Assembly: GCF_026672425.1 (NCBI RefSeq) | Contig: NZ_JAPPRC010000006.1 | Coordinates: 1,054,001 to 1,118,000 of the forward strand | Source: Pannonibacter sp. SL95 | GTDB lineage: Bacteria; Pseudomonadota; Alphaproteobacteria; Rhizobiales; Stappiaceae | DNA length: 64,000 nucleotides | Direction of reading: 5' to 3' | Part shown: positions 1 to 64,000 of the stretch, in pieces | Numbering within the stretch: position 1 is the first letter of the stretch | How the letters are laid out: every line of letters begins with the position of its first letter | The notes under the pieces: model-generated | Database searches by the model: none | The model's input: the letters and a program-made list of their open reading frames with translations, nothing else | What the model was told of the DNA's origin: nothing | Program-made: the position numbers and the translations under genes

Positions 1-744
1 CTGGCGATCCGCCGCGCCTATGACGCCGGGCATCAGATTGTCGAGATCGACATCCAGGAGAGCGCCGACGGGATCCTGTTCCTGATGCATGACGACACGC
101 TGGATCGCATGACCGGCCAGTCCGGCGTCGCTGCCGACCAAACCATGGCAACGCTCGCCGGGCTGCGCCTGCGCGAGGGGGACGGGGGCGCGGATGCGCC
201 GGTGTCGCAGGAGCCGGTGCCGACGCTGGCGCAGGTTCTGGCGCTTGCCGACGGGCGCGGCTATCTCGATCTCGACGTCAAGCATGCCAATCTGATGGAA
301 ACCGTGGCCCGGATGGCAGCGGACTGCGGCGCGGCTGAGCGCGTCAACGTGAAGTTCCCGCTCGCCACGGCCGAGGACCTGGCCCGGCTGCGCCATATCG
401 AGGCGACGACGGGCGTCATGGTGATGCCAATGCTGCGCCTGAAGGCCGATACCTGGGCTGATGATGCTGCCCGCGTGCTGGAGAGCGGCGCGGTGATCAC
501 GGAAGTGAAATACGACAGCCTCGACACGCTGCGTCAGGCAGCCAGCGTGCTCAACGCCGGGGGCACCTCGGTCTGGGTGAACACACTGGATCCGGTCGCT
601 TCGGCCGGCTTCCGCGACAGCCTTGCACTTGAGGACCCGGATGCCATCTGGGGTGTACTGGTGGAGGCCGGTGTGTCCGTGTTCCAGACCGACATTCCGG
701 ACCACCTGGCGCGCTGGATCAACCGGCAAGGGGAGGCGGCATGA
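1..744 (+). CDS. glycerophosphodiester phosphodiesterase family protein (5' end outside window)
   Basis: The frame is open from the first base, so the start lies upstream of the window. The GDPD family hydrolyses glycerophosphodiesters to an alcohol and glycerol-3-phosphate. Visible family motifs are EIDIQESADG (metal-binding E-x-D) followed by LMHDDTLDRMTG, which matches the HD-x-x-L-x-R-x-T-x-G catalytic loop. The segment DLDVKHAN provides the later acidic metal-ligand strand, and FQTDIPDHL near the C-terminus fits the final barrel strand (usually TDxPD). The stop overlaps the start of the next gene by 4 nt (ATGA), so the two are probably co-transcribed. The substrate cannot be told from sequence. 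It is host backbone, upstream of the island. Confidence 0.85.
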   Translation: MAIRRAYDAGHQIVEIDIQESADGILFLMHDDTLDRMTGQSGVAADQTMATLAGLRLREGDGGADAPVSQEPVPTLAQVLALADGRGYLDLDVKHANLMETVARMAADCGAAERVNVKFPLATAEDLARLRHIEATTGVMVMPMLRLKADTWADDAARVLESGAVITEVKYDSLDTLRQAASVLNAGGTSVWVNTLDPVASAGFRDSLALEDPDAIWGVLVEAGVSVFQTDIPDHLARWINRQGEAA

Positions 745-1574
745 CGGCACCTTCGCCCAAGATCTGGGACTGGCTCATTGATGAGGTGCGCGCCGGCGCG
801 GCAGAGGAAATCCTACCGCGCTTCCGGCGGCTGTCCTCCGACATGATTGCGGCAAAGTCCGCCCCGGATGACCTCGTGACCGAAGCGGACCGGCAGATGG
901 AAGAGCGCCTGCGCGTGGCCTGCGCGCGTCTGATGCCGCAAGCGTTGTTCCTCGGCGAGGAGGCGGTCTCCGCCGACCGGAGCCTGCTGGACGCGTTGCC
1001 GCAGGCAGAACTTGCGATTGTCTGCGATCCGGTCGACGGCACCTGGAACTTCGCCAATGGCCTTGCGGTGTTCGGCGTCATCATCGCGGTGCTCAGGCGC
1101 GGCGAGCCGGTGTTCGGCCTGCTTTATGATCCGCTCGGCGATGACTGGGTCATGGCCGAGCGTGGGGCAGGTGCGTTCTTTGCCCGGCCGGGCAGCGAGC
1201 CGGAACGGCTGTCGGTACAGAATGGCCCGGCGGAGCAGGGCGTTGCCGGCTTCGTGCCGCTGTTCCTGTTTCCAAAGCCAGACCGGCCGCGGATTGCAGC
1301 TGGCATGGCTGAACTCGGCCGGGCGACGTCGCTGCGCTGCTCCTGCCACGAATACCGCCTGCTGGCGCAGGGCCGCGTCGACTTCAACCTCAGCGCCAGC
1401 CTGCAGCCCTGGGATCACATCGCCGGCGCCCTGGCGGTGGAGGAAGCCGGCGGCGTTGCGCGGCTGGCCGACGGTTCGTCGTATCGCGGGGCGCATGTCC
1501 CGAAGGGCCCGCTGGTCGCCGCGGTCTCGAGCGAGGTTCATGCCGAGGTGGTGCAGCGTTTGCAGCTCCGCTGA
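741..1574 (+). CDS. inositol monophosphatase family protein
   Basis: A 277-residue protein, the usual length for the Mg-dependent, Li-sensitive phosphatase superfamily (inositol monophosphatase, 3'-phosphoadenosine phosphatase, histidinol-phosphatase HisN). The metal-site motifs are all visible: GEEAV at about residue 73, DPVDGTWNFANG at about 97-108, and PWDHIAGALAVEEAGG at about 220. The start ATG overlaps the stop of the preceding GDPD gene (ATGA), which suggests translational coupling. The pairing with a glycerophosphodiesterase suggests phospholipid or polyol-phosphate turnover, but the exact substrate is inference. It is the last complete host gene before the disrupted dusA. Confidence 0.85.
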   Translation: MTAPSPKIWDWLIDEVRAGAAEEILPRFRRLSSDMIAAKSAPDDLVTEADRQMEERLRVACARLMPQALFLGEEAVSADRSLLDALPQAELAIVCDPVDGTWNFANGLAVFGVIIAVLRRGEPVFGLLYDPLGDDWVMAERGAGAFFARPGSEPERLSVQNGPAEQGVAGFVPLFLFPKPDRPRIAAGMAELGRATSLRCSCHEYRLLAQGRVDFNLSASLQPWDHIAGALAVEEAGGVARLADGSSYRGAHVPKGPLVAAVSSEVHAEVVQRLQLR

Positions 1575-1582
1575 CGCTCAGA

Positions 1583-1621
1583 CCCGGCGCTCGTGCAGCC
1601 CTGCCTTGCACGGGAGCCGGG
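1583..1621 (+). terminator. terminator-like hairpin after the phosphatase gene
   Basis: A stem of about 15 bp (1583-1597 with 1607-1621, two or three mismatches; CCCGGC...GCCGGG and CGTGCA...TGCACG) begins nine bases after the phosphatase stop. No clear U-run follows, so intrinsic termination is uncertain. It could also be an mRNA 3'-end stabiliser. Confidence 0.4.
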
Positions 1622-1844
1622 CCTCGGGCGGCATTTGGCTGGCCCTACACCCTGTAAATTCCCTGCGTCTCGTGATAAGCAGCCGCCTTCCCATCAGGTC
1701 GCCGCCGCGCTTGGGGATGGCTCTGGCCGTCCTCGCATGCCAGTGCGGCAGACCGACGGCGGCAGCGAGACGGAGATGAACGTGTCTTTCGGGACTGAGA
1801 CCCTGCAGCAGGACAAGCTTTACACGGCCCCCGTCTTCGCCGTT

Positions 1845-1864
1845 GCCCCCATGATGGACTGGAC
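1845..1864. other. attL core of the dusA-integrated island
   Basis: The 20 bases GCCCCCATGATGGACTGGAC are identical to 51383-51402. The identity extends leftwards for nine more bases with one mismatch (TTCGCCGT then T/C). This encodes the conserved APMMDWT segment of DusA, a known integration target for tyrosine-recombinase elements in Proteobacteria. The exact crossover within the identity block cannot be set from sequence alone. Confidence 0.8.
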
Positions 1865-1915
1865 GGACTGGCCGAAATTAGAACTGAAAATTCAAGGTGA
1901 AGCAGGGAATTTCGT

Positions 1916-1934
1916 GTACCAAGTACCAAAATTT
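1916..1934. repeat. island-end GTACCAA repeats (putative integrase arm sites)
   Basis: Two adjacent GTACCAA copies (1916-1922 and 1923-1929) followed by AATTT lie about 50 bp inside attL. They are the reverse complement of the three ATTTGGTAC copies just inside attR (51221, 51241, 51281). Short repeats at both ends in opposite orientation are typical of arm-type binding sites for a tyrosine recombinase. The function is inferred from position. Confidence 0.5.
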
Positions 1935-2164
1935 CGCCCGATCGATTTCCGATAAGCAAAGCCGCTCGCGACTGTTCTGGTAAGGGGCCGACTTCGGGTA
2001 TTCGAGTTCCGGACATTAGATCTGCGAAGCGGACATTTACATCGTTCAGGTCACCGAAAGATTCCGGCTCATACCTGCCTTCCATGTCACCGAAGATGCT
2101 GCAACGCAGTTTCCTCGCGCCGGCCATGCCCGAAGGACTGCGCCCCATTTGATTGTAGCCATCG

Positions 2165-4810
2165 TCAAACGGCACGTGCTTTCCAAATTTGATAGATCGT
2201 CTTGCGCCTTTCAAACGCTTCCGGGCCGCCTTCCATGATAGAGATAACGCTTGACTGACACGCTTTGTCGTCAATATTGCCGACCGATATAGCGATTTCA
2301 TTATCGCTGGCGCTGCACGTGGTGATAGTTTCAGCATCGCCCAGCACCGGGAAATTCGCATTGTGTGTTGCGAAGATGAATTGCTGATTTGGCTTTAGCT
2401 TGCGAACCAGTTTCACCACTTCCTCATAGACGGTTTGGCTGTCGAGATCATCTTCCGGCTGATCGATGAGCAAGAGATCATTCCCCTCTTGGCTCAGCAG
2501 GAAGAGCATCATTGCAGAGGCACGCTGACCGAGAGAGTGTGATGACAGCGTCTTGCCATGATATGTCACCGTGTAGCTGTTTGGTACTTGGTAACCCGTA
2601 AGTGCGTCCAAGTTCGCCATGAAGAGCTTCTTGAACTCTTCGGACTTTCCCTTAGCGTTAGTGGAAGCTTTGTCGAGGTCTTTGAAAATCTCGCCAAAAT
2701 CGATATAAGCAGCGGCGAGGGCCTCATAATATTCCTTGCGGAGATTTTTGCCGCGAAGCAGCCCATCAATGTGGTTCTTGAAGGCGCTGCGATCACCTTT
2801 GAACTCCGCGTCTACCCGCAACGATCCTTGCGATTCATTGATGATCCTCAACGCCGCCGCGATGAGCTTAAACTCATCATGCCATGCGCTATCCAGCGAA
2901 GCCATGGCAGTCAGAACTGCCTCAAGCTTGGATTTCTCCTTGCTGGTGCGCTTGGCCAGTTCGTCGATCTGCGCCTCAAGTTCCTGCTTGCGCTGCACGA
3001 GCTTGATATAGGCATCCGGCTGGATCGAGGTAACGCCTTGTTCTTCGAGCGCCTTAACCAAATTCCGTTCGGTCTCTGCAAATTCTTCCGATAGGCCATC
3101 GCGAATGCCTTCAAGTTCTTGGCGCAGCGCATGTAGATCGCCAGACTTGGATTTGATCATGGCAGCAAGGGTCTTGGCGGTTGCAACGGTTCCTTTCAGT
3201 TCCTGCAATTTGACCGCATAGCGTGTGAAGAAATCAGCGTTGTGATCGGATGCATGGGCTTCGATCAGCTTGAAGTCTTCTTCGGCTTGGGTCGCTGCAT
3301 CATCAATTGCCTTCTGCCAGCCTTGCGCCGTCTCGTCGATGCCTTCGCAGTAGGTCAGGTCCTCGCTATAGGCTAATTGCTTTTCAAGCTTGTCCTTGAC
3401 GCCGTGCTTGTCGAAATGCTCGAGATTAAACTCGACATCCTTGAGTTCATCCTCCAGCACCTGCTTGTCCTCGGCATCATTGCGGACCGAATTGAAACTA
3501 TCTATCGCTGTTTTCAGATCGCCCGAGCGTTCTTCGATTTTTTGTCGGACAGCTTTCAGGCTATCCCCCATGAGCTTTTCGACAAGGTCGTGCCCAAAGC
3601 CTTTTCCGGCGGCAGAGAGGTCCTTCTGGCCAAAATACAGCGGCTTAGTAATGATGGTTTCCTTAATGGAAACGCCCGGACGCAGCTTGCCATCGACATA
3701 GACATTCGGCGATTGTCCCCAGATACGACTTACTTCGAACTGCCCACCATGCCTGTCAGTCGCCTCGACAATCACCTTGCCGCCACTTTTGAGGACATGA
3801 GGCAAGAGCTTGTCCTTGTACTCCTTGTCCTGTGCCTTTTCGCCAAAGGGGATATCGAGCGCATAGCGCACGCTCTCCAGAATGGAGGATTTGCCGCTGC
3901 CCTGGATGCCGATCAGGCAATTCAAGTGCGGAGAGAAGGTGACCCGCTTACCATCCAGCAATCCGCCTTCGAACCGAATGGCATTGATATGAGAATGACC
4001 AACCGGTGGGACCTCTGCCGAGACGCGGAATTTATGATCGGTCAGTGCGAATTTGACGGCATCAAAACCAAGATCGCCAAGTTTGAGATAGACCTTTTTG
4101 CCCTTGCCAATGTCGCCGATTGCTTTTGCGTCAGAACCCTCGACCTCGGCCGGATAGTGCTCGCGCCACCAGCCTTTGACCTTGGTGCGACATACGGCAT
4201 CGGGTTTGTCGTGCGTCCGTACCTTCTGAAAACCAAGGGTGTATTTCTGGATCAAGGGCTCTGCAGCAAGCTCTCCCATCCGCCCCCCGCCGATTTCTTT
4301 CCACAATCCGCTATTGGCCTCGACATGGGCGAAAATGATAAAGAAATCCCGATTGTAGCCTTCCAGCTTTTTTAGCGTATCAACAAGATCAGCGTTGCTC
4401 CGGCCGTTTTCCTGCTCGTATTGCTCAGGGACCCTGCCGGCGAAGGCTACTCCCAGGAACTGGTTGATGTAATCCTGACCATCAGCCAGCCAGGAATCGG
4501 AGAACACGACCAGTGTATGTACGCCGTTCGCGCCGTCCTTGACCGACAGCTCCAATCCGGGCAGTACACCGATCCCCGACTTACGCGCTCGCTTGCGCAG
4601 GGCTTTGAATTCGTTGAGGTCAAACTTGTTGTGGTTGGTAATGACGGCGAGCCGTGTCCCGGCGGCTTCGAGCGCATCAATATAACTGGCGACGAAGCGA
4701 TCCTCCTCGCCATCATAGTGAAATTCCTTATCGGCACGCGTGTGCAGGTGAAAGTCTGCTCTTACCCACTGCGCCCCATACTCGAAGAGTTCCTGAAGTG
4801 CCTCGCTCAA
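2165..4810 (-). CDS. PHP-domain / SMC-like AAA ATPase (TrlF-like), putative defence protein
   Basis: An 881-residue protein. The N-terminus (about residues 16-110) has a PHP phosphoesterase signature: RADFHLHTR gives the H-x-H metal motif, and AVITNHNKFDL and PGLELSV follow. An SMC/RecN-type ATPase starts at about residue 275: the P-loop is LIGIQGSGKSSILESV, a long helical region rich in E and K spans about 410-680, and the C-terminal half holds SLGQRASAMMLFLLSQ (signature) and LLLIDQPEDDLDSQT (Walker B). PHP plus this ATPase is the layout of proteins annotated as TrlF-family AAA-like ATPases, which occur in defence-rich mobile regions; a role in phage defence is inference. The start is TTG, since an in-frame stop lies two codons upstream. 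It is the first gene inside the island. Confidence 0.75.
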   Translation of the reverse strand: MSEALQELFEYGAQWVRADFHLHTRADKEFHYDGEEDRFVASYIDALEAAGTRLAVITNHNKFDLNEFKALRKRARKSGIGVLPGLELSVKDGANGVHTLVVFSDSWLADGQDYINQFLGVAFAGRVPEQYEQENGRSNADLVDTLKKLEGYNRDFFIIFAHVEANSGLWKEIGGGRMGELAAEPLIQKYTLGFQKVRTHDKPDAVCRTKVKGWWREHYPAEVEGSDAKAIGDIGKGKKVYLKLGDLGFDAVKFALTDHKFRVSAEVPPVGHSHINAIRFEGGLLDGKRVTFSPHLNCLIGIQGSGKSSILESVRYALDIPFGEKAQDKEYKDKLLPHVLKSGGKVIVEATDRHGGQFEVSRIWGQSPNVYVDGKLRPGVSIKETIITKPLYFGQKDLSAAGKGFGHDLVEKLMGDSLKAVRQKIEERSGDLKTAIDSFNSVRNDAEDKQVLEDELKDVEFNLEHFDKHGVKDKLEKQLAYSEDLTYCEGIDETAQGWQKAIDDAATQAEEDFKLIEAHASDHNADFFTRYAVKLQELKGTVATAKTLAAMIKSKSGDLHALRQELEGIRDGLSEEFAETERNLVKALEEQGVTSIQPDAYIKLVQRKQELEAQIDELAKRTSKEKSKLEAVLTAMASLDSAWHDEFKLIAAALRIINESQGSLRVDAEFKGDRSAFKNHIDGLLRGKNLRKEYYEALAAAYIDFGEIFKDLDKASTNAKGKSEEFKKLFMANLDALTGYQVPNSYTVTYHGKTLSSHSLGQRASAMMLFLLSQEGNDLLLIDQPEDDLDSQTVYEEVVKLVRKLKPNQQFIFATHNANFPVLGDAETITTCSASDNEIAISVGNIDDKACQSSVISIMEGGPEAFERRKTIYQIWKARAV

Positions 4811-5075
4811 TACCTACATCCATGCGAATAGTCAGTTTTTCTGGGTGAGTAGACCACACCCGGCAAGCATATGTACAGGCCGGAAGTAACGATCCAGAGG
4901 GCTCTGTACTTTGTTCATCGACGGTCGGTGCGGCTGCGAAGCTGCAGGGCGCAGCCGCATGTCGGTTCATCCGCCCAATTTAGCCCTTGGCTCGAGTTGC
5001 AATGAATGTCGGCTCCTAGGGGCTTCGTTGGATCAGCGCACCGTTCGATTGGGCTGGTGGAAAGTGGGTCTGTGC
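4811..5075. other. intergenic region between the ATPase and the AbiE pair
   Basis: No gene is supported here. A perfect 9-bp inverted repeat (4930-4938 with 4950-4958, GCGGCTGCG / CGCAGCCGC) has an 11-base loop but no T-run. The promoter of the minus-strand ATPase gene should lie here; no convincing -35/-10 pair was recognised. Confidence 0.5.
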
Positions 5076-5177
5076 GTTACAAAACCTGGGTGTTGAATAG
5101 AATAGACCCAGGAATTGTCACGCGAGATTGTGTTACAAAACCTGGGTGAGAATCAAGTTAGACCCAGGATATGTAAC
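5076..5177 (+). promoter_or_regulatory. tandem operator-like repeats upstream of abiEi
   Basis: A unit of about 56 bp occurs twice. GTTACAAAACCTGGGTG is at 5076-5092 and 5132-5148, and TAGACCCAGGA is at 5103-5113 and 5159-5169. Within each unit CCTGGGT and ACCCAGG form an inverted repeat spaced by about 13 bases. AbiEi-type antitoxins are known to repress their own promoters by binding inverted repeats, so these are good candidates for the operator. The second unit ends about a dozen bases before the abiEi ATG. Confidence 0.65.
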
Positions 5178-5180
5178 GGC

Positions 5181-5793
5181 ATGACCCAGGCAGGACGAAC
5201 CCAGCGTGATCAGCTGTCGGCTCTTCTCCGATCAAAGCCGATCGTGCGCGCGTACGAGCTCCGCAAGGTGGGAATCGCCGGTCAAACGATCAAGCGCGCC
5301 GTTGATGACGGCGAGCTTGTTCGCATCTCCCGGGGTCTGTACCAGCGCGCCGACACCGATGTGGACACGGAACAGGCACTGGCCGAAGCAGCAAAACTGG
5401 TGCCGAAAGGGGTCATCGCGATGGTCTCGGCACTCGCCTTCCATGGGCTGACCGATCAGATGCCTCGGAAGATCTGGGTCGCCATCAGCACGAAGGACTG
5501 GGCGCCGGCGCCGGCTTATCCCCCGATCCGAATCGTCGAATTTCGCGACAAGTACATGCAGCAGGGAATCGAGCATCACCGGATATCAGGCGTCGACGTG
5601 CCCGTATTTTCGGTAACAAAGACGCTTGCTGACATCTTTCGCAACAGCAAGCTGGTCGACCGCTCGGTTGCCGTGGAGGGCCTTCGCGCAGCACTTGAAC
5701 AGCGCAAGGCCACGCCTGGTGCGATCGCGGACGCGGCATTGGGGGCAGGGGCCTGGCGGATCATGCGACCCTATCTCGAGGCTTTGACGTCGA

Positions 5794-5801
<8 letters not shown>
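5181..5801 (+). CDS. abiEi: AbiEi-family antitoxin / transcriptional regulator
   Basis: A 206-residue protein. The N-terminal winged helix-turn-helix (about residues 10-55: LLRSKPIVRAYELRKVGI, then LVRISRGLYQR) is the AbiEi_4 type, and the C-terminal domain includes VFSVTKTLADIFR. In type IV toxin-antitoxin systems AbiEi counters the nucleotidyltransferase AbiEii and represses the operon. The ATG at 5181 was chosen because the domain begins directly after it and the operator-like repeats end just upstream. A longer frame from TTG at 5115 would run through those repeats. No strong Shine-Dalgarno is visible. The stop overlaps the abiEii start by 8 nt, the usual coupling of this pair. Confidence 0.85.
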
Positions 5802-7867
<2,066 letters not shown>

Positions 7868-7929
7868 TTCGGTCTCCTCTTGCGACGAGACCCAAGTGGA
7901 AACATTCGGCAGAAAGGGACCGCATCGGC

Positions 7930-7975
7930 CCGGGGTTTGCGGCGCGCACAAAAGGCCTTTAGCGGCCCGAAAGGA
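7930..7975 (-). terminator. possible riboswitch expression-platform hairpin
   Basis: On the minus strand CCTTT...AAAGG with a short loop is followed by CCTTTTG, downstream of the TPP aptamer and upstream of the thiC ATG. Its position suits a TPP-controlled terminator. The fold was judged by eye only. Confidence 0.35.
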
Positions 7976-8016
7976 CCGCGCTCAACAAGTTGAGGTTTGC
8001 GGATGTGCCCTTCGGT

Positions 8017-8114
8017 CTTCCTACGCCAGCGTCAACTGGGTCAGGTTCAAAGGGTCGCATCACCAAGGTTTCCCCCTATCAGCCTCTCAGTCCCCTCGGT
8101 GGGACTCCCCTGAC
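8017..8114 (-). ncRNA. TPP riboswitch (THI element) upstream of thiC remnant
   Basis: Read on the minus strand, the region carries the conserved THI-box elements in order: GGGGAGTCCC, CTGAGAGGCTGAT, then GACCCTTTGAACCTGA, then CAGTTGACGCTGGCGTAGG. These are the P2/P3 and P4/P5 pyrophosphate- and pyrimidine-binding segments of TPP aptamers. It lies about 150 nt upstream of the thiC ATG in the right orientation. The aptamer looks intact although the gene it controls is broken. Confidence 0.9.
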
Positions 8115-8883
8115 GTGCTTACATTGTTTGTGCGTTTTTCCGTGGCGTCAATCGCAAAAGTTGCAAAAAATCCCGTCACTCCAATTCCGCTTTTGTCCGC
8201 CGCCGGGTGGCGGCGGGCCCAAATGTGATCCGGCCCGGGGCTTTCGCAATGTGTAGAGTTGAAAAACACAGCCCGATCCGGTTTCGTGGACCGACTGTTC
8301 TCACCGCATCGATTTTGCGCTCCGGACCCGTATGAAATTGTCGATATGGTGCCCTGCCAGTTCCGCACCGTCTGGTGCGGCGTAGTCCAGTGAGGTCAAC
8401 GACAGCTTTCAGCTTGTTTCCCTCTATTCGGTGGCTGACCTCCCGTTCCTGATGGCCTCTCGAAGCGGCTGATAGGCGGCTGCGGTAGCCGGTCTTTTCG
8501 CCTGCGAGGTTCGCTCCTGAAAGTAACCCTGGGTTTCAAATAAGGCCAAGCCAGCATTTGGAATTGAAAGAAAACAGGAAATAATTCTGAACATTTTTGA
8601 TGGGCAATCGTGCGGTGTATGTATATTTTTCTTTAATCATTGCTTACTAAGTGTTTTAAAACATTTTTATTATTTTCTGATGCGTAAAGCAATGATGTTC
8701 TTGTGTAATTATTCGATATATGGCAAAAAATTTTGAAGTAAGTCTCTTAATAATATTATTAATCCATTTTAAATTGCATAATTTTGTCACAATCAAAAGA
8801 AAAATCAAATACCGGTTGACAGAAATATCAGTGTAGCTATTAGTAGCATTATACAACTTTAGATGGATCTGGGAAGCGTTTCG
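8115..8883. promoter_or_regulatory. AT-rich intergenic region with candidate promoter of the NRPS operon
   Basis: No gene is supported here. From about 8540 the DNA is strikingly AT-rich compared with both sides. A TTGACA hexamer at 8816-8821 is followed after 16 bases by TATTAG (8838-8843), a plausible sigma-70 promoter placed about 45 nt before the mbtH start. The AT-rich stretch could also bind nucleoid silencers, as is common at transferred biosynthetic loci. Confidence 0.45.
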
Positions 8884-9081
8884 ATGGACCAGGAAATTGT
8901 CTACAAGGTCGTGCTGAATCACGAAGAGCAATACTCAATCTGGCCTGCGGACAGGGAGATTCCCGAAGGCTGGAGAGCCGAAGGTTTCGAAGGGAAAAAA
9001 GCTGCCTGCCTGGATCATATTGACGAAGTCTGGACTGACATGAGGCCGCTGAGTTTGCGCAAGTCCATGGCGGAAACATGA
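8884..9081 (+). CDS. MbtH-like NRPS chaperone
   Basis: A 65-residue protein with the MbtH family signature: a [15 protein letters not shown] strand, [25 protein letters not shown]. MbtH-like proteins bind adenylation domains and are often needed for their solubility and activity. The start at 8884 was preferred over an in-frame ATG at 8863 because GGGAAG lies seven bases upstream of it, while the upstream ATG has no ribosome site. It opens the plus-strand NRPS gene series and is followed 45 bp later by the FAAL gene, so it probably serves the adenylation domains of this locus. Confidence 0.93.
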
Positions 9082-9126
9082 CCGCATGGTCAAGCGTAGC
9101 GCGAGTGCAGGTGTAGAGGACGTCAG

Positions 9127-11118
9127 ATGGTAGAGCATGTGTTGACGCGTATCCTCAGGATTGCCGCTCATGAACCTGATCGCGTGGCGATCGTTTCTCT
9201 CGACAGTTCGGGTAACGAAACGTCCGAACCGATGACGTATTGTGATCTGGACCGGGGATGCCGGCATGTCGCGTCCGCGCTCATTGCATCCGGGTGTGTC
9301 GGTCGAACGGTCCTTTCAAGTGTTGAAGATGCTAAGAGGTTCGCATGCCTTTTTCTGGGGGCGCTGCGTGCAGGCGCCATACCCGTGCCGCTTTATGCCG
9401 CCGGGTCTCCGCGGAAAAAAGCGCTTCAAAATGCTGTCGTGAAAGATGCAGGGCCGGTTCTTCTGGTACATGGCGGCCAGCCACAGGCTGTTTCGGTGGA
9501 CCAGGTTTGTGTTGACGAGCTTCTGTCGCATGAACTCTGCGATCTGCCGGCTGTTCCCCAGACTGTTTGCGAGGATGGCCTTGCCTATCTTCAATACTCT
9601 TCCGGTTCGACTGGAACCCCGAAGGGAATCATGGTTACCGCGCGGAACATTGCAACCAACGTGCTTGCAATCGCACATGCCGCGGGAATTTCCCAGCGAT
9701 CCGTAATGGTGAACTGGATGCCTCTTTTCCACGATTTCGGGCTGGTGTTTGGACTTTTGACCCCGCTGGCGGAGGGCGCGCGCGTGATTTCGATCAGGCC
9801 CCAGGATGTCGGGCGCGATCCGGCCGTCTGGTTGAAGGCCCTGTCGGATCATCGAGGAACAGTGACGGGGGCTCCGGATTTTGTCTTTCGGGCGTGCACC
9901 CACGGCGTTTCGCAAGACTTCCTGCAGAGCCTTGATCTTTCGTGCTTGAAAGTCGCCGTTGCCTCGGCGGAGCCCAACCGTCAGTCCACTTTGGAAGAAT
10001 TTGAACGCCGCTTCTCGGAAGTGGGGCTCGCCCCCGGTGCGTTGCGGCCGAGTTACGGGCTTGCAGAGGCGACGCTTGTCGTCACGAGCGACCCCGCCGG
10101 TCCATACGAAAACGGCAGACGCTGGCGCGTCTCCGGCCAGGATGAAACGGAGCTGCGTAACGGCGTGGTCAGTTGCGGCCGAGCCGCGCTTTGGACGGAG
10201 CTCCGAATTCGCTCCGGCGACCGAGACCAGCCTGACGGAGAGATCGGTGAAGTATATGTTTCCAGTCCTGGTGTAACTGCCGGGTATTTTAACCGTCCGC
10301 ACGACACTGCGGACGCCTTTCTGGAATTGGAAGGCGAGGTTTGGCTGCGGACGGGAGACGAAGGTTTTCTGTCGGAAGGTGAGTTGTTTATTACCGGACG
10401 TGTGAAGGACATGATTGTCTTTGCCGGAGAAAACCACTTCGCGGAAGATATCGAAACAACCGTCGCTTCCCTTGATCCAGTGCTTGCCGCGTGCAGGGTC
10501 GTCGTATTTGGCGTCTCCGTCGGTGTTCAGGAACACGTCGTGGTTGCCTGCGAATTGCCGAGCAGGTTTCGCAGCCGGAGGCCGGAACTCGCAGCGCGGA
10601 TCAGGCAAGCGGTGCTTAACGAGCATGGACTGATGGTCCACGAGGTCGTTTGGCCGCGCGGCAACCAGGTCGCGCGGACAACCAGCGGCAAACCGCGCCG
10701 CCGGGAAACCAAGAAGGATTATCTTGCAGGCAAATTGTCGGGCAAGCCTTCGGTGCAAAACGCATTGACACAAGGCGAGGATATCTGGGTTCCCGTACTG
10801 AGCGATTTGATCCGAGACATCGTAAGGCAAAATGGAGTTCAGGTACCCTCCGGCTTTGATAACAAAGCCACCTTTGCAGAGATCGGCGTCGATTCCTTGA
10901 TCGCGATGCGCATCGCATCTGAAATTGCCGAGATTTTTGGGGTTTCGCTCCAAATCACCAAACTATTGGGCGCCGTGACCTTCGAGGCGGCGGCTGATGA
11001 GGTGGCGCAGCAAATACGGTCGAGCTTAAGTGACGACGATCAAGATCACGTGGCTCGAATAATAGCGAAGGCCGCGCGAGAGACGAAAAATAAAAATCGT
11101 TACGAGAACGCCCTCTGA
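9127..11118 (+). CDS. fatty-acyl-AMP ligase fused to acyl carrier domain (lipopeptide starter)
   Basis: A 663-residue protein. Residues about 1-545 are an AMP-forming ligase: YSSGSTGTPKGIM is the P-loop-like core, WMPLFHDFGLVFGLLTPL is the FAAL/FACL signature, and LRTGDEGF and GRVKDMIVFAGEN are the later motifs. After a linker, residues about 560-645 form a carrier domain with IGVDSLIAMRIA, where the serine (about nt 10894) takes phosphopantetheine. FAALs activate free fatty acids as acyl-adenylates and load them on a carrier, so the product of the locus should be a lipopeptide. The chain length cannot be told. Its last codons overlap a strong terminator hairpin. Confidence 0.9.
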   Translation: MVEHVLTRILRIAAHEPDRVAIVSLDSSGNETSEPMTYCDLDRGCRHVASALIASGCVGRTVLSSVEDAKRFACLFLGALRAGAIPVPLYAAGSPRKKALQNAVVKDAGPVLLVHGGQPQAVSVDQVCVDELLSHELCDLPAVPQTVCEDGLAYLQYSSGSTGTPKGIMVTARNIATNVLAIAHAAGISQRSVMVNWMPLFHDFGLVFGLLTPLAEGARVISIRPQDVGRDPAVWLKALSDHRGTVTGAPDFVFRACTHGVSQDFLQSLDLSCLKVAVASAEPNRQSTLEEFERRFSEVGLAPGALRPSYGLAEATLVVTSDPAGPYENGRRWRVSGQDETELRNGVVSCGRAALWTELRIRSGDRDQPDGEIGEVYVSSPGVTAGYFNRPHDTADAFLELEGEVWLRTGDEGFLSEGELFITGRVKDMIVFAGENHFAEDIETTVASLDPVLAACRVVVFGVSVGVQEHVVVACELPSRFRSRRPELAARIRQAVLNEHGLMVHEVVWPRGNQVARTTSGKPRRRETKKDYLAGKLSGKPSVQNALTQGEDIWVPVLSDLIRDIVRQNGVQVPSGFDNKATFAEIGVDSLIAMRIASEIAEIFGVSLQITKLLGAVTFEAAADEVAQQIRSSLSDDDQDHVARIIAKAARETKNKNRYENAL

Positions 11119-11136
11119 CCAGAGGGCATTTTTTTT
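11110..11136 (+). terminator. Rho-independent terminator overlapping the FAAL stop codon
   Basis: GCCCTCT (11110-11116) pairs perfectly with AGAGGGC (11121-11127) across the loop GACC, and eight T residues follow (11129-11136). The FAAL stop codon (11116-11118) sits inside the stem and loop. The first NRPS gene starts only 23 bp later, so this structure lies within the presumed operon and may limit read-through to the NRPS genes. Confidence 0.85.
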
Positions 11137-11158
11137 GCTTAAAAGTCGAGCGTAGCCA

Positions 11159-12472
11159 ATGTCTGAGTTGAACGGTAATGAATTTTCGACGCTCGAGCGT
11201 TTAAGGAAAGCGCGGCAGGAGTTGAATTTCGAATCGGGATCCTTTGCCGGACGACTCCCTCTGGAAATGAACGAATATGACTTGGCGCCTGGGCAGGAAA
11301 GTCTCTGGTTTGTTCACGAAGCACAGGGGGCAGGGGCGAGTTTCAACATCGGCGCAGCTTTCGCGCTGGATGGACCGCTCGACGTTTCAAGCCTGTTCAG
11401 GTCTGTCGACACGATCACTAGGCGCCATGAGCCGCTCCGCACGTGTTTTCCGGCAACACGCGAAGGGCCCAAGCAGCGTGTGATGCCTTGTGGCCCGCCC
11501 CTGGTGCAAACTGCGGTCAAACCTCAAGAGCTCGACATGCACCTGCAACGTTGCCTGTCCGAGCCATTTGAAATCGGTGACACCGTCCCTGTGCGTTGGC
11601 GGCTATTTCGTCTTGCTGAAAACAAGCATGTTCTTCTGCTTGCCGTGCACCATCTGGTGTCGGATGGCTGGTCGCTTTCGGTCCTGTGCAATGAACTGGC
11701 AGACCACTACAACGCTGGTGGAGACGATGGCCGGCCCGATATGCTGTTCAGATATCTTGACTATGCCCATCTGGCGAAAAGCGCCACCGCAAGCAAGGAG
11801 ATCCGTGATCAGGTCGATGTTCTTGCCGGCCGGCTGAAACATGTGCCTGACAGTGTTTTGGTGCCGGGCCAACAGGTCACGCGGTCCGGTTTCTCAGGAA
11901 AAAGTGTTCGCTGTGAAATCGACGAAGGCTGTGCGCACAAGCTGCGCAGCCTTGCCGTAAGTCAGGGCACGACACTCTACACAGTGCTCCTGGCCGCTGT
12001 CGGGACGTTGCTGATGCGCTGCGGCGGCGCCAGTGAAATGACCGTGGGGTCACCGGTTGCCGACCGCAATTGGCCGGGCGTCCAGAAGCTTATCGGGTGT
12101 TTCTTGAACACGCTCGCTTTGCCTTTGAACCTATCGGGGGTGCAAAGTTTCCGGGACACGGTCGATGCCGCGAAGGAGGCGACGGGGCTGGCGCTCGCCT
12201 GTGCGGGCGCTCCCTATGACGCTGTCCTGGCGAAGGTGCGGCCGGGCAGAGCGGTTACGGACCCAGGTCTCTTCCGGACCATGCTGATTTTCCAAAATAC
12301 ACCGCCGGCTCCCATGAAGCTGGACGGGCTGAGCGTCAACCGGATTGACCTGGAAAGCCCTGGAGCGAAAACGGATCTTAGAGTCGGACTCGAAAAGCCT
12401 TCAACGATAACCGTACCTTGCAAGTCGCCTTGTGATCAGGCGAATGTGGGCGATGATGATCCAAGCCTCTGA
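11159..12472 (+). pseudogene. NRPS gene 1, 5' fragment: starter condensation domain cut by an IS
   Basis: Residues about 40-406 are the first part of a condensation domain: LAPGQESLWFVHEAQG (C1 motif), RRHEPLRTCF (C2), AVHHLVSDGWS (C3, catalytic HHxxxDG, nt 11644-11670), VGSPVADRN and IGCFLNTLAL (C4/C5). Directly after an ACP-bearing FAAL this should be a starter C domain that joins the fatty acid to the first amino acid. After codon 406 (GAT at 12374) and CTT the frame enters the IS at 12381 and ends 30 codons later. Joining 12380 to 13316 restores ...KTDLSFEVSEKVKG... in frame, so this was one gene with the downstream part. Confidence 0.9.
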
Positions 12473-13312
12473 TGAGGCGATGGACTTTTCGACATCCTTT
12501 GCCAATCTGCGGCATCTGCCGAGCCAGGCGAAGGTCCTTTCGACGACCCAGCGGCGCGGTAGGACTTCGAAGCCTTTCGCCTTGTCCGAGCGCTTGATGA
12601 TCTCAACCGTCCAGCGCCCGATCTTCTTCAGCCGTCGCTTCAGCTTATCGCCCGCATAGCCGCCATCGGCGAAGACGTGCAGCAACCACGGCCACCTGTG
12701 GCGGATGGATTTCAGCAGATCGGGAGCGCCATCGCGATCCTGGATATCGGCCCCATGCACCATGAGGCCAACCATCAGGCCGAGCGTATCGACGATGATG
12801 TGGCGCTTGCGGCCTTTGGTTTTCTTCCCCGCGTCATAGCCCCGGATACCGCCGCTTTCGGTGGTTTTGACGCTCTGGCTGTCGATGACACCGGCCGTCG
12901 GTGAGGCCTCTCTGCCCTCCAGTTCGCGGGCTTCCATAACCAGATGGTGGTTGATGCGTGACCACAGCCCCAACGCCCGCCATTCATAGAAATAGCGCTG
13001 GACGGTCGAGCACGGTGGAAAATCCTTCGGCAGCATGCGCCACTGGCAACCGGTCGTAGCGATGTAAAGCAGCGCGTTGACGACCTCACGCAAGTCCGTG
13101 GTCCGCGGGCGACCCAGGCGGCGGGGCATGGGCAGAAAAGGCTCAACCAGTGCCCATTCCCGATCTGTCATGTCGCTTGCATAGCGTGCCGTCCGCCGGG
13201 CATAGTACCGACGGGTGATTTCGCTCCAGGCCATTCTGAACTCCATCGAATCTCGCAAATCCGAAGGAACCATAACCTGTTGAAATCACCCACCTCTTTT
13301 TGAGGCAGCCTC
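12381..13312 (-). mobile_element. IS5-family (IS1031-like) insertion sequence, 932 bp
   Basis: The element has imperfect terminal inverted repeats starting GAG: GAGTCGGACTCGAAAAG at the left and GAGGCTGCCTCAAAAAG read inward from the right (13 of 17 match). It is flanked by a TTA direct repeat (12378-12380 and 13313-13315), which fits the TNA duplication of the IS1031 subgroup. Removing the element and one TTA restores the NRPS frame exactly. The length of about 0.93 kb also fits this subgroup. Confidence 0.9.
12401..13273 (-). CDS. IS5-family DDE transposase
   Basis: A 290-residue frame, with a likely start at the MEFRMAW methionine (13246). Domain signs are the N-terminal DUF4096-type region (MTDREWALVEPFLPM, GCQWRMLPKDFP) and the DDE catalytic core: VIDSQSVKTTE and HIIVDTLGL (first D), HVFADGGYAGD (second D), WVVERTFAWLGRCRRLAKD (the E within the Y/R-E motif). 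It is intact, with no stop or frameshift, and fills almost the whole IS. It is transcribed opposite to the NRPS gene it interrupts. Confidence 0.93.
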   Translation of the reverse strand: MVPSDLRDSMEFRMAWSEITRRYYARRTARYASDMTDREWALVEPFLPMPRRLGRPRTTDLREVVNALLYIATTGCQWRMLPKDFPPCSTVQRYFYEWRALGLWSRINHHLVMEARELEGREASPTAGVIDSQSVKTTESGGIRGYDAGKKTKGRKRHIIVDTLGLMVGLMVHGADIQDRDGAPDLLKSIRHRWPWLLHVFADGGYAGDKLKRRLKKIGRWTVEIIKRSDKAKGFEVLPRRWVVERTFAWLGRCRRLAKDVEKSIASSEAWIIIAHIRLITRRLARYGYR

Positions 13313-13499
13313 TTAGCTTTGAGGTGAGCGAAAAGGTCAAGGGATTGAGCGTCCTGCTCGAATACTCGACGGAGCTTTATACCGACCACACAGCGCAAGA
13401 TCTCGTGAAGGTTTTCGCGCAGTTGCTGGAAGCTGCAGCAGATACACCCGATATCCTCGTGACAGATTTGCCGCGCGCTGACGTCAGCCGCCAGGTGCC

Positions 13500-15500
13500 G
13501 CAAGTGCCGGTGCTAACCGGGGCCGGTGCGATCCGCGGCCGGCTTGATGTCCTGGTTTCAGAACAGGCCGGACAAACACCAGACGCTGTCGCATTGCGGC
13601 AGGACGATCAGGCGATGACCTACAGGGTTCTGGCGAAACGGGTGCGGGATCTGGCAGGAGCGCTGCATGCAGCAGGTCTGAAACGCGGCGATCACGTCGC
13701 CCTGATGCTTCAGCGGTCGGTAAATGATGTGATCGTTCCGCTTGCCGTTTGGCGTTGCGGCGCTGTTTCGGTTCCAATCGCTGCCGACGTTCCGGACCGG
13801 CGCCTGGAAACGCTTCTGAAGGCTGTCAAATGCCGGCTTGCCGTCGCGGATCATGGGATTGCCGATCGCCTGACGACATTTGGCGTCGACGTTGTTTCAC
13901 CGGATGCACGTGGTCCGATTGCTCCCTTGGCGAGCGAAGATGACAAGGACGTTGCCTATGTCATGTTCACGTCTGGGTCGACGGGAGCGCCGAAAGGCGT
14001 TGTCGTGCCGCATTCGGCGCTTTGCAATTACGTGTCTTGGGCTTCCGAACACTTTAACGCCGCGCAAGGCGGGGCCCATGTTTCATCGTCGTCCTTCGAT
14101 CTGTCGCTGACAAACCTGTTCACACCCCTAGTGAAAGGCGGGACAGTCGAAGTCATGCCGCATGGAATCGAGACGCTGGCAAATCGGCTGCAATCTGGTG
14201 CGCGGTTTGGCTTCTTGAGCCTGACGACAAGCCATCTGCGCATGCTTTCAGAGTTGCTGGACGGCTCTGGCTCGGGACGTGCTGATACCGTCGTGCTGGG
14301 CGCTGAACGTGTAACGCGATCCGACATTCGTTTGGCAGTTCGATACTGCAATGCGTCTTGCGTCGTGAATGAGTATGGCCCGACCGAAACGACCGTCGGC
14401 TGCAGCTTCCATGATGCCGACTTGCACGTCGCCGCGGACGATCACGATGTTCCCATCGGAGGTCCGATTTCTGGTGCGGCTATGCAGGTGCTGGACGACC
14501 GGCTCCAGCGCGTTTCCAGCGGCGCCATAGGGCGTCTGTATGTAGGTGGTATCGGCCTCGCTCATGGATATCTGGACCAGCCAGGGCTGACGGCGGCCGC
14601 GTTCCTTCCCGATCCGACGGGCAACGGGGCACGGATGTACGACACCGGCGACCGCGTATGCCGGTTGGCGTCCGGCGAATTGCAGTTTGTGGATCGTGCG
14701 GATCGGCAATTGAAGCTGCGCGGATACCGGGTCGAACCTGCCGAACTCGAAAAGGCGGCATGCGATGCGGAAGGTGTGACCGGCGCGTACGTGGCGCTCA
14801 GGTCCAATGCGGATGGCAGCGAAAGATTGTGCCTGTGGGTCAGCGGTTCCGCCGCCGAACCTCAGGTTCGCAGCGCGATAGCACAGCGGTTGCCTGCCTA
14901 TATGACACCGGACCAGGTCGTCATTTTACCCGTCTTCCCACTAACGCCCAACGGCAAGGTCGATTTTGCCGCCCTTCGGCAAGTTCAAGTAGAGACGGAA
15001 CTCCCTGAGCCTGTCCCGCAAACGATTGGTGAAAGCCGTGTCGCGGCAATCTGGGAAGCGGTGCTGGGACGAAGACCGGACAGAGCCGACGCGAACTTCT
15101 TCGAGGCCGGTGGCACTTCTCTCAGCCTGGTGCGATTGCTGGTTGGACTGAACGAGGAATTTGGAATTGATCTGAGTTTCCGCGACCTCATGCGTGAAGC
15201 GCGGTCTCTTCAAGGCCTGGTTGCTCTGGTGGAAAGTGCCGGTTCATTGCAACAAGGCGAGGCGCACGGCATGCCGACCGCAGCCGAGATCGCGGCCATT
15301 TGGACATCCCAGACCGGCCTGTCCGGACTTTCAGAAAACGTGGATCCTTTCGATTCAGGTGCATCATCGCTTGACGCCTCCCGCGTTTTTGCGGCCCTGC
15401 GCACGCGCGTGCCTGGCTTGAAGTTGCGGGATCTTTTCAACGAACGCACACCCGGCAATCTAGCGCGGCACATTGCCGGTCTTTCCAGAGACGTTTGCCC
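13500..15500 (+). other. module 1: A1 (Asn-like) - T - T
   Basis: A1 carries VMFTSGSTGAPKGVV (nt 13957) and LTPNGKVDF (nt 14941). The selectivity residues read by eye at the Stachelhaus positions are D-L-T-S-V-G-E-V-G, closest to the known Asn code DLTKVGEVG with K278 changed to S. T1 has FFEAGGTSLSLV (serine near 15114). A second carrier-like domain follows (15280-15480) with DSGASSLDAS, so the module has tandem carriers. Confidence 0.7.
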
Positions 15501-15539
15501 GGACGGCGGATATCCGGAAAAAAGGGAAGTCGGGGAGGC

Positions 15540-18500
15540 GCAGCTCACTCCGGCACAGCAGCGGCTGCTTTGGCTCTCTGAACTTTTTCCCGAAGACACA
15601 AGTTACCACGTGGTGGCCGCGTTCCTCTTGAAAGGCCCGTTCCAGTCCACGGTGTTCGAGGAGAGTGTGCGTGCGGTTCAATTGCGCCGCGACGTGCTCC
15701 GGATAGAGATTGAAATTGGTGAAACACCCATGCAGCGGGTGTCCGCAGGCGCTCCAACGCCGGTGGTCTTCCATGCGGAGAAAATCTCGCCGGAGGATCT
15801 GCAGGACCGGATTCAGCGCGCGGCCCGGAGGTCTTTCGCCTTGGAGGCGGTGCCTCTATGGCACCTTGACATTCATCCCGTTGACGAAGATGAGGGCGAT
15901 ACCCATCTCGTCATCCTTTGCATGCACCACATCGTCTCCGACGGCGCAACTGTTCGCATTCTGCTGGAGGAAATGGCGGAGCAGTATGCCGCCCGCCTGG
16001 AGCACCGTGCCCCTTTACTTCAGGAAGCTCCATCCTTTCTCGATTATGCCCGGACCAGGCAAATGTCCCCGGCGGAATATGAAGGCGGACGGGCCTACTG
16101 GCGGAAGCGACTTGAGGGGCATGCACAGCTCATCGACCTGTCGGACGGACCGGCACGCCCGCAAAAGGCTACGTTTGCGGGAGGTGAACGCCTTATCACG
16201 TTAAGTCCGAAGTGCGAGCTGCAGGTGCGCCAGACAGCCCGCCGCACCGGAAGCACCGTCAATTCGGTCCTTCTGGCGGCGCTTGCCGTTCTGGTCGGCA
16301 AGCTGAGCGGACAAGCGAAGTTCCTGATCGGAGTGCCGCATGCGGGCAGGCTGGACGCTGCAACGCAGAACCTTGCGGGTCTGCTCGTCAATACGGTCGC
16401 CCTCCCGGTCGAAATAGAACCGGCAACCGGCACGGATCTCTTCGTCAAGCAGGTATTCGAGAACCTTCTGGAGGCCTCGGACAAGCAGCATATCCCGTTT
16501 GATGCCATCGTTTCGGACATCCTGCTCCATCGGGATGTCGCTGTTCATCCGCTCTTTCAGATTGGCTTCAACGGACTGGGCGCGTTTCCCGAAACACTCG
16601 AATTCGGTCCTCTCACAGCATGCCATGTTCCGGTCTCTGACCTGACGTCGAAACTGGACTTGAACCTTTATGTGTCCGAGCCTGGCGGGCGTCTGAACAT
16701 TGGTCTCGTCTGGAACAAGGCGCTCTTTTCCGACGATCGAATTGACGCTCTTGTGACCCAGTATGTCACGGTTCTCGATGCTCTCTGCGCAAATCAGGGA
16801 AGTGTTGCTTCGATCGCGCTTCCCACCGCTCCGGCAATTTCCGGTAGAGCTGCCACCTACGAACCCGGACTGCTCGACCTGATCAATCAGACCTGTGCTG
16901 CCCGCCCACACGCACCGGCTATTGACCACGACGACAAGAAGCTGAGCTATGGCGACCTTTCTGGCCGGGCATCGGCGTTGTCCGAGGCGCTTTCCCGAAG
17001 CGGTGTCGGATCCGGGGATAGGGTACTGCTTTTGGCGGAAAAGCACTGGCGGCTTCCCGTCGCGATGCTGGCTTGCCTGCGCCTTGGGGCAACCTATTGC
17101 GTGGTCGATGCCGCAGCCCCTGCTGCCTGGCTGTCCCGTCAGGCTGGTGTCTGTGCTCCAGATGCAGTCGTTCTTGCGGGCGGGGGTACTTCACATGCTG
17201 CCTTGGCAGCACTTAGCGATTTGCAGATGCGCTGCGGGATCTTCGACGACAGCCAGGAAGGCCTTTCCGAAGGGGCCTGCACCGTTGTAGCGACCTGTTC
17301 TCCGCTCCCGCGCAACGATCTCCCGGTCAGTGTCACTTTCACATCGGGCTCAAGCGGCCTGCCGCGCGGCGTCGTCATGCAACGCTCCGCCCTCGACGTC
17401 TTTGCCCATTGGTATATCGAAGAATTCGCACTGTCGGCGACGGACAGATCGGCGGTTTTATCCGCGTTGGGTCATGATCCACTGGTGCGGGATATCCTGC
17501 TTCCCCTGGCTGCGGGAGCATCGGTGCACTTTCCCTCGGCTCGACTTGGCAACATCGAGTGGCTGGCTCGCGCGGGCGTGACGCTGGCAAATGTCACACC
17601 CAGCCGCTGGCACGCCCTGGCGGAAGAGGCCGGCACGCAGGTCGAAAGTCTTCGTCTCCTGGTATTCGGCGGCGAACCTGCAAGCCCCGAAGCTGTCAAA
17701 TCCGCTTATCGCAGCGCACCGAACATTCGGCTGTGCAATGCCTATGGGACAACGGAAACAGCTCAGATCGCGGCATTTGGAGACGCGGCCGACCAGGTGT
17801 TACCGATCGACGCTGCCGCCCCGGGTACAAAACTCAAGGTGCGTGGAATTCATGGTTCCCCGGCTGGTGTTGGAGAAGTCGGAGAGCTGACCGTGGAGGG
17901 TGCCAGCCTCGCCATGGGCTACACAGGCGATGCCGCGCAGACCGCGCTGCGTTTCGCGCCCGCCGAAAACGGGACGCGCGTGTTTGGCACCGGGGATCTT
18001 GCAAAAATCGAGGCGAACGGCCAGATCACCCTGCTCGGCCGGGCGGATGACGAGCTCAACCTGTTCGGTCAACGGGTTCACCCGGCCTCGATCGCGGCCA
18101 TGCTCAAGGAGCTCGCCGAGGTCAAGGAGGTCTTTGTCGGCTCTGGACGCGCGAGCGACGGGCACCCTGTCCTCGCCGCCTGGATCGTGCCGGGCCGTCC
18201 TGACCTCTCGCTGGTCGATCTCAAGGGCGCGATGACAGGCGTGTTGCCTCTCCACCTGTGCCCTCAGCAGATCACTCTGGTCGACGAGCTTCCGAAGCTG
18301 CCGAACGGTAAGATCGACCGACAGAAGATCCTCCAGCGCGGGGCCGCCAATGTGTCCCGCAACGCTCCGAAGCGGAAGCTGACAGGGACCCAAGCTTTCG
18401 TTTCGGACCTCATGGAAAGCTGCCTTGGCCACCCGGTTGCTTCTGCGGACGACGACTTTTTCGCGCTTGGCGGACATTCGCTGATGGCAATGCGCCTCGT

Positions 18501-18600
18501 TGCCGGGCTCGAGCAGCATTTCGGGGTCAAGATACCGCTGCTGGCGTTGTTTCAGGACGCCAGCGTTCGAGGCATCGCGGCCCTGATCGCCCAGCCGGAA
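15540..18600 (+). other. module 2: C2 - A2 (unassigned) - T2
   Basis: C2 has LTPAQQRLLWLSE and MHHIVSDG (nt 15922-15945). A2 has TFTSGSSGLPRGV, with R in place of the usual K, and the unusual A4 segment LGHDPLVRDILLPL. The selectivity residues read by eye are D-P-R-N-V-G-A-Q-I, which I cannot match to a known substrate. T2 has FFALGGHSLMAM (serine near 18475). Confidence 0.7.
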
Positions 18601-18639
18601 TCACCCGAGGCAACCAAGGACAATGCCGATGCTGCCGAT

Positions 18640-21600
18640 GCAACGGCACCGTTTCCGTTAACGGAGCTGCAGCAGGCGTATTGGGTCGGGCGCAGCGACG
18701 AGCTGAGCCTTTCGACCGGTGCGATCTCCTATGTAGAAATCGCCTGCGACCGTCTCGATCTCGACCGCTTTCGAAAGGCCTGGGCCAAGCTTATCGACAG
18801 GCACGACATGTTGCGTGCCGTCATCCTGGAGGATGGCACGCAAAAGATACTTGATCGGGTCAGCGATCTGCCCATCGAGGTGCTGGATGTTGCCGGCATG
18901 CCGGCAGCGGAAGCGAACGCGCGCATGCGCCATCTGCGCGAGGAGCTCGAACGCGGCGCCGGGGACCTGTCCCGATGGCCGCTCTTTTCCGTCGCGGTCA
19001 CCAGAGACGGTGCGCGGGATACCATTCACTTCGGATGCGAGCTGATCATCGCCGACGCGCACAGCTTTCAAGTCATCGCTAGGGATCTTGTCTGTCTCTA
19101 TCGGCAAGAGGACGACCTTCTCCCGCGAATCCGAACCTCGTTCAGAGAGTTCGTGCTGGAAAAACGAAGGCAGTCTTCCGGTCCGCACGGAAAAAGCGTC
19201 CGCGAATACTGGGCAGGACGGCTTGATGCGATGCCGGGTCCGATCGCGCTGCCCTATGCGGCGGAAACCGATCGTGCGGAAGCCGGCCATGAGCGGATCA
19301 CGATCGCGCTGAACGCACGGGCGTGGAAGGCGCTCCGCAAAGCCGCAGCATCGCGCCGCCTGACACCGTCAGGGCTCTTGCTGGCCGTCTACTCGGAAGC
19401 GCTCGCCCAGCATGCGCAAGACCAACATTTCCTGCTTTCGCTCACGCTGTTCAACCGACCCCAATCGGTGGATGGCATCGGCGAGATCGTCGGCGACTTC
19501 ACCTCGGTCAACGTCTTCGAAGTCGATGCGCGATTGGATGAAACCTTCCAGTCGTTTGCCGTTCGCGTTCAGCAACAGCTCTGGTCTGACCTGGATCATG
19601 CAGACTACAGCGGCGTCGCCGTTCAAAGAGACCTCGCGCGCGCACGCGGTACTCTGGAGGCGATTCCGGTCGTATTCACGAGCATTCTTTCCAATCTGGA
19701 ACAAGACGCGGACGCGGATCTCGGTAACGTCCAATACCGTTCGGGTCGGACGCCGCAAGTCGCCCTTGACTGTATCGTCTATGAACAGGATGGCGGTCTC
19801 AACGTAGACTGGAACGTTGTCCGTGGTTTGTTTTACCCCGGTTTCATCGAGGGCGTTCAGGAGGTTTTCCGGGACCGTCTTGTGTCGCTGTGCGATGGCT
19901 CCGGCTGGGAGGGAGCCTTGCTCGAGACGCTGCCGGCGTCTCAGGCCGCGCGCCGGGATACGGTCAACGAGACGGGCTGTTCGATCCGGCCGCAGCGCCT
20001 TGAAGCCGGCTTTTTCGCCCATGCTGCGGCAGAACCCGGCCGCACGGCCGTCGCCGACGGCTCCGGTAGCCTGAGTTACGGCGAGCTGGCAGCGGCTGCC
20101 GGCGCGGTTGCGGCCGCGCTCGGCCCGTGTGAAGGCCGGATCGTCGGCGTCCAGATGGAAAAGGACCGCTGGCAGCTTGCCGCCGTTCTGGGCATCCTGG
20201 CAGCAGGCGGCACCTATTTGCCGCTCGCCCCCGACCTGCCGAAGCCCCGGCTTGAAGAGATTGTCGCGCAGTCCAGCCTGGATTGCGTCCTGACCCAAAG
20301 CCGGCTTGTCGGCGATCTGGCTCTTCCGGAGCATGTCGTCCGGCTTTGTGCCGACACTCTTGCCCCCGCCGCGCCTCCCGCGTGTTTGCCCACCGATACG
20401 TCTGCACTTGCCTATGTGATCATGACGTCCGGATCCACGGGGGTTCCAAAGGGCGTATGCATGAACCATGCGGCCGTCTGGAACACGATTGCGGACATCA
20501 ACAGCCGCTTCGCCATCGGGGCGCAGGACCGCGTCCTGTCGGTGTCCGCGCTGACCTTCGACCTGTCAGTCTGGGACGTGTTCGGGCTCCTGTCGGCCGG
20601 GGGCTGTGTTGTCTTCCCGGCCATCTCGGAACGCCCTGATCCCGAGGACTGGCTGCAACGGATGGAGCAGCACCGGGTGACGGTCTGGAACGCGGTCCCG
20701 GCCCTGATGGAGATCTTGCTGTCGGAAGCGGCCGCTGGGGCGGGCGGGGGCCTGTCGGGCCTGCGCCTTGCGCTGGCCAGTGGCGACGTGGTTCCCGGCG
20801 ACCTGGGCAGCCGCCTTTGCGGCTTTGCTCCGCAGGCGGAGCTGTGGGCGCTCGGCGGTGCGACGGAAGCGGCGATCTGGTCGAACGTGAAGGCGGCGGG
20901 CCGGACCGCGTCGTCCGGTGCGGTTGCCTACGGGCGTCCGCTGTCGAACCAGCGGTTCCACGTCCTGGACGATGCGATGCGTGCCCGTCCGGACCATGTT
21001 CCGGGCGAGATGTGGATCGGCGGCGCGGGCCTTGCGGACGGCTACCTTGGAGACGAACAGCGCACGGCGGAACGCTTCGTGGTCCATCCCCGCACGGGCG
21101 AGCGGCTGTACCGGACGGGCGATCTCGGCCGGTACCTTGGCAATGGCGATCTGGAGTTTCTGGGGCGCCGCGACTTCCAGGTGAAGGTCCAGGGGCACCG
21201 GATCGAGCTGGGTGAGATCGAGACGGCATTGAGCGCCCACGCCGATGTGGCGCGTGCGGTTGCCTGGGCTCCGGGCGCGGCGGGCGCGCGCCGCCTGCTG
21301 GCCTATGTGGTGGCTGAGCGAGGCGCCGCGCTGCGCGAGGAGGACCTGGTTGAGCATCTGAGACGGCAGCTTCCGGGCTACATGGTGCCATCAAGGGTGC
21401 TGCTGCTGGAGCGCCTGCCGCTGACCGCGAACGGCAAGGTCGACCGGGCGGCGCTTCCTGAGCCGGACATGCCCGCGCATGAGGCCGGCGCATCGGAGGC
21501 GAACAGGGCGGAGGCGACCGTGTCGCCGCTGGCGCGGAGCATCGCGCAGGTCTGGTCGGAGATCCTCGGGCGGCCGCTGGCCGCGGAGGAGAACTGGTTT

Positions 21601-21860
21601 GCGGCCGGCGGCGATTCCGTTGCCGCGGCCCGTGTGGCGACCCGGCTGCGGGCGCAGGGCACCAACACCAGTATCCGCGCCCTGTTCGAACATCCATCCG
21701 CCATCGAGCTTGCAAGGGCCCTGCGCCCCGCGTCCGCAGAAAACGGCAGCGCCCGGGAGACACCGGACCAGGATCTGCCGGCAGACCTCCAGCGCGCCGC
21801 CCTCATCCCGGTGCTCCGCGACGAAACGGAAAAATCCGGCTTCGCAAGCCGGCGGATTTC
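18640..21860 (+). other. module 3: heterocyclization Cy1 - A3 (Cys) - T3
   Basis: Cy1 begins FPLTELQQAYWVGR, the Cy1 signature. Its catalytic motif reads ELIIADAHS, so the first aspartate of DxxxxD is Glu. A3 carries VIMTSGSTGVPKGV and GGATEAAIWS; the code read by eye is D-L-W-N-L-S-L-I-W, one residue from the known Cys code DLYNLSLIW. T3 has FAAGGDSVAAAR (serine at nt 21616). Cy-A(Cys)-T modules make thiazolines. Confidence 0.8.
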
Positions 21861-21866
21861 GCTGCG
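19809..21866. repeat. 2.06-kb direct repeat, copy 1 (A3-T3)
   Basis: Identical to 26223-28281 as far as I can compare by eye and from both translations, except for about ten bases at 21606-21616. It covers the end of the Cy domain, the whole Cys adenylation domain and the carrier domain. The copies lie 6,414 bp apart in the same gene and orientation. Confidence 0.9.
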
Positions 21867-21879
21867 CCCGCGGGGTGGG

Positions 21880-24800
21880 ATCTTTCCCCTCGCGCCGGCA
21901 CAAGCCGCGATCTTCAACGCAGAGGCGATCGCCGACGATACCCGGCTCTATGTGATTTCAGTCGCGGTTCTGCTGAAGGGCCCGTTGCAAGCCGCACCGT
22001 TCAAACAGGCCCTGACCGAGCTTTGCGAGCGCCATGAAGCCCTTCGGACTGTCTTTGTGAAATCGGCAGGTCAAATTGTTCAGCAGGTAAATGCCGCGTG
22101 CGATCCGGACATCGTTTTCGATGATCTGCAGGCTCTTCCGGAAACCGAGAGGCAGGATCGTCTGGCGGCGATCAAGATCTCGGAGCAAAGCCGGGAGTTC
22201 GATGTCGCGGAAGCGCCGCCGCTGCGCTTCAGGATCGTGGGTCTGAACGCGGAAGAGCACTGGCTCTGCGTTACGGCCCACCATGCGATCATCGATGCAT
22301 GGTCGCTGGAGATCATGCTGTCGGACCTGAACGAATTGTACCTTGCGGCGCAAGAAGACCGCGCATGCAGGCTCGCACCTGCGTCCCGGCAATTCGGGGA
22401 CTACGCGGCACATCTGCAGAGCACGCCTGCCGGTGCGGCGCTGGACTCATGCGAAACATACTGGCGCACGACTTTGGCCGACTGTCCGGCGGGCACGGCG
22501 CTTCCGTTCGATCGCCTGCCCGGTCCGGTCGAGCACCGGACTGCTGCCTTGCAGTCATGCAGCGTTTCCGGCGACCTTCTGCGCCGGCTTTCAAGCCTCT
22601 CGGGCGAGCGGCACAGCAGCCTATCGATTTCTCTGCTGGCGCTTTGGTGTCATCTGCTGTGCCGGTATGGCAACACCGATGATGTCGTCGTTGGGCTTCC
22701 GGTGCACGGGCGCGACCATCCCGATGTCGAAGGCCTGGTCGGCTGCTTTGTGAATATGGTCGCAATTCGCGCCGACCTGTCAGGGGCACGCACCTTCGAA
22801 GACCTGTCTGAACGGGTGAAAACGCGCGTGATCGGAGCGCTGGAGCATGCGCTCATGCCCTTCGATCAGGTTGCGACGGCCTGTGATCTGCCGCGTGAGC
22901 GAAACCGGGCGCCCGGGTTCCAGACCTCCTTTGTTATGCACAACACGCCTGCAACCAGTCGCGGCATCGGCGACCTGCAGCTTCTGGCCCAGCCCCTGGA
23001 AACGGGAAGCGCGCGCACCGAGTTGGCACTGGTCGTGGTCCCTGACGGCGAAGGCGGTGCCGAGCTCAGTTTCAAATACGATACGGCGCTGTTCGATAGG
23101 GCCACGGTCGAACATATCGCCGCATCGTTTGACGAACTGATCCGGCAGGTCGCGACGCAACCTGAGTGCCGTCTGGCGGATCTCGTCCTGGCCGGCACGC
23201 GGCCCAAGACCCTCGTCGAAGCGGCCGCCCTCACGGTTCCGGAGATGGTTCAGTCTGTTTGCCGGAACCAGCCTGACGCGCTCGCCGTGAAATGCGGCGC
23301 TGAAGAGTTGTCCTACGGAGAGTTGGAGACAAGAGCCGCGTCGCTGGCCGCGGCCCTGCTGGATCTCGGCTGTCAGCGCGAAACGGTCGTCGGGGTCTGC
23401 CTGCAAGATCAGCTTCTGATCGCGGTTGTTCACTACGCGGTCTGGAAGGCCGGCGCGGCCTGGATGCCCCTGGACCCTACGCTTCCTGAAGAACGGCTGC
23501 AGCAGCTTCTCTCGGATTCGCGCGCCGCCGTTCTTGTTTCGGATTTGCCGGATCCGCCTTACGTCAGCGGATTGCAGATCCTGCATCCGGTGCACGAGCT
23601 ACGAGAGAACCTGCAGCAGAACCTCCGCCCGTCTGCGCCCAAAGATCTAGCCTACGTGATGTACACGTCCGGCTCCACGGGGCAGCCGAAGGGTGTCGAG
23701 ATCGAACACCTGAGCCTTGCGACCTATGTCACCGGCCTGTCCGGCAGATTTCCGGAGCTGATATCCCGCAAGGTTGGACTGGTTCAATCTTCCGCCGTCG
23801 ATTCCAGTCTGACAACCATCTGGGGGGCGCTGGCAACAGGGCGGGAACTGCATATTCTCGATCGCGATTGCGTGCTGGACGCGGATAGTTTCGCGACCTT
23901 CATGTCCGGAAACGAGATCGACTTCCTCAAGATTGCCCCCACGCATTTGCGGGCCTTGCTCTCCAATGCGGTCGAACCGCGCCGGATCCTGCCTTCGCAT
24001 GTGCTGATGCTGGGGGGAGAAGCTAGTTCCCAGGACGATATCGCCCAGTATCGCCGGATCAATCCCGATCTCAGGATCATAAACCACTATGGTCCGACCG
24101 AGGGAACCATCGGTGCTCTTGCAACCTGGTTGGAGCCCGATCGGGATCTTGGACACGAGCTGCTCCCCGGCGTGCCTCTTGGTACCGCGCTTCCCCATGC
24201 GCGGGTGGATCTGATCGATCGACATGGGCACCCGGTTCCACACGGCGCCATCGGAGAGATCGCGATTGGCGGTGTCGCCGCGGCTCGCGGATACCTGAGA
24301 CAGCCCTCGCTCACGGCCGAACGCTTTGTGCCCGATCCACATATATCAGGCGGGCGATTGTACCTGACGGGCGATCTGGGCCGGAGGCAATCGGCTGGCA
24401 AGGTGCTTTTCCTCGGGCGCCGCGACCACCAGGTCAAGATCAGAGGGTACCGGGTGGAACCGGCGGAAATCGCCGGCGCGCTCGTTCAGCTGGACGGTGT
24501 CTCGCAAGCCTATGTGAAAGCGTTCGAAGAGCCCGATTCAACCTGGCTGGCCGCTTTCGTCTGCGCGCCGGAAAGCGATTTCGACGAAGGGTTGCTGCTC
24601 AAGGATCTGGCGAAAAAGCTGCCCCGGCACATGCTGCCCGCGCGCATCGTGTGGGTCGATGCCTTGCCGACGACCAATCACGGCAAGATCGACGCCAAGA
24701 TGCTTGCCCGGCCTGAGCGCGGCGCCCATGTGTCATCGGAATTCGTGCCGCCGAGCGACTTGACCGAAAGGACGGTGGCCGGTTGCTTTGAACGCACGCT

Positions 24801-24990
24801 TGGTGTCGCGCGGGCCGGGCTCACAGACGACTTCTTTGCTCTTGGCGGACATTCGATCCTCGCGGTCCAGCTGCTTGCGAACTTGCGCGCGCTGTTTGCG
24901 GCTCCGCTCAGAATGCTGGACCTCCTGCGCAATCCGACCGTTGCCGGGATTGCCTCGGTCCTGCGGAGCCGGCAGTCCGACGGTGTGTCC
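21880..24990 (+). other. module 4: C3 - A4 (Asp-like) - T4
   Basis: C3 has LAPAQAAIFNAE and AHHAIIDAWS (nt 22276; the final G of HHxxxDG is A). A4 has VMYTSGSTGQPKGV; the selectivity residues read by eye are D-S-T-K-M-G-H-I-G, closest to the Asp code DLTKVGHIG. T4 has FFALGGHSILAV (serine near 24853). Confidence 0.7.
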
Positions 24991-25029
24991 CGGGATCTTG
25001 GGGCCGTCGCAGAGCACAATGCCGCCGAG

Positions 25030-28019
25030 CGATTTCTGCCGTTTCCGATGACGGAGATACAGCAGGCCTACTGGCTCGGCCGCACGGGCGAGTTCGAACT
25101 CGGCAACACCGCGGCCCATTCCTATTGGGAATTCAAGGCGGACGGACTGGAGATCGAGCGTTTCGGAGACGCCCTGCGGCGGGTCATCGAAAGACACGAC
25201 ATGCTCAGGGCGATTGTCCTGCCTGCCGGTGAACTGCAGGTTCTCGAAGACGTCAGTGCATATGAGATCGAGGTCACGGATGCGCGCGATGGCGGTGAGG
25301 AGGCGTTTGCCGAAGCGTGCGACGCGGTCCGCGAGGACATTAGCACGAAGGTCTTCGACCTTTCCAGATGGCCGCTGTTCGAGGTCCGGGCGGTGATTGG
25401 TGACGAGGGCAGACTGCGTCTGCATATCGGCGTCGACATTATCATCGGCGATGCCTGGAGCTTTATTCTCCTCGGTGACGAACTTGCACGTTTTTACCGC
25501 GATCCCGGTGAACCGGCAGCGCCGCTGGACTTCGGTTTTCGTGACTACGTCATGAAAATCCAGGATCTGCGGGCCGAAGAGGAGTATGCCGCGGCGCGCG
25601 ACTACTGGTCGGAAAGACTGGACCGGCTGCCCGGGCCACCGGAACTGCCGTTCGTAAAAGACCCGTCTTGTATCGAGTTTCCGGAATTCGACCGCACGCG
25701 GATCACAATCGACGCCGAGATCTGGGCGAAGCTCAAGAAGCGTGCAGCGTCCAACGGCATCACGCCTTCGACACTTGTCTTGACGGTCTATGCCGAAAGC
25801 CTTGCCGCACATGCGGCCAGCGGACATTTCGTGTTGAACCTGACGCTGTTCAACCGCCTGCCGCTGCATCACGCTGTTAACCGGCTAATCGGTGACTTCA
25901 CTTCCGTCACGCTGCTGGAGATCAACACCGGCGGAACCGAAAGCTTCCGCGACTTGGCGCGCGCGGTTCAGGAACAATTGTGGCTGGACCTGGATCACCG
26001 CACGTTCAGCGGTGTCGACGTCATGCGCGCAAAGACTAGTGCGCAGGACGGGAAGCGCTACCAGGCGCCGATGGTCTTCACCAGCGTGTTCGGCTCCGAA
26101 GACCTGTTGCCCGAAAGCGAGCGCCAAAGTCTCCCGGTCGAGCTGGTGGAGCGCGAGGGCCAGACCCCGCAGGCCTGGATCGACCATATGGTCGTGGAGG
26201 AAAACGGGGCGCTTCAATCGGTCTGGAACGTTGTCCGTGGTTTGTTTTACCCCGGTTTCATCGAGGGCGTTCAGGAGGTTTTCCGGGACCGTCTTGTGTC
26301 GCTGTGCGATGGCTCCGGCTGGGAGGGAGCCTTGCTCGAGACGCTGCCGGCGTCTCAGGCCGCGCGCCGGGATACGGTCAACGAGACGGGCTGTTCGATC
26401 CGGCCGCAGCGCCTTGAAGCCGGCTTTTTCGCCCATGCTGCGGCAGAACCCGGCCGCACGGCCGTCGCCGACGGCTCCGGTAGCCTGAGTTACGGCGAGC
26501 TGGCAGCGGCTGCCGGCGCGGTTGCGGCCGCGCTCGGCCCGTGTGAAGGCCGGATCGTCGGCGTCCAGATGGAAAAGGACCGCTGGCAGCTTGCCGCCGT
26601 TCTGGGCATCCTGGCAGCAGGCGGCACCTATTTGCCGCTCGCCCCCGACCTGCCGAAGCCCCGGCTTGAAGAGATTGTCGCGCAGTCCAGCCTGGATTGC
26701 GTCCTGACCCAAAGCCGGCTTGTCGGCGATCTGGCTCTTCCGGAGCATGTCGTCCGGCTTTGTGCCGACACTCTTGCCCCCGCCGCGCCTCCCGCGTGTT
26801 TGCCCACCGATACGTCTGCACTTGCCTATGTGATCATGACGTCCGGATCCACGGGGGTTCCAAAGGGCGTATGCATGAACCATGCGGCCGTCTGGAACAC
26901 GATTGCGGACATCAACAGCCGCTTCGCCATCGGGGCGCAGGACCGCGTCCTGTCGGTGTCCGCGCTGACCTTCGACCTGTCAGTCTGGGACGTGTTCGGG
27001 CTCCTGTCGGCCGGGGGCTGTGTTGTCTTCCCGGCCATCTCGGAACGCCCTGATCCCGAGGACTGGCTGCAACGGATGGAGCAGCACCGGGTGACGGTCT
27101 GGAACGCGGTCCCGGCCCTGATGGAGATCTTGCTGTCGGAAGCGGCCGCTGGGGCGGGCGGGGGCCTGTCGGGCCTGCGCCTTGCGCTGGCCAGTGGCGA
27201 CGTGGTTCCCGGCGACCTGGGCAGCCGCCTTTGCGGCTTTGCTCCGCAGGCGGAGCTGTGGGCGCTCGGCGGTGCGACGGAAGCGGCGATCTGGTCGAAC
27301 GTGAAGGCGGCGGGCCGGACCGCGTCGTCCGGTGCGGTTGCCTACGGGCGTCCGCTGTCGAACCAGCGGTTCCACGTCCTGGACGATGCGATGCGTGCCC
27401 GTCCGGACCATGTTCCGGGCGAGATGTGGATCGGCGGCGCGGGCCTTGCGGACGGCTACCTTGGAGACGAACAGCGCACGGCGGAACGCTTCGTGGTCCA
27501 TCCCCGCACGGGCGAGCGGCTGTACCGGACGGGCGATCTCGGCCGGTACCTTGGCAATGGCGATCTGGAGTTTCTGGGGCGCCGCGACTTCCAGGTGAAG
27601 GTCCAGGGGCACCGGATCGAGCTGGGTGAGATCGAGACGGCATTGAGCGCCCACGCCGATGTGGCGCGTGCGGTTGCCTGGGCTCCGGGCGCGGCGGGCG
27701 CGCGCCGCCTGCTGGCCTATGTGGTGGCTGAGCGAGGCGCCGCGCTGCGCGAGGAGGACCTGGTTGAGCATCTGAGACGGCAGCTTCCGGGCTACATGGT
27801 GCCATCAAGGGTGCTGCTGCTGGAGCGCCTGCCGCTGACCGCGAACGGCAAGGTCGACCGGGCGGCGCTTCCTGAGCCGGACATGCCCGCGCATGAGGCC
27901 GGCGCATCGGAGGCGAACAGGGCGGAGGCGACCGTGTCGCCGCTGGCGCGGAGCATCGCGCAGGTCTGGTCGGAGATCCTCGGGCGGCCGCTGGCCGCGG
28001 AGGAGAACTGGTTTGCGGC
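25030..28019 (+). other. module 5: heterocyclization Cy2 - A5 (Cys) - start of T5
   Basis: Cy2 begins FPMTEIQQAYWLGR and has the canonical DIIIGDAWS (DxxxxDxxS, nt 25435). A5 is an exact copy of A3, with the Cys-like code D-L-W-N-L-S-L-I-W. The carrier domain that follows is identical to T3 up to 28019 and then damaged at its core motif. Confidence 0.8.
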
Positions 28020-28281
28020 TAAGCGGCGATCCCGTTGCCGCGGCCCGTGTGGCGACCCGGCTGCGGGCGCAGGGCACCAACACCAGTATCCGCGCCCTGT
28101 TCGAACATCCATCCGCCATCGAGCTTGCAAGGGCCCTGCGCCCCGCGTCCGCAGAAAACGGCAGCGCCCGGGAGACACCGGACCAGGATCTGCCGGCAGA
28201 CCTCCAGCGCGCCGCCCTCATCCCGGTGCTCCGCGACGAAACGGAAAAATCCGGCTTCGCAAGCCGGCGGATTTCGCTGCG
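26223..28281. repeat. 2.06-kb direct repeat, copy 2 (A5-T5)
   Basis: The second copy of the A(Cys)-T unit. It differs from copy 1 only at 28020-28031: C to T, G to A, one inserted A, and a later T to C. The offset is 6,414 before and 6,415 after this patch. It ends where the oxidase-specific sequence begins (28282), whereas copy 1 runs into a C domain. Confidence 0.9.
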
Positions 28282-28945
28282 TCGTCCGGCAACCGTGCCG
28301 TTGAACCTGGCACGGGACGCATTCTCGGAAGACGACGGGATTGCGCTGAAACGCAGAACCCACCGCCGGTTTTCCGGTTGTCCGATTGGCGGGAATGAGC
28401 TGCTCGGAATGCTTTCTCCGCTGCGTCGGCGCCTGTCCGGAAAATTGCGTTATGCGTCAGCCGGCGGCCTTTATCCGGTTCAGGTGTACCTGCAGGTCCG
28501 TCCGGCGACCGACGATCTCGCCGCTGTATCGAACATCTCGCCGGGAACCTATTACTTCCAGCCCGAAGAGGCGCTCCTTTACCCGGTCGCACCCTACGGA
28601 CCGATACCGGCCGCCGCCTTTGGGGACTTCAATGCTCCCGTCGCCGCTGCCTCCTCCGTCTCGCTGTTTCTCGTGAGTGATCTGGAGGCGATCGCACCGC
28701 TTTACGGGGTGGATTCCCTGAGGCTTTCGCTGATCGAGACCGGCGCGATGGTCCAGCTTCTGGAGGAAGCCGCGGCGGATCTCGATATCGGCCTGTGCCA
28801 CGTGGGTTCATTTGATTTCGAATCGTACAGGCAGACCCTCGGCCTCGGCCCAAACCAGGTCCTTATGCACACGCTCCTTGCAGGCAGGGCGGTTCCGACC
28901 GCGACGCCGGCCGGCGAAGCTTCGATTGTCGATGAAAGGCTGTAG
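28020..28945 (+). pseudogene. NRPS gene 1, 3' part in shifted frame: damaged T5 and C-terminal oxidase (Ox)
   Basis: After the frameshift the correct frame reads SGDPVAAARV in place of GGDSVAAARV, so the phosphopantetheine serine has become proline. Past the carrier domain (to about 28180) comes a SagB-type/nitroreductase-fold domain of about 200 residues: LKRRTHRRFSG (FMN phosphate contact), LRYASAGGLYPVQVYL, and GLCHVGSFD. In thiazole-forming NRPSs such FMN oxidases turn thiazoline into thiazole, which suits a position after Cy2-A5. The stop (28943-28945) lies one base before the next gene. There is no ribosome site that would let this part be made alone. Ox identity is sure; expression as it stands is unlikely. 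Confidence 0.85.
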
Positions 28946-28946
28946 C

Positions 28947-31900
28947 ATGACGCATCCGTTGAACTTTCGTGCGCTCGCGGAGTTGATTGCCACCGCCGCT
29001 GCGAAGAATGTGGCGGTCACGGCCGACCAGAGCGACCTGCGCGTGCGATATGCACCCGGAGCGCTCGATGACGCGCTTCGCGGGGCCCTCAAGGACGCGA
29101 AGCAGGATCTGCTGGAGTATTTCAGGCAGGTTGAGCGCGTCGAGGCGGCCTCTCACGCGCAGCAGCGGTTGGGCCTTCTGGAAGAAATCGGCGGGCTCGG
29201 CGGCACCTATGTCATCTCCAAGGCCCTCCATATTGCCGGACAGATCGACCGGACGCGCCTTGAAGGCGCTTGGAAACAAACCGCTGCACGGCACGCCAGC
29301 CTGAGAACGATGGTCGTCCGGGTTGCAGGAACTTTCCGGCAGATGGTGCTGCGGGACTGCGTACCGCTCGAAGTTCATCAGTGTCAGAGCGAAAGCCAGG
29401 CGCGCGAGTTGCTTCAAGAGAGAATGACGGGGCCCGTTTGCGTCGTCAGCCGAAGCGCCCGTCAGGGCCTGCCTGCTGCAATATTCGGAGCGGGCATATT
29501 TCTTCGGCATCGCCCTGCATCATTCCATTGGCGACGCCTGGTCGCTGCAGGTAGTGGCACAGGACATTCTGCGCGCCTACGCCGGGACGGACGAGAACCC
29601 GGGACCGGCTTCCTGCTACAGCAGCTATGTCGATCTGGAGGCTGGTGCATCAACGCGCTGCGAGTACAAGCGTCTTGCGGGGTTCTGGCGCGACTATCTC
29701 GACGACGCGCTTCCGGCCTGCGATCTCATCACCGACTTCGAAAGACCCAGGGTCAGGGACCACCAGGGCAGTGCCGTGCAAATCGGGCTGCCTGGCGACA
29801 CGCTCGACGGCCTGCGCGATCTGGCGCTGAGCAGCGGGGCGACGCTTTTCTCGGTCGTGCTTGCAGCTTTTCAGGTCTGTCTCGCACGCTGGTCCGGCCA
29901 CGATGACGTATCGGTCGGCAGTCCGGTTGATATGCGCGATGCGCCCGGTCTGGAAGATGCGGTCGGCTATTTCGTGAACACGGTCGTCCTGCGTGCCCGG
30001 CTGCACGACAATCCCTCGTTCCTAGAGTTCGTGAAGCAGACCCAGGCGACAGTTCTCGATGTGCTCGATCACAAAGCACTTCCCTTCGATGTGATCGTCA
30101 AAGAAACCCGTGCGCAGCGCGATCCGGGGCGCACACCGCTCTTTGACGCCATGTTCGTCATGCATTCGGTCCTGGACAGTGCCGAAACGGTCTCCGGCGT
30201 GTCGCTGACGCCTGTGCATGTGGACGCAGAACACGCGCAAACGGATTTGCACTTGTCCGCGCATGTTGCGGACGGCCAGCTGAAGCTGCGGCTCGAATAT
30301 GCGCGTGCATTGTTCAAGCGGGAGACGGCCACGCGCCTGCTGGAGGGACTGGTAGCCCTGCTGGCCGACGCAGGCCGGCGGCCGCAGACCCGGATCAGGG
30401 CGCTGGACATCATGTCCTCCGGTGAACGGCAGCTGGTGACCAGGACCTTCGCCGAAGCGCCTCAAGCATCGGACCCCGGCCAGCGCCTGGACGAAATCAT
30501 CCGGGACCGCGCCAGAGAGGTTCCCGGCAACCGGGCGATCTCGTTCGGAGAGCAGAGCCTTTCCTACGGGCAGCTCTGGGACGCGGCAACCGAGATTTGC
30601 GAACGGCTGACGGCAGCCGGAATCGGACGGGCCGGCGTCGTCGGCGTGATGATGGAAAGAGCGCTCGAGCTTCCGGCCGTGCTGCTGGGCGTCCTGAGGG
30701 CCGGCGCCGCCTATCTGCCTCTGGATCCCGATATGCCGCCGGACCGGTTGCGCTACATGGCGACCCAAGCCAACGCTTCTGCCGTTTTCACGACAACCAA
30801 GTTCATGGACCGGCTGCCGCAGGGGTTCGCGAGCTTCTGCCTGGACCGAGCTCAAGATGATCCGCGCTCCGATCGGCCGACGAGCGACGCGCGTCTGTCG
30901 CTGGACGATCCGGCCTATGTGATGTTCACCTCTGGCTCCACAGGCAAGCCCAAGGGTGTGGTGACGTCGCATCGCGGTATTTCCAACCGAATGCTCTGGA
31001 TGGAGCGCGAGTTTGGATTGTCCGACCAAGATCGGGGACTTCAGAAGACCCCCTTCACGTTCGATGTCTCGGTCTGGGAGATCTTCTGGCCTTTGTGCGT
31101 CGGGGCCGAGCTGGTCATTTCGGAGCCCGGGGGGCACCGGGACCCTGTCTATCTGGCAGCATTGATGAAGGCGCGCGGCATCACCGTGGTGCATTTCGTA
31201 CCGTCGATGCTGCGGCAATACATCAAATTCGCCAGTGCTTGCGACAGCATCCGGCTTGTCGCCTGTTCCGGCGAAACCTTGCCGCCGGAGCTGCCGGGTC
31301 TTTCGGAGCCGGTTTTTCCGGACGCCGAGTTCGCAAATCTCTACGGCCCCACAGAGGCGTCTGTCGACGTGAGCTTCTGGCGCTGTGGACCGAATGACGC
31401 CTGTTTGCCGATCGGCCGTCCGATCGCGAACACCCAGCTTTACGTGCTGGACGATGGCATACGGCCGGTACCGGTGAATGTTGCCGGGGAGCTCGCGATT
31501 GGCGGAATTGGTCTCGCCCAGTGCTATGCCGCCGATCGGAAACAGACTGCCGACCGGTTCCGGCCGGATCCCTTCGGCAATGGCGGCCGACTGTATTTTA
31601 CCGGTGACGTGGCGCATTGGCGAGACGACGGAGTTCTGATCTACCGCGGTCGTAGCGACGACCAAGTCAAAATTCGCGGCAATCGCGTCGAACTGGGCGA
31701 GATCGAGGTCGCAATCAATGCGGTTCCCGGCGTGCTGCAGTCCGCGGCGGCGCTAAAGTCCGGACCGGGCGGCGCACCGCTGCTCTGCGGCTATTTCACC
31801 GGTGAAACGTCGAAAGACGCCGTGCTTACGGCGATAAGAACCGTGCTGCCAGATTACATGGTTCCCGCTGCCATCGTTCAGGTCGAGGCGATTCCGTCGA

Positions 31901-33585
31901 CAAGCAGCGGCAAGACGGATCGCAAATCTCTTCCCCTGCCTGACCTGGACGGTCTGGAGAGCGAGTGCGCGGAACCCGAGGACGACGTTGAGAAATTCCT
32001 GACGAAGGTGTGGTCACGGGTCCTGGGGCATGAGCGCATCGGACGGAATGCGAATTTTTTCGAACTCGGGGGCGACTCCATACTGGCCCTGTCGGTCGCA
32101 GCCGAGGCCACCCGGGAAGGATTTGCGCTTCCGCCGGCGCTGATCTTCGAACATCAGACAATCGCGGCACTGGCACAGGTCACAAGGCAGCCGGCGGAGA
32201 AGGCGCAGTCCGTCCAACCTGTCCCGACCGAAATACCCCTTTTGCCCGCGCAGAGCTGGTTCCTGTCGAGCCGTGCCTGCGAAAGCAGATGGTTCAATCA
32301 ATCCGTCTTGCTGAAGCCGCTCGGGCTGGTTTCCGATGCGCTGATCGAAGAGGCCTGCCGGGGTCTGGTCGAGCGCCACATCTCGCTGCGTTCCGTCTTC
32401 AAGAAGGGCCGGGCGTGGGCAAGCGTTGCCGAGCCTTACGATCCTGTTGGTCCGGCGTGCAGCGATCGTGCGCTCGAGGCGGTGCTTGAAGAAACGCACG
32501 GCCGGATCAGCGTCGAAGAAGGCAGGTTGTTTGCAGCGACGCTCGCGACCTTGAGCGACGGAAGCCGCCGGCTGGTGCTGGCAGCGCACCATCTTGCCGT
32601 CGATGCAGTGTCCTGGCGCATTCTGGTGGCTGACCTTGAAAACTCCATTGCCGGACGCAACACGGTGAACGCCGGTTTCCTGCAGCCGGACTATGTCGCC
32701 GCCCTTCAGAACTGGCTGGAAACCTCGGACGGAAAGGCGGCGAGCCGATACTGGCAGGCTTTCCCGATGCCGGAAAAGCCGGTGAGCCAGGACGGAAGGG
32801 AGGGCCGGAAGACCCTGTACAGGGATCAGGTGACCAGTCGTGTTGTTATCGAGGCCCCGCAAACCGCGGCCATCTCGGCGAATGCGAACGGGCAGCTGCC
32901 GAACCTTGTCCTGGCAGCACTCACCCGCGCGCTCTGCTCGAGCGCGGACTGCAGGGACGCCTGTGTGATCCTTGAAGGCAACGGCCGCAGCCTTCCGGAC
33001 ACGGCGCTGGATCTCTCCCTGACCACAGGCTGGTTCACAAGCTTTCTTCCCGTGCATCTTTCCCCACCCTCATCGACGGGCGCCTCGGCGGCTGCGAACG
33101 CCATTGCCCTGCAAATCGCAGAAGCGCCCGGCGGCGGTGTCGGCTTCGGTGCGGTGAACGCAACCCGGACAAACGGTGCCGGCCCATTGGCCGACGCTGA
33201 GGTTCTGTTCAACTATTTCGGCCGGGCCGGCAGCGATCATGCGCTCGAGTTCTTCTCCATCGCCGAGGAGACAGACCCCTGGAGCCGCGATCCGGAAGGG
33301 ACACGCCCGTTTCCAGTCGAAGTGAATGCCTATCTGACCGACGGGAGTCTCCATGTCCTTCTGAGCATGGCCGAGAGCGCTACCGCACCCGAATTCATCC
33401 AGGCCGTGCCGCTCGCGTTCGAGCGGCATCTTCGCGGCTTTGCTGAACAGGATGTGGAAACGCGGGACGGCAACGCCGGCTCCTCCGGACACAAGCGGGA
33501 CAGAGCGCGGTCCGGTTTCGAGAGGCGGCTCAAGCGCCGGTTGGCCGTTCAGCAGAAAGAGGTAGTTGATCACAATGATTGCTGA
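28947..33585 (+). pseudogene. NRPS gene 2 (module 6: docking - C - A(Ser) - T - E), one-base frameshift
   Basis: The start ATG follows the previous stop by one base. Residues about 5-60 form a TubC-type N-terminal docking domain (ALAELIATAAAKNVAV, LRVRYAPGAL). The C domain begins at about 29150; its HHSIGDAWS motif (nt 29518) is in another frame. Dropping one G from the G4 run at 29427-29430 joins ERMTGP to FASSAEAPVRACLLQ cleanly. A6 has VMFTSGSTGKPKGV; the code read by eye is D-V-W-H-A-S-L-V-D, matching Ser codes. T6 has FFELGGDSILAL (near 32078). The C-terminus (32220-33440) is an epimerization domain: LPAQSWFLSS, AAHHLAVDAVSW, LFNYFGR. It should add D-Ser. The stop overlaps the next ATG by 11 nt. 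Confidence 0.88.
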
Positions 33586-36500
33586 AGATCCTGAACGGCC
33601 GATCGGTGCCGTCGAAACGATCACGGTCGGCCTGACCAGAACGCAGGAAAGCCTTCTGCACCAGACCCTGCGCGGCACATCGAATGATGCCTATCTGATT
33701 TCGGTGCGCGCCAAGGTCGAGGGCGAACTGGACACGGACCGGTTCGCCAGGGCCTGGGCCATGGTCTGTCAGCGTCACAGAATTTTGACAGCCGGCTTTA
33801 TCTGGGAAGGGGTGCCAGAGCCGTTGCAGGTGCTGGAACCGGATGCGCATGTGGTTCCCGTGTTCCACGATCTGGCCACGCTGCCGCGCGCGCAGGCTGA
33901 CGCCGAGTGGCAGCGGATTGCCGACGAGGCCCGTACCACGCCATTCGATCTGGAGACGGGTCCTCTGGTGAGGGTGCATGTCGCTCATGTCGCGGACGGA
34001 CAACAGGACATCCTGGCGGTTTTTCATCATCTCATCGTCGATGGCTGGTCTCTCGCGATCCTGCTGGACGAGGTGCACGAAATCTACGTTGGGCTCGCCT
34101 CCGGCAATCCCTTGCCAAACATGCAGGAAGCGCCGGAATTCAGCGACTTTGTGGACTATGAAACGGCCCGAAAAGGCGATCCTGGAACGTTCTGGGCGGC
34201 CTATCTGGACGATCTAACCCCTTGCACGGACCTGCTGTGTCAGGCCGGCCATTCCGCCGTGCAGCCCGCCTCGCAGCCTGACTGGCGGCAGATCGACGCG
34301 GCGCCCGGATCCGGCACGGCCCCACGTCTCAAGGCCTACCTGTCAGGGAACGCGATTACCGTCAGCACGCTCGCGAATGCGGCATGGACGGCAGTCCTTG
34401 CCTGCCACGGAACGGAGGAAGCTGTTTACGGCGTGACTATGTCCGGCCGTCCGGCGGACCTGCCAGGTGTCGAGAAATCGGTTGGCCTCTTCATCAAGAC
34501 CTTGATCGCGCGCAACAAGCCCGAGTGGTCATTGCCGGTGACCGGCTGGCTCAAGGCGCTTCAACTCGATCTGGCCCGGGCGCGCGAGCATGACCGGGTT
34601 GCCATGAGCGACTTGATTTCGCTGGCGGGCGCGGAACCGGGCAATGAACTGTTCGAGTCCATCCTGGTCGTCGAGAACTATCCCGTGCCTGCGCAGCGGG
34701 ACCAGGACGGCGCCCTGGCGATAACGTCGTTTTCGATCGACGAAAGAACGCACTATCCGATTACGCTGCTGATCTCTCATAGCGACACGCTCCGGGTGCG
34801 TTTCATCTACGACCGCAACCGTTTGCCGGATGAAGACGCAGATGGCCTGGTGGCTCGTTTTCTGTCCGTGATCGGTTGTTTCGTGGACCATCCGGATAAG
34901 ACCGTCGCCGACGCTTTGCGCCTGCTTCCGTCGACCCGCAATGACCCCGCGGGCCCGTTGCGTTCGGCAGCGACATTTGCGGGCGCCGAGGAGCGGATCG
35001 AGGCTCTGGTTCGCAAGCGGTCGTCTGTCTCGCCGCAGGATGCCGCGGTCATGTTTGAAGACCGGTGCCAGAGCTATGCCGATCTTGCGGCGGCTTCCGA
35101 AGCGGTTTCGGCGCGGCTGCGGCGGGCCGGTATCGGGCGCGGCGACATCGTCGGCGTTCTGATGGAGCGCGCGCTCGACCTGCCGGCTGTGCTGCTGGGC
35201 GTTCTGGGCAGCGGGGCGGCCTATCTGCCGCTGGATCCGGAACTCCCGGACAGCCGCCTGGCGTTCATGACGGAGGATTCCGGTGCCGTGGCGGTGCTGG
35301 CCCCCGAGGCGCTGGCGGACCGCGTTCCGCCAGGCGTGCGCAAGCTTGTCCTGGAGCGGCCGCAGGCGGACGGGCCGGACCAGCCTGCGGGCAAGCCGGC
35401 CGGCACCGCGGACGATCCGGCCTATGTCATCTACACGTCCGGCTCCACCGGCCGCCCGAAAGGCGTGGTGGTTCCGCATCGCGGTGTCGTGAACCGCATT
35501 CTGGCGCTGCAGGCCGATCACGGGCTTGAGCGGCAGGACCGGGTTCTGCAGAAGACGCCGTTCGGCTTTGACGTCTCGGTCTGGGAATTGTTCTGGCCGC
35601 TCATGACGGGGGCCGGACTTGTCATGGCACGACCCGGCGGCCATCGCGATCCTGCCTGGCTTGCGGCGGAAATCGCCCGCACCAATGTCACCGTGGTGCA
35701 TTTCGTGCCGTCCATGCTGCGAGGCTATGCGGCCGTCGCGCCGGTCTCTCCCGGGGTCCGGCTGGTCGGATGTTCGGGCGAGGCGCTGGCGCCGGATCAG
35801 CCCGGTGCGGCAAAGGCGGTGTTTCCCAATGCGCAGATCCATAATTTCTACGGCCCGACGGAGACCTCGATCGAGGTGACGTCCTGGCGATGCGATCCCG
35901 AGGCGACGGGTCCCGTGCCGATCGGACACGCGATCGCGAATGTGAGCCTTCAGGTTCTCGATGAGGCGGGCCGGGTGCTTCCGGACGGGGCGGTTGGCGA
36001 ACTTGTCGTCGGCGGTCCCTGTGTCGCGACGGGCTATCTCGGGCGCCCCGGACTGACCGCGGAGCGGTTCGTTCCGGATCCCGCCGGCGGGGCCGGAGCG
36101 CGTGCCTATCGCACCGGTGACCGGGTGCGGGTGGGTCGCGGCGGGGCCCTTTACTATCTGGGCCGCGGCGACGACCAGGTGAAGGTGCGCGGTCACCGGA
36201 TCGAAATCGGCGAGGTGGAGGCGGCGCTGGCCGGGGTGCCGGGGGTTCGCGGAGCGGCGGCGGTCGTGCGTCAGGACGGCGGGGGGACCGCACGCCTGAT
36301 CGGATATGTGGCAGGCGGTCCGGGGCCGAAGGCAGTCGCCGAATGTCTCGCGCGGGATCTGCCGGCCTATATGATTCCCGCGCCCATCATCGAACTCGAC
36401 GACATACCCCTCACGAACTCGGGCAAGACCGACCGCAAGAAACTCCCGGAGCAGGATTTCGCGGCCCAGGAGACCGAACCCCTCCTCGGGGACACCGAGA

Positions 36501-39500
36501 AGATGGTCGGGAGCATCTGTTGCGACGTGCTCGGGATAGACACTATCGGCAGGAACATCGAGCTGACGGCTCTTGGGGCAAGCTCGATTGACCATATGCG
36601 GATAGCCGGTCTCATCCGGTCTCGCATGAACGTCGACATTGAACTGCGCCAGGTGTTTGAAGCAGCGACGGTTCAGGTGATCTCGGAACATGTCGTGAAG
36701 GCCGCAGCGTCTTCCGACGAAGCCCATGCAAACCGGGCAAAGCTGCCGCCTCTGATCAAGCTTGCCCATTCCCAACCTGTGCCCTTGTCCTTTGCGCAGG
36801 AACGTCTTTGGTTTCTCGACAAACTCGGCAACATGGGTAGTGCGTACAGTGTGCCGATTGCCTTTCGGATGACCGGTTCCGTCAATGAACGTGCTTTGGA
36901 AGAGGCAATCCGCCGGCTGGCGTCTCGACACGAAATCCTATCGACGCGATTTGAAGAAAAGGGAGGCGCGCCGGAGCAGTATTTCGATCCGAACGGGCGT
37001 GTTCGTTTGAAGCGGCACACCCTGTACACTGATCCGGATCCGGAGCTGTCTGCAAGAGCGATGCTTGAACAGCTGGCGGTCCTGCCTTTCGACCTCAGCA
37101 AGGACCTGCCGATCCGGGCGCATCTGCTAAAGCTCGCCGAGGAAGAATACATCTTTCTCCTGGTTCTCCAGCATATTGCGTGTGACGGCTGGTCGCTGGA
37201 AATCCTGACGCGAGAACTCAGCACATTCTACAATGAGGCGGTTGGTGGCCCTGAAGCGACACTGCCCCCGCTCGCGGTCCAGTATTCGGATTTTGCGGTC
37301 TGGCAGCGCGGCTGGCTGCAGGGGGCGGTGCTCGAGGAGCAGGTGGCGTATTGGCGTTCGCGTCTGGAAGGCGCACCGTCGCATCTTCCGCTTCCGGCGG
37401 ACCATGCGCGTCCGGCCGTCCAGGACTACCGGGGCGGGAATGTTCCGGTTGCGATCGACGCGGAACTGAGCGAGGCGGTGCGTGCCTTCGCGGCCGCGCA
37501 GGGCGTGACGGTGTTCATGGTTCTTCTGGGGGCGTTCCAGGTGCTGCTTGCCCGCTGGTCGGGCCAGTGGGACGTGACGGTGGGCACGCCGATCGCGAAC
37601 CGCCGGGATGGCCAGCTTGAGCCGTTGGTCGGTTTCTTCGCCAATACGCTTGCCCTGCGCGCGGAGATGGGCGCGGAGCAGAGTTTTGCTTCGCATGTGG
37701 ATGAGGTGCGGGCGCGGACGCTGGAGGCGTTTGCACATCAGGATCTTCCGTTCGAGAAGCTTGTGGAGGAACTCTCGCCGGAGCGGGACCTGTCGCGGCA
37801 TCCGGTGTTTCAGGCGATGCTGGCCTTCCAGGGGCGGGCGCAAACGGCTCCGTCCGCCCGGCTGGAAGGACTGAAGGTGCGTCCGGAAGCGGTCTCCGGA
37901 AGCTGGTCCAAATTCGATCTGACGCTGTTCGTGACGGATGCGGACGGTGCCCTGCAGGGGCGTCTTGAATATGCGAGCGCGCTGTTCGAGCGGGGAACGG
38001 CGGAGGAGATCTCGCGCTCGTTCACCAGCCTCTTGACGGACGCGATCCGGCGTCCCGATCACCGCCTGGCCGAACTGGTGCTCGCCTCCGGCCCGGCAGA
38101 GGACAAGCAGGCATCGGGGCTGGAAGCGGGGCCTGGACCAAGTCCGGAGCACGAGCAGGAGCCGGAGCAAAAGCCGGAGGGCGGGCCGCGGCTTGAGGAT
38201 CTGTTCCGGGCCGCGGCCGGCCGCGCGGGATCCGCGCCGGCGGTGCGCTGCGGCGGGGAGGAACTGGCCTATGGCCGCCTGCTGGACCGTGTCGATGCGG
38301 TCTCGGCCCGTCTCGGCACGCTCGGCATCGGCCGGGGCGACGTGGTCGGTGTCCTGATGCGCCGCGGGATCGATCTTCCCGCCGCGGTTCTCGGGGTGCT
38401 GGGATCGGGCGCGGCCTATCTGCCGATGGACCCTGATCATCCGGTCGAGCGCCTGAGCGACATCGCGCGCGATGCCGGCGTCGGAGCCATCCTGACACAG
38501 GACCGGCTGCGGCAGACCGGAGAGGGGATCACCCCGCACGACGCGGCACTGCTGCTGATCGACCGGCCCGGGGAGGACCCTGTCGGCGGTCAAAGGGGTG
38601 GCGGCAGGACCGTTCCGCCGGACACGGCCTATGTGATCTACACCTCCGGGTCGACGGGGCGGCCGAAGGGCGTGGTCCTGCCGCATGGCGCGGTGGCGAC
38701 CTATCTGCTTTGGGCCCGGGATGCCTATCTGGGCCAACGGACCGATTGGGGCGGGCGGGCGCTGGCTCTTCTGCATGGCTCCTTCGCCTACGACATGTCC
38801 GTGACGAGCCTATTCCTGCCGCTGATCTGCGGCGGGTGTCTGGAGGTTCTGCCGGATGGGGAGGACCTTGCGGTTCTGAGCAGGGTGTTCGCCGCCTCCG
38901 GAGCGCCGGTCGTGTTGAAGCTGACACCGGCGCATGCGCTTGCGATCGCCGATCAGTTCGACCCGGCCTGCGGGCCGGACGTCCTGGTGCTGGGCGGGGA
39001 AGCGCTGCCGGCGGCCGGTGTCGAGCGGCTGCGGGCCCGGCTTCCCGGGAGTTCCATTGTCAATGAATACGGCCCGACGGAAACGGCGGTAGGGTGTTCG
39101 GTTCACTGGTGCGGCAGCGGGGAAGCCGATCCGGTGGCCATCGGGTCCGCGATCAAGGGGGCGCGGCTGCGTGTCGCCAGCCCGCTGGGGGCGGACCAGC
39201 CGAAGGGGGCCGTCGGTGAACTGGTGATCGGCGGGGCGGGGGTGGCGCACGGCTACCTGGGACGCCCGAGCCTGACGGCGGAGCGGTTCGTGCCGGATCC
39301 GGCGGGCGGGACCGGCGCCAGGGCCTATCGCACCGGAGATATTGCCCGGCGGCGGGCCGACGGCCTGCTGGAGTATCTCGGACGAAGTGACGACCAGGTC
39401 AAAATCAGGGGATACAGGGTCGAACTCGGCGAAGTCGAAGCCGCAATCACAAACCTCAAAGGCGTCAAAAATGCCGCAGTCATAACCCAAATGGATGGCA

Positions 39501-42500
39501 AAGGCTCCGCCTCGCTTGTGGGGCATGTCGTTGTTGAGGAGGGCTTCACGCTTGAAGATCTCGAGACCTCGCTTTCCGACCGGCTTCCCGGCTACATGGT
39601 TCCGCGGCTGGTGGCGGCTGATGCGCTACCGCTTGATGCGAACGGCAAGGTCGACCGGCGATCGCTGGCCGAGCTTGCTCCGCCTGAGGACGCCGAGGAG
39701 GGGGCGCCGGCCCGGCCTGGTCTCGAACATGGGATCGCGTCGGTCTGGGGAGATCTGCTGGAGCGCGACCCGGTTGCGCGCGACGGCAACTTCTTCACAC
39801 TGGGGGGCCACTCCCTGCTGGCCATGCGTGCGGTGACGGCGCTGCGGGCAAAGACGGGCCACAGCGTCAATGTGCGCACCATCTTCGAATATCCAACCCC
39901 GGAAAAACTCGCGGGCCATCTTCAGTCCAGGGCAGACAGCGGTGTCCCAGGTCTGGAGCTGCCCGCCCTGACGCGGCGGTCGGACCGCGGCCCGGCGCCC
40001 TTGTCCTTCGCCCAGGAACGGCTGTGGTTTATTGATCAGCTCGGCGTTACGGGAAGCGGTTACAATGTGCCGATAGCCTTGCGATTGACGGGCGCTTTGA
40101 GCTCACAAGACCTCGAGACTGCCATACGTGGTCTTGTCCAACGGCACGAGATCTTGCGAACCCGGTTCACTGAGACCAATGGAAAACCGGTACAACATGC
40201 CGGCCCGGAAGAAGCCGTCCACTTTGCGAAAACCGACTTTTCGAAAACTCTGGACCCGGAACAGGCGGTTCGCGAACAGCTTGAAGCCCTGGCGGGCGAG
40301 CCATTTGACCTCCGCCGGGAATACCCAGTCCGAAGCCATCTGTTCCGCTTGGCGGATGAAGAGCACGTCCTTGTTGTGATACTTCATCACATCGCTTGCG
40401 ATGGTTGGTCCATGGGTATCCTCGCACGTGATTTGTCCGCGCTTTACAATGCGGTGGCCGGCAATGCGGCTGCTGCTCTTCCGCATTTGCCTGTGCAGTA
40501 CTCGGACTTTGCAAGGTGGCAGAGAGAGGATGTACCCAAACGGCACTTCACCACGCGTCTTGATTGGTGGTGCCGAAACCTGTCTGGAGCGGAAACCCTC
40601 GACTTACCAACGGATCATCCGCGTCCTTCCATCCAGGACTTCACTTCTGACTCCGTCGGGTTTTCGGTCCCCCAGGACGTAGCGTCTGCTTTGGCAAGCC
40701 TTGGCCAGGAACATGGCGCAACTCTCTTCATGGTGCTGCTTGCTTCATTTGCAGTGGCACTCGGCGGCCGCAGCGGACAGAGTGACATTGTTGTCGGAAC
40801 ACCGGTTGCCAACAGGCACCCTGAGGAAACGGAAGAACTCGTCGGCTTCTTTGTAAATAGTTTGCCGTTGCGCGTGGAGCTTGATTGGGAGGCCAGCTTT
40901 GAAAGCTTGCTGGCTCAGGTTCGTGACACCGCATTGGCATCGTTGGAGCATCAAGAAGTACCGTTTGAACGGTTGGTGGAGACCCTGGCACCGTTGCGCG
41001 ACCTTTCGCGCCATCCCGTTTTTCAGGTTTGTTTTATTTTGCAAACGAAGAGCAAGTCCCAAATTGACCTCAATGGTTTGCAAGTGAAGACGGTACCGAT
41101 ACCATCCGCCGGTGCGAAATTCGATCTGACGCTCACAATGACGGAAATGCCTGACGGACTGATCGGTTCGATCGAATATGCGGTGAGCCTGTTCGAACGC
41201 GAAACAGTTGCACGGATCGCGTCCGATCTTGGGGAACTGCTAAGCCAAATCGTACGTCGCCCTGCCGGAAATCTATCGGATCTCGCAGATGCGGTACGGC
41301 CTCCCGCTCTCCCGTCCGCTTGCGCTTTTGCCGGTGCCGCGCGCCGAATTGACAGTGCTGTTTTTGAACAGGTTTCGTTGGCTGGTTCAGGAATTGCCGT
41401 CTCGGACGGTTCTGTGTCTTTGAGTTACGCCGATCTCTGGTCGGCTTCGGGTCAGGTTGCGTCACGCCTAGTATCAGCTGGGGTTCCGGCGGGTTCTGTG
41501 GTCGGTGTTGTCCTGGAGCGGTCGGCGTGCGCGGTGATCGCGCAGCTTGGGGTGCTTCGTGCGGGCTGTGTTGTCATGCCGGTGGAGACGGATTACCCGG
41601 CGGCGCGTATCGCGTTGATGTTCGAGGCGGGTGCCGCGCGGCTGGTGATCACGGATGCGGAGCACGATGGATTTGTCGCGGATCTTCCGGTTCTGCGGAT
41701 TGACGATCCCGTGCCTGCGACCGGTTTCGAGGAGGGAGAGCGCCGCGGTCCTGAGGACGCGGGTGCGCCGGCGTATCTTCTGTTCACCTCCGGTTCGACG
41801 GGGCGCCCGAAGGGTGTGCTGATCCCGCACGGTGCGGTGACGACGCTGATGAGCGAGCGTGAGGTGCTGTGCTTTGGGGCGCAGGACACGCTGATGCTGG
41901 CCTCGCCCCTGTCGTTTGACGCCAGTCTGCTGGAGATCTGGGGCGCGCTTTTAAACGGTGGCCGGATCGCGGTTCTGCCCGCCGGTCCGTTCGATCCCGA
42001 TGCGATCGCGTCGTTTCTGCCGGAGGCCGGTGTGACGGCGGCGTGGCTGACGGCGGGTCTTCTGCGCGGGTTTCTGGATCGGGATCCTGCTCCCTTCGAA
42101 GGCCTTCGTCTTCTGGTCTCAGGGGGAGATGTCTTTCCGGTCCAGGGGCTGTCGCGCTTTATGTCGCGTTTGCCCGGTGTCCGGCTCGTCAACGGCTATG
42201 GTCCGAGCGAGAGCACGACCTTCACGACCCTGTACCGTCTTGAGGGGGCTCCGGAGCCCGGCGCGTCGGTTCCGATCGGTTCTGCGGTCGCCGGGCGCCG
42301 AGCGGTTGTTCTTGACGAGCGGCTGCGGCCGGTTCCGTTCGGAGCGCCGGGCGAGCTCCATATCGGAGGAACGGGGCTTGCGCTTGGCTATGCGGGGGCG
42401 CCGGGCCGGACGGCGGAGCATTTTGTGCCGGACCCGTCGGGAGGCGGCCGGCGCCTTTACCGGACGGGAGACCGTGTGCGCCAGCGCAACGAGGGCGTTC

Positions 42501-43774
42501 TTGAGTTTCTGGGGCGCGGGGACAGCCAGGTCAAGGTGCGCGGGTTCCGCGTCGAGCCGGGCGAGGTGGAGGCGGCGCTGTGCAGCCTGCCGGGCGTGCG
42601 TGATGGCGCGGTCGCGGTTCACCGCAACAGGGAAGGCTCCGCCTCGCTTGTGGGGCATGTCGTTGTTGAGGAGGGCTTCACGCTTGAAGATCTCGAGACC
42701 TCGCTTTCCGACCGGCATCCCGGCTACATGGTTCCGCGGCTGGTGGCGGCTGATGCGCTACCGCTTGATGCGAACGGCAAGGTCGACCGGCGATCGCTGG
42801 CCGAGCTTGCTCCGCCTGAGGACGCCGAGGAGGGGGCGCCGGCCCGGCCTGGTCTCGAACATGGGATCGCGTCGGTCTGGGGAGATCTGCTGGAGCGCGA
42901 CCCGGTTGCGCGCGACGGCAACTTCTTCACACTGGGGGGCCACTCCCTGCTGGCCATGCGTGCGGTGACGGCGCTGCGGGCAAAGACGGGCCACAGCGTC
43001 AATGTGCGCACCATCTTCGAATATCCAACCCCGGAAAAACTCGCGCGCTTTATCTCAAAAGGCGGCCAGGAAGAGCAACTCTCGAGTACCTTCCTAGTTT
43101 CGCTCTCGAAGGGAAAAGTGCCTCCGATATACCTACTGCCACCGGCTGGTGGCGGCGTTTCGGTGTATCGGCAGTTGGCAGACAATCTCGTGAATCGCAC
43201 TGTTTTCGGCTTCGTTGCGCCAGGGTTGGAACCTGGTAGCCAGGCCAGGAACTTTCTTTCGGAACTTGCCGAATTCTACGCATTCGAAATCGACAAGAGC
43301 AGTGGAGGATCGGCGGTGACATTGGGGGGCTGGTCGTTCGGGGCGATCGTCGCCCTTGAAGTAGCCCGCCTGCTCGGGGCGGACCAGGTCGAAAAACTCG
43401 TCCTAATTGATCCAGCGATCGTATCGGTCGGTCAGGTCGCGCACATTGGCTCCGATGGTGCGCTCCAAACCGCGTTCGATCAGGATCGCGCACAACTTCA
43501 CAAACTGATCGGCACGGACCAAGGGATTGAAGATCAAGCGTCCCTGATCCGCGCGCGTTCAGTTTTCGAGTCAAACGTGAAGGCCTTAGAACGTTATGTT
43601 CTTGAGGACTATGAAGGAACGAGTGCGCTGATTTTTGCTGCTGACGGCGTGAACAAGCGTGGTGCCAGCCACTGGCAGGTCCATCTGTCGAATTCGGACT
43701 TCGCGGTCCTACCAGGTGATCATTATTCGTTGTTCGATGAAGAGAGCGTGCCTGACCTTGCATGCTTCTTTTAG
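33575..43774 (+). CDS. NRPS gene 3 (modules 7-9 with terminal thioesterase)
   Basis: An intact protein of 3,399 residues: C7-A7-T7-C8-A8-T8-C9-A9-T9-TE. C7 follows an E domain, so it should be a D-to-L condensation domain; its core is FHHLIVDGWS. The TE starts at about 43120 with IYLLPPAGGG, the nucleophile GGWSFGAIV (serine near nt 43333), the acid LIDPA and the base GDHYSLFD, so the full triad is visible. It releases the peptide by hydrolysis or cyclization. The start ATG (33575) lies inside the end of gene 2, implying coupling; an upstream TTG at 33566 is possible. No lesion was seen in this gene. Confidence 0.93.
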   Translation: MIAEDPERPIGAVETITVGLTRTQESLLHQTLRGTSNDAYLISVRAKVEGELDTDRFARAWAMVCQRHRILTAGFIWEGVPEPLQVLEPDAHVVPVFHDLATLPRAQADAEWQRIADEARTTPFDLETGPLVRVHVAHVADGQQDILAVFHHLIVDGWSLAILLDEVHEIYVGLASGNPLPNMQEAPEFSDFVDYETARKGDPGTFWAAYLDDLTPCTDLLCQAGHSAVQPASQPDWRQIDAAPGSGTAPRLKAYLSGNAITVSTLANAAWTAVLACHGTEEAVYGVTMSGRPADLPGVEKSVGLFIKTLIARNKPEWSLPVTGWLKALQLDLARAREHDRVAMSDLISLAGAEPGNELFESILVVENYPVPAQRDQDGALAITSFSIDERTHYPITLLISHSDTLRVRFIYDRNRLPDEDADGLVARFLSVIGCFVDHPDKTVADALRLLPSTRNDPAGPLRSAATFAGAEERIEALVRKRSSVSPQDAAVMFEDRCQSYADLAAASEAVSARLRRAGIGRGDIVGVLMERALDLPAVLLGVLGSGAAYLPLDPELPDSRLAFMTEDSGAVAVLAPEALADRVPPGVRKLVLERPQADGPDQPAGKPAGTADDPAYVIYTSGSTGRPKGVVVPHRGVVNRILALQADHGLERQDRVLQKTPFGFDVSVWELFWPLMTGAGLVMARPGGHRDPAWLAAEIARTNVTVVHFVPSMLRGYAAVAPVSPGVRLVGCSGEALAPDQPGAAKAVFPNAQIHNFYGPTETSIEVTSWRCDPEATGPVPIGHAIANVSLQVLDEAGRVLPDGAVGELVVGGPCVATGYLGRPGLTAERFVPDPAGGAGARAYRTGDRVRVGRGGALYYLGRGDDQVKVRGHRIEIGEVEAALAGVPGVRGAAAVVRQDGGGTARLIGYVAGGPGPKAVAECLARDLPAYMIPAPIIELDDIPLTNSGKTDRKKLPEQDFAAQETEPLLGDTEKMVGSICCDVLGIDTIGRNIELTALGASSIDHMRIAGLIRSRMNVDIELRQVFEAATVQVISEHVVKAAASSDEAHANRAKLPPLIKLAHSQPVPLSFAQERLWFLDKLGNMGSAYSVPIAFRMTGSVNERALEEAIRRLASRHEILSTRFEEKGGAPEQYFDPNGRVRLKRHTLYTDPDPELSARAMLEQLAVLPFDLSKDLPIRAHLLKLAEEEYIFLLVLQHIACDGWSLEILTRELSTFYNEAVGGPEATLPPLAVQYSDFAVWQRGWLQGAVLEEQVAYWRSRLEGAPSHLPLPADHARPAVQDYRGGNVPVAIDAELSEAVRAFAAAQGVTVFMVLLGAFQVLLARWSGQWDVTVGTPIANRRDGQLEPLVGFFANTLALRAEMGAEQSFASHVDEVRARTLEAFAHQDLPFEKLVEELSPERDLSRHPVFQAMLAFQGRAQTAPSARLEGLKVRPEAVSGSWSKFDLTLFVTDADGALQGRLEYASALFERGTAEEISRSFTSLLTDAIRRPDHRLAELVLASGPAEDKQASGLEAGPGPSPEHEQEPEQKPEGGPRLEDLFRAAAGRAGSAPAVRCGGEELAYGRLLDRVDAVSARLGTLGIGRGDVVGVLMRRGIDLPAAVLGVLGSGAAYLPMDPDHPVERLSDIARDAGVGAILTQDRLRQTGEGITPHDAALLLIDRPGEDPVGGQRGGGRTVPPDTAYVIYTSGSTGRPKGVVLPHGAVATYLLWARDAYLGQRTDWGGRALALLHGSFAYDMSVTSLFLPLICGGCLEVLPDGEDLAVLSRVFAASGAPVVLKLTPAHALAIADQFDPACGPDVLVLGGEALPAAGVERLRARLPGSSIVNEYGPTETAVGCSVHWCGSGEADPVAIGSAIKGARLRVASPLGADQPKGAVGELVIGGAGVAHGYLGRPSLTAERFVPDPAGGTGARAYRTGDIARRRADGLLEYLGRSDDQVKIRGYRVELGEVEAAITNLKGVKNAAVITQMDGKGSASLVGHVVVEEGFTLEDLETSLSDRLPGYMVPRLVAADALPLDANGKVDRRSLAELAPPEDAEEGAPARPGLEHGIASVWGDLLERDPVARDGNFFTLGGHSLLAMRAVTALRAKTGHSVNVRTIFEYPTPEKLAGHLQSRADSGVPGLELPALTRRSDRGPAPLSFAQERLWFIDQLGVTGSGYNVPIALRLTGALSSQDLETAIRGLVQRHEILRTRFTETNGKPVQHAGPEEAVHFAKTDFSKTLDPEQAVREQLEALAGEPFDLRREYPVRSHLFRLADEEHVLVVILHHIACDGWSMGILARDLSALYNAVAGNAAAALPHLPVQYSDFARWQREDVPKRHFTTRLDWWCRNLSGAETLDLPTDHPRPSIQDFTSDSVGFSVPQDVASALASLGQEHGATLFMVLLASFAVALGGRSGQSDIVVGTPVANRHPEETEELVGFFVNSLPLRVELDWEASFESLLAQVRDTALASLEHQEVPFERLVETLAPLRDLSRHPVFQVCFILQTKSKSQIDLNGLQVKTVPIPSAGAKFDLTLTMTEMPDGLIGSIEYAVSLFERETVARIASDLGELLSQIVRRPAGNLSDLADAVRPPALPSACAFAGAARRIDSAVFEQVSLAGSGIAVSDGSVSLSYADLWSASGQVASRLVSAGVPAGSVVGVVLERSACAVIAQLGVLRAGCVVMPVETDYPAARIALMFEAGAARLVITDAEHDGFVADLPVLRIDDPVPATGFEEGERRGPEDAGAPAYLLFTSGSTGRPKGVLIPHGAVTTLMSEREVLCFGAQDTLMLASPLSFDASLLEIWGALLNGGRIAVLPAGPFDPDAIASFLPEAGVTAAWLTAGLLRGFLDRDPAPFEGLRLLVSGGDVFPVQGLSRFMSRLPGVRLVNGYGPSESTTFTTLYRLEGAPEPGASVPIGSAVAGRRAVVLDERLRPVPFGAPGELHIGGTGLALGYAGAPGRTAEHFVPDPSGGGRRLYRTGDRVRQRNEGVLEFLGRGDSQVKVRGFRVEPGEVEAALCSLPGVRDGAVAVHRNREGSASLVGHVVVEEGFTLEDLETSLSDRHPGYMVPRLVAADALPLDANGKVDRRSLAELAPPEDAEEGAPARPGLEHGIASVWGDLLERDPVARDGNFFTLGGHSLLAMRAVTALRAKTGHSVNVRTIFEYPTPEKLARFISKGGQEEQLSSTFLVSLSKGKVPPIYLLPPAGGGVSVYRQLADNLVNRTVFGFVAPGLEPGSQARNFLSELAEFYAFEIDKSSGGSAVTLGGWSFGAIVALEVARLLGADQVEKLVLIDPAIVSVGQVAHIGSDGALQTAFDQDRAQLHKLIGTDQGIEDQASLIRARSVFESNVKALERYVLEDYEGTSALIFAADGVNKRGASHWQVHLSNSDFAVLPGDHYSLFDEESVPDLACFF
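33620..36720 (+). other. module 7: C7 - A7 (Ser-like) - T7
   Basis: A7 has VIYTSGSTGRPKGV and FDVSVWELF. The selectivity residues read by eye are D-V-W-H-G-S-F-I-E; the first four match Ser codes but G299, F322 and E331 do not, so the substrate may be a Ser analogue. T7 has ALGASSIDHM, with an intact serine. Confidence 0.65.
36780..39950 (+). other. module 8: C8 - A8 (Asn) - T8
   Basis: C8 starts LSFAQERLWFLDKLG. Its core reads LQHIACDGWS (nt 37165), so the first His of HHxxxDG is Gln while the catalytic second His stays. A8 has VIYTSGSTGRPKGV; the code read by eye is D-M-T-K-V-G-E-V-G, one residue from the Asn code DLTKVGEVG. T8 has FFTLGGHSLLAM. Confidence 0.7.
39501..39913. repeat. 413-bp direct repeat, copy 1 (end of A8 and T8)
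   Basis: Matches 42633-43045 with a single difference (CTT versus CAT, Leu to His in the A-domain tail). It covers the last quarter of the A domain's C-terminal subdomain and the whole carrier domain. The copies are 3,132 bp apart, one module length. Confidence 0.9.
39990..43110 (+). other. module 9: C9 - A9 (Val-like) - T9
   Basis: C9 has LHHIACDGWS (nt 40381). A9 has LLFTSGSTGRPKGV and FDASLLEIW; the code read by eye is D-A-L-W-V-G-G-T-F, close to Val codes (DALWIGGTF/DAFWIGGTF). T9 has FFTLGGHSLLAM, identical to T8. Confidence 0.72.
42633..43045. repeat. 413-bp direct repeat, copy 2 (end of A9 and T9)
   Basis: The second copy of the A-tail/carrier unit, differing at one base from copy 1. 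The edges are sharp: sequence on both sides belongs to clearly different domains (C9 versus TE downstream). Confidence 0.9.
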
Positions 43775-43965
43775 GAAACGAAGACCTAGCGAATGCTGGG
43801 CGTCCTGGTGGACTGAAACCCGAACGAACCCGGTGACATCAAACGGTAGTCCCCGTGCTCAAGATGGGTTGGCAGGCTGTTTGCGGCATGTGATCAACGG
43901 CCTACGTCAAGGCTTTTAATCGGCTTCGCTGGCGGGGGCTGTTCCGGTTTCCTTTGCGAGGTCGG

Positions 43966-44679
43966 TTACGCGATTTCTCTGAACCGGCAGGCCTCCTCGA
44001 TCATCTTCTCGATTTCACGGGCGGCTGCATTCCTGGCGTCGTTGAAATAGAAATGACCGCCTGGAAACAATTTCGATCCGAGGTAGGTTCTTGTGTGAAT
44101 GGACCAGGCGTCCAGATCTTCTTCCGACACTTCCTTGTCGCCTCTTCCGCCCATGCAGATCACAGGAATGTCGAGCTGTTCCTGATGTTCAAACTCGTAT
44201 GTTTCACAAGCTGCAAAATCGCGTCTTAGAGTGGGGCGGATCAAGTCCATCATCTCTTGCTCTTTGAGTATTTCTTCCGGTGTGCCGGAATAGGTGGCGA
44301 TGGCATCATCGAATTCCTTATTGGACAAGAGATGCAAGGGCGGCCTGGCCAGCGGAAGGTGCGGGGCACGATGTGAAGAGAGTATCAGGAAATCGGGCTT
44401 GCGCTTGCCAAGCGATCGCAAACAGCGTGCTGCCTCGAATGCGACGAGCGCTCCCATGGAGTGGCCAAAAACAGCAAATGGCTGGTCTTCATACATCCAC
44501 CGTTTGGCGAGCCGTTTGGCCAGGAGTTGTATCGTGAAAACCTCGGGCGGATCGACATATGGGCGACCGGTTACCGGGAAGTCGAAGGCCTGGGGGGCAC
44601 AAACGTCCGACATCGAGTCGAGCAGACCGGAATAGGAGCGGGCAGCTCCGCCCGCAAAGGGAAGCAGGAAAAGGTTCAT
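43966..44679 (-). CDS. type II thioesterase (proofreading)
   Basis: A 237-residue alpha/beta hydrolase of the TEII class that frees misprimed or stalled carrier domains. The motifs are FLLPFAGGAA at the start, the nucleophile elbow FGHSMGALVAFE (about residues 71-82), the acid in GRGDKEVSEEDL, and the base in PGGHFYFND. The start ATG lies two bases after the stop of the ABC exporter gene, so the two are coupled. It is convergent with NRPS gene 3; 191 bp lie between them with no clear terminator. Confidence 0.93.
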   Translation of the reverse strand: MNLFLLPFAGGAARSYSGLLDSMSDVCAPQAFDFPVTGRPYVDPPEVFTIQLLAKRLAKRWMYEDQPFAVFGHSMGALVAFEAARCLRSLGKRKPDFLILSSHRAPHLPLARPPLHLLSNKEFDDAIATYSGTPEEILKEQEMMDLIRPTLRRDFAACETYEFEHQEQLDIPVICMGGRGDKEVSEEDLDAWSIHTRTYLGSKLFPGGHFYFNDARNAAAREIEKMIEEACRFREIA

Positions 44680-44681
44680 GG

Positions 44682-46361
44682 CTAATCTTCGTTGATAATT
44701 GCGGGGCGGCGAACAAGTTCACGCTTGTTCAGAACATCGGATTCAACATGACCATACCTGAACGTGATGATGCGATCAGAGACGGAAAAGTAGTCATCAT
44801 CATGTGTAACCACGAGGACCACTTTCCCTTGTGCGGCGAGTTCCGGCAGAATTGAGGTGTAAAACTCAGCCCTAAAAGCGGGATCCTGATCGGATGCCCA
44901 TTCATCGAAGACAACAACCGGTTTGTCATCGAGTAGGACGGTCAGCAATGCGAGACGTTTGCGCTGGCCGGTGGAAAGTTTGGTTGTTGTCGACAGTTTT
45001 TCGCCAGTCAGCTTAACGACATGGCTCAGATTGAGGCGATCCAGGTGCCCCTTGGCGTTCTCCGCGTGCGAGAAGGTCTCATTATTTGCATTGGGCGCGT
45101 AGGAGTCGAACACGTGATAGTCGCTGTAGACACCGGAGAAATGCTGCCTGTACCAATTCATGTTGTCTTTGGTGATGAGCTGCCCGTTCAGCTGAATTTT
45201 GCCGGTGTCAGCCTCATAGAGGCCCGTTATCACCTTCAGCGCGGTTGTCTTGCCCGACCCGTTGCCGCCAACCAGAAACACTATTTCACCTGGTCGGAAC
45301 GACAGATTCAGGGGGCCGACATGAAATGAGCGGCCGCCATCGTGAGCAGACCGATGCTCATATTCGAGCGCCTCGACGGAAAGTGACTCTAACGGACCAT
45401 GTTCCGCGATGTCCGGACTGGCGGGTCTGCGGTGGAGTTCTTTCCCCAGAACGCCGGTTTGCTCGAGCCTCTCAATCGAAATCTGCGCCGAAGCAAGTGT
45501 CGAGAAAAACTGCACGATACCCTCAATCGGGGCGGGCAGATACAGCACGATGACTGCGAATTTGGTCAGCACACCACTGTCCAGAGGTGTGAGCTGAGGG
45601 ACGGCGAAAACGATCACGCCCAGACAGATGAAGTACAAGACCTGACTGAGCGTCAGGCCTGTCGTGGCGAAAATGGCACCGAGGAGTGATCTTTTGAAAT
45701 GATAGTCGAGAGTCGTGGAGAAGGAGTCCTCAAAAAGATGGCGTTGCCGAAATGCGTTGAAACGCAGCTCTTTCACGCCGCGAGTCATACCGCCGGTGAG
45801 CTCGTAAAGATCGTCGCGCGCTCGCCTTGCATCTCTTTGCGCGTGCATGGCGAGAAGGAGAAGCCACCGGTAACCGAAAACACCCAAAACAAGGACGCCG
45901 ACAAGTGCTACCAAGCCGTACAGGGAGACGAAGCCCAAGTATATCAGGCATCCGGCGAGCACGATCACGTGGCCCAGGAAATTCGGGAGTCCGGAGAGGC
46001 CGGCCCCGATACGAACAACGTCATCGAAGACAAGTGCCATGATCCGCGGAACGCCGAGCTCCTCGATCTGCTTCAGTGGGAGCCCGAGGATGTTCTGAAC
46101 AAGATTGTACCGGATCTGGACGATCGCGCGCATGGCAAAATAATCAAGAAGATTGCGCGAAATCAGGCGGCTACCAATCAAAAGGGACACGGCACCGACG
46201 AAATAGAGGCCCATTGGAGTTCCGTCAGGAACTTCTCCGGACAGTTGTTGACCAACGAGCTTTAGCGCAAATACGGTTGCTCCGGCCGATAGAACAACCA
46301 AAAGTGTCAGAGGCAAAATAGCTGGACCACAAACCCGAAACAAAAGCCAGACTACGCGCAT
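44682..46361 (-). CDS. cyclic-peptide-type ABC exporter (fused permease-ATPase)
   Basis: A 559-residue half-transporter. Six hydrophobic segments occupy about residues 1-300 (for example ILPLTLLVVLSAGATVFAL and GLVALVGVLVLGVFGY). The nucleotide-binding domain follows: FLVGGNGSGKTTALKVITGL (Walker A), LSTGQRKRLALLTVLL (signature with T for the usual G), VVFDEWASDQDP (Walker B) and VVTHDDDYF (H-loop). The layout matches the SyrD/PvdE family of cyclic peptide and siderophore exporters. It is likely to export the lipopeptide across the inner membrane. GGGA precedes the ATG. It is followed two bases later by the type II thioesterase. Confidence 0.9.
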   Translation of the reverse strand: MRVVWLLFRVCGPAILPLTLLVVLSAGATVFALKLVGQQLSGEVPDGTPMGLYFVGAVSLLIGSRLISRNLLDYFAMRAIVQIRYNLVQNILGLPLKQIEELGVPRIMALVFDDVVRIGAGLSGLPNFLGHVIVLAGCLIYLGFVSLYGLVALVGVLVLGVFGYRWLLLLAMHAQRDARRARDDLYELTGGMTRGVKELRFNAFRQRHLFEDSFSTTLDYHFKRSLLGAIFATTGLTLSQVLYFICLGVIVFAVPQLTPLDSGVLTKFAVIVLYLPAPIEGIVQFFSTLASAQISIERLEQTGVLGKELHRRPASPDIAEHGPLESLSVEALEYEHRSAHDGGRSFHVGPLNLSFRPGEIVFLVGGNGSGKTTALKVITGLYEADTGKIQLNGQLITKDNMNWYRQHFSGVYSDYHVFDSYAPNANNETFSHAENAKGHLDRLNLSHVVKLTGEKLSTTTKLSTGQRKRLALLTVLLDDKPVVVFDEWASDQDPAFRAEFYTSILPELAAQGKVVLVVTHDDDYFSVSDRIITFRYGHVESDVLNKRELVRRPAIINED

Positions 46362-46523
46362 TTTACAAGATCCCTATGTTGAGAGTTGAATGGCCAGAAG
46401 CCTCGATCGGTGGTCATTGTGTCGATGTCATTCGTGCAGTAACAGCCGTTATCACGTGTCTGCCGCAGAGTATTGAAGGTATTCCAAGGGATTAAAGCTG
46501 TATGGCCGCCAAGAATTTCGGAC
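46362..46523. other. intergenic gap between exporter and decarboxylase genes
   Basis: 162 bp with no supported gene. The gap could hold a promoter for the exporter-thioesterase pair; no clear motif was seen. Confidence 0.4.
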
Positions 46524-47822
46524 CTAGACGGCAATTTCAACATCTTCGTTCTCTATGATCTCTGCTTCATTGAAAATGATGGGTCTCGTTACAAATTTAT
46601 TGATGATGTCGTCTGGTTTATCAGGCTCTCGAGTCAGAGTGACCGTACCGTTATCTATTAGAAGCTCTGCGGGGAAACCGTGGCTGACGAAATAGACGGG
46701 TGAATGTGTCGGCCCGTAGGCTCCAGATTGATCGATCCGAACAAGGTCACTAGCGTGCAGGGCGGGCAACTGAACGTCAACGGCCAGTGTGTCGAGGGGC
46801 GTGCATAGTGGGCCGGTGACAGTGACTTTTGAAAGGGCACTTTGTTGCCCAACCTTACGTACCGGCCAGTTCTCGCGATGGGGGTTGCCATAACCGGCTG
46901 CCGAACTGTGGACATTTGCGCCGCCGTCGCAAACAGCGAAGATCTTGCCATGGCATTCCTTGACATAGCGCGCGCCGGTAACAAAGACGCCGGCCGGGCC
47001 GACGAGGTAGCGACCCAGCTCGAAAAAGACTTTAAGATTCGGATGGTTGTAAAATTCTCTTGACAGCTGCCTATTCAGCCCGTCCAGCAGACTTGCTATA
47101 TCCAGGTCGGCCTGGCCAGGATGAACAGGGATCCCGAAGCCGCCACCAACATCCAGAATGTCGATTGTAACGCCGAAACGATTACGAATTACGTCTGAAA
47201 GCAGCAATATCTTGGAATATGCACGCAGTAGATGGGTGTAATCGAGGACGCGGTTTCCCAGGTAGACGTGCAATCCTCGAAATCGAAGCGCGTGCAGGTC
47301 CTTGAGTGCCAGGAATGCCCTGTCGAGCTGCGCTTCTTCGATTCCGAATTGGGTTGGCAACCCGGACATTTTGTATCCGTCGCCTTCCAGCTTGAATGCC
47401 GGATTGATCCTCAACGCAATATCCTGAATGCGCCCCACGGATGAGGCTATTTCGTTGATCTTTCTTATTTCTTCAATCGATTCCACAATCACGAGCTGGA
47501 TTTCATTTAAGATGATTTCCCGGATTTCCTGTCCCGATTTGCTCGGTCCAACGAAAATTATGTCCTTGCTGCTTTGTCCCGCTTTTTTTGCGAGCCTCAA
47601 CTCGGTGAGCGAAGTAACCGCGATGCCCGCTCTAAGTTTTCTAAATTCTTTTAGAACCTCAATATTAGGATTCGCTTTCGCAGAATAAAAAATGTATGCT
47701 CTATGATTAAGCTTTTCACGCAACTCTATATATCTCTGGCGGATAATTTGTGCATCGTAGCAATAAAAGGGCGTGTCTTGGATCTTCGCAATCTTGAAGA
47801 TCAAGTCATCTGGGATTGCCAT
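46524..47822 (-). CDS. PLP-dependent decarboxylase, alanine-racemase-fold (LysA/ODC-like)
   Basis: A 432-residue fold-type III PLP enzyme. FYSAKANPN carries the PLP lysine (about residue 48). LDVGGGFGIP gives the phosphate-binding glycine loop. FELGRYLVG replaces the usual E-P-G-R, and GPLCTPLDTL and QSGAYG supply the catalytic Cys/Asp and Tyr segments of meso-DAP/ornithine decarboxylases. It sits inside the lipopeptide locus, in line with exporter and PPTase, so a role in making an unusual amine or amino-acid building block is more likely than lysine biosynthesis; the substrate is unknown. GGAG is nine bases before the ATG. Base composition is more AT-rich than the NRPS genes. Confidence 0.85.
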   Translation of the reverse strand: MAIPDDLIFKIAKIQDTPFYCYDAQIIRQRYIELREKLNHRAYIFYSAKANPNIEVLKEFRKLRAGIAVTSLTELRLAKKAGQSSKDIIFVGPSKSGQEIREIILNEIQLVIVESIEEIRKINEIASSVGRIQDIALRINPAFKLEGDGYKMSGLPTQFGIEEAQLDRAFLALKDLHALRFRGLHVYLGNRVLDYTHLLRAYSKILLLSDVIRNRFGVTIDILDVGGGFGIPVHPGQADLDIASLLDGLNRQLSREFYNHPNLKVFFELGRYLVGPAGVFVTGARYVKECHGKIFAVCDGGANVHSSAAGYGNPHRENWPVRKVGQQSALSKVTVTGPLCTPLDTLAVDVQLPALHASDLVRIDQSGAYGPTHSPVYFVSHGFPAELLIDNGTVTLTREPDKPDDIINKFVTRPIIFNEAEIIENEDVEIAV

Positions 47823-47909
47823 AACTGTTTGCTCCAGCCATGTTACCGAGTATCGAACCAGAAGTCAGGAGAGGGCCTCTGAATTGGAAAAGGGAGAGCC
47901 ACCGTATCT

Positions 47910-48647
47910 TCAGGAGGCTCTGCAGGTTTCAAGAGGTTGCAGGGACTGTTCTTGACAACGCCAAGGTAAGTTTGAGGGGCTTACAAACTCCAGTATAGCT
48001 CCAGGGCGGTGCGCAACAGACACGATGTGAGAGCCCTCTAAGATGAACGTTTTAAGGTCAAAAAAGCGGTCTTCTTTCTGTCCGCTATGTGAATGGATCT
48101 GGACTTTGTGGCCCTCATTCTTCAGCACGTCATATTTTGTCAGATCGTCGGATAGCCCAGTTCCCGCCGCCTTCAAGAGTGCTTCCTTACGGGTCCAGAG
48201 TTGAAGGAATGCATTGCCACGGTCAGCGTCTGGTATTCTTTTGAAAGACTTTTGCTCGAGTTCTGAGAGGGTCAACGCATGAAGATCGTCGAAAGACGTT
48301 GCCGACAAACGTTCTGCGTCTATGCCGACGGTGTGATCGAGCGAAACGGCAATCGAAACTAAGTCTTCGGTGTTGCTAAGGTTGAAATGGATGGGCTCCC
48401 TTCCGTCAATATCTATGAAATGTGGTTTGCCTCGTGGTCCGTAACAAAAAGTTACTTTTGATGGATCAATATCTAATAAATAACCAATAATGTATCTGAG
48501 CAATGATCGTCCAAATTCAAAATACAATTTCAATTTTGTGGATTTGTAATTTTCTTTTCTTATATTTTCATCGCTAGATAAACAAACATGTTTTGGTAGC
48601 GACAAATTATTGCCGCCCTTTGTGGGAAAATTGTACACAATCACCAC
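47910..48647 (-). CDS. Sfp-type 4'-phosphopantetheinyl transferase
   Basis: The enzyme moves phosphopantetheine from CoA to carrier-domain serines and so activates the NRPS and the FAAL carrier. Motifs: PRGKPHF (P1/P2), HFNLSNTEDLVSIAVS, VGIDAERL (Mg-binding D-x-E), and WTRKEALLKAAGTGLS (the W-x-x-K-E-A signature). The start is uncertain. The longest frame begins with GTG at 48647, but an in-frame TTG at 48605 has AAAGGGCGG about seven bases upstream and gives 231 residues. It is AT-rich in its first third. It is transcribed with the decarboxylase (87-bp gap) and divergent from the ATP-grasp gene. Confidence 0.9.
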   Translation of the reverse strand: MVIVYNFPTKGGNNLSLPKHVCLSSDENIRKENYKSTKLKLYFEFGRSLLRYIIGYLLDIDPSKVTFCYGPRGKPHFIDIDGREPIHFNLSNTEDLVSIAVSLDHTVGIDAERLSATSFDDLHALTLSELEQKSFKRIPDADRGNAFLQLWTRKEALLKAAGTGLSDDLTKYDVLKNEGHKVQIHSHSGQKEDRFFDLKTFILEGSHIVSVAHRPGAILEFVSPSNLPWRCQEQSLQPLETCRAS

Positions 48648-48736
48648 TATCAGACACTTTCAAATTGCAAAAATTAACATTCTCAATTTTAAGTATAGCA
48701 CAGCTGGCATTTCAGGCAAGTTCAAGGGGAGGTGGT

Positions 48737-49993
48737 ATGAGTTTCCGACGTAAAAGGTTGTTAATTGTCGGGCCGGGAACCGAGCTCTACAGAGGTTACA
48801 TTCTGAAATCGTTGCGACAAAAATACGACCTGGTCATTCTGTCTGCGGACGAAGCTTCCTGGGCGCAGCCTTTTGCCGAAAAGGTTTGCTACTTCGACAA
48901 TTCAAATCCAAACCAAAGTATTTTCAGCGTTTCAAGGGCTCTCGCTGCGGAATACAGGATCGACGGCGTGCTGACTTGTGAGGAGCGCTTTGTGGAATTT
49001 GCATCGGCCATTGCGTTTGAGTTGCGATTGAACGGCAACAGTTTGGAAACAGCGATGGCGTGCAGGGACAAGCACAAAATGCGTCAGCGGTTTGCTGCCG
49101 CCTCAGTGCCATCAGCAAAAAGCTTGCTGGCACGCACAAAAAAAGACATGCATGCCGCAGCTGAAGAAATTGGGTATCCAGTGGTCGTGAAGCCGCGAGA
49201 CATGAGCGGGAGTCTAGGGGTTCAGCTGATCGACAATCAAGCTGAACTGGAGCTCAGCTATCAAATGATCCTCAAAATTGTCGGTGAGGAGGGCTTGGCC
49301 AGAAAAGGTGTCCTGATTGAAGAATACCTGAGTGGCCCGGAAGTCAGTGTCGAATGCGCTGTGGTAGATGGAAAAGTTGAAATAGTCGGCATGACGCACA
49401 AGGCGCTTGGATTTGCGCCGTTTTTTGAAGAGTTGGGACACGTGGTCTCCCCCAACAATTGCGTTTCGGAAGCCGCGGAGATCTCTGCGGTGGTTTGCTC
49501 GGCGCATGCTGCACTTGGTATCTGCACAGGTGTGACGCATGCAGAACTCCGGTTGACCGAAGCCGGGGCCCGCATGATTGAGATCGCTTTGCGACTTGGA
49601 GGCGATCGCATTCCGCAATTGGTTCATATTTCGACCGGAGTGGATCTTGCGTTGCTTTCAGGCGATATCGCCTCGCGAAGCGAAGCTGACTTCGTTGCGA
49701 AACGGGCCAGATGTGCCGCAATAAGATTTGTTTACCCTGAGTATGATTGCGTCGTGAAGAGCTTGCCGGAGAATAGATCTCTCGTGGATATCAAAGGAGT
49801 AACGGAGTTCTCGTGGTGCGCGGCTGAAAATAAGGTTCACTTGCTACCACCGAGGGGGTTCCTGTCGCGTTTGGCGTTAATCGTAGCGGAAGGAGAAACG
49901 GTGTCAGAATGCGAGGCCACACTTGAAGCAGCCATGAGCGTCCTGAAGATAGACGTTGAAGCTGTCAGGCAGATCGAAGAGCAACTGATTTGA
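48737..49993 (+). CDS. ATP-grasp family ligase
   Basis: A 418-residue protein. The N-terminal pre-ATP-grasp Rossmann part starts RRKRLLIVGPGTELYRGYI. The ATP-grasp core follows: DKHKMRQRF, YPVVVKPRDMSGSLGVQLI (nucleotide-binding loop with VVKP), LIEEYLSGPEVSVECAV and EIALRLGGDRIP. Such carboxylate-amine ligases (L-amino-acid ligase/carbamoyl-phosphate-synthase-like) activate a carboxylate as acyl-phosphate and join it to an amine. The ATG at 48737 has a strong AGGGGAGG site; the frame extends further upstream without a better start. It is divergent from the PPTase. It may tailor the peptide or make a building block with the decarboxylase; this is inference. Confidence 0.85.
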   Translation: MSFRRKRLLIVGPGTELYRGYILKSLRQKYDLVILSADEASWAQPFAEKVCYFDNSNPNQSIFSVSRALAAEYRIDGVLTCEERFVEFASAIAFELRLNGNSLETAMACRDKHKMRQRFAAASVPSAKSLLARTKKDMHAAAEEIGYPVVVKPRDMSGSLGVQLIDNQAELELSYQMILKIVGEEGLARKGVLIEEYLSGPEVSVECAVVDGKVEIVGMTHKALGFAPFFEELGHVVSPNNCVSEAAEISAVVCSAHAALGICTGVTHAELRLTEAGARMIEIALRLGGDRIPQLVHISTGVDLALLSGDIASRSEADFVAKRARCAAIRFVYPEYDCVVKSLPENRSLVDIKGVTEFSWCAAENKVHLLPPRGFLSRLALIVAEGETVSECEATLEAAMSVLKIDVEAVRQIEEQLI

Positions 49994-50034
49994 GCGTCAA
50001 TACTGGCTAACCCCTTTGACGCTCCTGAATAATA
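49992..50034 (+). terminator. inverted repeat after the ATP-grasp gene
   Basis: GAGCGTCAA (49992-50000) is matched by TTGACGCTC (50026-50034), starting inside the stop codon. The loop is 25 bases and no T-run follows, so it is only a terminator candidate. Confidence 0.35.
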
Positions 50035-50137
50035 CCGGGTCACTTTAGCTAAATCAACAAATCCCTTTGGGGCGTTGTCCGATGGCGGCAAGTATAGATG
50101 GTTGCGCGCTTCCGCAACAAATGTGCTCCTCGGGATC

Positions 50138-51208
50138 TCATGCACTGCTGATTGCGAGGTCTAAACCGCCCCAGTTGGCATATTTATCCCCGGATTCACG
50201 AATGTGGGTGTAGCGCTTGAGGCTAACCCACGACCGATGACCACTAACTGCCGCGACGTGCGGAATGTTCCAGCCCATCTCAAATAGGCGGGAAATGCCC
50301 TCGTGCCGTAGATCGTGGAAGTGCAAATCATCGATGCCAAGCAGCTTGCAAGCGCGGGTAAAATTCGCCGTTATGGCATCGGCCGAGTAAGGGAATATCT
50401 CGGCTTTATTTTGGGGCATGCTTTCAATGACCTGAATGGCTTCGACTGTGAGGTCGACCCACGTATCATTCCCGATCTTCTCACTAGGGTGCTTCATGTC
50501 GCGCACGAGCACGCGCTTGTGCTGGCTCTGGTAGTCGTCCCAACCGATTTGCGTGACTTCGGTTTGTCTCCGGGTCGAGAAGAGCGCGAACGCGATGACC
50601 TTGTGCATTGGCATGGCTTGGGGGGTCTTCTTGCGGCGTTCAATAAAGTGAGCCAGCAGCTTGTCGAGTTCTTCCAGAGTTGGTCGCCTATCGCGCTTAA
50701 CGGATCGTGAAATGATGCCCATACGGCGTGCGACCGTAATCGCATCTTTCATTTCCCGATCATCTAGCCGGTAGTCCCACATCGGTCGCGCGATGGCGAA
50801 GATCGCAGCGAGATGACTGGCATAGTTGCCCACTGTCTGGGGCTGGCTCGTCAGCGATTGAAGAAATTCAATGATGTCCTTCGACTTGATAGTGGAGCAG
50901 GGCACATCGGCTATCGGGTAGTTCTTGATCGCTCTGAGCACCTGCGCCTTCGTTCGCCCAATCTCCTTAATGGATTCTAGGGTGTATCTGTCGATGGCCT
51001 TTGCTAGTGTCGGATCGGCAGTCTTGACTTCGTCGATGGCCCCTGGCTTCGCGAGCTCACGCTCCCTCTTTTTCATCCAAGCCGCCGCAGCCGGACGTCT
51101 GTCAAATGTCTCCGTCTCGTGATAGGTTGCGCCATCCCGCATAACCCGCACTCGCGCCATGTAGCCGACGCTGCCGTCTTTGCGCTTGCGCGCGGTAATT
51201 GTGCCCAC
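50138..51208 (-). CDS. tyrosine-recombinase integrase of the island
   Basis: A 356-residue phage-type integrase. The N-terminal arm-binding part has KRKDGSVGYMARVRV, a SAM-like core-binding domain spans about 60-165, and the catalytic domain holds the first Arg in STRRQTEVTQIGW, the H-x-x-R box in FHDLRHEGISR, GHRSW and the nucleophile Tyr in SLKRYTHI. It lies 112 bp from the intact dusA and about 175 bp from the attR core and is transcribed away from it, the usual position for dusA-specific integrases. It catalyses insertion and excision at dusA. No excisionase gene was recognised. Confidence 0.95.
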   Translation of the reverse strand: MGTITARKRKDGSVGYMARVRVMRDGATYHETETFDRRPAAAAWMKKRERELAKPGAIDEVKTADPTLAKAIDRYTLESIKEIGRTKAQVLRAIKNYPIADVPCSTIKSKDIIEFLQSLTSQPQTVGNYASHLAAIFAIARPMWDYRLDDREMKDAITVARRMGIISRSVKRDRRPTLEELDKLLAHFIERRKKTPQAMPMHKVIAFALFSTRRQTEVTQIGWDDYQSQHKRVLVRDMKHPSEKIGNDTWVDLTVEAIQVIESMPQNKAEIFPYSADAITANFTRACKLLGIDDLHFHDLRHEGISRLFEMGWNIPHVAAVSGHRSWVSLKRYTHIRESGDKYANWGGLDLAISSA

Positions 51209-51220
51209 TATCGCTTCCTC

Positions 51221-51290
51221 ATTTGGTACGTGGGGATTTTATTTGGTACATTGTGCCAAGTCCAGCTTCGAAATCGGCGGATTTGGTACA
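51221..51290. repeat. three ATTTGGTAC repeats inside attR (putative integrase arm sites)
   Basis: Copies are at 51221-51229, 51241-51249 and 51281-51289, spaced 20 and 40 bp. The reverse complement motif occurs at the other end of the island (1916-1929). They lie between the integrase start and the dusA start, so they may also act in integrase autoregulation or dusA expression. Confidence 0.55.
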
Positions 51291-51319
51291 AAACGAGCGT
51301 GAACAAGACGGAGAGAAAA

Positions 51320-52387
51320 GTGGCGCAAGAGCCTGATAAAAAAGGAAAAATAATATATTTCAAGGCTCCGATATTCGCCGTCGCCCCCATGATGGACTGG
51401 ACTGACCGGCATTGCCGCATGTTCCACCGGCAGTTTTCGGCCCGGGCGCTGCTCTATACCGAGATGGTGACGACCGGGGCGGTGATCCATGGCGACCGGG
51501 AGAAGCTGCTTGGCTTCAGCGCTGGCGAGCATCCGGTGGCCTGTCAGCTGGGCGGATCGGATCCGCGCGAGCTGGCGGACGCGGCGAAGATCGCCGAGGA
51601 CTGGGGCTATGACGAGATCAACCTGAATGTCGGCTGCCCGTCCGACCGGGTGCAGTCCGGCCGGTTTGGCGCCTGCCTGATGCTGGAGCCGGAGCTGGTG
51701 GCCGAGGGCGTGGCGGCGATGAAGGCGGCGGTGCGCGTGCCCGTCACCGTCAAGTGCCGCATCGGCGTCGACGAGCAGGACCCGGAGGAGGCGCTGGACC
51801 GGCTGGCCGACCGGGTGGTGGACGCCGGGGTCGATGCCCTGTGGGTGCATGCGCGAAAGGCCTGGCTGCAGGGGCTGAGCCCGAAGGAAAACCGCGATAT
51901 CCCGCCGCTCGACTATGGCCGGGTGCACCGGCTGAAGGCGCGGCTGCCGGGGCTGTTCATCGGCATCAACGGCGGCATCGCGACGCTGGACGAGGCGATT
52001 GCCGTGATGCAGGGGCTGGACGGGGTGATGCTGGGCCGGGCCGCCTATCACGATCCGGCGCTGATGGGCGCTGTCGACCGGCGGATCTACGGCGAGACGA
52101 CCGCGGATGTGAGCCCTCGGGCGGCCATCGAGGCCTATGTGCCCTATATCGAGGCGGAACTGGCGCGGGGCGTGCGGCTTGCCCATATCACCCGCCACAT
52201 GCTGGGTGCCTTCACCGCTGTGCCCGGCGCAAGGCTCTTCCGGCGCATCCTGACTGTCGAGGGCGTGAAGCCGGGGGCCGGGATCTCCGTGCTGTTTGAG
52301 GCGCTGAATGCCATGGACGAGGCAGCGGCGCGGGCGGCGGAACAGGCAGAAGCCCGGCAGGGCGGCGAGGCTGTGGCTGAGGCCTGA
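51320..52387 (+). CDS. dusA: tRNA-dihydrouridine synthase A with island-supplied start
   Basis: DusA reduces uridine 20/20a in tRNA using FMN and NADPH. Motifs: VAPMMDWTDRHCRMFHRQ at the N-terminus, LLYTEMVTTGAV, CQLGGSDP, INLNVGCPSDRV with the catalytic Cys, VKCRIGVDEQD, WVHARKAWLQGLSPKENRDIPPLDY, and GINGGI. The N-terminal residues before about APIFAVAPMM come from island DNA, replacing the host start now stranded at 1776. The GTG at 51320 was chosen for the GGAGAG site just upstream; a GTG at 51299 is in frame too. About 355 residues, so the enzyme is kept whole after integration. Confidence 0.95.
   Translation: MAQEPDKKGKIIYFKAPIFAVAPMMDWTDRHCRMFHRQFSARALLYTEMVTTGAVIHGDREKLLGFSAGEHPVACQLGGSDPRELADAAKIAEDWGYDEINLNVGCPSDRVQSGRFGACLMLEPELVAEGVAAMKAAVRVPVTVKCRIGVDEQDPEEALDRLADRVVDAGVDALWVHARKAWLQGLSPKENRDIPPLDYGRVHRLKARLPGLFIGINGGIATLDEAIAVMQGLDGVMLGRAAYHDPALMGAVDRRIYGETTADVSPRAAIEAYVPYIEAELARGVRLAHITRHMLGAFTAVPGARLFRRILTVEGVKPGAGISVLFEALNAMDEAAARAAEQAEARQGGEAVAEA
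51383..51402. other. attR core of the dusA-integrated island
   Basis: Identical over 20 bases to attL (1845-1864). It lies within the codons for APMMDWT of the intact dusA. Together the two cores mark an island of about 49.5 kb. Confidence 0.8.
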
Positions 52388-52399
52388 ACCTTTGAAAGG

Positions 52400-53953
<1,554 letters not shown>

Positions 53954-54047
53954 GCCGCCCCTGAACACTAAGGTTGTGACTTGATTGACGGAATGAATCC
54001 GGTTCGAGTGTTCTGGCTCATCAACCCTTAAGAAGCGGCTCAAGGAC

Positions 54048-54734
54048 TTGGTTAACAAAGGGAAAACCGCACTGGAGACGAGCCCTGACACCACCGGGGT
54101 CGTGGGGCGGGGTGGTCTTTGCGGGCTGGCTGCCGAGATCAGCCAGTGCCGGATCTGCCGCGATCAACCGGCCGGCCCTGCACTTGCGCATGAGCCCAGA
54201 CCCGTCGCCCGGCTGTCTGAGACGGCGCGCGTGCTGATTGCCGGTCAGGCTCCGGGCACCCGTGTGCATGCATCTGGCCTGCCGTTTACCGACCCCTCGG
54301 GCGAGCGGCTGCGCGACTGGATGGGGATCGGGCCAGAGGTGTTTTATGACCCGGCGCGGATCGCGATCCTGCCCATGGGGCTTTGCTTTCCCGGTCTTGA
54401 TGCCAAGGGCGGCGACCTGCCGCCCCGCAAGGAATGCCGGAAGACCTGGCACGACCGCATCCTGGCGGCGATGCCGCAGGTCAGGCTCGTGCTGGCAATC
54501 GGACAATATGCGCAGGCCTACCATCTGGGTCCGTTGCGGCGGTCCGGACTGACGCAGACCGTGGCAGCCTGGCGCGACATCCTGGCCGAGACATCGGCCC
54601 GGGGCGGGCCAGAAATCCTGCCTCTGCCGCATCCCTCCTGGCGCAACAATGCCTGGCTGAAGCGGCATCCCTGGTTTGAGAGCGACCTGCTTGCCGACCT
54701 GCGCCGCCGCATTGTGCAGCAGCTTGGGCGATAG
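54048..54734 (+). CDS. uracil-DNA glycosylase superfamily protein
   Basis: About 228 residues. Conserved elements are VLIAGQAPGTRVHASGLPF (motif A-like water-activating loop, GQAPG), FTDPSGERLRDWMG, ILPMGLCFPG, LVLAIGQYAQAY, and PLPHPSWRNN (motif B-like leucine loop, here HPSWRN). This pattern is typical of the uracil-DNA-glycosylase-like family common in alphaproteobacteria; glycosylase activity of this subfamily is not certain. Two N-terminal cysteines (CGLAAEISQCRIC) may be structural or metal-binding. The start is unclear: the frame opens with TTG at 54048 and has no ATG before the domain, so a later GTG at about 54102 is possible. It is divergent from the histidine kinase gene. Confidence 0.8.
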   Translation: MVNKGKTALETSPDTTGVVGRGGLCGLAAEISQCRICRDQPAGPALAHEPRPVARLSETARVLIAGQAPGTRVHASGLPFTDPSGERLRDWMGIGPEVFYDPARIAILPMGLCFPGLDAKGGDLPPRKECRKTWHDRILAAMPQVRLVLAIGQYAQAYHLGPLRRSGLTQTVAAWRDILAETSARGGPEILPLPHPSWRNNAWLKRHPWFESDLLADLRRRIVQQLGR

Positions 54735-54888
54735 CGGCGCAAATCCGTTCCGGATCGTGGGTGTTTCAGGCATCGTCCTGCAAGCGTTTGGCGCCCGCAG
54801 GCTCTTGCTGGAAACAGAATTCTAATGCTTCTGTGATCGTCTGGAACGGACCGATTCACCGGCTTTCGACAAGCCCGGAGACGCAAGC

Positions 54889-55374
54889 ATGATTGACCGC
54901 ATCGACCGGCGTATTCTCTCCATCCTGCAGGAGGATTGCACCATTCCCGTGGCCGAGATCGGCCGTAGGGTCGGGCTGTCGACCACGCCCTGCTGGCGCC
55001 GCATCCAGAAGATGGAAGAGGACGGGGTGATCACCGGACGGGTGGCCTTGCTCGATCCGGCCAAGATCAATGTCAATGTGACGGCCTTCGTTGCCATCAC
55101 CACCAACCAGCACACGGAAGACTGGCTGAAGAAGTTCGCTGACGTGATCCGCGAGTTCCCGGAAGTGGTGGAGTTTTACCGCATGGCAGGGCAGGTGGAC
55201 TATCTGCTGCGCGTCACCGTGCCGGATATCGCCGCCTATGACGCCTTCTACAAGCGGCTGATCGCGAAGATCGATATCACCGACGTATCGACGACCTTCG
55301 CGATGGAGCAGATCAAGTACACGACCGAACTGCCGCTTGGGTATATTCCGGTGGAGAAGACACGGCCGGAGTGA
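54889..55374 (+). CDS. Lrp/AsnC family transcriptional regulator
   Basis: A 161-residue protein of standard Lrp length. The N-terminal HTH is IDRIDRRILSILQEDCTIPVAEIGRRVGLSTTPCWRRIQKME, and the C-terminal RAM ligand-binding domain spans about 65-150 (VAITTNQHTEDWLKKFADV, YRMAGQVDYLLRVTVPD). Such regulators respond to amino acids. A nearby amino-acid transporter (56559-59008) is a possible target, but the sequence does not prove this. The ATG at 54889 matches the family N-terminus. Confidence 0.9.
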   Translation: MIDRIDRRILSILQEDCTIPVAEIGRRVGLSTTPCWRRIQKMEEDGVITGRVALLDPAKINVNVTAFVAITTNQHTEDWLKKFADVIREFPEVVEFYRMAGQVDYLLRVTVPDIAAYDAFYKRLIAKIDITDVSTTFAMEQIKYTTELPLGYIPVEKTRPE

Positions 55375-55414
55375 GGGTGAGGTTATCTATCGCTCTGCCA
55401 CTTATTCACGGGCC

Positions 55415-55524
55415 GTCATCCCCGCCTTGTGCGGGGATCTTCTTTTGGGCTGGCTCCAAGGTGGCGTGATGAGCGCTTGTCGGGGGGATACGCAGAATGG
55501 ATCCCCGCACAAGGCGGGGATGAC
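55415..55524. repeat. 25-bp perfect inverted repeat with 60-bp spacer (REP-like element)
   Basis: The arm at 55415-55439 (GTCATCCCCGCC...GGATC) is the exact reverse complement of 55500-55524. Each arm is itself a hairpin, CCCCGC-CTTGT-GCGGGG. It lies between the converging Lrp and oxidoreductase genes. The GC-rich core and position fit the repetitive palindromes found in intergenic DNA of many alphaproteobacteria; it may also act as a bidirectional terminator. Confidence 0.75.
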
Positions 55525-55625
55525 TTCGGAGGTAACCCAAACCACCGCGCTCAACTCCTTGTCGCCTCTCCCTCCGCAGGAGCGACGAGGGGCGCGGGGT
55601 TGGTTCCGGCCCCCCAACCCCATCC

Positions 55626-56507
55626 TCAGTCCTTCTTCACGCCATCGAGCCGCGCGATCAGGCTTGACGTGTCCCAGCGGTTGCCGCCCATGGCCTGGAC
55701 GTCGCCGTAGAACTGGTCGACGAGGGCGGTCAGCGGCAGGCGGGCGCCGGTGGCCTTGGCTGTGCCGAGCACGATGCCGAGGTCCTTGCGCATCCAGTCG
55801 ACAGCAAAGCCGAACTCGAACTTGCCCGCTGCCATGGTCTCCCAGCGGTTTTCCATTTGCCAGGACTGGGCCGCACCGCCGCGGATGGCCGAGATGACGG
55901 CGGGGACATCGAGGCCGGCCTGCTTGGCAAAGTGAATGGCTTCCGCCAGCCCCTGGACCACACCGGCAATGCAGATCTGGTTGACCATCTTGGTCAGCTG
56001 GCCAGCACCAACCGGACCCATCAGGCCGACGAACTTGGCAAAGCACTCGATGACCGGCTTCGCCTGTTCGAAAACGTCCGCGTCGCCGCCGCACATGACG
56101 GTGAGAATGCCCTTTTCCGCCCCGGCCTGGCCGCCGGAGACCGGTGCGTCGATGAAATGGGAGCCGCGTGCGGCAGCCGCAGCGCCGAGTTCCCTTGCGA
56201 CTTCGGCCGAGGCCGTGGTGTGGTCGATGAACACCGCGCCGGCCTTCAGGCCATGGAACGCGCCATCCGGGCCGGTGGTGACGGCGCGCAGGTCGTCGTC
56301 ATTGCCGACGCAGGCGAAGACGAAGTCGCAGCCCTCGGCAGCCTCACGCGGGGTCGCAGCCGCCTTGCCGCCATGGTCAGTGACCCATTTGTCCGCCTTG
56401 GCGCGGGTGCGGTTGTAGACCGTCACCTCGTGGCCACCGCGCGAGGCGAGATAGCCGGCCATGGGGTAGCCCATGACGCCCAAGCCGATGAATGCCACCT
56501 TGGCCAT
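55626..56507 (-). CDS. 3-hydroxyisobutyrate dehydrogenase family NAD(P)-dependent oxidoreductase
   Basis: A 293-residue beta-hydroxyacid dehydrogenase. The Rossmann motif is VAFIGLGVMGYPMAGYL (G-x-G-x-x-G). DAPVSGGQAGAEKGILTVMCGG is the substrate-binding signature, GAGQLTKMVNQ carries the catalytic Lys, and KDLGIVLGTAKATG closes the C-terminal helical domain. Family members oxidise 3-hydroxyisobutyrate or reduce tartronate semialdehyde; the substrate here is undetermined. The ATG at 56507 has GGAG upstream. It follows the permease gene by 51 bp on the same strand and may be the last gene of the uptake operon. Confidence 0.88.
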   Translation of the reverse strand: MAKVAFIGLGVMGYPMAGYLASRGGHEVTVYNRTRAKADKWVTDHGGKAAATPREAAEGCDFVFACVGNDDDLRAVTTGPDGAFHGLKAGAVFIDHTTASAEVARELGAAAAARGSHFIDAPVSGGQAGAEKGILTVMCGGDADVFEQAKPVIECFAKFVGLMGPVGAGQLTKMVNQICIAGVVQGLAEAIHFAKQAGLDVPAVISAIRGGAAQSWQMENRWETMAAGKFEFGFAVDWMRKDLGIVLGTAKATGARLPLTALVDQFYGDVQAMGGNRWDTSSLIARLDGVKKD

Positions 56508-56558
56508 GATCAACTCCACATGTCTTGAGAGCCGGGCTCGCGTCCCGGCGATCGGGGA

Positions 56559-57383
56559 TTATTCGCTGCGCACCAGATGCCGGGTCAGACGCTGTTCCAG
56601 CTTTTCCCAGACCTGGCGCAGGGCCTCCACCATGATCAGATAGATCACGGCGGCCCAGATGTAAGCCTGGAAGTCGAAGCTGCGCGAATAGGCGCGGCGC
56701 GTCTCGCCCATCAGGTCGAAGATGGTGACAATCGCCGCAATCGCCGAGCCCTTCAGCATCAGGATGATCTCGTTGCCATAGGGGCGCAGCGCCGTGATCA
56801 GGGCTTGCGGCAGGATGATCTTGAAGAAGATCACATTGCGGCTGAGACCCAGCGCCTGTCCGCCTTCCCACTGACCGCGCGCCACATTGAGCACCGCGCC
56901 GCGCAGGATCTCGGCCTGGTAGGCGGCCGTGTTGAGGGCGAAGGCCAGCAGGACGCAGTACCACGCCTCACGGAAGAACCACCAAAGGCCAACGGTTTCA
57001 AAGGCTTCGCGGAAGGTGCCGACGCCGTAGTAGAACAGGAAAGTCTGCGCCAGCAGCGGCGTGCCTCGGAAGAAATAGACATAGCCATAGGCAATGCCCG
57101 ACAGGATCCGGTTCGTGGAATTGCGCGCCAGGGCGACCGGAACCGACAGCAGCGCGCCGGCGACAACCGAAATGACCACCAGTTCCAGCGTGATGAGCAG
57201 GCCGGAAAGATACTTCGGCGCATAGTTGGCGACGAACTCGCTGCCGATGTTGTTGAACAGATACAGCAGCAGGAAGGCGAAGGACACGATCCACAGCGCC
57301 ATGAGCACGTGGCCGGTGATGCGGGCTGCCGTCCATGGGCGCGGCGGCACGGGCGGGCGGATTGCGGTGGACCCGGATGTCAT
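56559..57383 (-). CDS. polar amino-acid ABC transporter permease (HisM-like)
   Basis: A 274-residue inner-membrane permease with about five transmembrane segments (VLMALWIVSFAFLLLYLF, SGLLITLELVVISVVAGALL). The EAA loop that docks the ATPase is visible as GGQALGLSRNVIFFKIILPQAL, and YVYFFRGTPLLAQTFL is the typical mid-region. Its start overlaps the stop of the upstream permease (ATGA). It forms a heterodimer with that partner. Confidence 0.9.
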   Translation of the reverse strand: MTSGSTAIRPPVPPRPWTAARITGHVLMALWIVSFAFLLLYLFNNIGSEFVANYAPKYLSGLLITLELVVISVVAGALLSVPVALARNSTNRILSGIAYGYVYFFRGTPLLAQTFLFYYGVGTFREAFETVGLWWFFREAWYCVLLAFALNTAAYQAEILRGAVLNVARGQWEGGQALGLSRNVIFFKIILPQALITALRPYGNEIILMLKGSAIAAIVTIFDLMGETRRAYSRSFDFQAYIWAAVIYLIMVEALRQVWEKLEQRLTRHLVRSE

Positions 57384-58093
57384 CGTGCAGCCTCCCCACG
57401 CTTGGACCAGCGCTCGATGCGGGCAAGGCCGGTGGAGGAGATCATGGCCAGCACCAGATAGATGAGGCAGGCCAGGCCATAGAACAGGAAGGGTTCCTTG
57501 GTGATGCGTGCGGCAACGCCGGTCTGGCGCACAACGTCAGCGAGCCCGATGGTGGAGACGAGCGAGGTTTCCTTGAGCAGGATCAGCCAGAGGTTGGACA
57601 GCGCCGGCAGCGCCAGACGGATCAGCTGCGGCAGGATCACGTGGCGCATGGTCAGGAACTTGTTGAGGCCAAGCGCCTGGCTGCCCTCATACTGGCCGCG
57701 CGGGATGCCGCGAAACGCCGACAGGAAGGCCTCGCTGGCGTAGGACGAGAACACCAGCGTCAGCGCGATCATGCCGGCGACGAAACTGTTGACCTCGATC
57801 GTGAGACCGGAGCCCATCGCCTCGGCGAGGCTCTTCACCGCGATCTGCACGCCGAAATAGACCAGGAACAGGGTCAAAAGCTCGGGCAGGCCACGGAAGA
57901 TTGTGGTGTAGATGCCCGCCGCCAGCCGCAGCGAGGGTTCGCGCGAGTTCTTGGCAAGGGCGAGCAGGAAACCGGCGACAAGCCCAAAGGGCAGGGTCGC
58001 AAGGCCGAGGGACACCGTGACGAGAATGCCGGATGCGATCTCGTCGCCCCAGCCGTCGGGTCCGAAGGAGAGAAGTGTCAGGACCTCGGTCAT
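57380..58093 (-). CDS. polar amino-acid ABC transporter permease (HisQ-like)
   Basis: A 237-residue permease. Family segments are SLGLATLPFGLVAGFLLAL, YTTIFRGLPELLTLFLVYFG and the EAA loop GSQALGLNKFLTMRHVILPQLI. The ATG at 58093 was chosen because the first transmembrane region follows it closely and upstream codons do not resemble the family. It is coupled to the HisM-like gene by a 4-nt overlap and lies 135 bp downstream of the binding-protein gene. Confidence 0.88.
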   Translation of the reverse strand: MTEVLTLLSFGPDGWGDEIASGILVTVSLGLATLPFGLVAGFLLALAKNSREPSLRLAAGIYTTIFRGLPELLTLFLVYFGVQIAVKSLAEAMGSGLTIEVNSFVAGMIALTLVFSSYASEAFLSAFRGIPRGQYEGSQALGLNKFLTMRHVILPQLIRLALPALSNLWLILLKETSLVSTIGLADVVRQTGVAARITKEPFLFYGLACLIYLVLAMISSTGLARIERWSKRGEAAR

Positions 58094-58188
58094 CGTATGA
58101 ACTGGAAGCCATGGGTCTGGCTGGCAGCAGACGCCGCGCAGCACCGGAAATGCGACAACCGGACCTGCCCGCCAAGCCGCGGGCCGAA

Positions 58189-58210
58189 GCCGGCGGGTTG
58201 CCCCGCCGGC
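58189..58210 (-). terminator. hairpin between binding-protein and permease genes
   Basis: GCCGGCGG (58189-58196) pairs with CCGCCGGC (58203-58210) across a 6-base loop. No T-run follows. Such hairpins after binding-protein genes commonly protect the upstream mRNA, giving more binding protein than permease. Confidence 0.5.
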
Positions 58211-58228
58211 ACCGGTCAGGTTTCAGGA

Positions 58229-59008
58229 TTACTCGCCGCCGTAGACGTCGAAGGCGAAGTACTTGTCCTGCACTTCCTTGTACTTGCCATTGGCACGAAT
58301 TGCCACGATGGCCTTGTTGAACATTTCCTTGAGGTCCTGGTCTTCCTTGCGGATGGCGATGCCGGCGCCTTCGCCGTTGATCACCGGATCGGACTTCAGG
58401 GTGCCGAGCAGCTTGCAGCAGGCGCCGTCAGCGGTGGCCAGCCAGTCGGACAGCACCACGACGTCATCGATGACGCCATCGATGCGGCCGTTGGCCACGT
58501 CGAGCTTGTACTCGTCCGGGGTCGGGTAGAGCTTCAGCTCGGCCGACTTCAGCTTGGCTTCGGCGTAGTTCGAATGGGTGGTCGAGGACTGCGCGCCAAG
58601 GGTCATGCCCTTGAGAGCGGCGTCGGTCGCCTCGGTGATCTTGCTGTCCTTCGGGACAACAATGGCCGGCGGCGTGTTGTAGTACTTGCTGGTGAAGTCG
58701 ACCTTCTGCTTGCGCTCTTCGGTGATCGACATGGACGCGATGATGGCGTCGAACTTGCCGGCCTGCAGCGCCGGGATGATGCCATCCCAGTCAGAGGTGA
58801 CGAACTCGCACTCGACCTTCATTTCGGCGCAAAGAGCCTTGGCGATGTCGATGTCGAAGCCGGTCAGCGTGCCATCGGAACCCAGCACGTTGAACGGAGG
58901 ATAGGCGCCTTCGGTGCCGATGCGGACCTTGGACCAGTCCTTGGCTTCAGCACCGCCAAGGGCGGCCAGGGTCATGGCCGCGGCGGCGACCAGAGTGGCG
59001 ATACGCAT
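58229..59008 (-). CDS. periplasmic polar amino-acid-binding protein
   Basis: A 259-residue extracellular solute-binding protein, family 3. Residues 1-22 (MRIATLVAAAAMTLAALGG, then AEA) are a Sec signal peptide. The mature part begins KDWSKVRIGTEGAYPPFN, with GFDIDIAKALCAEMK (family signature), SITEERKQKVDFTSKYYN and DDVVVLSDWL. The layout resembles lysine/arginine/ornithine- and nopaline/octopine-type binding proteins; the ligand is unknown. The ATG at 59008 has GAGGGGAG upstream. It heads the transport operon, whose ATPase gene is not seen in this window. Confidence 0.9.
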   Translation of the reverse strand: MRIATLVAAAAMTLAALGGAEAKDWSKVRIGTEGAYPPFNVLGSDGTLTGFDIDIAKALCAEMKVECEFVTSDWDGIIPALQAGKFDAIIASMSITEERKQKVDFTSKYYNTPPAIVVPKDSKITEATDAALKGMTLGAQSSTTHSNYAEAKLKSAELKLYPTPDEYKLDVANGRIDGVIDDVVVLSDWLATADGACCKLLGTLKSDPVINGEGAGIAIRKEDQDLKEMFNKAIVAIRANGKYKEVQDKYFAFDVYGGE

Positions 59009-59435
59009 GAAGTACTCCCCTCGTCTTGGAGCGGGTGGCCGCAGGTTCCTGCCGTACCTTGCCCGATCCTGTTCGGTTTCATTGTCTTGCAGCCTCGGCA
59101 AAGCGAAGCCTGTGCGAAAGGCTGCGGTTGAACCACGAGCCTTTCCGGTCAATGTTCAAGGTCCCCTCGTCAGGACCAAGAACCTGACTGCCATATTCCC
59201 AACATATCTTGCGGGATTTCAACCACTCTTATGGAAATTCGGCAGCGTTTAGCAGGAAAAACCGGTTGGCTTTTCCTCCAAACAGCCCTTTGCCGGAACG
59301 CCTCCAGTCGCCTCGTGCCTTGCGGCCAGGCATGACGCAGGGTTTTGCTGGCGAGTGCCGGTGGTGGGCCCGCGCTGCCGGTCCGGGGACGGTCGCACGC
59401 GCGCGGGCGCACGGGCCGCCGGGCTGGGGATAAGC
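59009..59435. other. intergenic region upstream of the binding-protein gene
   Basis: 427 bp with no supported gene. The promoter of the minus-strand transport operon should lie at its left end; no convincing motif was recognised. Short frames here look like noise. Confidence 0.5.
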
Positions 59436-60560
59436 TCAGCCGAGCCAGATGCCGTTGTCGATCGCGGCACCGACGAGGGCCTTGTTTTCGGCGCTCTCGG
59501 AGAAGCCGAGAAGGACGTCCGGGCGTGACCAGGAGCCATCGGCGAGGCGCTGTTGCCAGCCGGCAAGACCAGCGGAATCAGGGCCACGGCCAAGGACGTT
59601 CTGGTACAGCGCGGTGATGAAGGTGGTGTTCGACGTGTTCTGACCGTAGCGGGCGATGAACTCGGCCGAGCCGATGAAGGCGGCGGACATGTCCTTCAGC
59701 GTCATGCCGCCATCGATGATCCGGGTGTTGTGGCCAAGGCCGGCTGTGTCCGGCGTGCGGGCAAAGGCAGCCTGGTAGAGGCGGTAGGTCTGGCCGGCGT
59801 TGCCATCAAGGTCAAAGGCGAGGGTGCCGTTGCTGAAGGACAGGCGCTCGATGTTGGTGAAGGTGTCGGTGCCGAGCCCAGTACCGGTGACGGTCAGAAC
59901 CGCGCCGGCCTTTGCGATGGTCGCGGTGGCCCGGGTGGCGGCAATCGTCACCGTGTCGAGATTGGCGAGACCGTCGATCACGTCGTTGCCCGAGGTGGCC
60001 GCGAATGTATCACGCTGCGGTGTACCGACGATCGGAGTGGAAGCCGTGGCGGGGGTGCCGGTCGCGTCGGTATCCGGTGCGAACCAGACGTGCGCAACGC
60101 CCTTGTGAATGCCGACGCCAATCGCCTTCCAGCTGAACTGCGCCCAGATCTGCTTGTTCAGGATGACGTCATTGTGGCCGGGGGATGCCTTCCAGCCTTG
60201 CAGGGCTGCTGTCGGGTCGACATCAAAAACGGCAACATTTGTGCCGGAGAATCCGTAGCTGATCTCGTAGCTGTCGGTCTTGTAGCCCGTGCCGATGCGT
60301 TCGGGCGCGTCCCACATGTTGCGGTAGGTGGACTGGTTGGCGCTGTCATAGGGCGCATCTGACCAGGAGTGGCCGGCATAGGACCCGACGTTGTAGACAG
60401 TATCGAGTGCATGCCGTCCGGCTGTTGCGGTCAGGGCCTTTGACAGCGGAATGCTGCCCAGTCCGTTCGCCTGCCGATAGGCCATGATCAGGTTGTAAAG
60501 CTCAAGCTCCTGGGCATCGATGCTGTCTTCGGAGGTGTTCGTATAATAATTGATCGCCAC
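59436..60560 (-). CDS. CAP/SCP-domain protein with C-terminal DUF4214 repeats
   Basis: About 374 residues. The N-terminal half is a CAP (SCP/PR1-like) domain: ELELYNLIMAYRQANGLGSI, ATAGRHALD, GHSWSD, GWKASPGHNDVILN. The C-terminal part has two DUF4214 units (YRLYQAAFARTPDTAGLG and ALYQNVLGRGPDSAGLAGWQ) joined by a short G-N-D-V-I-D-G stretch that recalls RTX repeats. There is no N-terminal signal peptide, so export by a type I system is possible, as for other DUF4214/RTX-like proteins. The GTG at 60560 was chosen for the GGGAGA site six bases upstream. Function unknown. Confidence 0.78.
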   Translation of the reverse strand: MAINYYTNTSEDSIDAQELELYNLIMAYRQANGLGSIPLSKALTATAGRHALDTVYNVGSYAGHSWSDAPYDSANQSTYRNMWDAPERIGTGYKTDSYEISYGFSGTNVAVFDVDPTAALQGWKASPGHNDVILNKQIWAQFSWKAIGVGIHKGVAHVWFAPDTDATGTPATASTPIVGTPQRDTFAATSGNDVIDGLANLDTVTIAATRATATIAKAGAVLTVTGTGLGTDTFTNIERLSFSNGTLAFDLDGNAGQTYRLYQAAFARTPDTAGLGHNTRIIDGGMTLKDMSAAFIGSAEFIARYGQNTSNTTFITALYQNVLGRGPDSAGLAGWQQRLADGSWSRPDVLLGFSESAENKALVGAAIDNGIWLG

Positions 60561-60612
60561 AACTCGTCTCCCGGAAAACGCCAGTCCTAAAATATCGCGC
60601 TGCGGCACCTTG

Positions 60613-61515
60613 TCATGCGAAGGCGCCTTTTTCAGCTAAAAAAGCACGAAGGGCGTCGACGAAACGACGAACTTTCAGCGGAATATACCGGTTTGACGGG
60701 TAGACGGCATGAAACGGGTGGTCGTGATAGCGCCAGGCGGGCAGGATCTGTTCCAGCTCTCCCGCATCCACGTGATGCTGCACGATCCAGGTGTTTGACA
60801 GGCAGATGCCGAGCCCGGCGACGGCGGCCAGACGCAGGGCGGAGGAGTTGTTGACGATCATCGACGGGTTGATCCGCACCGACACGGTCTGGCCGTTGGC
60901 GTCGGTCAGGGGCACGCTGTCGCCGGTCCCGATCTTGCGATAGAGCAGGTAAGCGTGCCGGGCGAGGTCGATGGGGTGCTCCGGCCGGCCGGCTGCATCC
61001 AGGTAGGTCGGGGACGCAAACAGCGCGCGCCGGGCACTGCCGAGGTTCTTGACGATGAGCCGGTCATCGCGGATCTCGCCGAGCCGGATCGCCACATCCA
61101 GCCGGTCCCGCACCACGTCGACATAGGTGTCCGAGAGATGCACGTCGAGGATCAGGGCGGGCCAGGTCTGCTTGAAGCGGATCAGGAATTCCGCCAGCAT
61201 CGCCTCGGCAAAGCCAACGGGCAGGCTGACCGAAAGGGTGCCGGACATCTGGGCCTCGGCGCTCTGTACGGACCGGTCCGCCTCGTCCAGCCGTTCGACG
61301 ATGTCGCGGGCATAGGTCAGGTAGCGCTCGCCGGCGTCGGTGAGGGTGAGACTGCGGGTGGTGCGCGTCAAAAGGCGGGTACCAAGCAGCTCTTCAAGTG
61401 CGCGGATCTGCTGGCTGATCGCCGGCTGGGAGACGCCGAGATGGGCGGCCGCAGCGGAAAAACTGCCGAGATCCACGGCGCGAACAAAGGCGGCCAGGGC
61501 AGCAAGACGGTCCAT
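60613..61515 (-). CDS. LysR-family transcriptional regulator
   Basis: A 300-residue protein of normal LysR length. The winged HTH is MDRLAALAAFVRAVDLGSFS through VSQPAISQQIRALEELLGTRLLTRTTRSLTLT, and the type 2 periplasmic-binding-fold effector domain follows from about 90 (GTLSVSLPVGFAEAMLAEFL). It is divergent from the MBL-fold hydrolase gene with about 130 bp between the starts, the classic arrangement in which LysR controls its neighbour. Confidence 0.93.
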   Translation of the reverse strand: MDRLAALAAFVRAVDLGSFSAAAAHLGVSQPAISQQIRALEELLGTRLLTRTTRSLTLTDAGERYLTYARDIVERLDEADRSVQSAEAQMSGTLSVSLPVGFAEAMLAEFLIRFKQTWPALILDVHLSDTYVDVVRDRLDVAIRLGEIRDDRLIVKNLGSARRALFASPTYLDAAGRPEHPIDLARHAYLLYRKIGTGDSVPLTDANGQTVSVRINPSMIVNNSSALRLAAVAGLGICLSNTWIVQHHVDAGELEQILPAWRYHDHPFHAVYPSNRYIPLKVRRFVDALRAFLAEKGAFA

Positions 61516-61648
61516 AGGGAACTTCCTCGCTCATAAGCGTTGCTTCTAATTCATATAAGCCGAGCGCAACTTCAAAACCAGTGATGATGAATGCATGTCT
61601 AGCCCGACCGGCGCGCTCAGCGCCGCTGTGAAGGAAAGGCAGTCTCCC

Positions 61649-62680
61649 ATGACCGATTTTGATCCCGCGTCCGCCGCACAGGCGCTGTCCCGCCGCACGT
61701 TTTTGACCGCAGGACTGACCGGAACGCTGGCAACCGGCCTTGCCGTCAGCGGCCTTGCGACGAGCGGACTGGCCTTCTCGAGCCTGGCCGCACGGGCAGG
61801 TGCACCGATGGTCGGCAGCGTGCAGCCGGGCGCGCTGCGCCGGCGGCTAGGCAAGTTCGAAGTCACCACCGTGCTCGACGGCTATCTTGAACTCTCGCCG
61901 GCGTTGATCCTCGGTTACGATCCGAAGATCGGCGATCCGCTGCGCGCGGCCGCCTTCGCGTCCGGTCCGTCGATCCAGGGCCCGGTCAACACCTTCCTCG
62001 TCAACACGGGCGAGAAGCTGGTGCTGGTCGATGCAGGCACCTCCGACAAGATGGGCCCGACGCTGGGCCATCTGCCGAAGGCGCTCGCCGCCGCCGGGGT
62101 GTCGCCGGACCAGATTGATGCGGTGCTGATCACCCACATGCATCCCGACCACATCTACGGTGTGCTGACGCCGGCCGGCCAGCCGCTGTTCCCCAATGCC
62201 GAACTGCTGCTGCCGGAACTCGACCGCGCCTTCTGGTATGACGATGCGGCGATGAATGCCGCGCCGGACCTGACGAAGAGCTTCTTCCTGGGAGCCCGGC
62301 AGGCAGCCGATGCCTATGCCAAGCGCCAGACCCTGTACAAGGCCGGCGAGGAAGTGCTGCCGGGCATCACCGCCATTGGCTTGCCCGGCCATACGCCCGG
62401 ACACAGCGGCGTGCGCATCGACAGCGACGGACAGAGCCTGCTCATCGTGGCGGATCTGGTGCATGTTCCGGCCGTGCAGTTTGCCCGGCCCGAGTGGTCG
62501 GTCGCCTTTGATGTTGATCCGGCGCTGGCGGCGGCAACGCGCAAGCGGACGCTCGACATGGCGGCAGCCGATGGCTTGCTGATCGCCGGCATGCATCTGG
62601 GCTTCCCGGGGATCGGCAATGTGGCGCGGGATGGCGATGCCTTCCGCTATGTCGCGGCAAGCTGGCCCTACGCCTACTGA
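61649..62680 (+). CDS. Tat-exported MBL-fold metallohydrolase
   Basis: A 343-residue protein. The N-terminus has a twin-arginine signal (LSRRTFLTAGL followed by a hydrophobic stretch to about residue 50). The metallo-beta-lactamase core has LVDAGTSD, the zinc motif ITHMHPDHIYG (H-x-H-x-D-H), GLPGHTPGHSG, VADLVH and IAGMHLGFPG. It is likely a periplasmic hydrolase such as a lactonase-like enzyme; the substrate is not shown. The ATG at 61649 has AAGGAAAGG nine bases upstream; an in-frame ATG at 61595 is possible. Probable target of the divergent LysR regulator. Confidence 0.88.
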   Translation: MTDFDPASAAQALSRRTFLTAGLTGTLATGLAVSGLATSGLAFSSLAARAGAPMVGSVQPGALRRRLGKFEVTTVLDGYLELSPALILGYDPKIGDPLRAAAFASGPSIQGPVNTFLVNTGEKLVLVDAGTSDKMGPTLGHLPKALAAAGVSPDQIDAVLITHMHPDHIYGVLTPAGQPLFPNAELLLPELDRAFWYDDAAMNAAPDLTKSFFLGARQAADAYAKRQTLYKAGEEVLPGITAIGLPGHTPGHSGVRIDSDGQSLLIVADLVHVPAVQFARPEWSVAFDVDPALAAATRKRTLDMAAADGLLIAGMHLGFPGIGNVARDGDAFRYVAASWPYAY

Positions 62681-62697
62681 GGCCGTTTCGGGCCGGT

Positions 62698-64000
62698 TCA
62701 GGCTTGCACGCCGAGGGCGGCGAAGGACAGGAACGGAACGGGCGCTCCGAGTTGAACAGCGCCTACGTCCTCTGCCAGTTCGACGAGCCCATCCGCTGCG
62801 CGCAGGCTGGAAATGAGGCCGGAGCCCGAGCGGGCATAGAGGTCGGCAACAAGGGTTCCATCGGGGCCGGTGATGAGCCGCGCCCGGTGGAATTCACGCC
62901 GGCCAGTCTTGCGCGAGGGCAGGGAAAAGCCGGCTGCCACCATCAACCGGTGCGGCGGCGTGACCGTCGCACCGGCCCGGCGCAGCAGCAGAGGCCGGGC
63001 ATAGAGCAGGAAAGAGATCATGGCCGCCACCGGGTTGCCGGGCAGGCCGATGACCTCGCAGCTGCCGATCCGCCCCAGGATCAGCCGGCGGCCAGGCTTG
63101 ATGGCAAGATCCAGGATCTCGACTTGCCCGAGCGCGGCCAGCACCGAGACAAGATGATCCTCCTCGCCATGGCTCGCCCCGCCCGAGGTCAGGATGATAT
63201 CTTGCGCCCCGGCCGCTTCCGAAAGGGCGATCTGAAGAGCTTCGCGCCGGTCGCCGCAGATGCCGAGATCGCTCACATCGGCGGGGTAGCTGGCCAGAAG
63301 GCTGGTCAGCAGAAAATGGTTGGCGTCATAAAGCGCGCCCGGTCGCAGCGCCGCCATGCCGGGACGCAGCAGTTCATCACCGGTCGACAGCACGCCAACA
63401 CGGATTGGCGCGAAGGCGGTGAGGTCCGCGCGTCCAATCGATGCCAGCGCCGCAATGTCTTGCGGCCGGAGCCGGTCGCCTGCCTGCAGCAGCAGGTCGC
63501 CCGCCTTGAGATCTTCGCCGGCGCGGCGCCGGTTGCTGCCGCGAGGAAGGGACAGAGGCACCCGCACCTTGCGCCCATCAGGCTCTGCCAGGGTTTCGCA
63601 ATCCTCCTGCATGGCGACCGTGTCGGCGCCGTCCGGCATGACGGCACCGGTAAAGATCCGTGCCGCTGCCCAGGGCGACAGGGGTGCCGAGCCGGGGTGA
63701 CCGGCGGCAATACGCGCCTCCAGAGCGAACAGGCCACCTGCAGCATCGAGATCAGCATGGCGGAAGGCATAGCCATCGACTGCGGCCGTGTCGGCGGGCG
63801 GAACGTTTCGTGGGGCTGTCACGACTTCTGCCAGCACCCGGCCATGCGCCTTGCCAAGCGGCACGGTCACCCGTGCCGGTTCGGGGAGGGCGCGCGCAAG
63901 GATCCGTGCTTCAGCGGCCTCGTGGTTCAGCCGGAATGGATCCGGACGGAGGCAGTCGTTGATCTGCGCGGCCAGATGGCTGCGGGCGAGGGCCAGATCC
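62698..64000 (-). CDS. moeA: MoeA-like molybdopterin molybdotransferase (5' end outside window)
   Basis: The frame is open to the window's right edge, so the start is missing. MoeA inserts molybdate into adenylylated molybdopterin. Motifs: GRVLAEVVTAPRNVPPADTAAVDGYAF (N-terminal signature), RIFTGAVMPDGADTVAMQED, GRADLTAFAPIRVGVLSTGDELLRPG, TSGGASHGEEDHL (family SGGxSxGxxD, here E-E-D), and LGRIGSCEVIGLPGNPVAAMISF. It diverges somewhat from E. coli MoeA, so a MoeA paralogue is possible. It is convergent with the MBL hydrolase gene, 17 bp apart. Confidence 0.88.
   Translation of the reverse strand, partial: DLALARSHLAAQINDCLRPDPFRLNHEAAEARILARALPEPARVTVPLGKAHGRVLAEVVTAPRNVPPADTAAVDGYAFRHADLDAAGGLFALEARIAAGHPGSAPLSPWAAARIFTGAVMPDGADTVAMQEDCETLAEPDGRKVRVPLSLPRGSNRRRAGEDLKAGDLLLQAGDRLRPQDIAALASIGRADLTAFAPIRVGVLSTGDELLRPGMAALRPGALYDANHFLLTSLLASYPADVSDLGICGDRREALQIALSEAAGAQDIILTSGGASHGEEDHLVSVLAALGQVEILDLAIKPGRRLILGRIGSCEVIGLPGNPVAAMISFLLYARPLLLRRAGATVTPPHRLMVAAGFSLPSRKTGRREFHRARLITGPDGTLVADLYARSGSGLISSLRAADGLVELAEDVGAVQLGAPVPFLSFAALGVQA

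Follow-up and report, generated by a model that had tools for sequence, protein, structure and literature searches.

A dusA-integrated genomic island with a FAAL-started lipopeptide NRPS cluster, broken as assembled, and an integrase whose N-terminal strand matches its putative arm sites

Positions 1845-51402 of the window (the whole 64-kb stretch of DNA that was analysed) are a genomic island integrated in dusA. The island is genuine and ordinary in kind; its NRPS cargo is unusual, and it is broken as assembled. We are confident in reading it as a dusA-specific island whose FAAL-started lipopeptide NRPS cargo looks like a decaying passenger, which may still excise but does not at present work as a self-contained biosynthetic unit. 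The match between the integrase and the short repeats at the island ends is more surprising than the island itself, and easier to test.

A 20-bp core, GCCCCCATGATGGACTGGAC, stands exactly at 1845-1864 and again at 51383-51402. These are its sole two matches in the 64-kb window when up to three mismatches are allowed, and none of 100 shuffles contained two. To the left of the copy at 1845 lies the start of dusA, MNVSFGTETLQQDKLYTAPVFAVAPMMDWTD, which runs into foreign DNA; the body of the gene lies to the right of the second copy and is provided with a substitute start, GTG at 51320. The ends are laid out as follows.

1776..1867, + strand: stranded host dusA 5' end, ending in the attL core (94.5% identical to the uninterrupted dusA of G001 over window 1638-1872)
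1845..1864, + strand: attL, 20-bp core (exact core repeat)
51320..51382, + strand: new dusA 5' end, supplied by the island (G001 comparison and sequence)
51383..51402, + strand: attR, 20-bp core (exact core repeat)
51383..52387, + strand: host dusA body (PF01207; 96% identical to G003, 95% to G001)

The same-genus genome G001 offers the empty site: a single uninterrupted dusA joins both flanks, its beginning matching the stranded piece (94.5%, window 1638-1872) and its continuation the rescued gene. In G003, the left flank (window 1-1549, 84%) is found on the same side of an intact dusA, from which genes for a P-type ATPase and a sodium/hydrogen exchanger separate it. Insertion is therefore established by comparison with the uninterrupted dusA of relatives. 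The preliminary description had proposed both the paired core and the stranded host start, and had suggested looking for a close relative with an undivided gene; all three hold up. The island, 49.6 kb long, has a G+C content of 0.601 against 0.678 and 0.649 in its flanks. As in other dusA-specific islands, it replaces the 5' end of dusA and strands the original one, and the att repeats of about 21 bp that such islands leave in dusA are represented here by the exact 20-bp core.

Between the ends, most of the DNA belongs to an NRPS cluster with its accessory genes.

8863..9081, + strand: MbtH-like protein (PF03621)
9127..11118, + strand: FAAL with C-terminal carrier protein, the acyl starter (49% identical to G803 over the full length)
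11159..28020, + strand: NRPS1, C-A-PCP-C-A-PCP-Cy-A-PCP-C-A-PCP-Cy-A (Cy by eye), split by an insertion sequence, with a frame break near 28020
12381..13312, - strand: IS5-family insertion sequence, 932 bp, with a TTA target duplication (one of five identical genomic copies)
28020..28945, + strand: end of NRPS1, rest of the PCP and a SagB-like/nitroreductase oxidase domain, out of frame (SagB 75.6 bits)
28947..33585, + strand: NRPS2, TubC_N docking-C-A-PCP-E (E by eye), with a frame break at 29434/29435 inside C
33575..43774, + strand: NRPS3, three C-A-PCP modules and TE (domain matches)
43966..44679, - strand: type II thioesterase (domain match and G803 comparison)
44682..46361, - strand: cyclic-peptide ABC exporter (TIGR01194, 358.9 bits; 70% identical to G803)
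46524..47822, - strand: PLP decarboxylase, nearest solved relative BtrK (E 1.2e-80)
47910..48647, - strand: 4'-phosphopantetheinyl transferase, PPTase (domain match)
48593..49993, + strand: ATP-grasp amino-acid ligase-like protein (domain and structure match)

Domain matches thus bear out the announced cargo of NRPS genes with FAAL, MbtH, PPTase, exporter and type II thioesterase; with C-A-PCP modules and a terminal TE, the gene set is that of a lipopeptide NRPS cluster. Two Cy segments (by eye) and the terminal SagB-like/nitroreductase domain of NRPS1, whose score of 75.6 bits lies slightly below the model cut-off of 78.4, make a thiazoline or thiazole product likely. The BtrK-like decarboxylase, the PPTase and the ATP-grasp ligase (46524-49993) recall the glutamyl-carrier steps of butirosin. 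Two internal duplications were seen: one of 2058/2059 nt within NRPS1 (19809-21866 and 26223-28281, 99.8% identical), covering a cyclisation/adenylation/carrier stretch, and one of 413 bp further on (39501-39913 and 42633-43045).

A homologous, larger and unsplit cluster is present in G803, a single-contig genome from another family of the class (L148-L153, C1:2318482-2390836); it has five NRPS genes against three in the window. It also includes a methylaspartate mutase-like gene (Met_asp_mut_E). Set against this relative, the locus that had been called complete is interrupted three times as assembled. The insertion sequence splits the first condensation domain of NRPS1: window 11159-12436 aligns to residues 1-429 and 13312-28020 to residues 409-5280 of G803 NRPS1, a single frame of 5592 residues, and as both pieces align to that one frame we conclude that one gene was split. 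By eye, each of the five identical copies of the element is flanked by a TNA triplet. The element is 99% identical to one on the Agrobacterium pusense plasmid NZ_CP076849.1. Further on, the frame of NRPS1 changes near 28020, inside the 99.8% 2-kb repeat; at 28020-28031 the second repeat copy departs from the first at four of 12 nt, including one additional base. NRPS2 matches residues 9-167 of its G803 counterpart in one frame up to 29435 and residues 167-1531 in another from 29434, and this break adjoins GGGGCCC. The uninterrupted NRPS frames of a functional cluster are accordingly missing from the assembly, and, judged from its reading frames, the cluster as assembled should not make the full product.

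The left side of the island carries the defence genes that had also been listed among the cargo, next to a remnant of thiC.

2165..4810, - strand: TrlF-family AAA-like ATPase, defence-like (NF045780, 544.7 bits against a cut-off of 350; PADLOC Ppl, 117 bits)
5115..5801, + strand: AbiEi antitoxin (PADLOC, E 3.5e-81)
5794..6460 (end approximate), + strand: AbiEii, 3'-truncated at the junction with the thiC fragment (PADLOC model 4-222 of 299)
6274..7951, - strand: thiC fragment, 3' truncated and frame-broken (sole thiC match in the genome)

As this is the only copy in the genome and none of the four same-genus relatives has a thiC, the fragment probably came with foreign DNA. Rhizobium sp. SL86 likewise has an AbiE pair next to the integrase of its dusA island (L066, 11360-12611). 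No relaxase, conjugation or type IV secretion gene was recognised among the island proteins scanned (which included two of the small ORFs in 7951-8863). The integrase and the island ends look sound, but with NRPS1 and NRPS2 broken in the assembly the island is probably not at present the working, self-contained unit first proposed.

How much of the decay is real bears on two other readings of the cargo. Errors in sequencing or in the consensus may account for both NRPS frame breaks, and a published dusA island did contain such an error (PMC4482086, section 16). If so, and if the insertion sequence were a rare variant of the sequenced clone, the cluster might be functional in the organism; the long frames that stay intact elsewhere (33575-43774, and 13300 to 28020) would fit, as would the precedent just cited. 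We compared host genes of G000 and G001 over about 400 kb each plus flanks as a control on frames. Six of 46 G001 proteins were frame-split in G000 and six of 64 in the reverse comparison, while a second count gave a net frame shift in 31 of 102 G001 ORFs and 24 of 117 G000 ORFs. Of nine flagged or split ORFs examined by eye, most looked like antisense shadow ORFs, fusions of neighbouring genes or diverged ends; the sole real-looking gene among them, terminase-like by eye (L119, 304-1783), is open in G001 and carries a 2-bp shift in G000. A functional cluster nevertheless seems improbable to us. With its target duplication and four identical copies at other places, the insertion sequence is unlikely to be an assembly slip; the neighbouring abiEii and thiC are likewise truncated; and the stretch at 28020-28031 packs four differences into 12 nt of an otherwise identical repeat. 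The insertion sequence and the truncations are hard to explain as sequence errors. A more serious possibility, to which we give somewhat less than even weight, is that the NRPS, thiC and defence DNA entered a dusA element by separate events, the region then not being one island. The blocks do differ in G+C (0.548 in the left defence part, 0.629 in the NRPS part, 0.511 in the accessory genes), abiEii and thiC meet at a truncated junction, and the 120 kb that surround the G803 cluster contain no match, at E 1e-6, to the PLP decarboxylase, PPTase and ATP-grasp genes. Against it, everything lies between one pair of att cores, the window holds no further core, and a second integrase was not seen among the proteins scanned.

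Neither dusA nor the integrase has a match within 120 kb around the G803 cluster, and as this related cluster sits outside dusA in an unrelated genus, the cluster type is not tied to dusA. The converse, NRPS cargo on islands with the same integrase, was sought through the condensation domain in 47 genomes, namely those of 43 of the 52 integrase loci described below (two of them in one genome; nine loci fell outside the search) and five family genomes; G423 and G483 gave identical places, leaving 46 distinct genomes. The domain occurred in 21 of the 47. On the integrase contig it was never closer than about 291 kb in the 46 distinct genomes, a reach limited by draft contigs; within that reach, the search suggested earlier for the same integrase beside dusA with NRPS cargo gave no further case. 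Used as a tracer at E 1e-100, the FAAL was confined to the window's own genome among 397 sampled from the order; at E 1e-80 it was found in three of 385 of the class: its own, G803 at 50% and G116 at 35% identity; both sets are samples with at most three candidates scored per genome. A search of 72,556 plasmid records gave 152 matches to it at E 1e-50; none reaches 60% identity, and the best of the 20 listed has 36.4%. A search of the open PMC literature returned no paper joining dusA, nonribosomal peptides and genomic islands, which leaves absence from print unproven.

The proposal of a tyrosine recombinase at the right end is upheld by a Phage_integrase protein placed between the cargo and dusA.

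50138..51208, - strand: dusA-associated tyrosine recombinase with a predicted three-strand N-terminal domain (Phage_integrase match; structure model)

It has no match at E 1e-40 in the four same-genus relatives G001-G004. Scanning species genomes with six peptide patterns yielded 52 loci with relatives that are 46 to 94% identical. In 44 of the 52, dusA lies directly before the integrase on the opposite strand, and of the 51 loci that have upstream sequence (L090 lacks such DNA), 46 show the att core at most 260 bp away when three mismatches are tolerated; L073 has the core, and L081, L087 and L092 do not at up to three mismatches. Since position next to the dusA 5' end, core and neighbourhood fit the account of PMC4482086, we assign the protein, from its sequence context, to the dusA-associated integrases.

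A structure model of the integrase, built from 24 sequences, has a mean pLDDT of 85.3, with lower confidence at the N-terminus (76 for residues 11-20 and 64 for residues 21-30). The predicted N-terminal domain consists of strands 2-8, 14-24 and 27-35, followed by a helix at 38-52. Its best solved fold match is lambda Int (PDB 1z1g, 1z1b), at a TM-score of 0.48. Residues R213, R214, K239, H298, R301, H324 and Y333 are invariant across 39 full-length integrases; we take these to be the conserved catalytic residues.

Inside the left and right ends of the island stand short repeats, oppositely oriented on the two arms, with offsets counted from the core of the circular form.

1916..1929, + strand: tandem pair of GTACCAA heptamers at 1916 (+71 from the core) and 1923 (+78), presumed to be P' arm sites
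51223..51289, + strand: three TTGGTAC heptamers at 51223 (-160 from the core), 51243 (-140) and 51283 (-100), presumed to be P arm sites

Four further copies of GTACCAA are scattered through the window (2581, 24179, 45150 and 61379). The sibling island of G423 repeats the heptamer pair, at +72 and +79 from its far core. That core (L154, G423 C1:1734928) is the far att core of a dusA island of about 100 kb in Roseibium aggregatum, a member of the host family, as G423 and the genome of L063 yield identical places; the far ends of two other sibling islands were not found within 100 kb (G486) and 60 kb (G485). Upstream of the integrase, 47 of the 52 loci together hold 123 G[G/T]ACCAA sites where 2.3 are expected from base shuffles, and 32 of these 47 have at least three. 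A heptamer in at least three copies was found for 69 of 91 distinct integrases with enough upstream DNA, against 1 to 8% per locus in shuffles; phage-type integrases mostly have different heptamers. Judged from sequence, the GTACCAA heptamers at both ends are probably arm sites of the integrase, three on one side and two on the other. Open PMC literature gave no paper on arm-type sites of dusA integrases, absence from print again being unproven.

The heptamer comes in two versions, GTACCAA and GGACCAA. In a first set of 28 labelled full-length integrases (11 with GTACCAA, 17 with GGACCAA), residue 17 was the sole alignment column that separated the two. Nine further loci with at least two heptamer copies all agree with the pattern, L204 among them being identical to L045 outside the N-terminal strand and L072 close to L057; L203 agrees as well, having Arg17 and three G sites. 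The final set started from 53 loci, less 14 without a clear motif and three identical ones, and was labelled by the six-base motif core. In all 36 distinct integrases that remain, base 2 matches residue 17: G with Arg in 18, T with Leu in 11 and T with Met in seven. The runner-up columns are 14, at 0.917, and 28, at 0.806. The sister pair L065 (Met17, GTACCAA) and L066 (Arg17, GGACCAA) differs in both. When the tree is computed with the N-terminal strand left out, motif and residue each change eight times. Eight changes compare with a shuffled mean of 12.2 (lowest 6 of 1000), meaning that the labels clump on the tree; as several nodes also look poorly resolved, the independent switches may number fewer than eight.

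In the model, residue 17 lies on strand 2 of the predicted N-terminal domain. Outside this clade, L307 has Arg at the residue-17 position, AQ in place of AR, and the heptamer GTAGCAA, which argues against a general Arg-G rule. The group of L307 has Gln at residue 19. Among its loci with a repeated heptamer, all five with YLAQ have GTACAAC (L264, a sixth YLAQ locus, lacks such a repeat), and 15 of the 20 with YTAQ have GTAGCAC or GTAGCAA.

We lean towards the view that a short code on N-terminal strand 2 would let dusA-associated integrases recognise their arm sites, and that residue 17 would set base 2 in the clade to which the window's integrase belongs (Arg for G in GGACCAA, Leu or Met for T in GTACCAA), the pair having switched together several times. 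The end repeats might instead be promoter or regulator sites of int, inherited with the int 5' end by segment exchange, in which case the match to residue 17 would reflect linkage and no contact. Three heptamers do lie directly before int, and the next best columns, 14 and 28, are also near the gene start. Still, we think this unlikely: the heptamer pair recurs at the far end, 49 kb off in the window and about 100 kb off in G423, and residue 17 falls on a predicted N-terminal strand of a protein that has lambda Int as its closest solved structure. Should arm-site reading by strand 2 be true, the integrase sequence would allow arm sites to be predicted for many such islands, and their ends could be located from sequence. 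The match would give a direct handle on attP selection by this large family of integrases, and a case of residue-to-base recognition open to test with natural proteins.

We can now propose a course of events for the island. The tyrosine recombinase would recombine a circular attP, the circle being presumed, with attB inside the APMMDWT codons of dusA, probably docking on the heptamer arm sites at both ends, three and two. Integration, attested by the empty site of the relative, gave dusA a new 5' end and left the old one behind. The cargo comprises the FAAL-started lipopeptide NRPS cluster with exporter and helpers, plus the TrlF and AbiE defence genes; decay would then follow through the IS5-family element in the first condensation domain and through the further frame breaks in NRPS1 and NRPS2. 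An NRPS cluster is thereby added to the known cargo of dusA islands. The case also suggests that such a cluster decays after transfer, and a cluster on an island should therefore not be read as production.

Islands specific to dusA have been described since 2015 (PMC4482086). Going by the relevant passages of that account, they share with ours the target codons, a core of about 21 bp, a dusA 5' end supplied by the island and an integrase beside dusA; at 49.6 kb, the present island compares with a published average of 42.6 kb. The cargo differs: section 16 of the same source lists prophage, type IV secretion, cytochrome biogenesis, rut, metal resistance, restriction and metabolic enzymes, where we find NRPS genes. 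NRPS cargo on an integrating element has a parallel in equibactin on ICESe2 (PMC3672683), an ICE in another host, whereas no conjugation gene was recognised here among the proteins scanned. On the protein side, the comparison with lambda Int spans 377 alignment columns on a 349-residue chain, at 18% identity and a TM-score of 0.48, with the domains placed differently (rmsd 20). A precedent for linking residue to arm base comes from cluster K mycobacteriophages: for cluster K1, a passage of PMC3203893 proposes that a T/G difference in the arm sites follows integrase residues 17 and 19. That proposal concerned four phages; the present comparison covers another family, with 36 distinct integrases among which the tree shows repeated switches.
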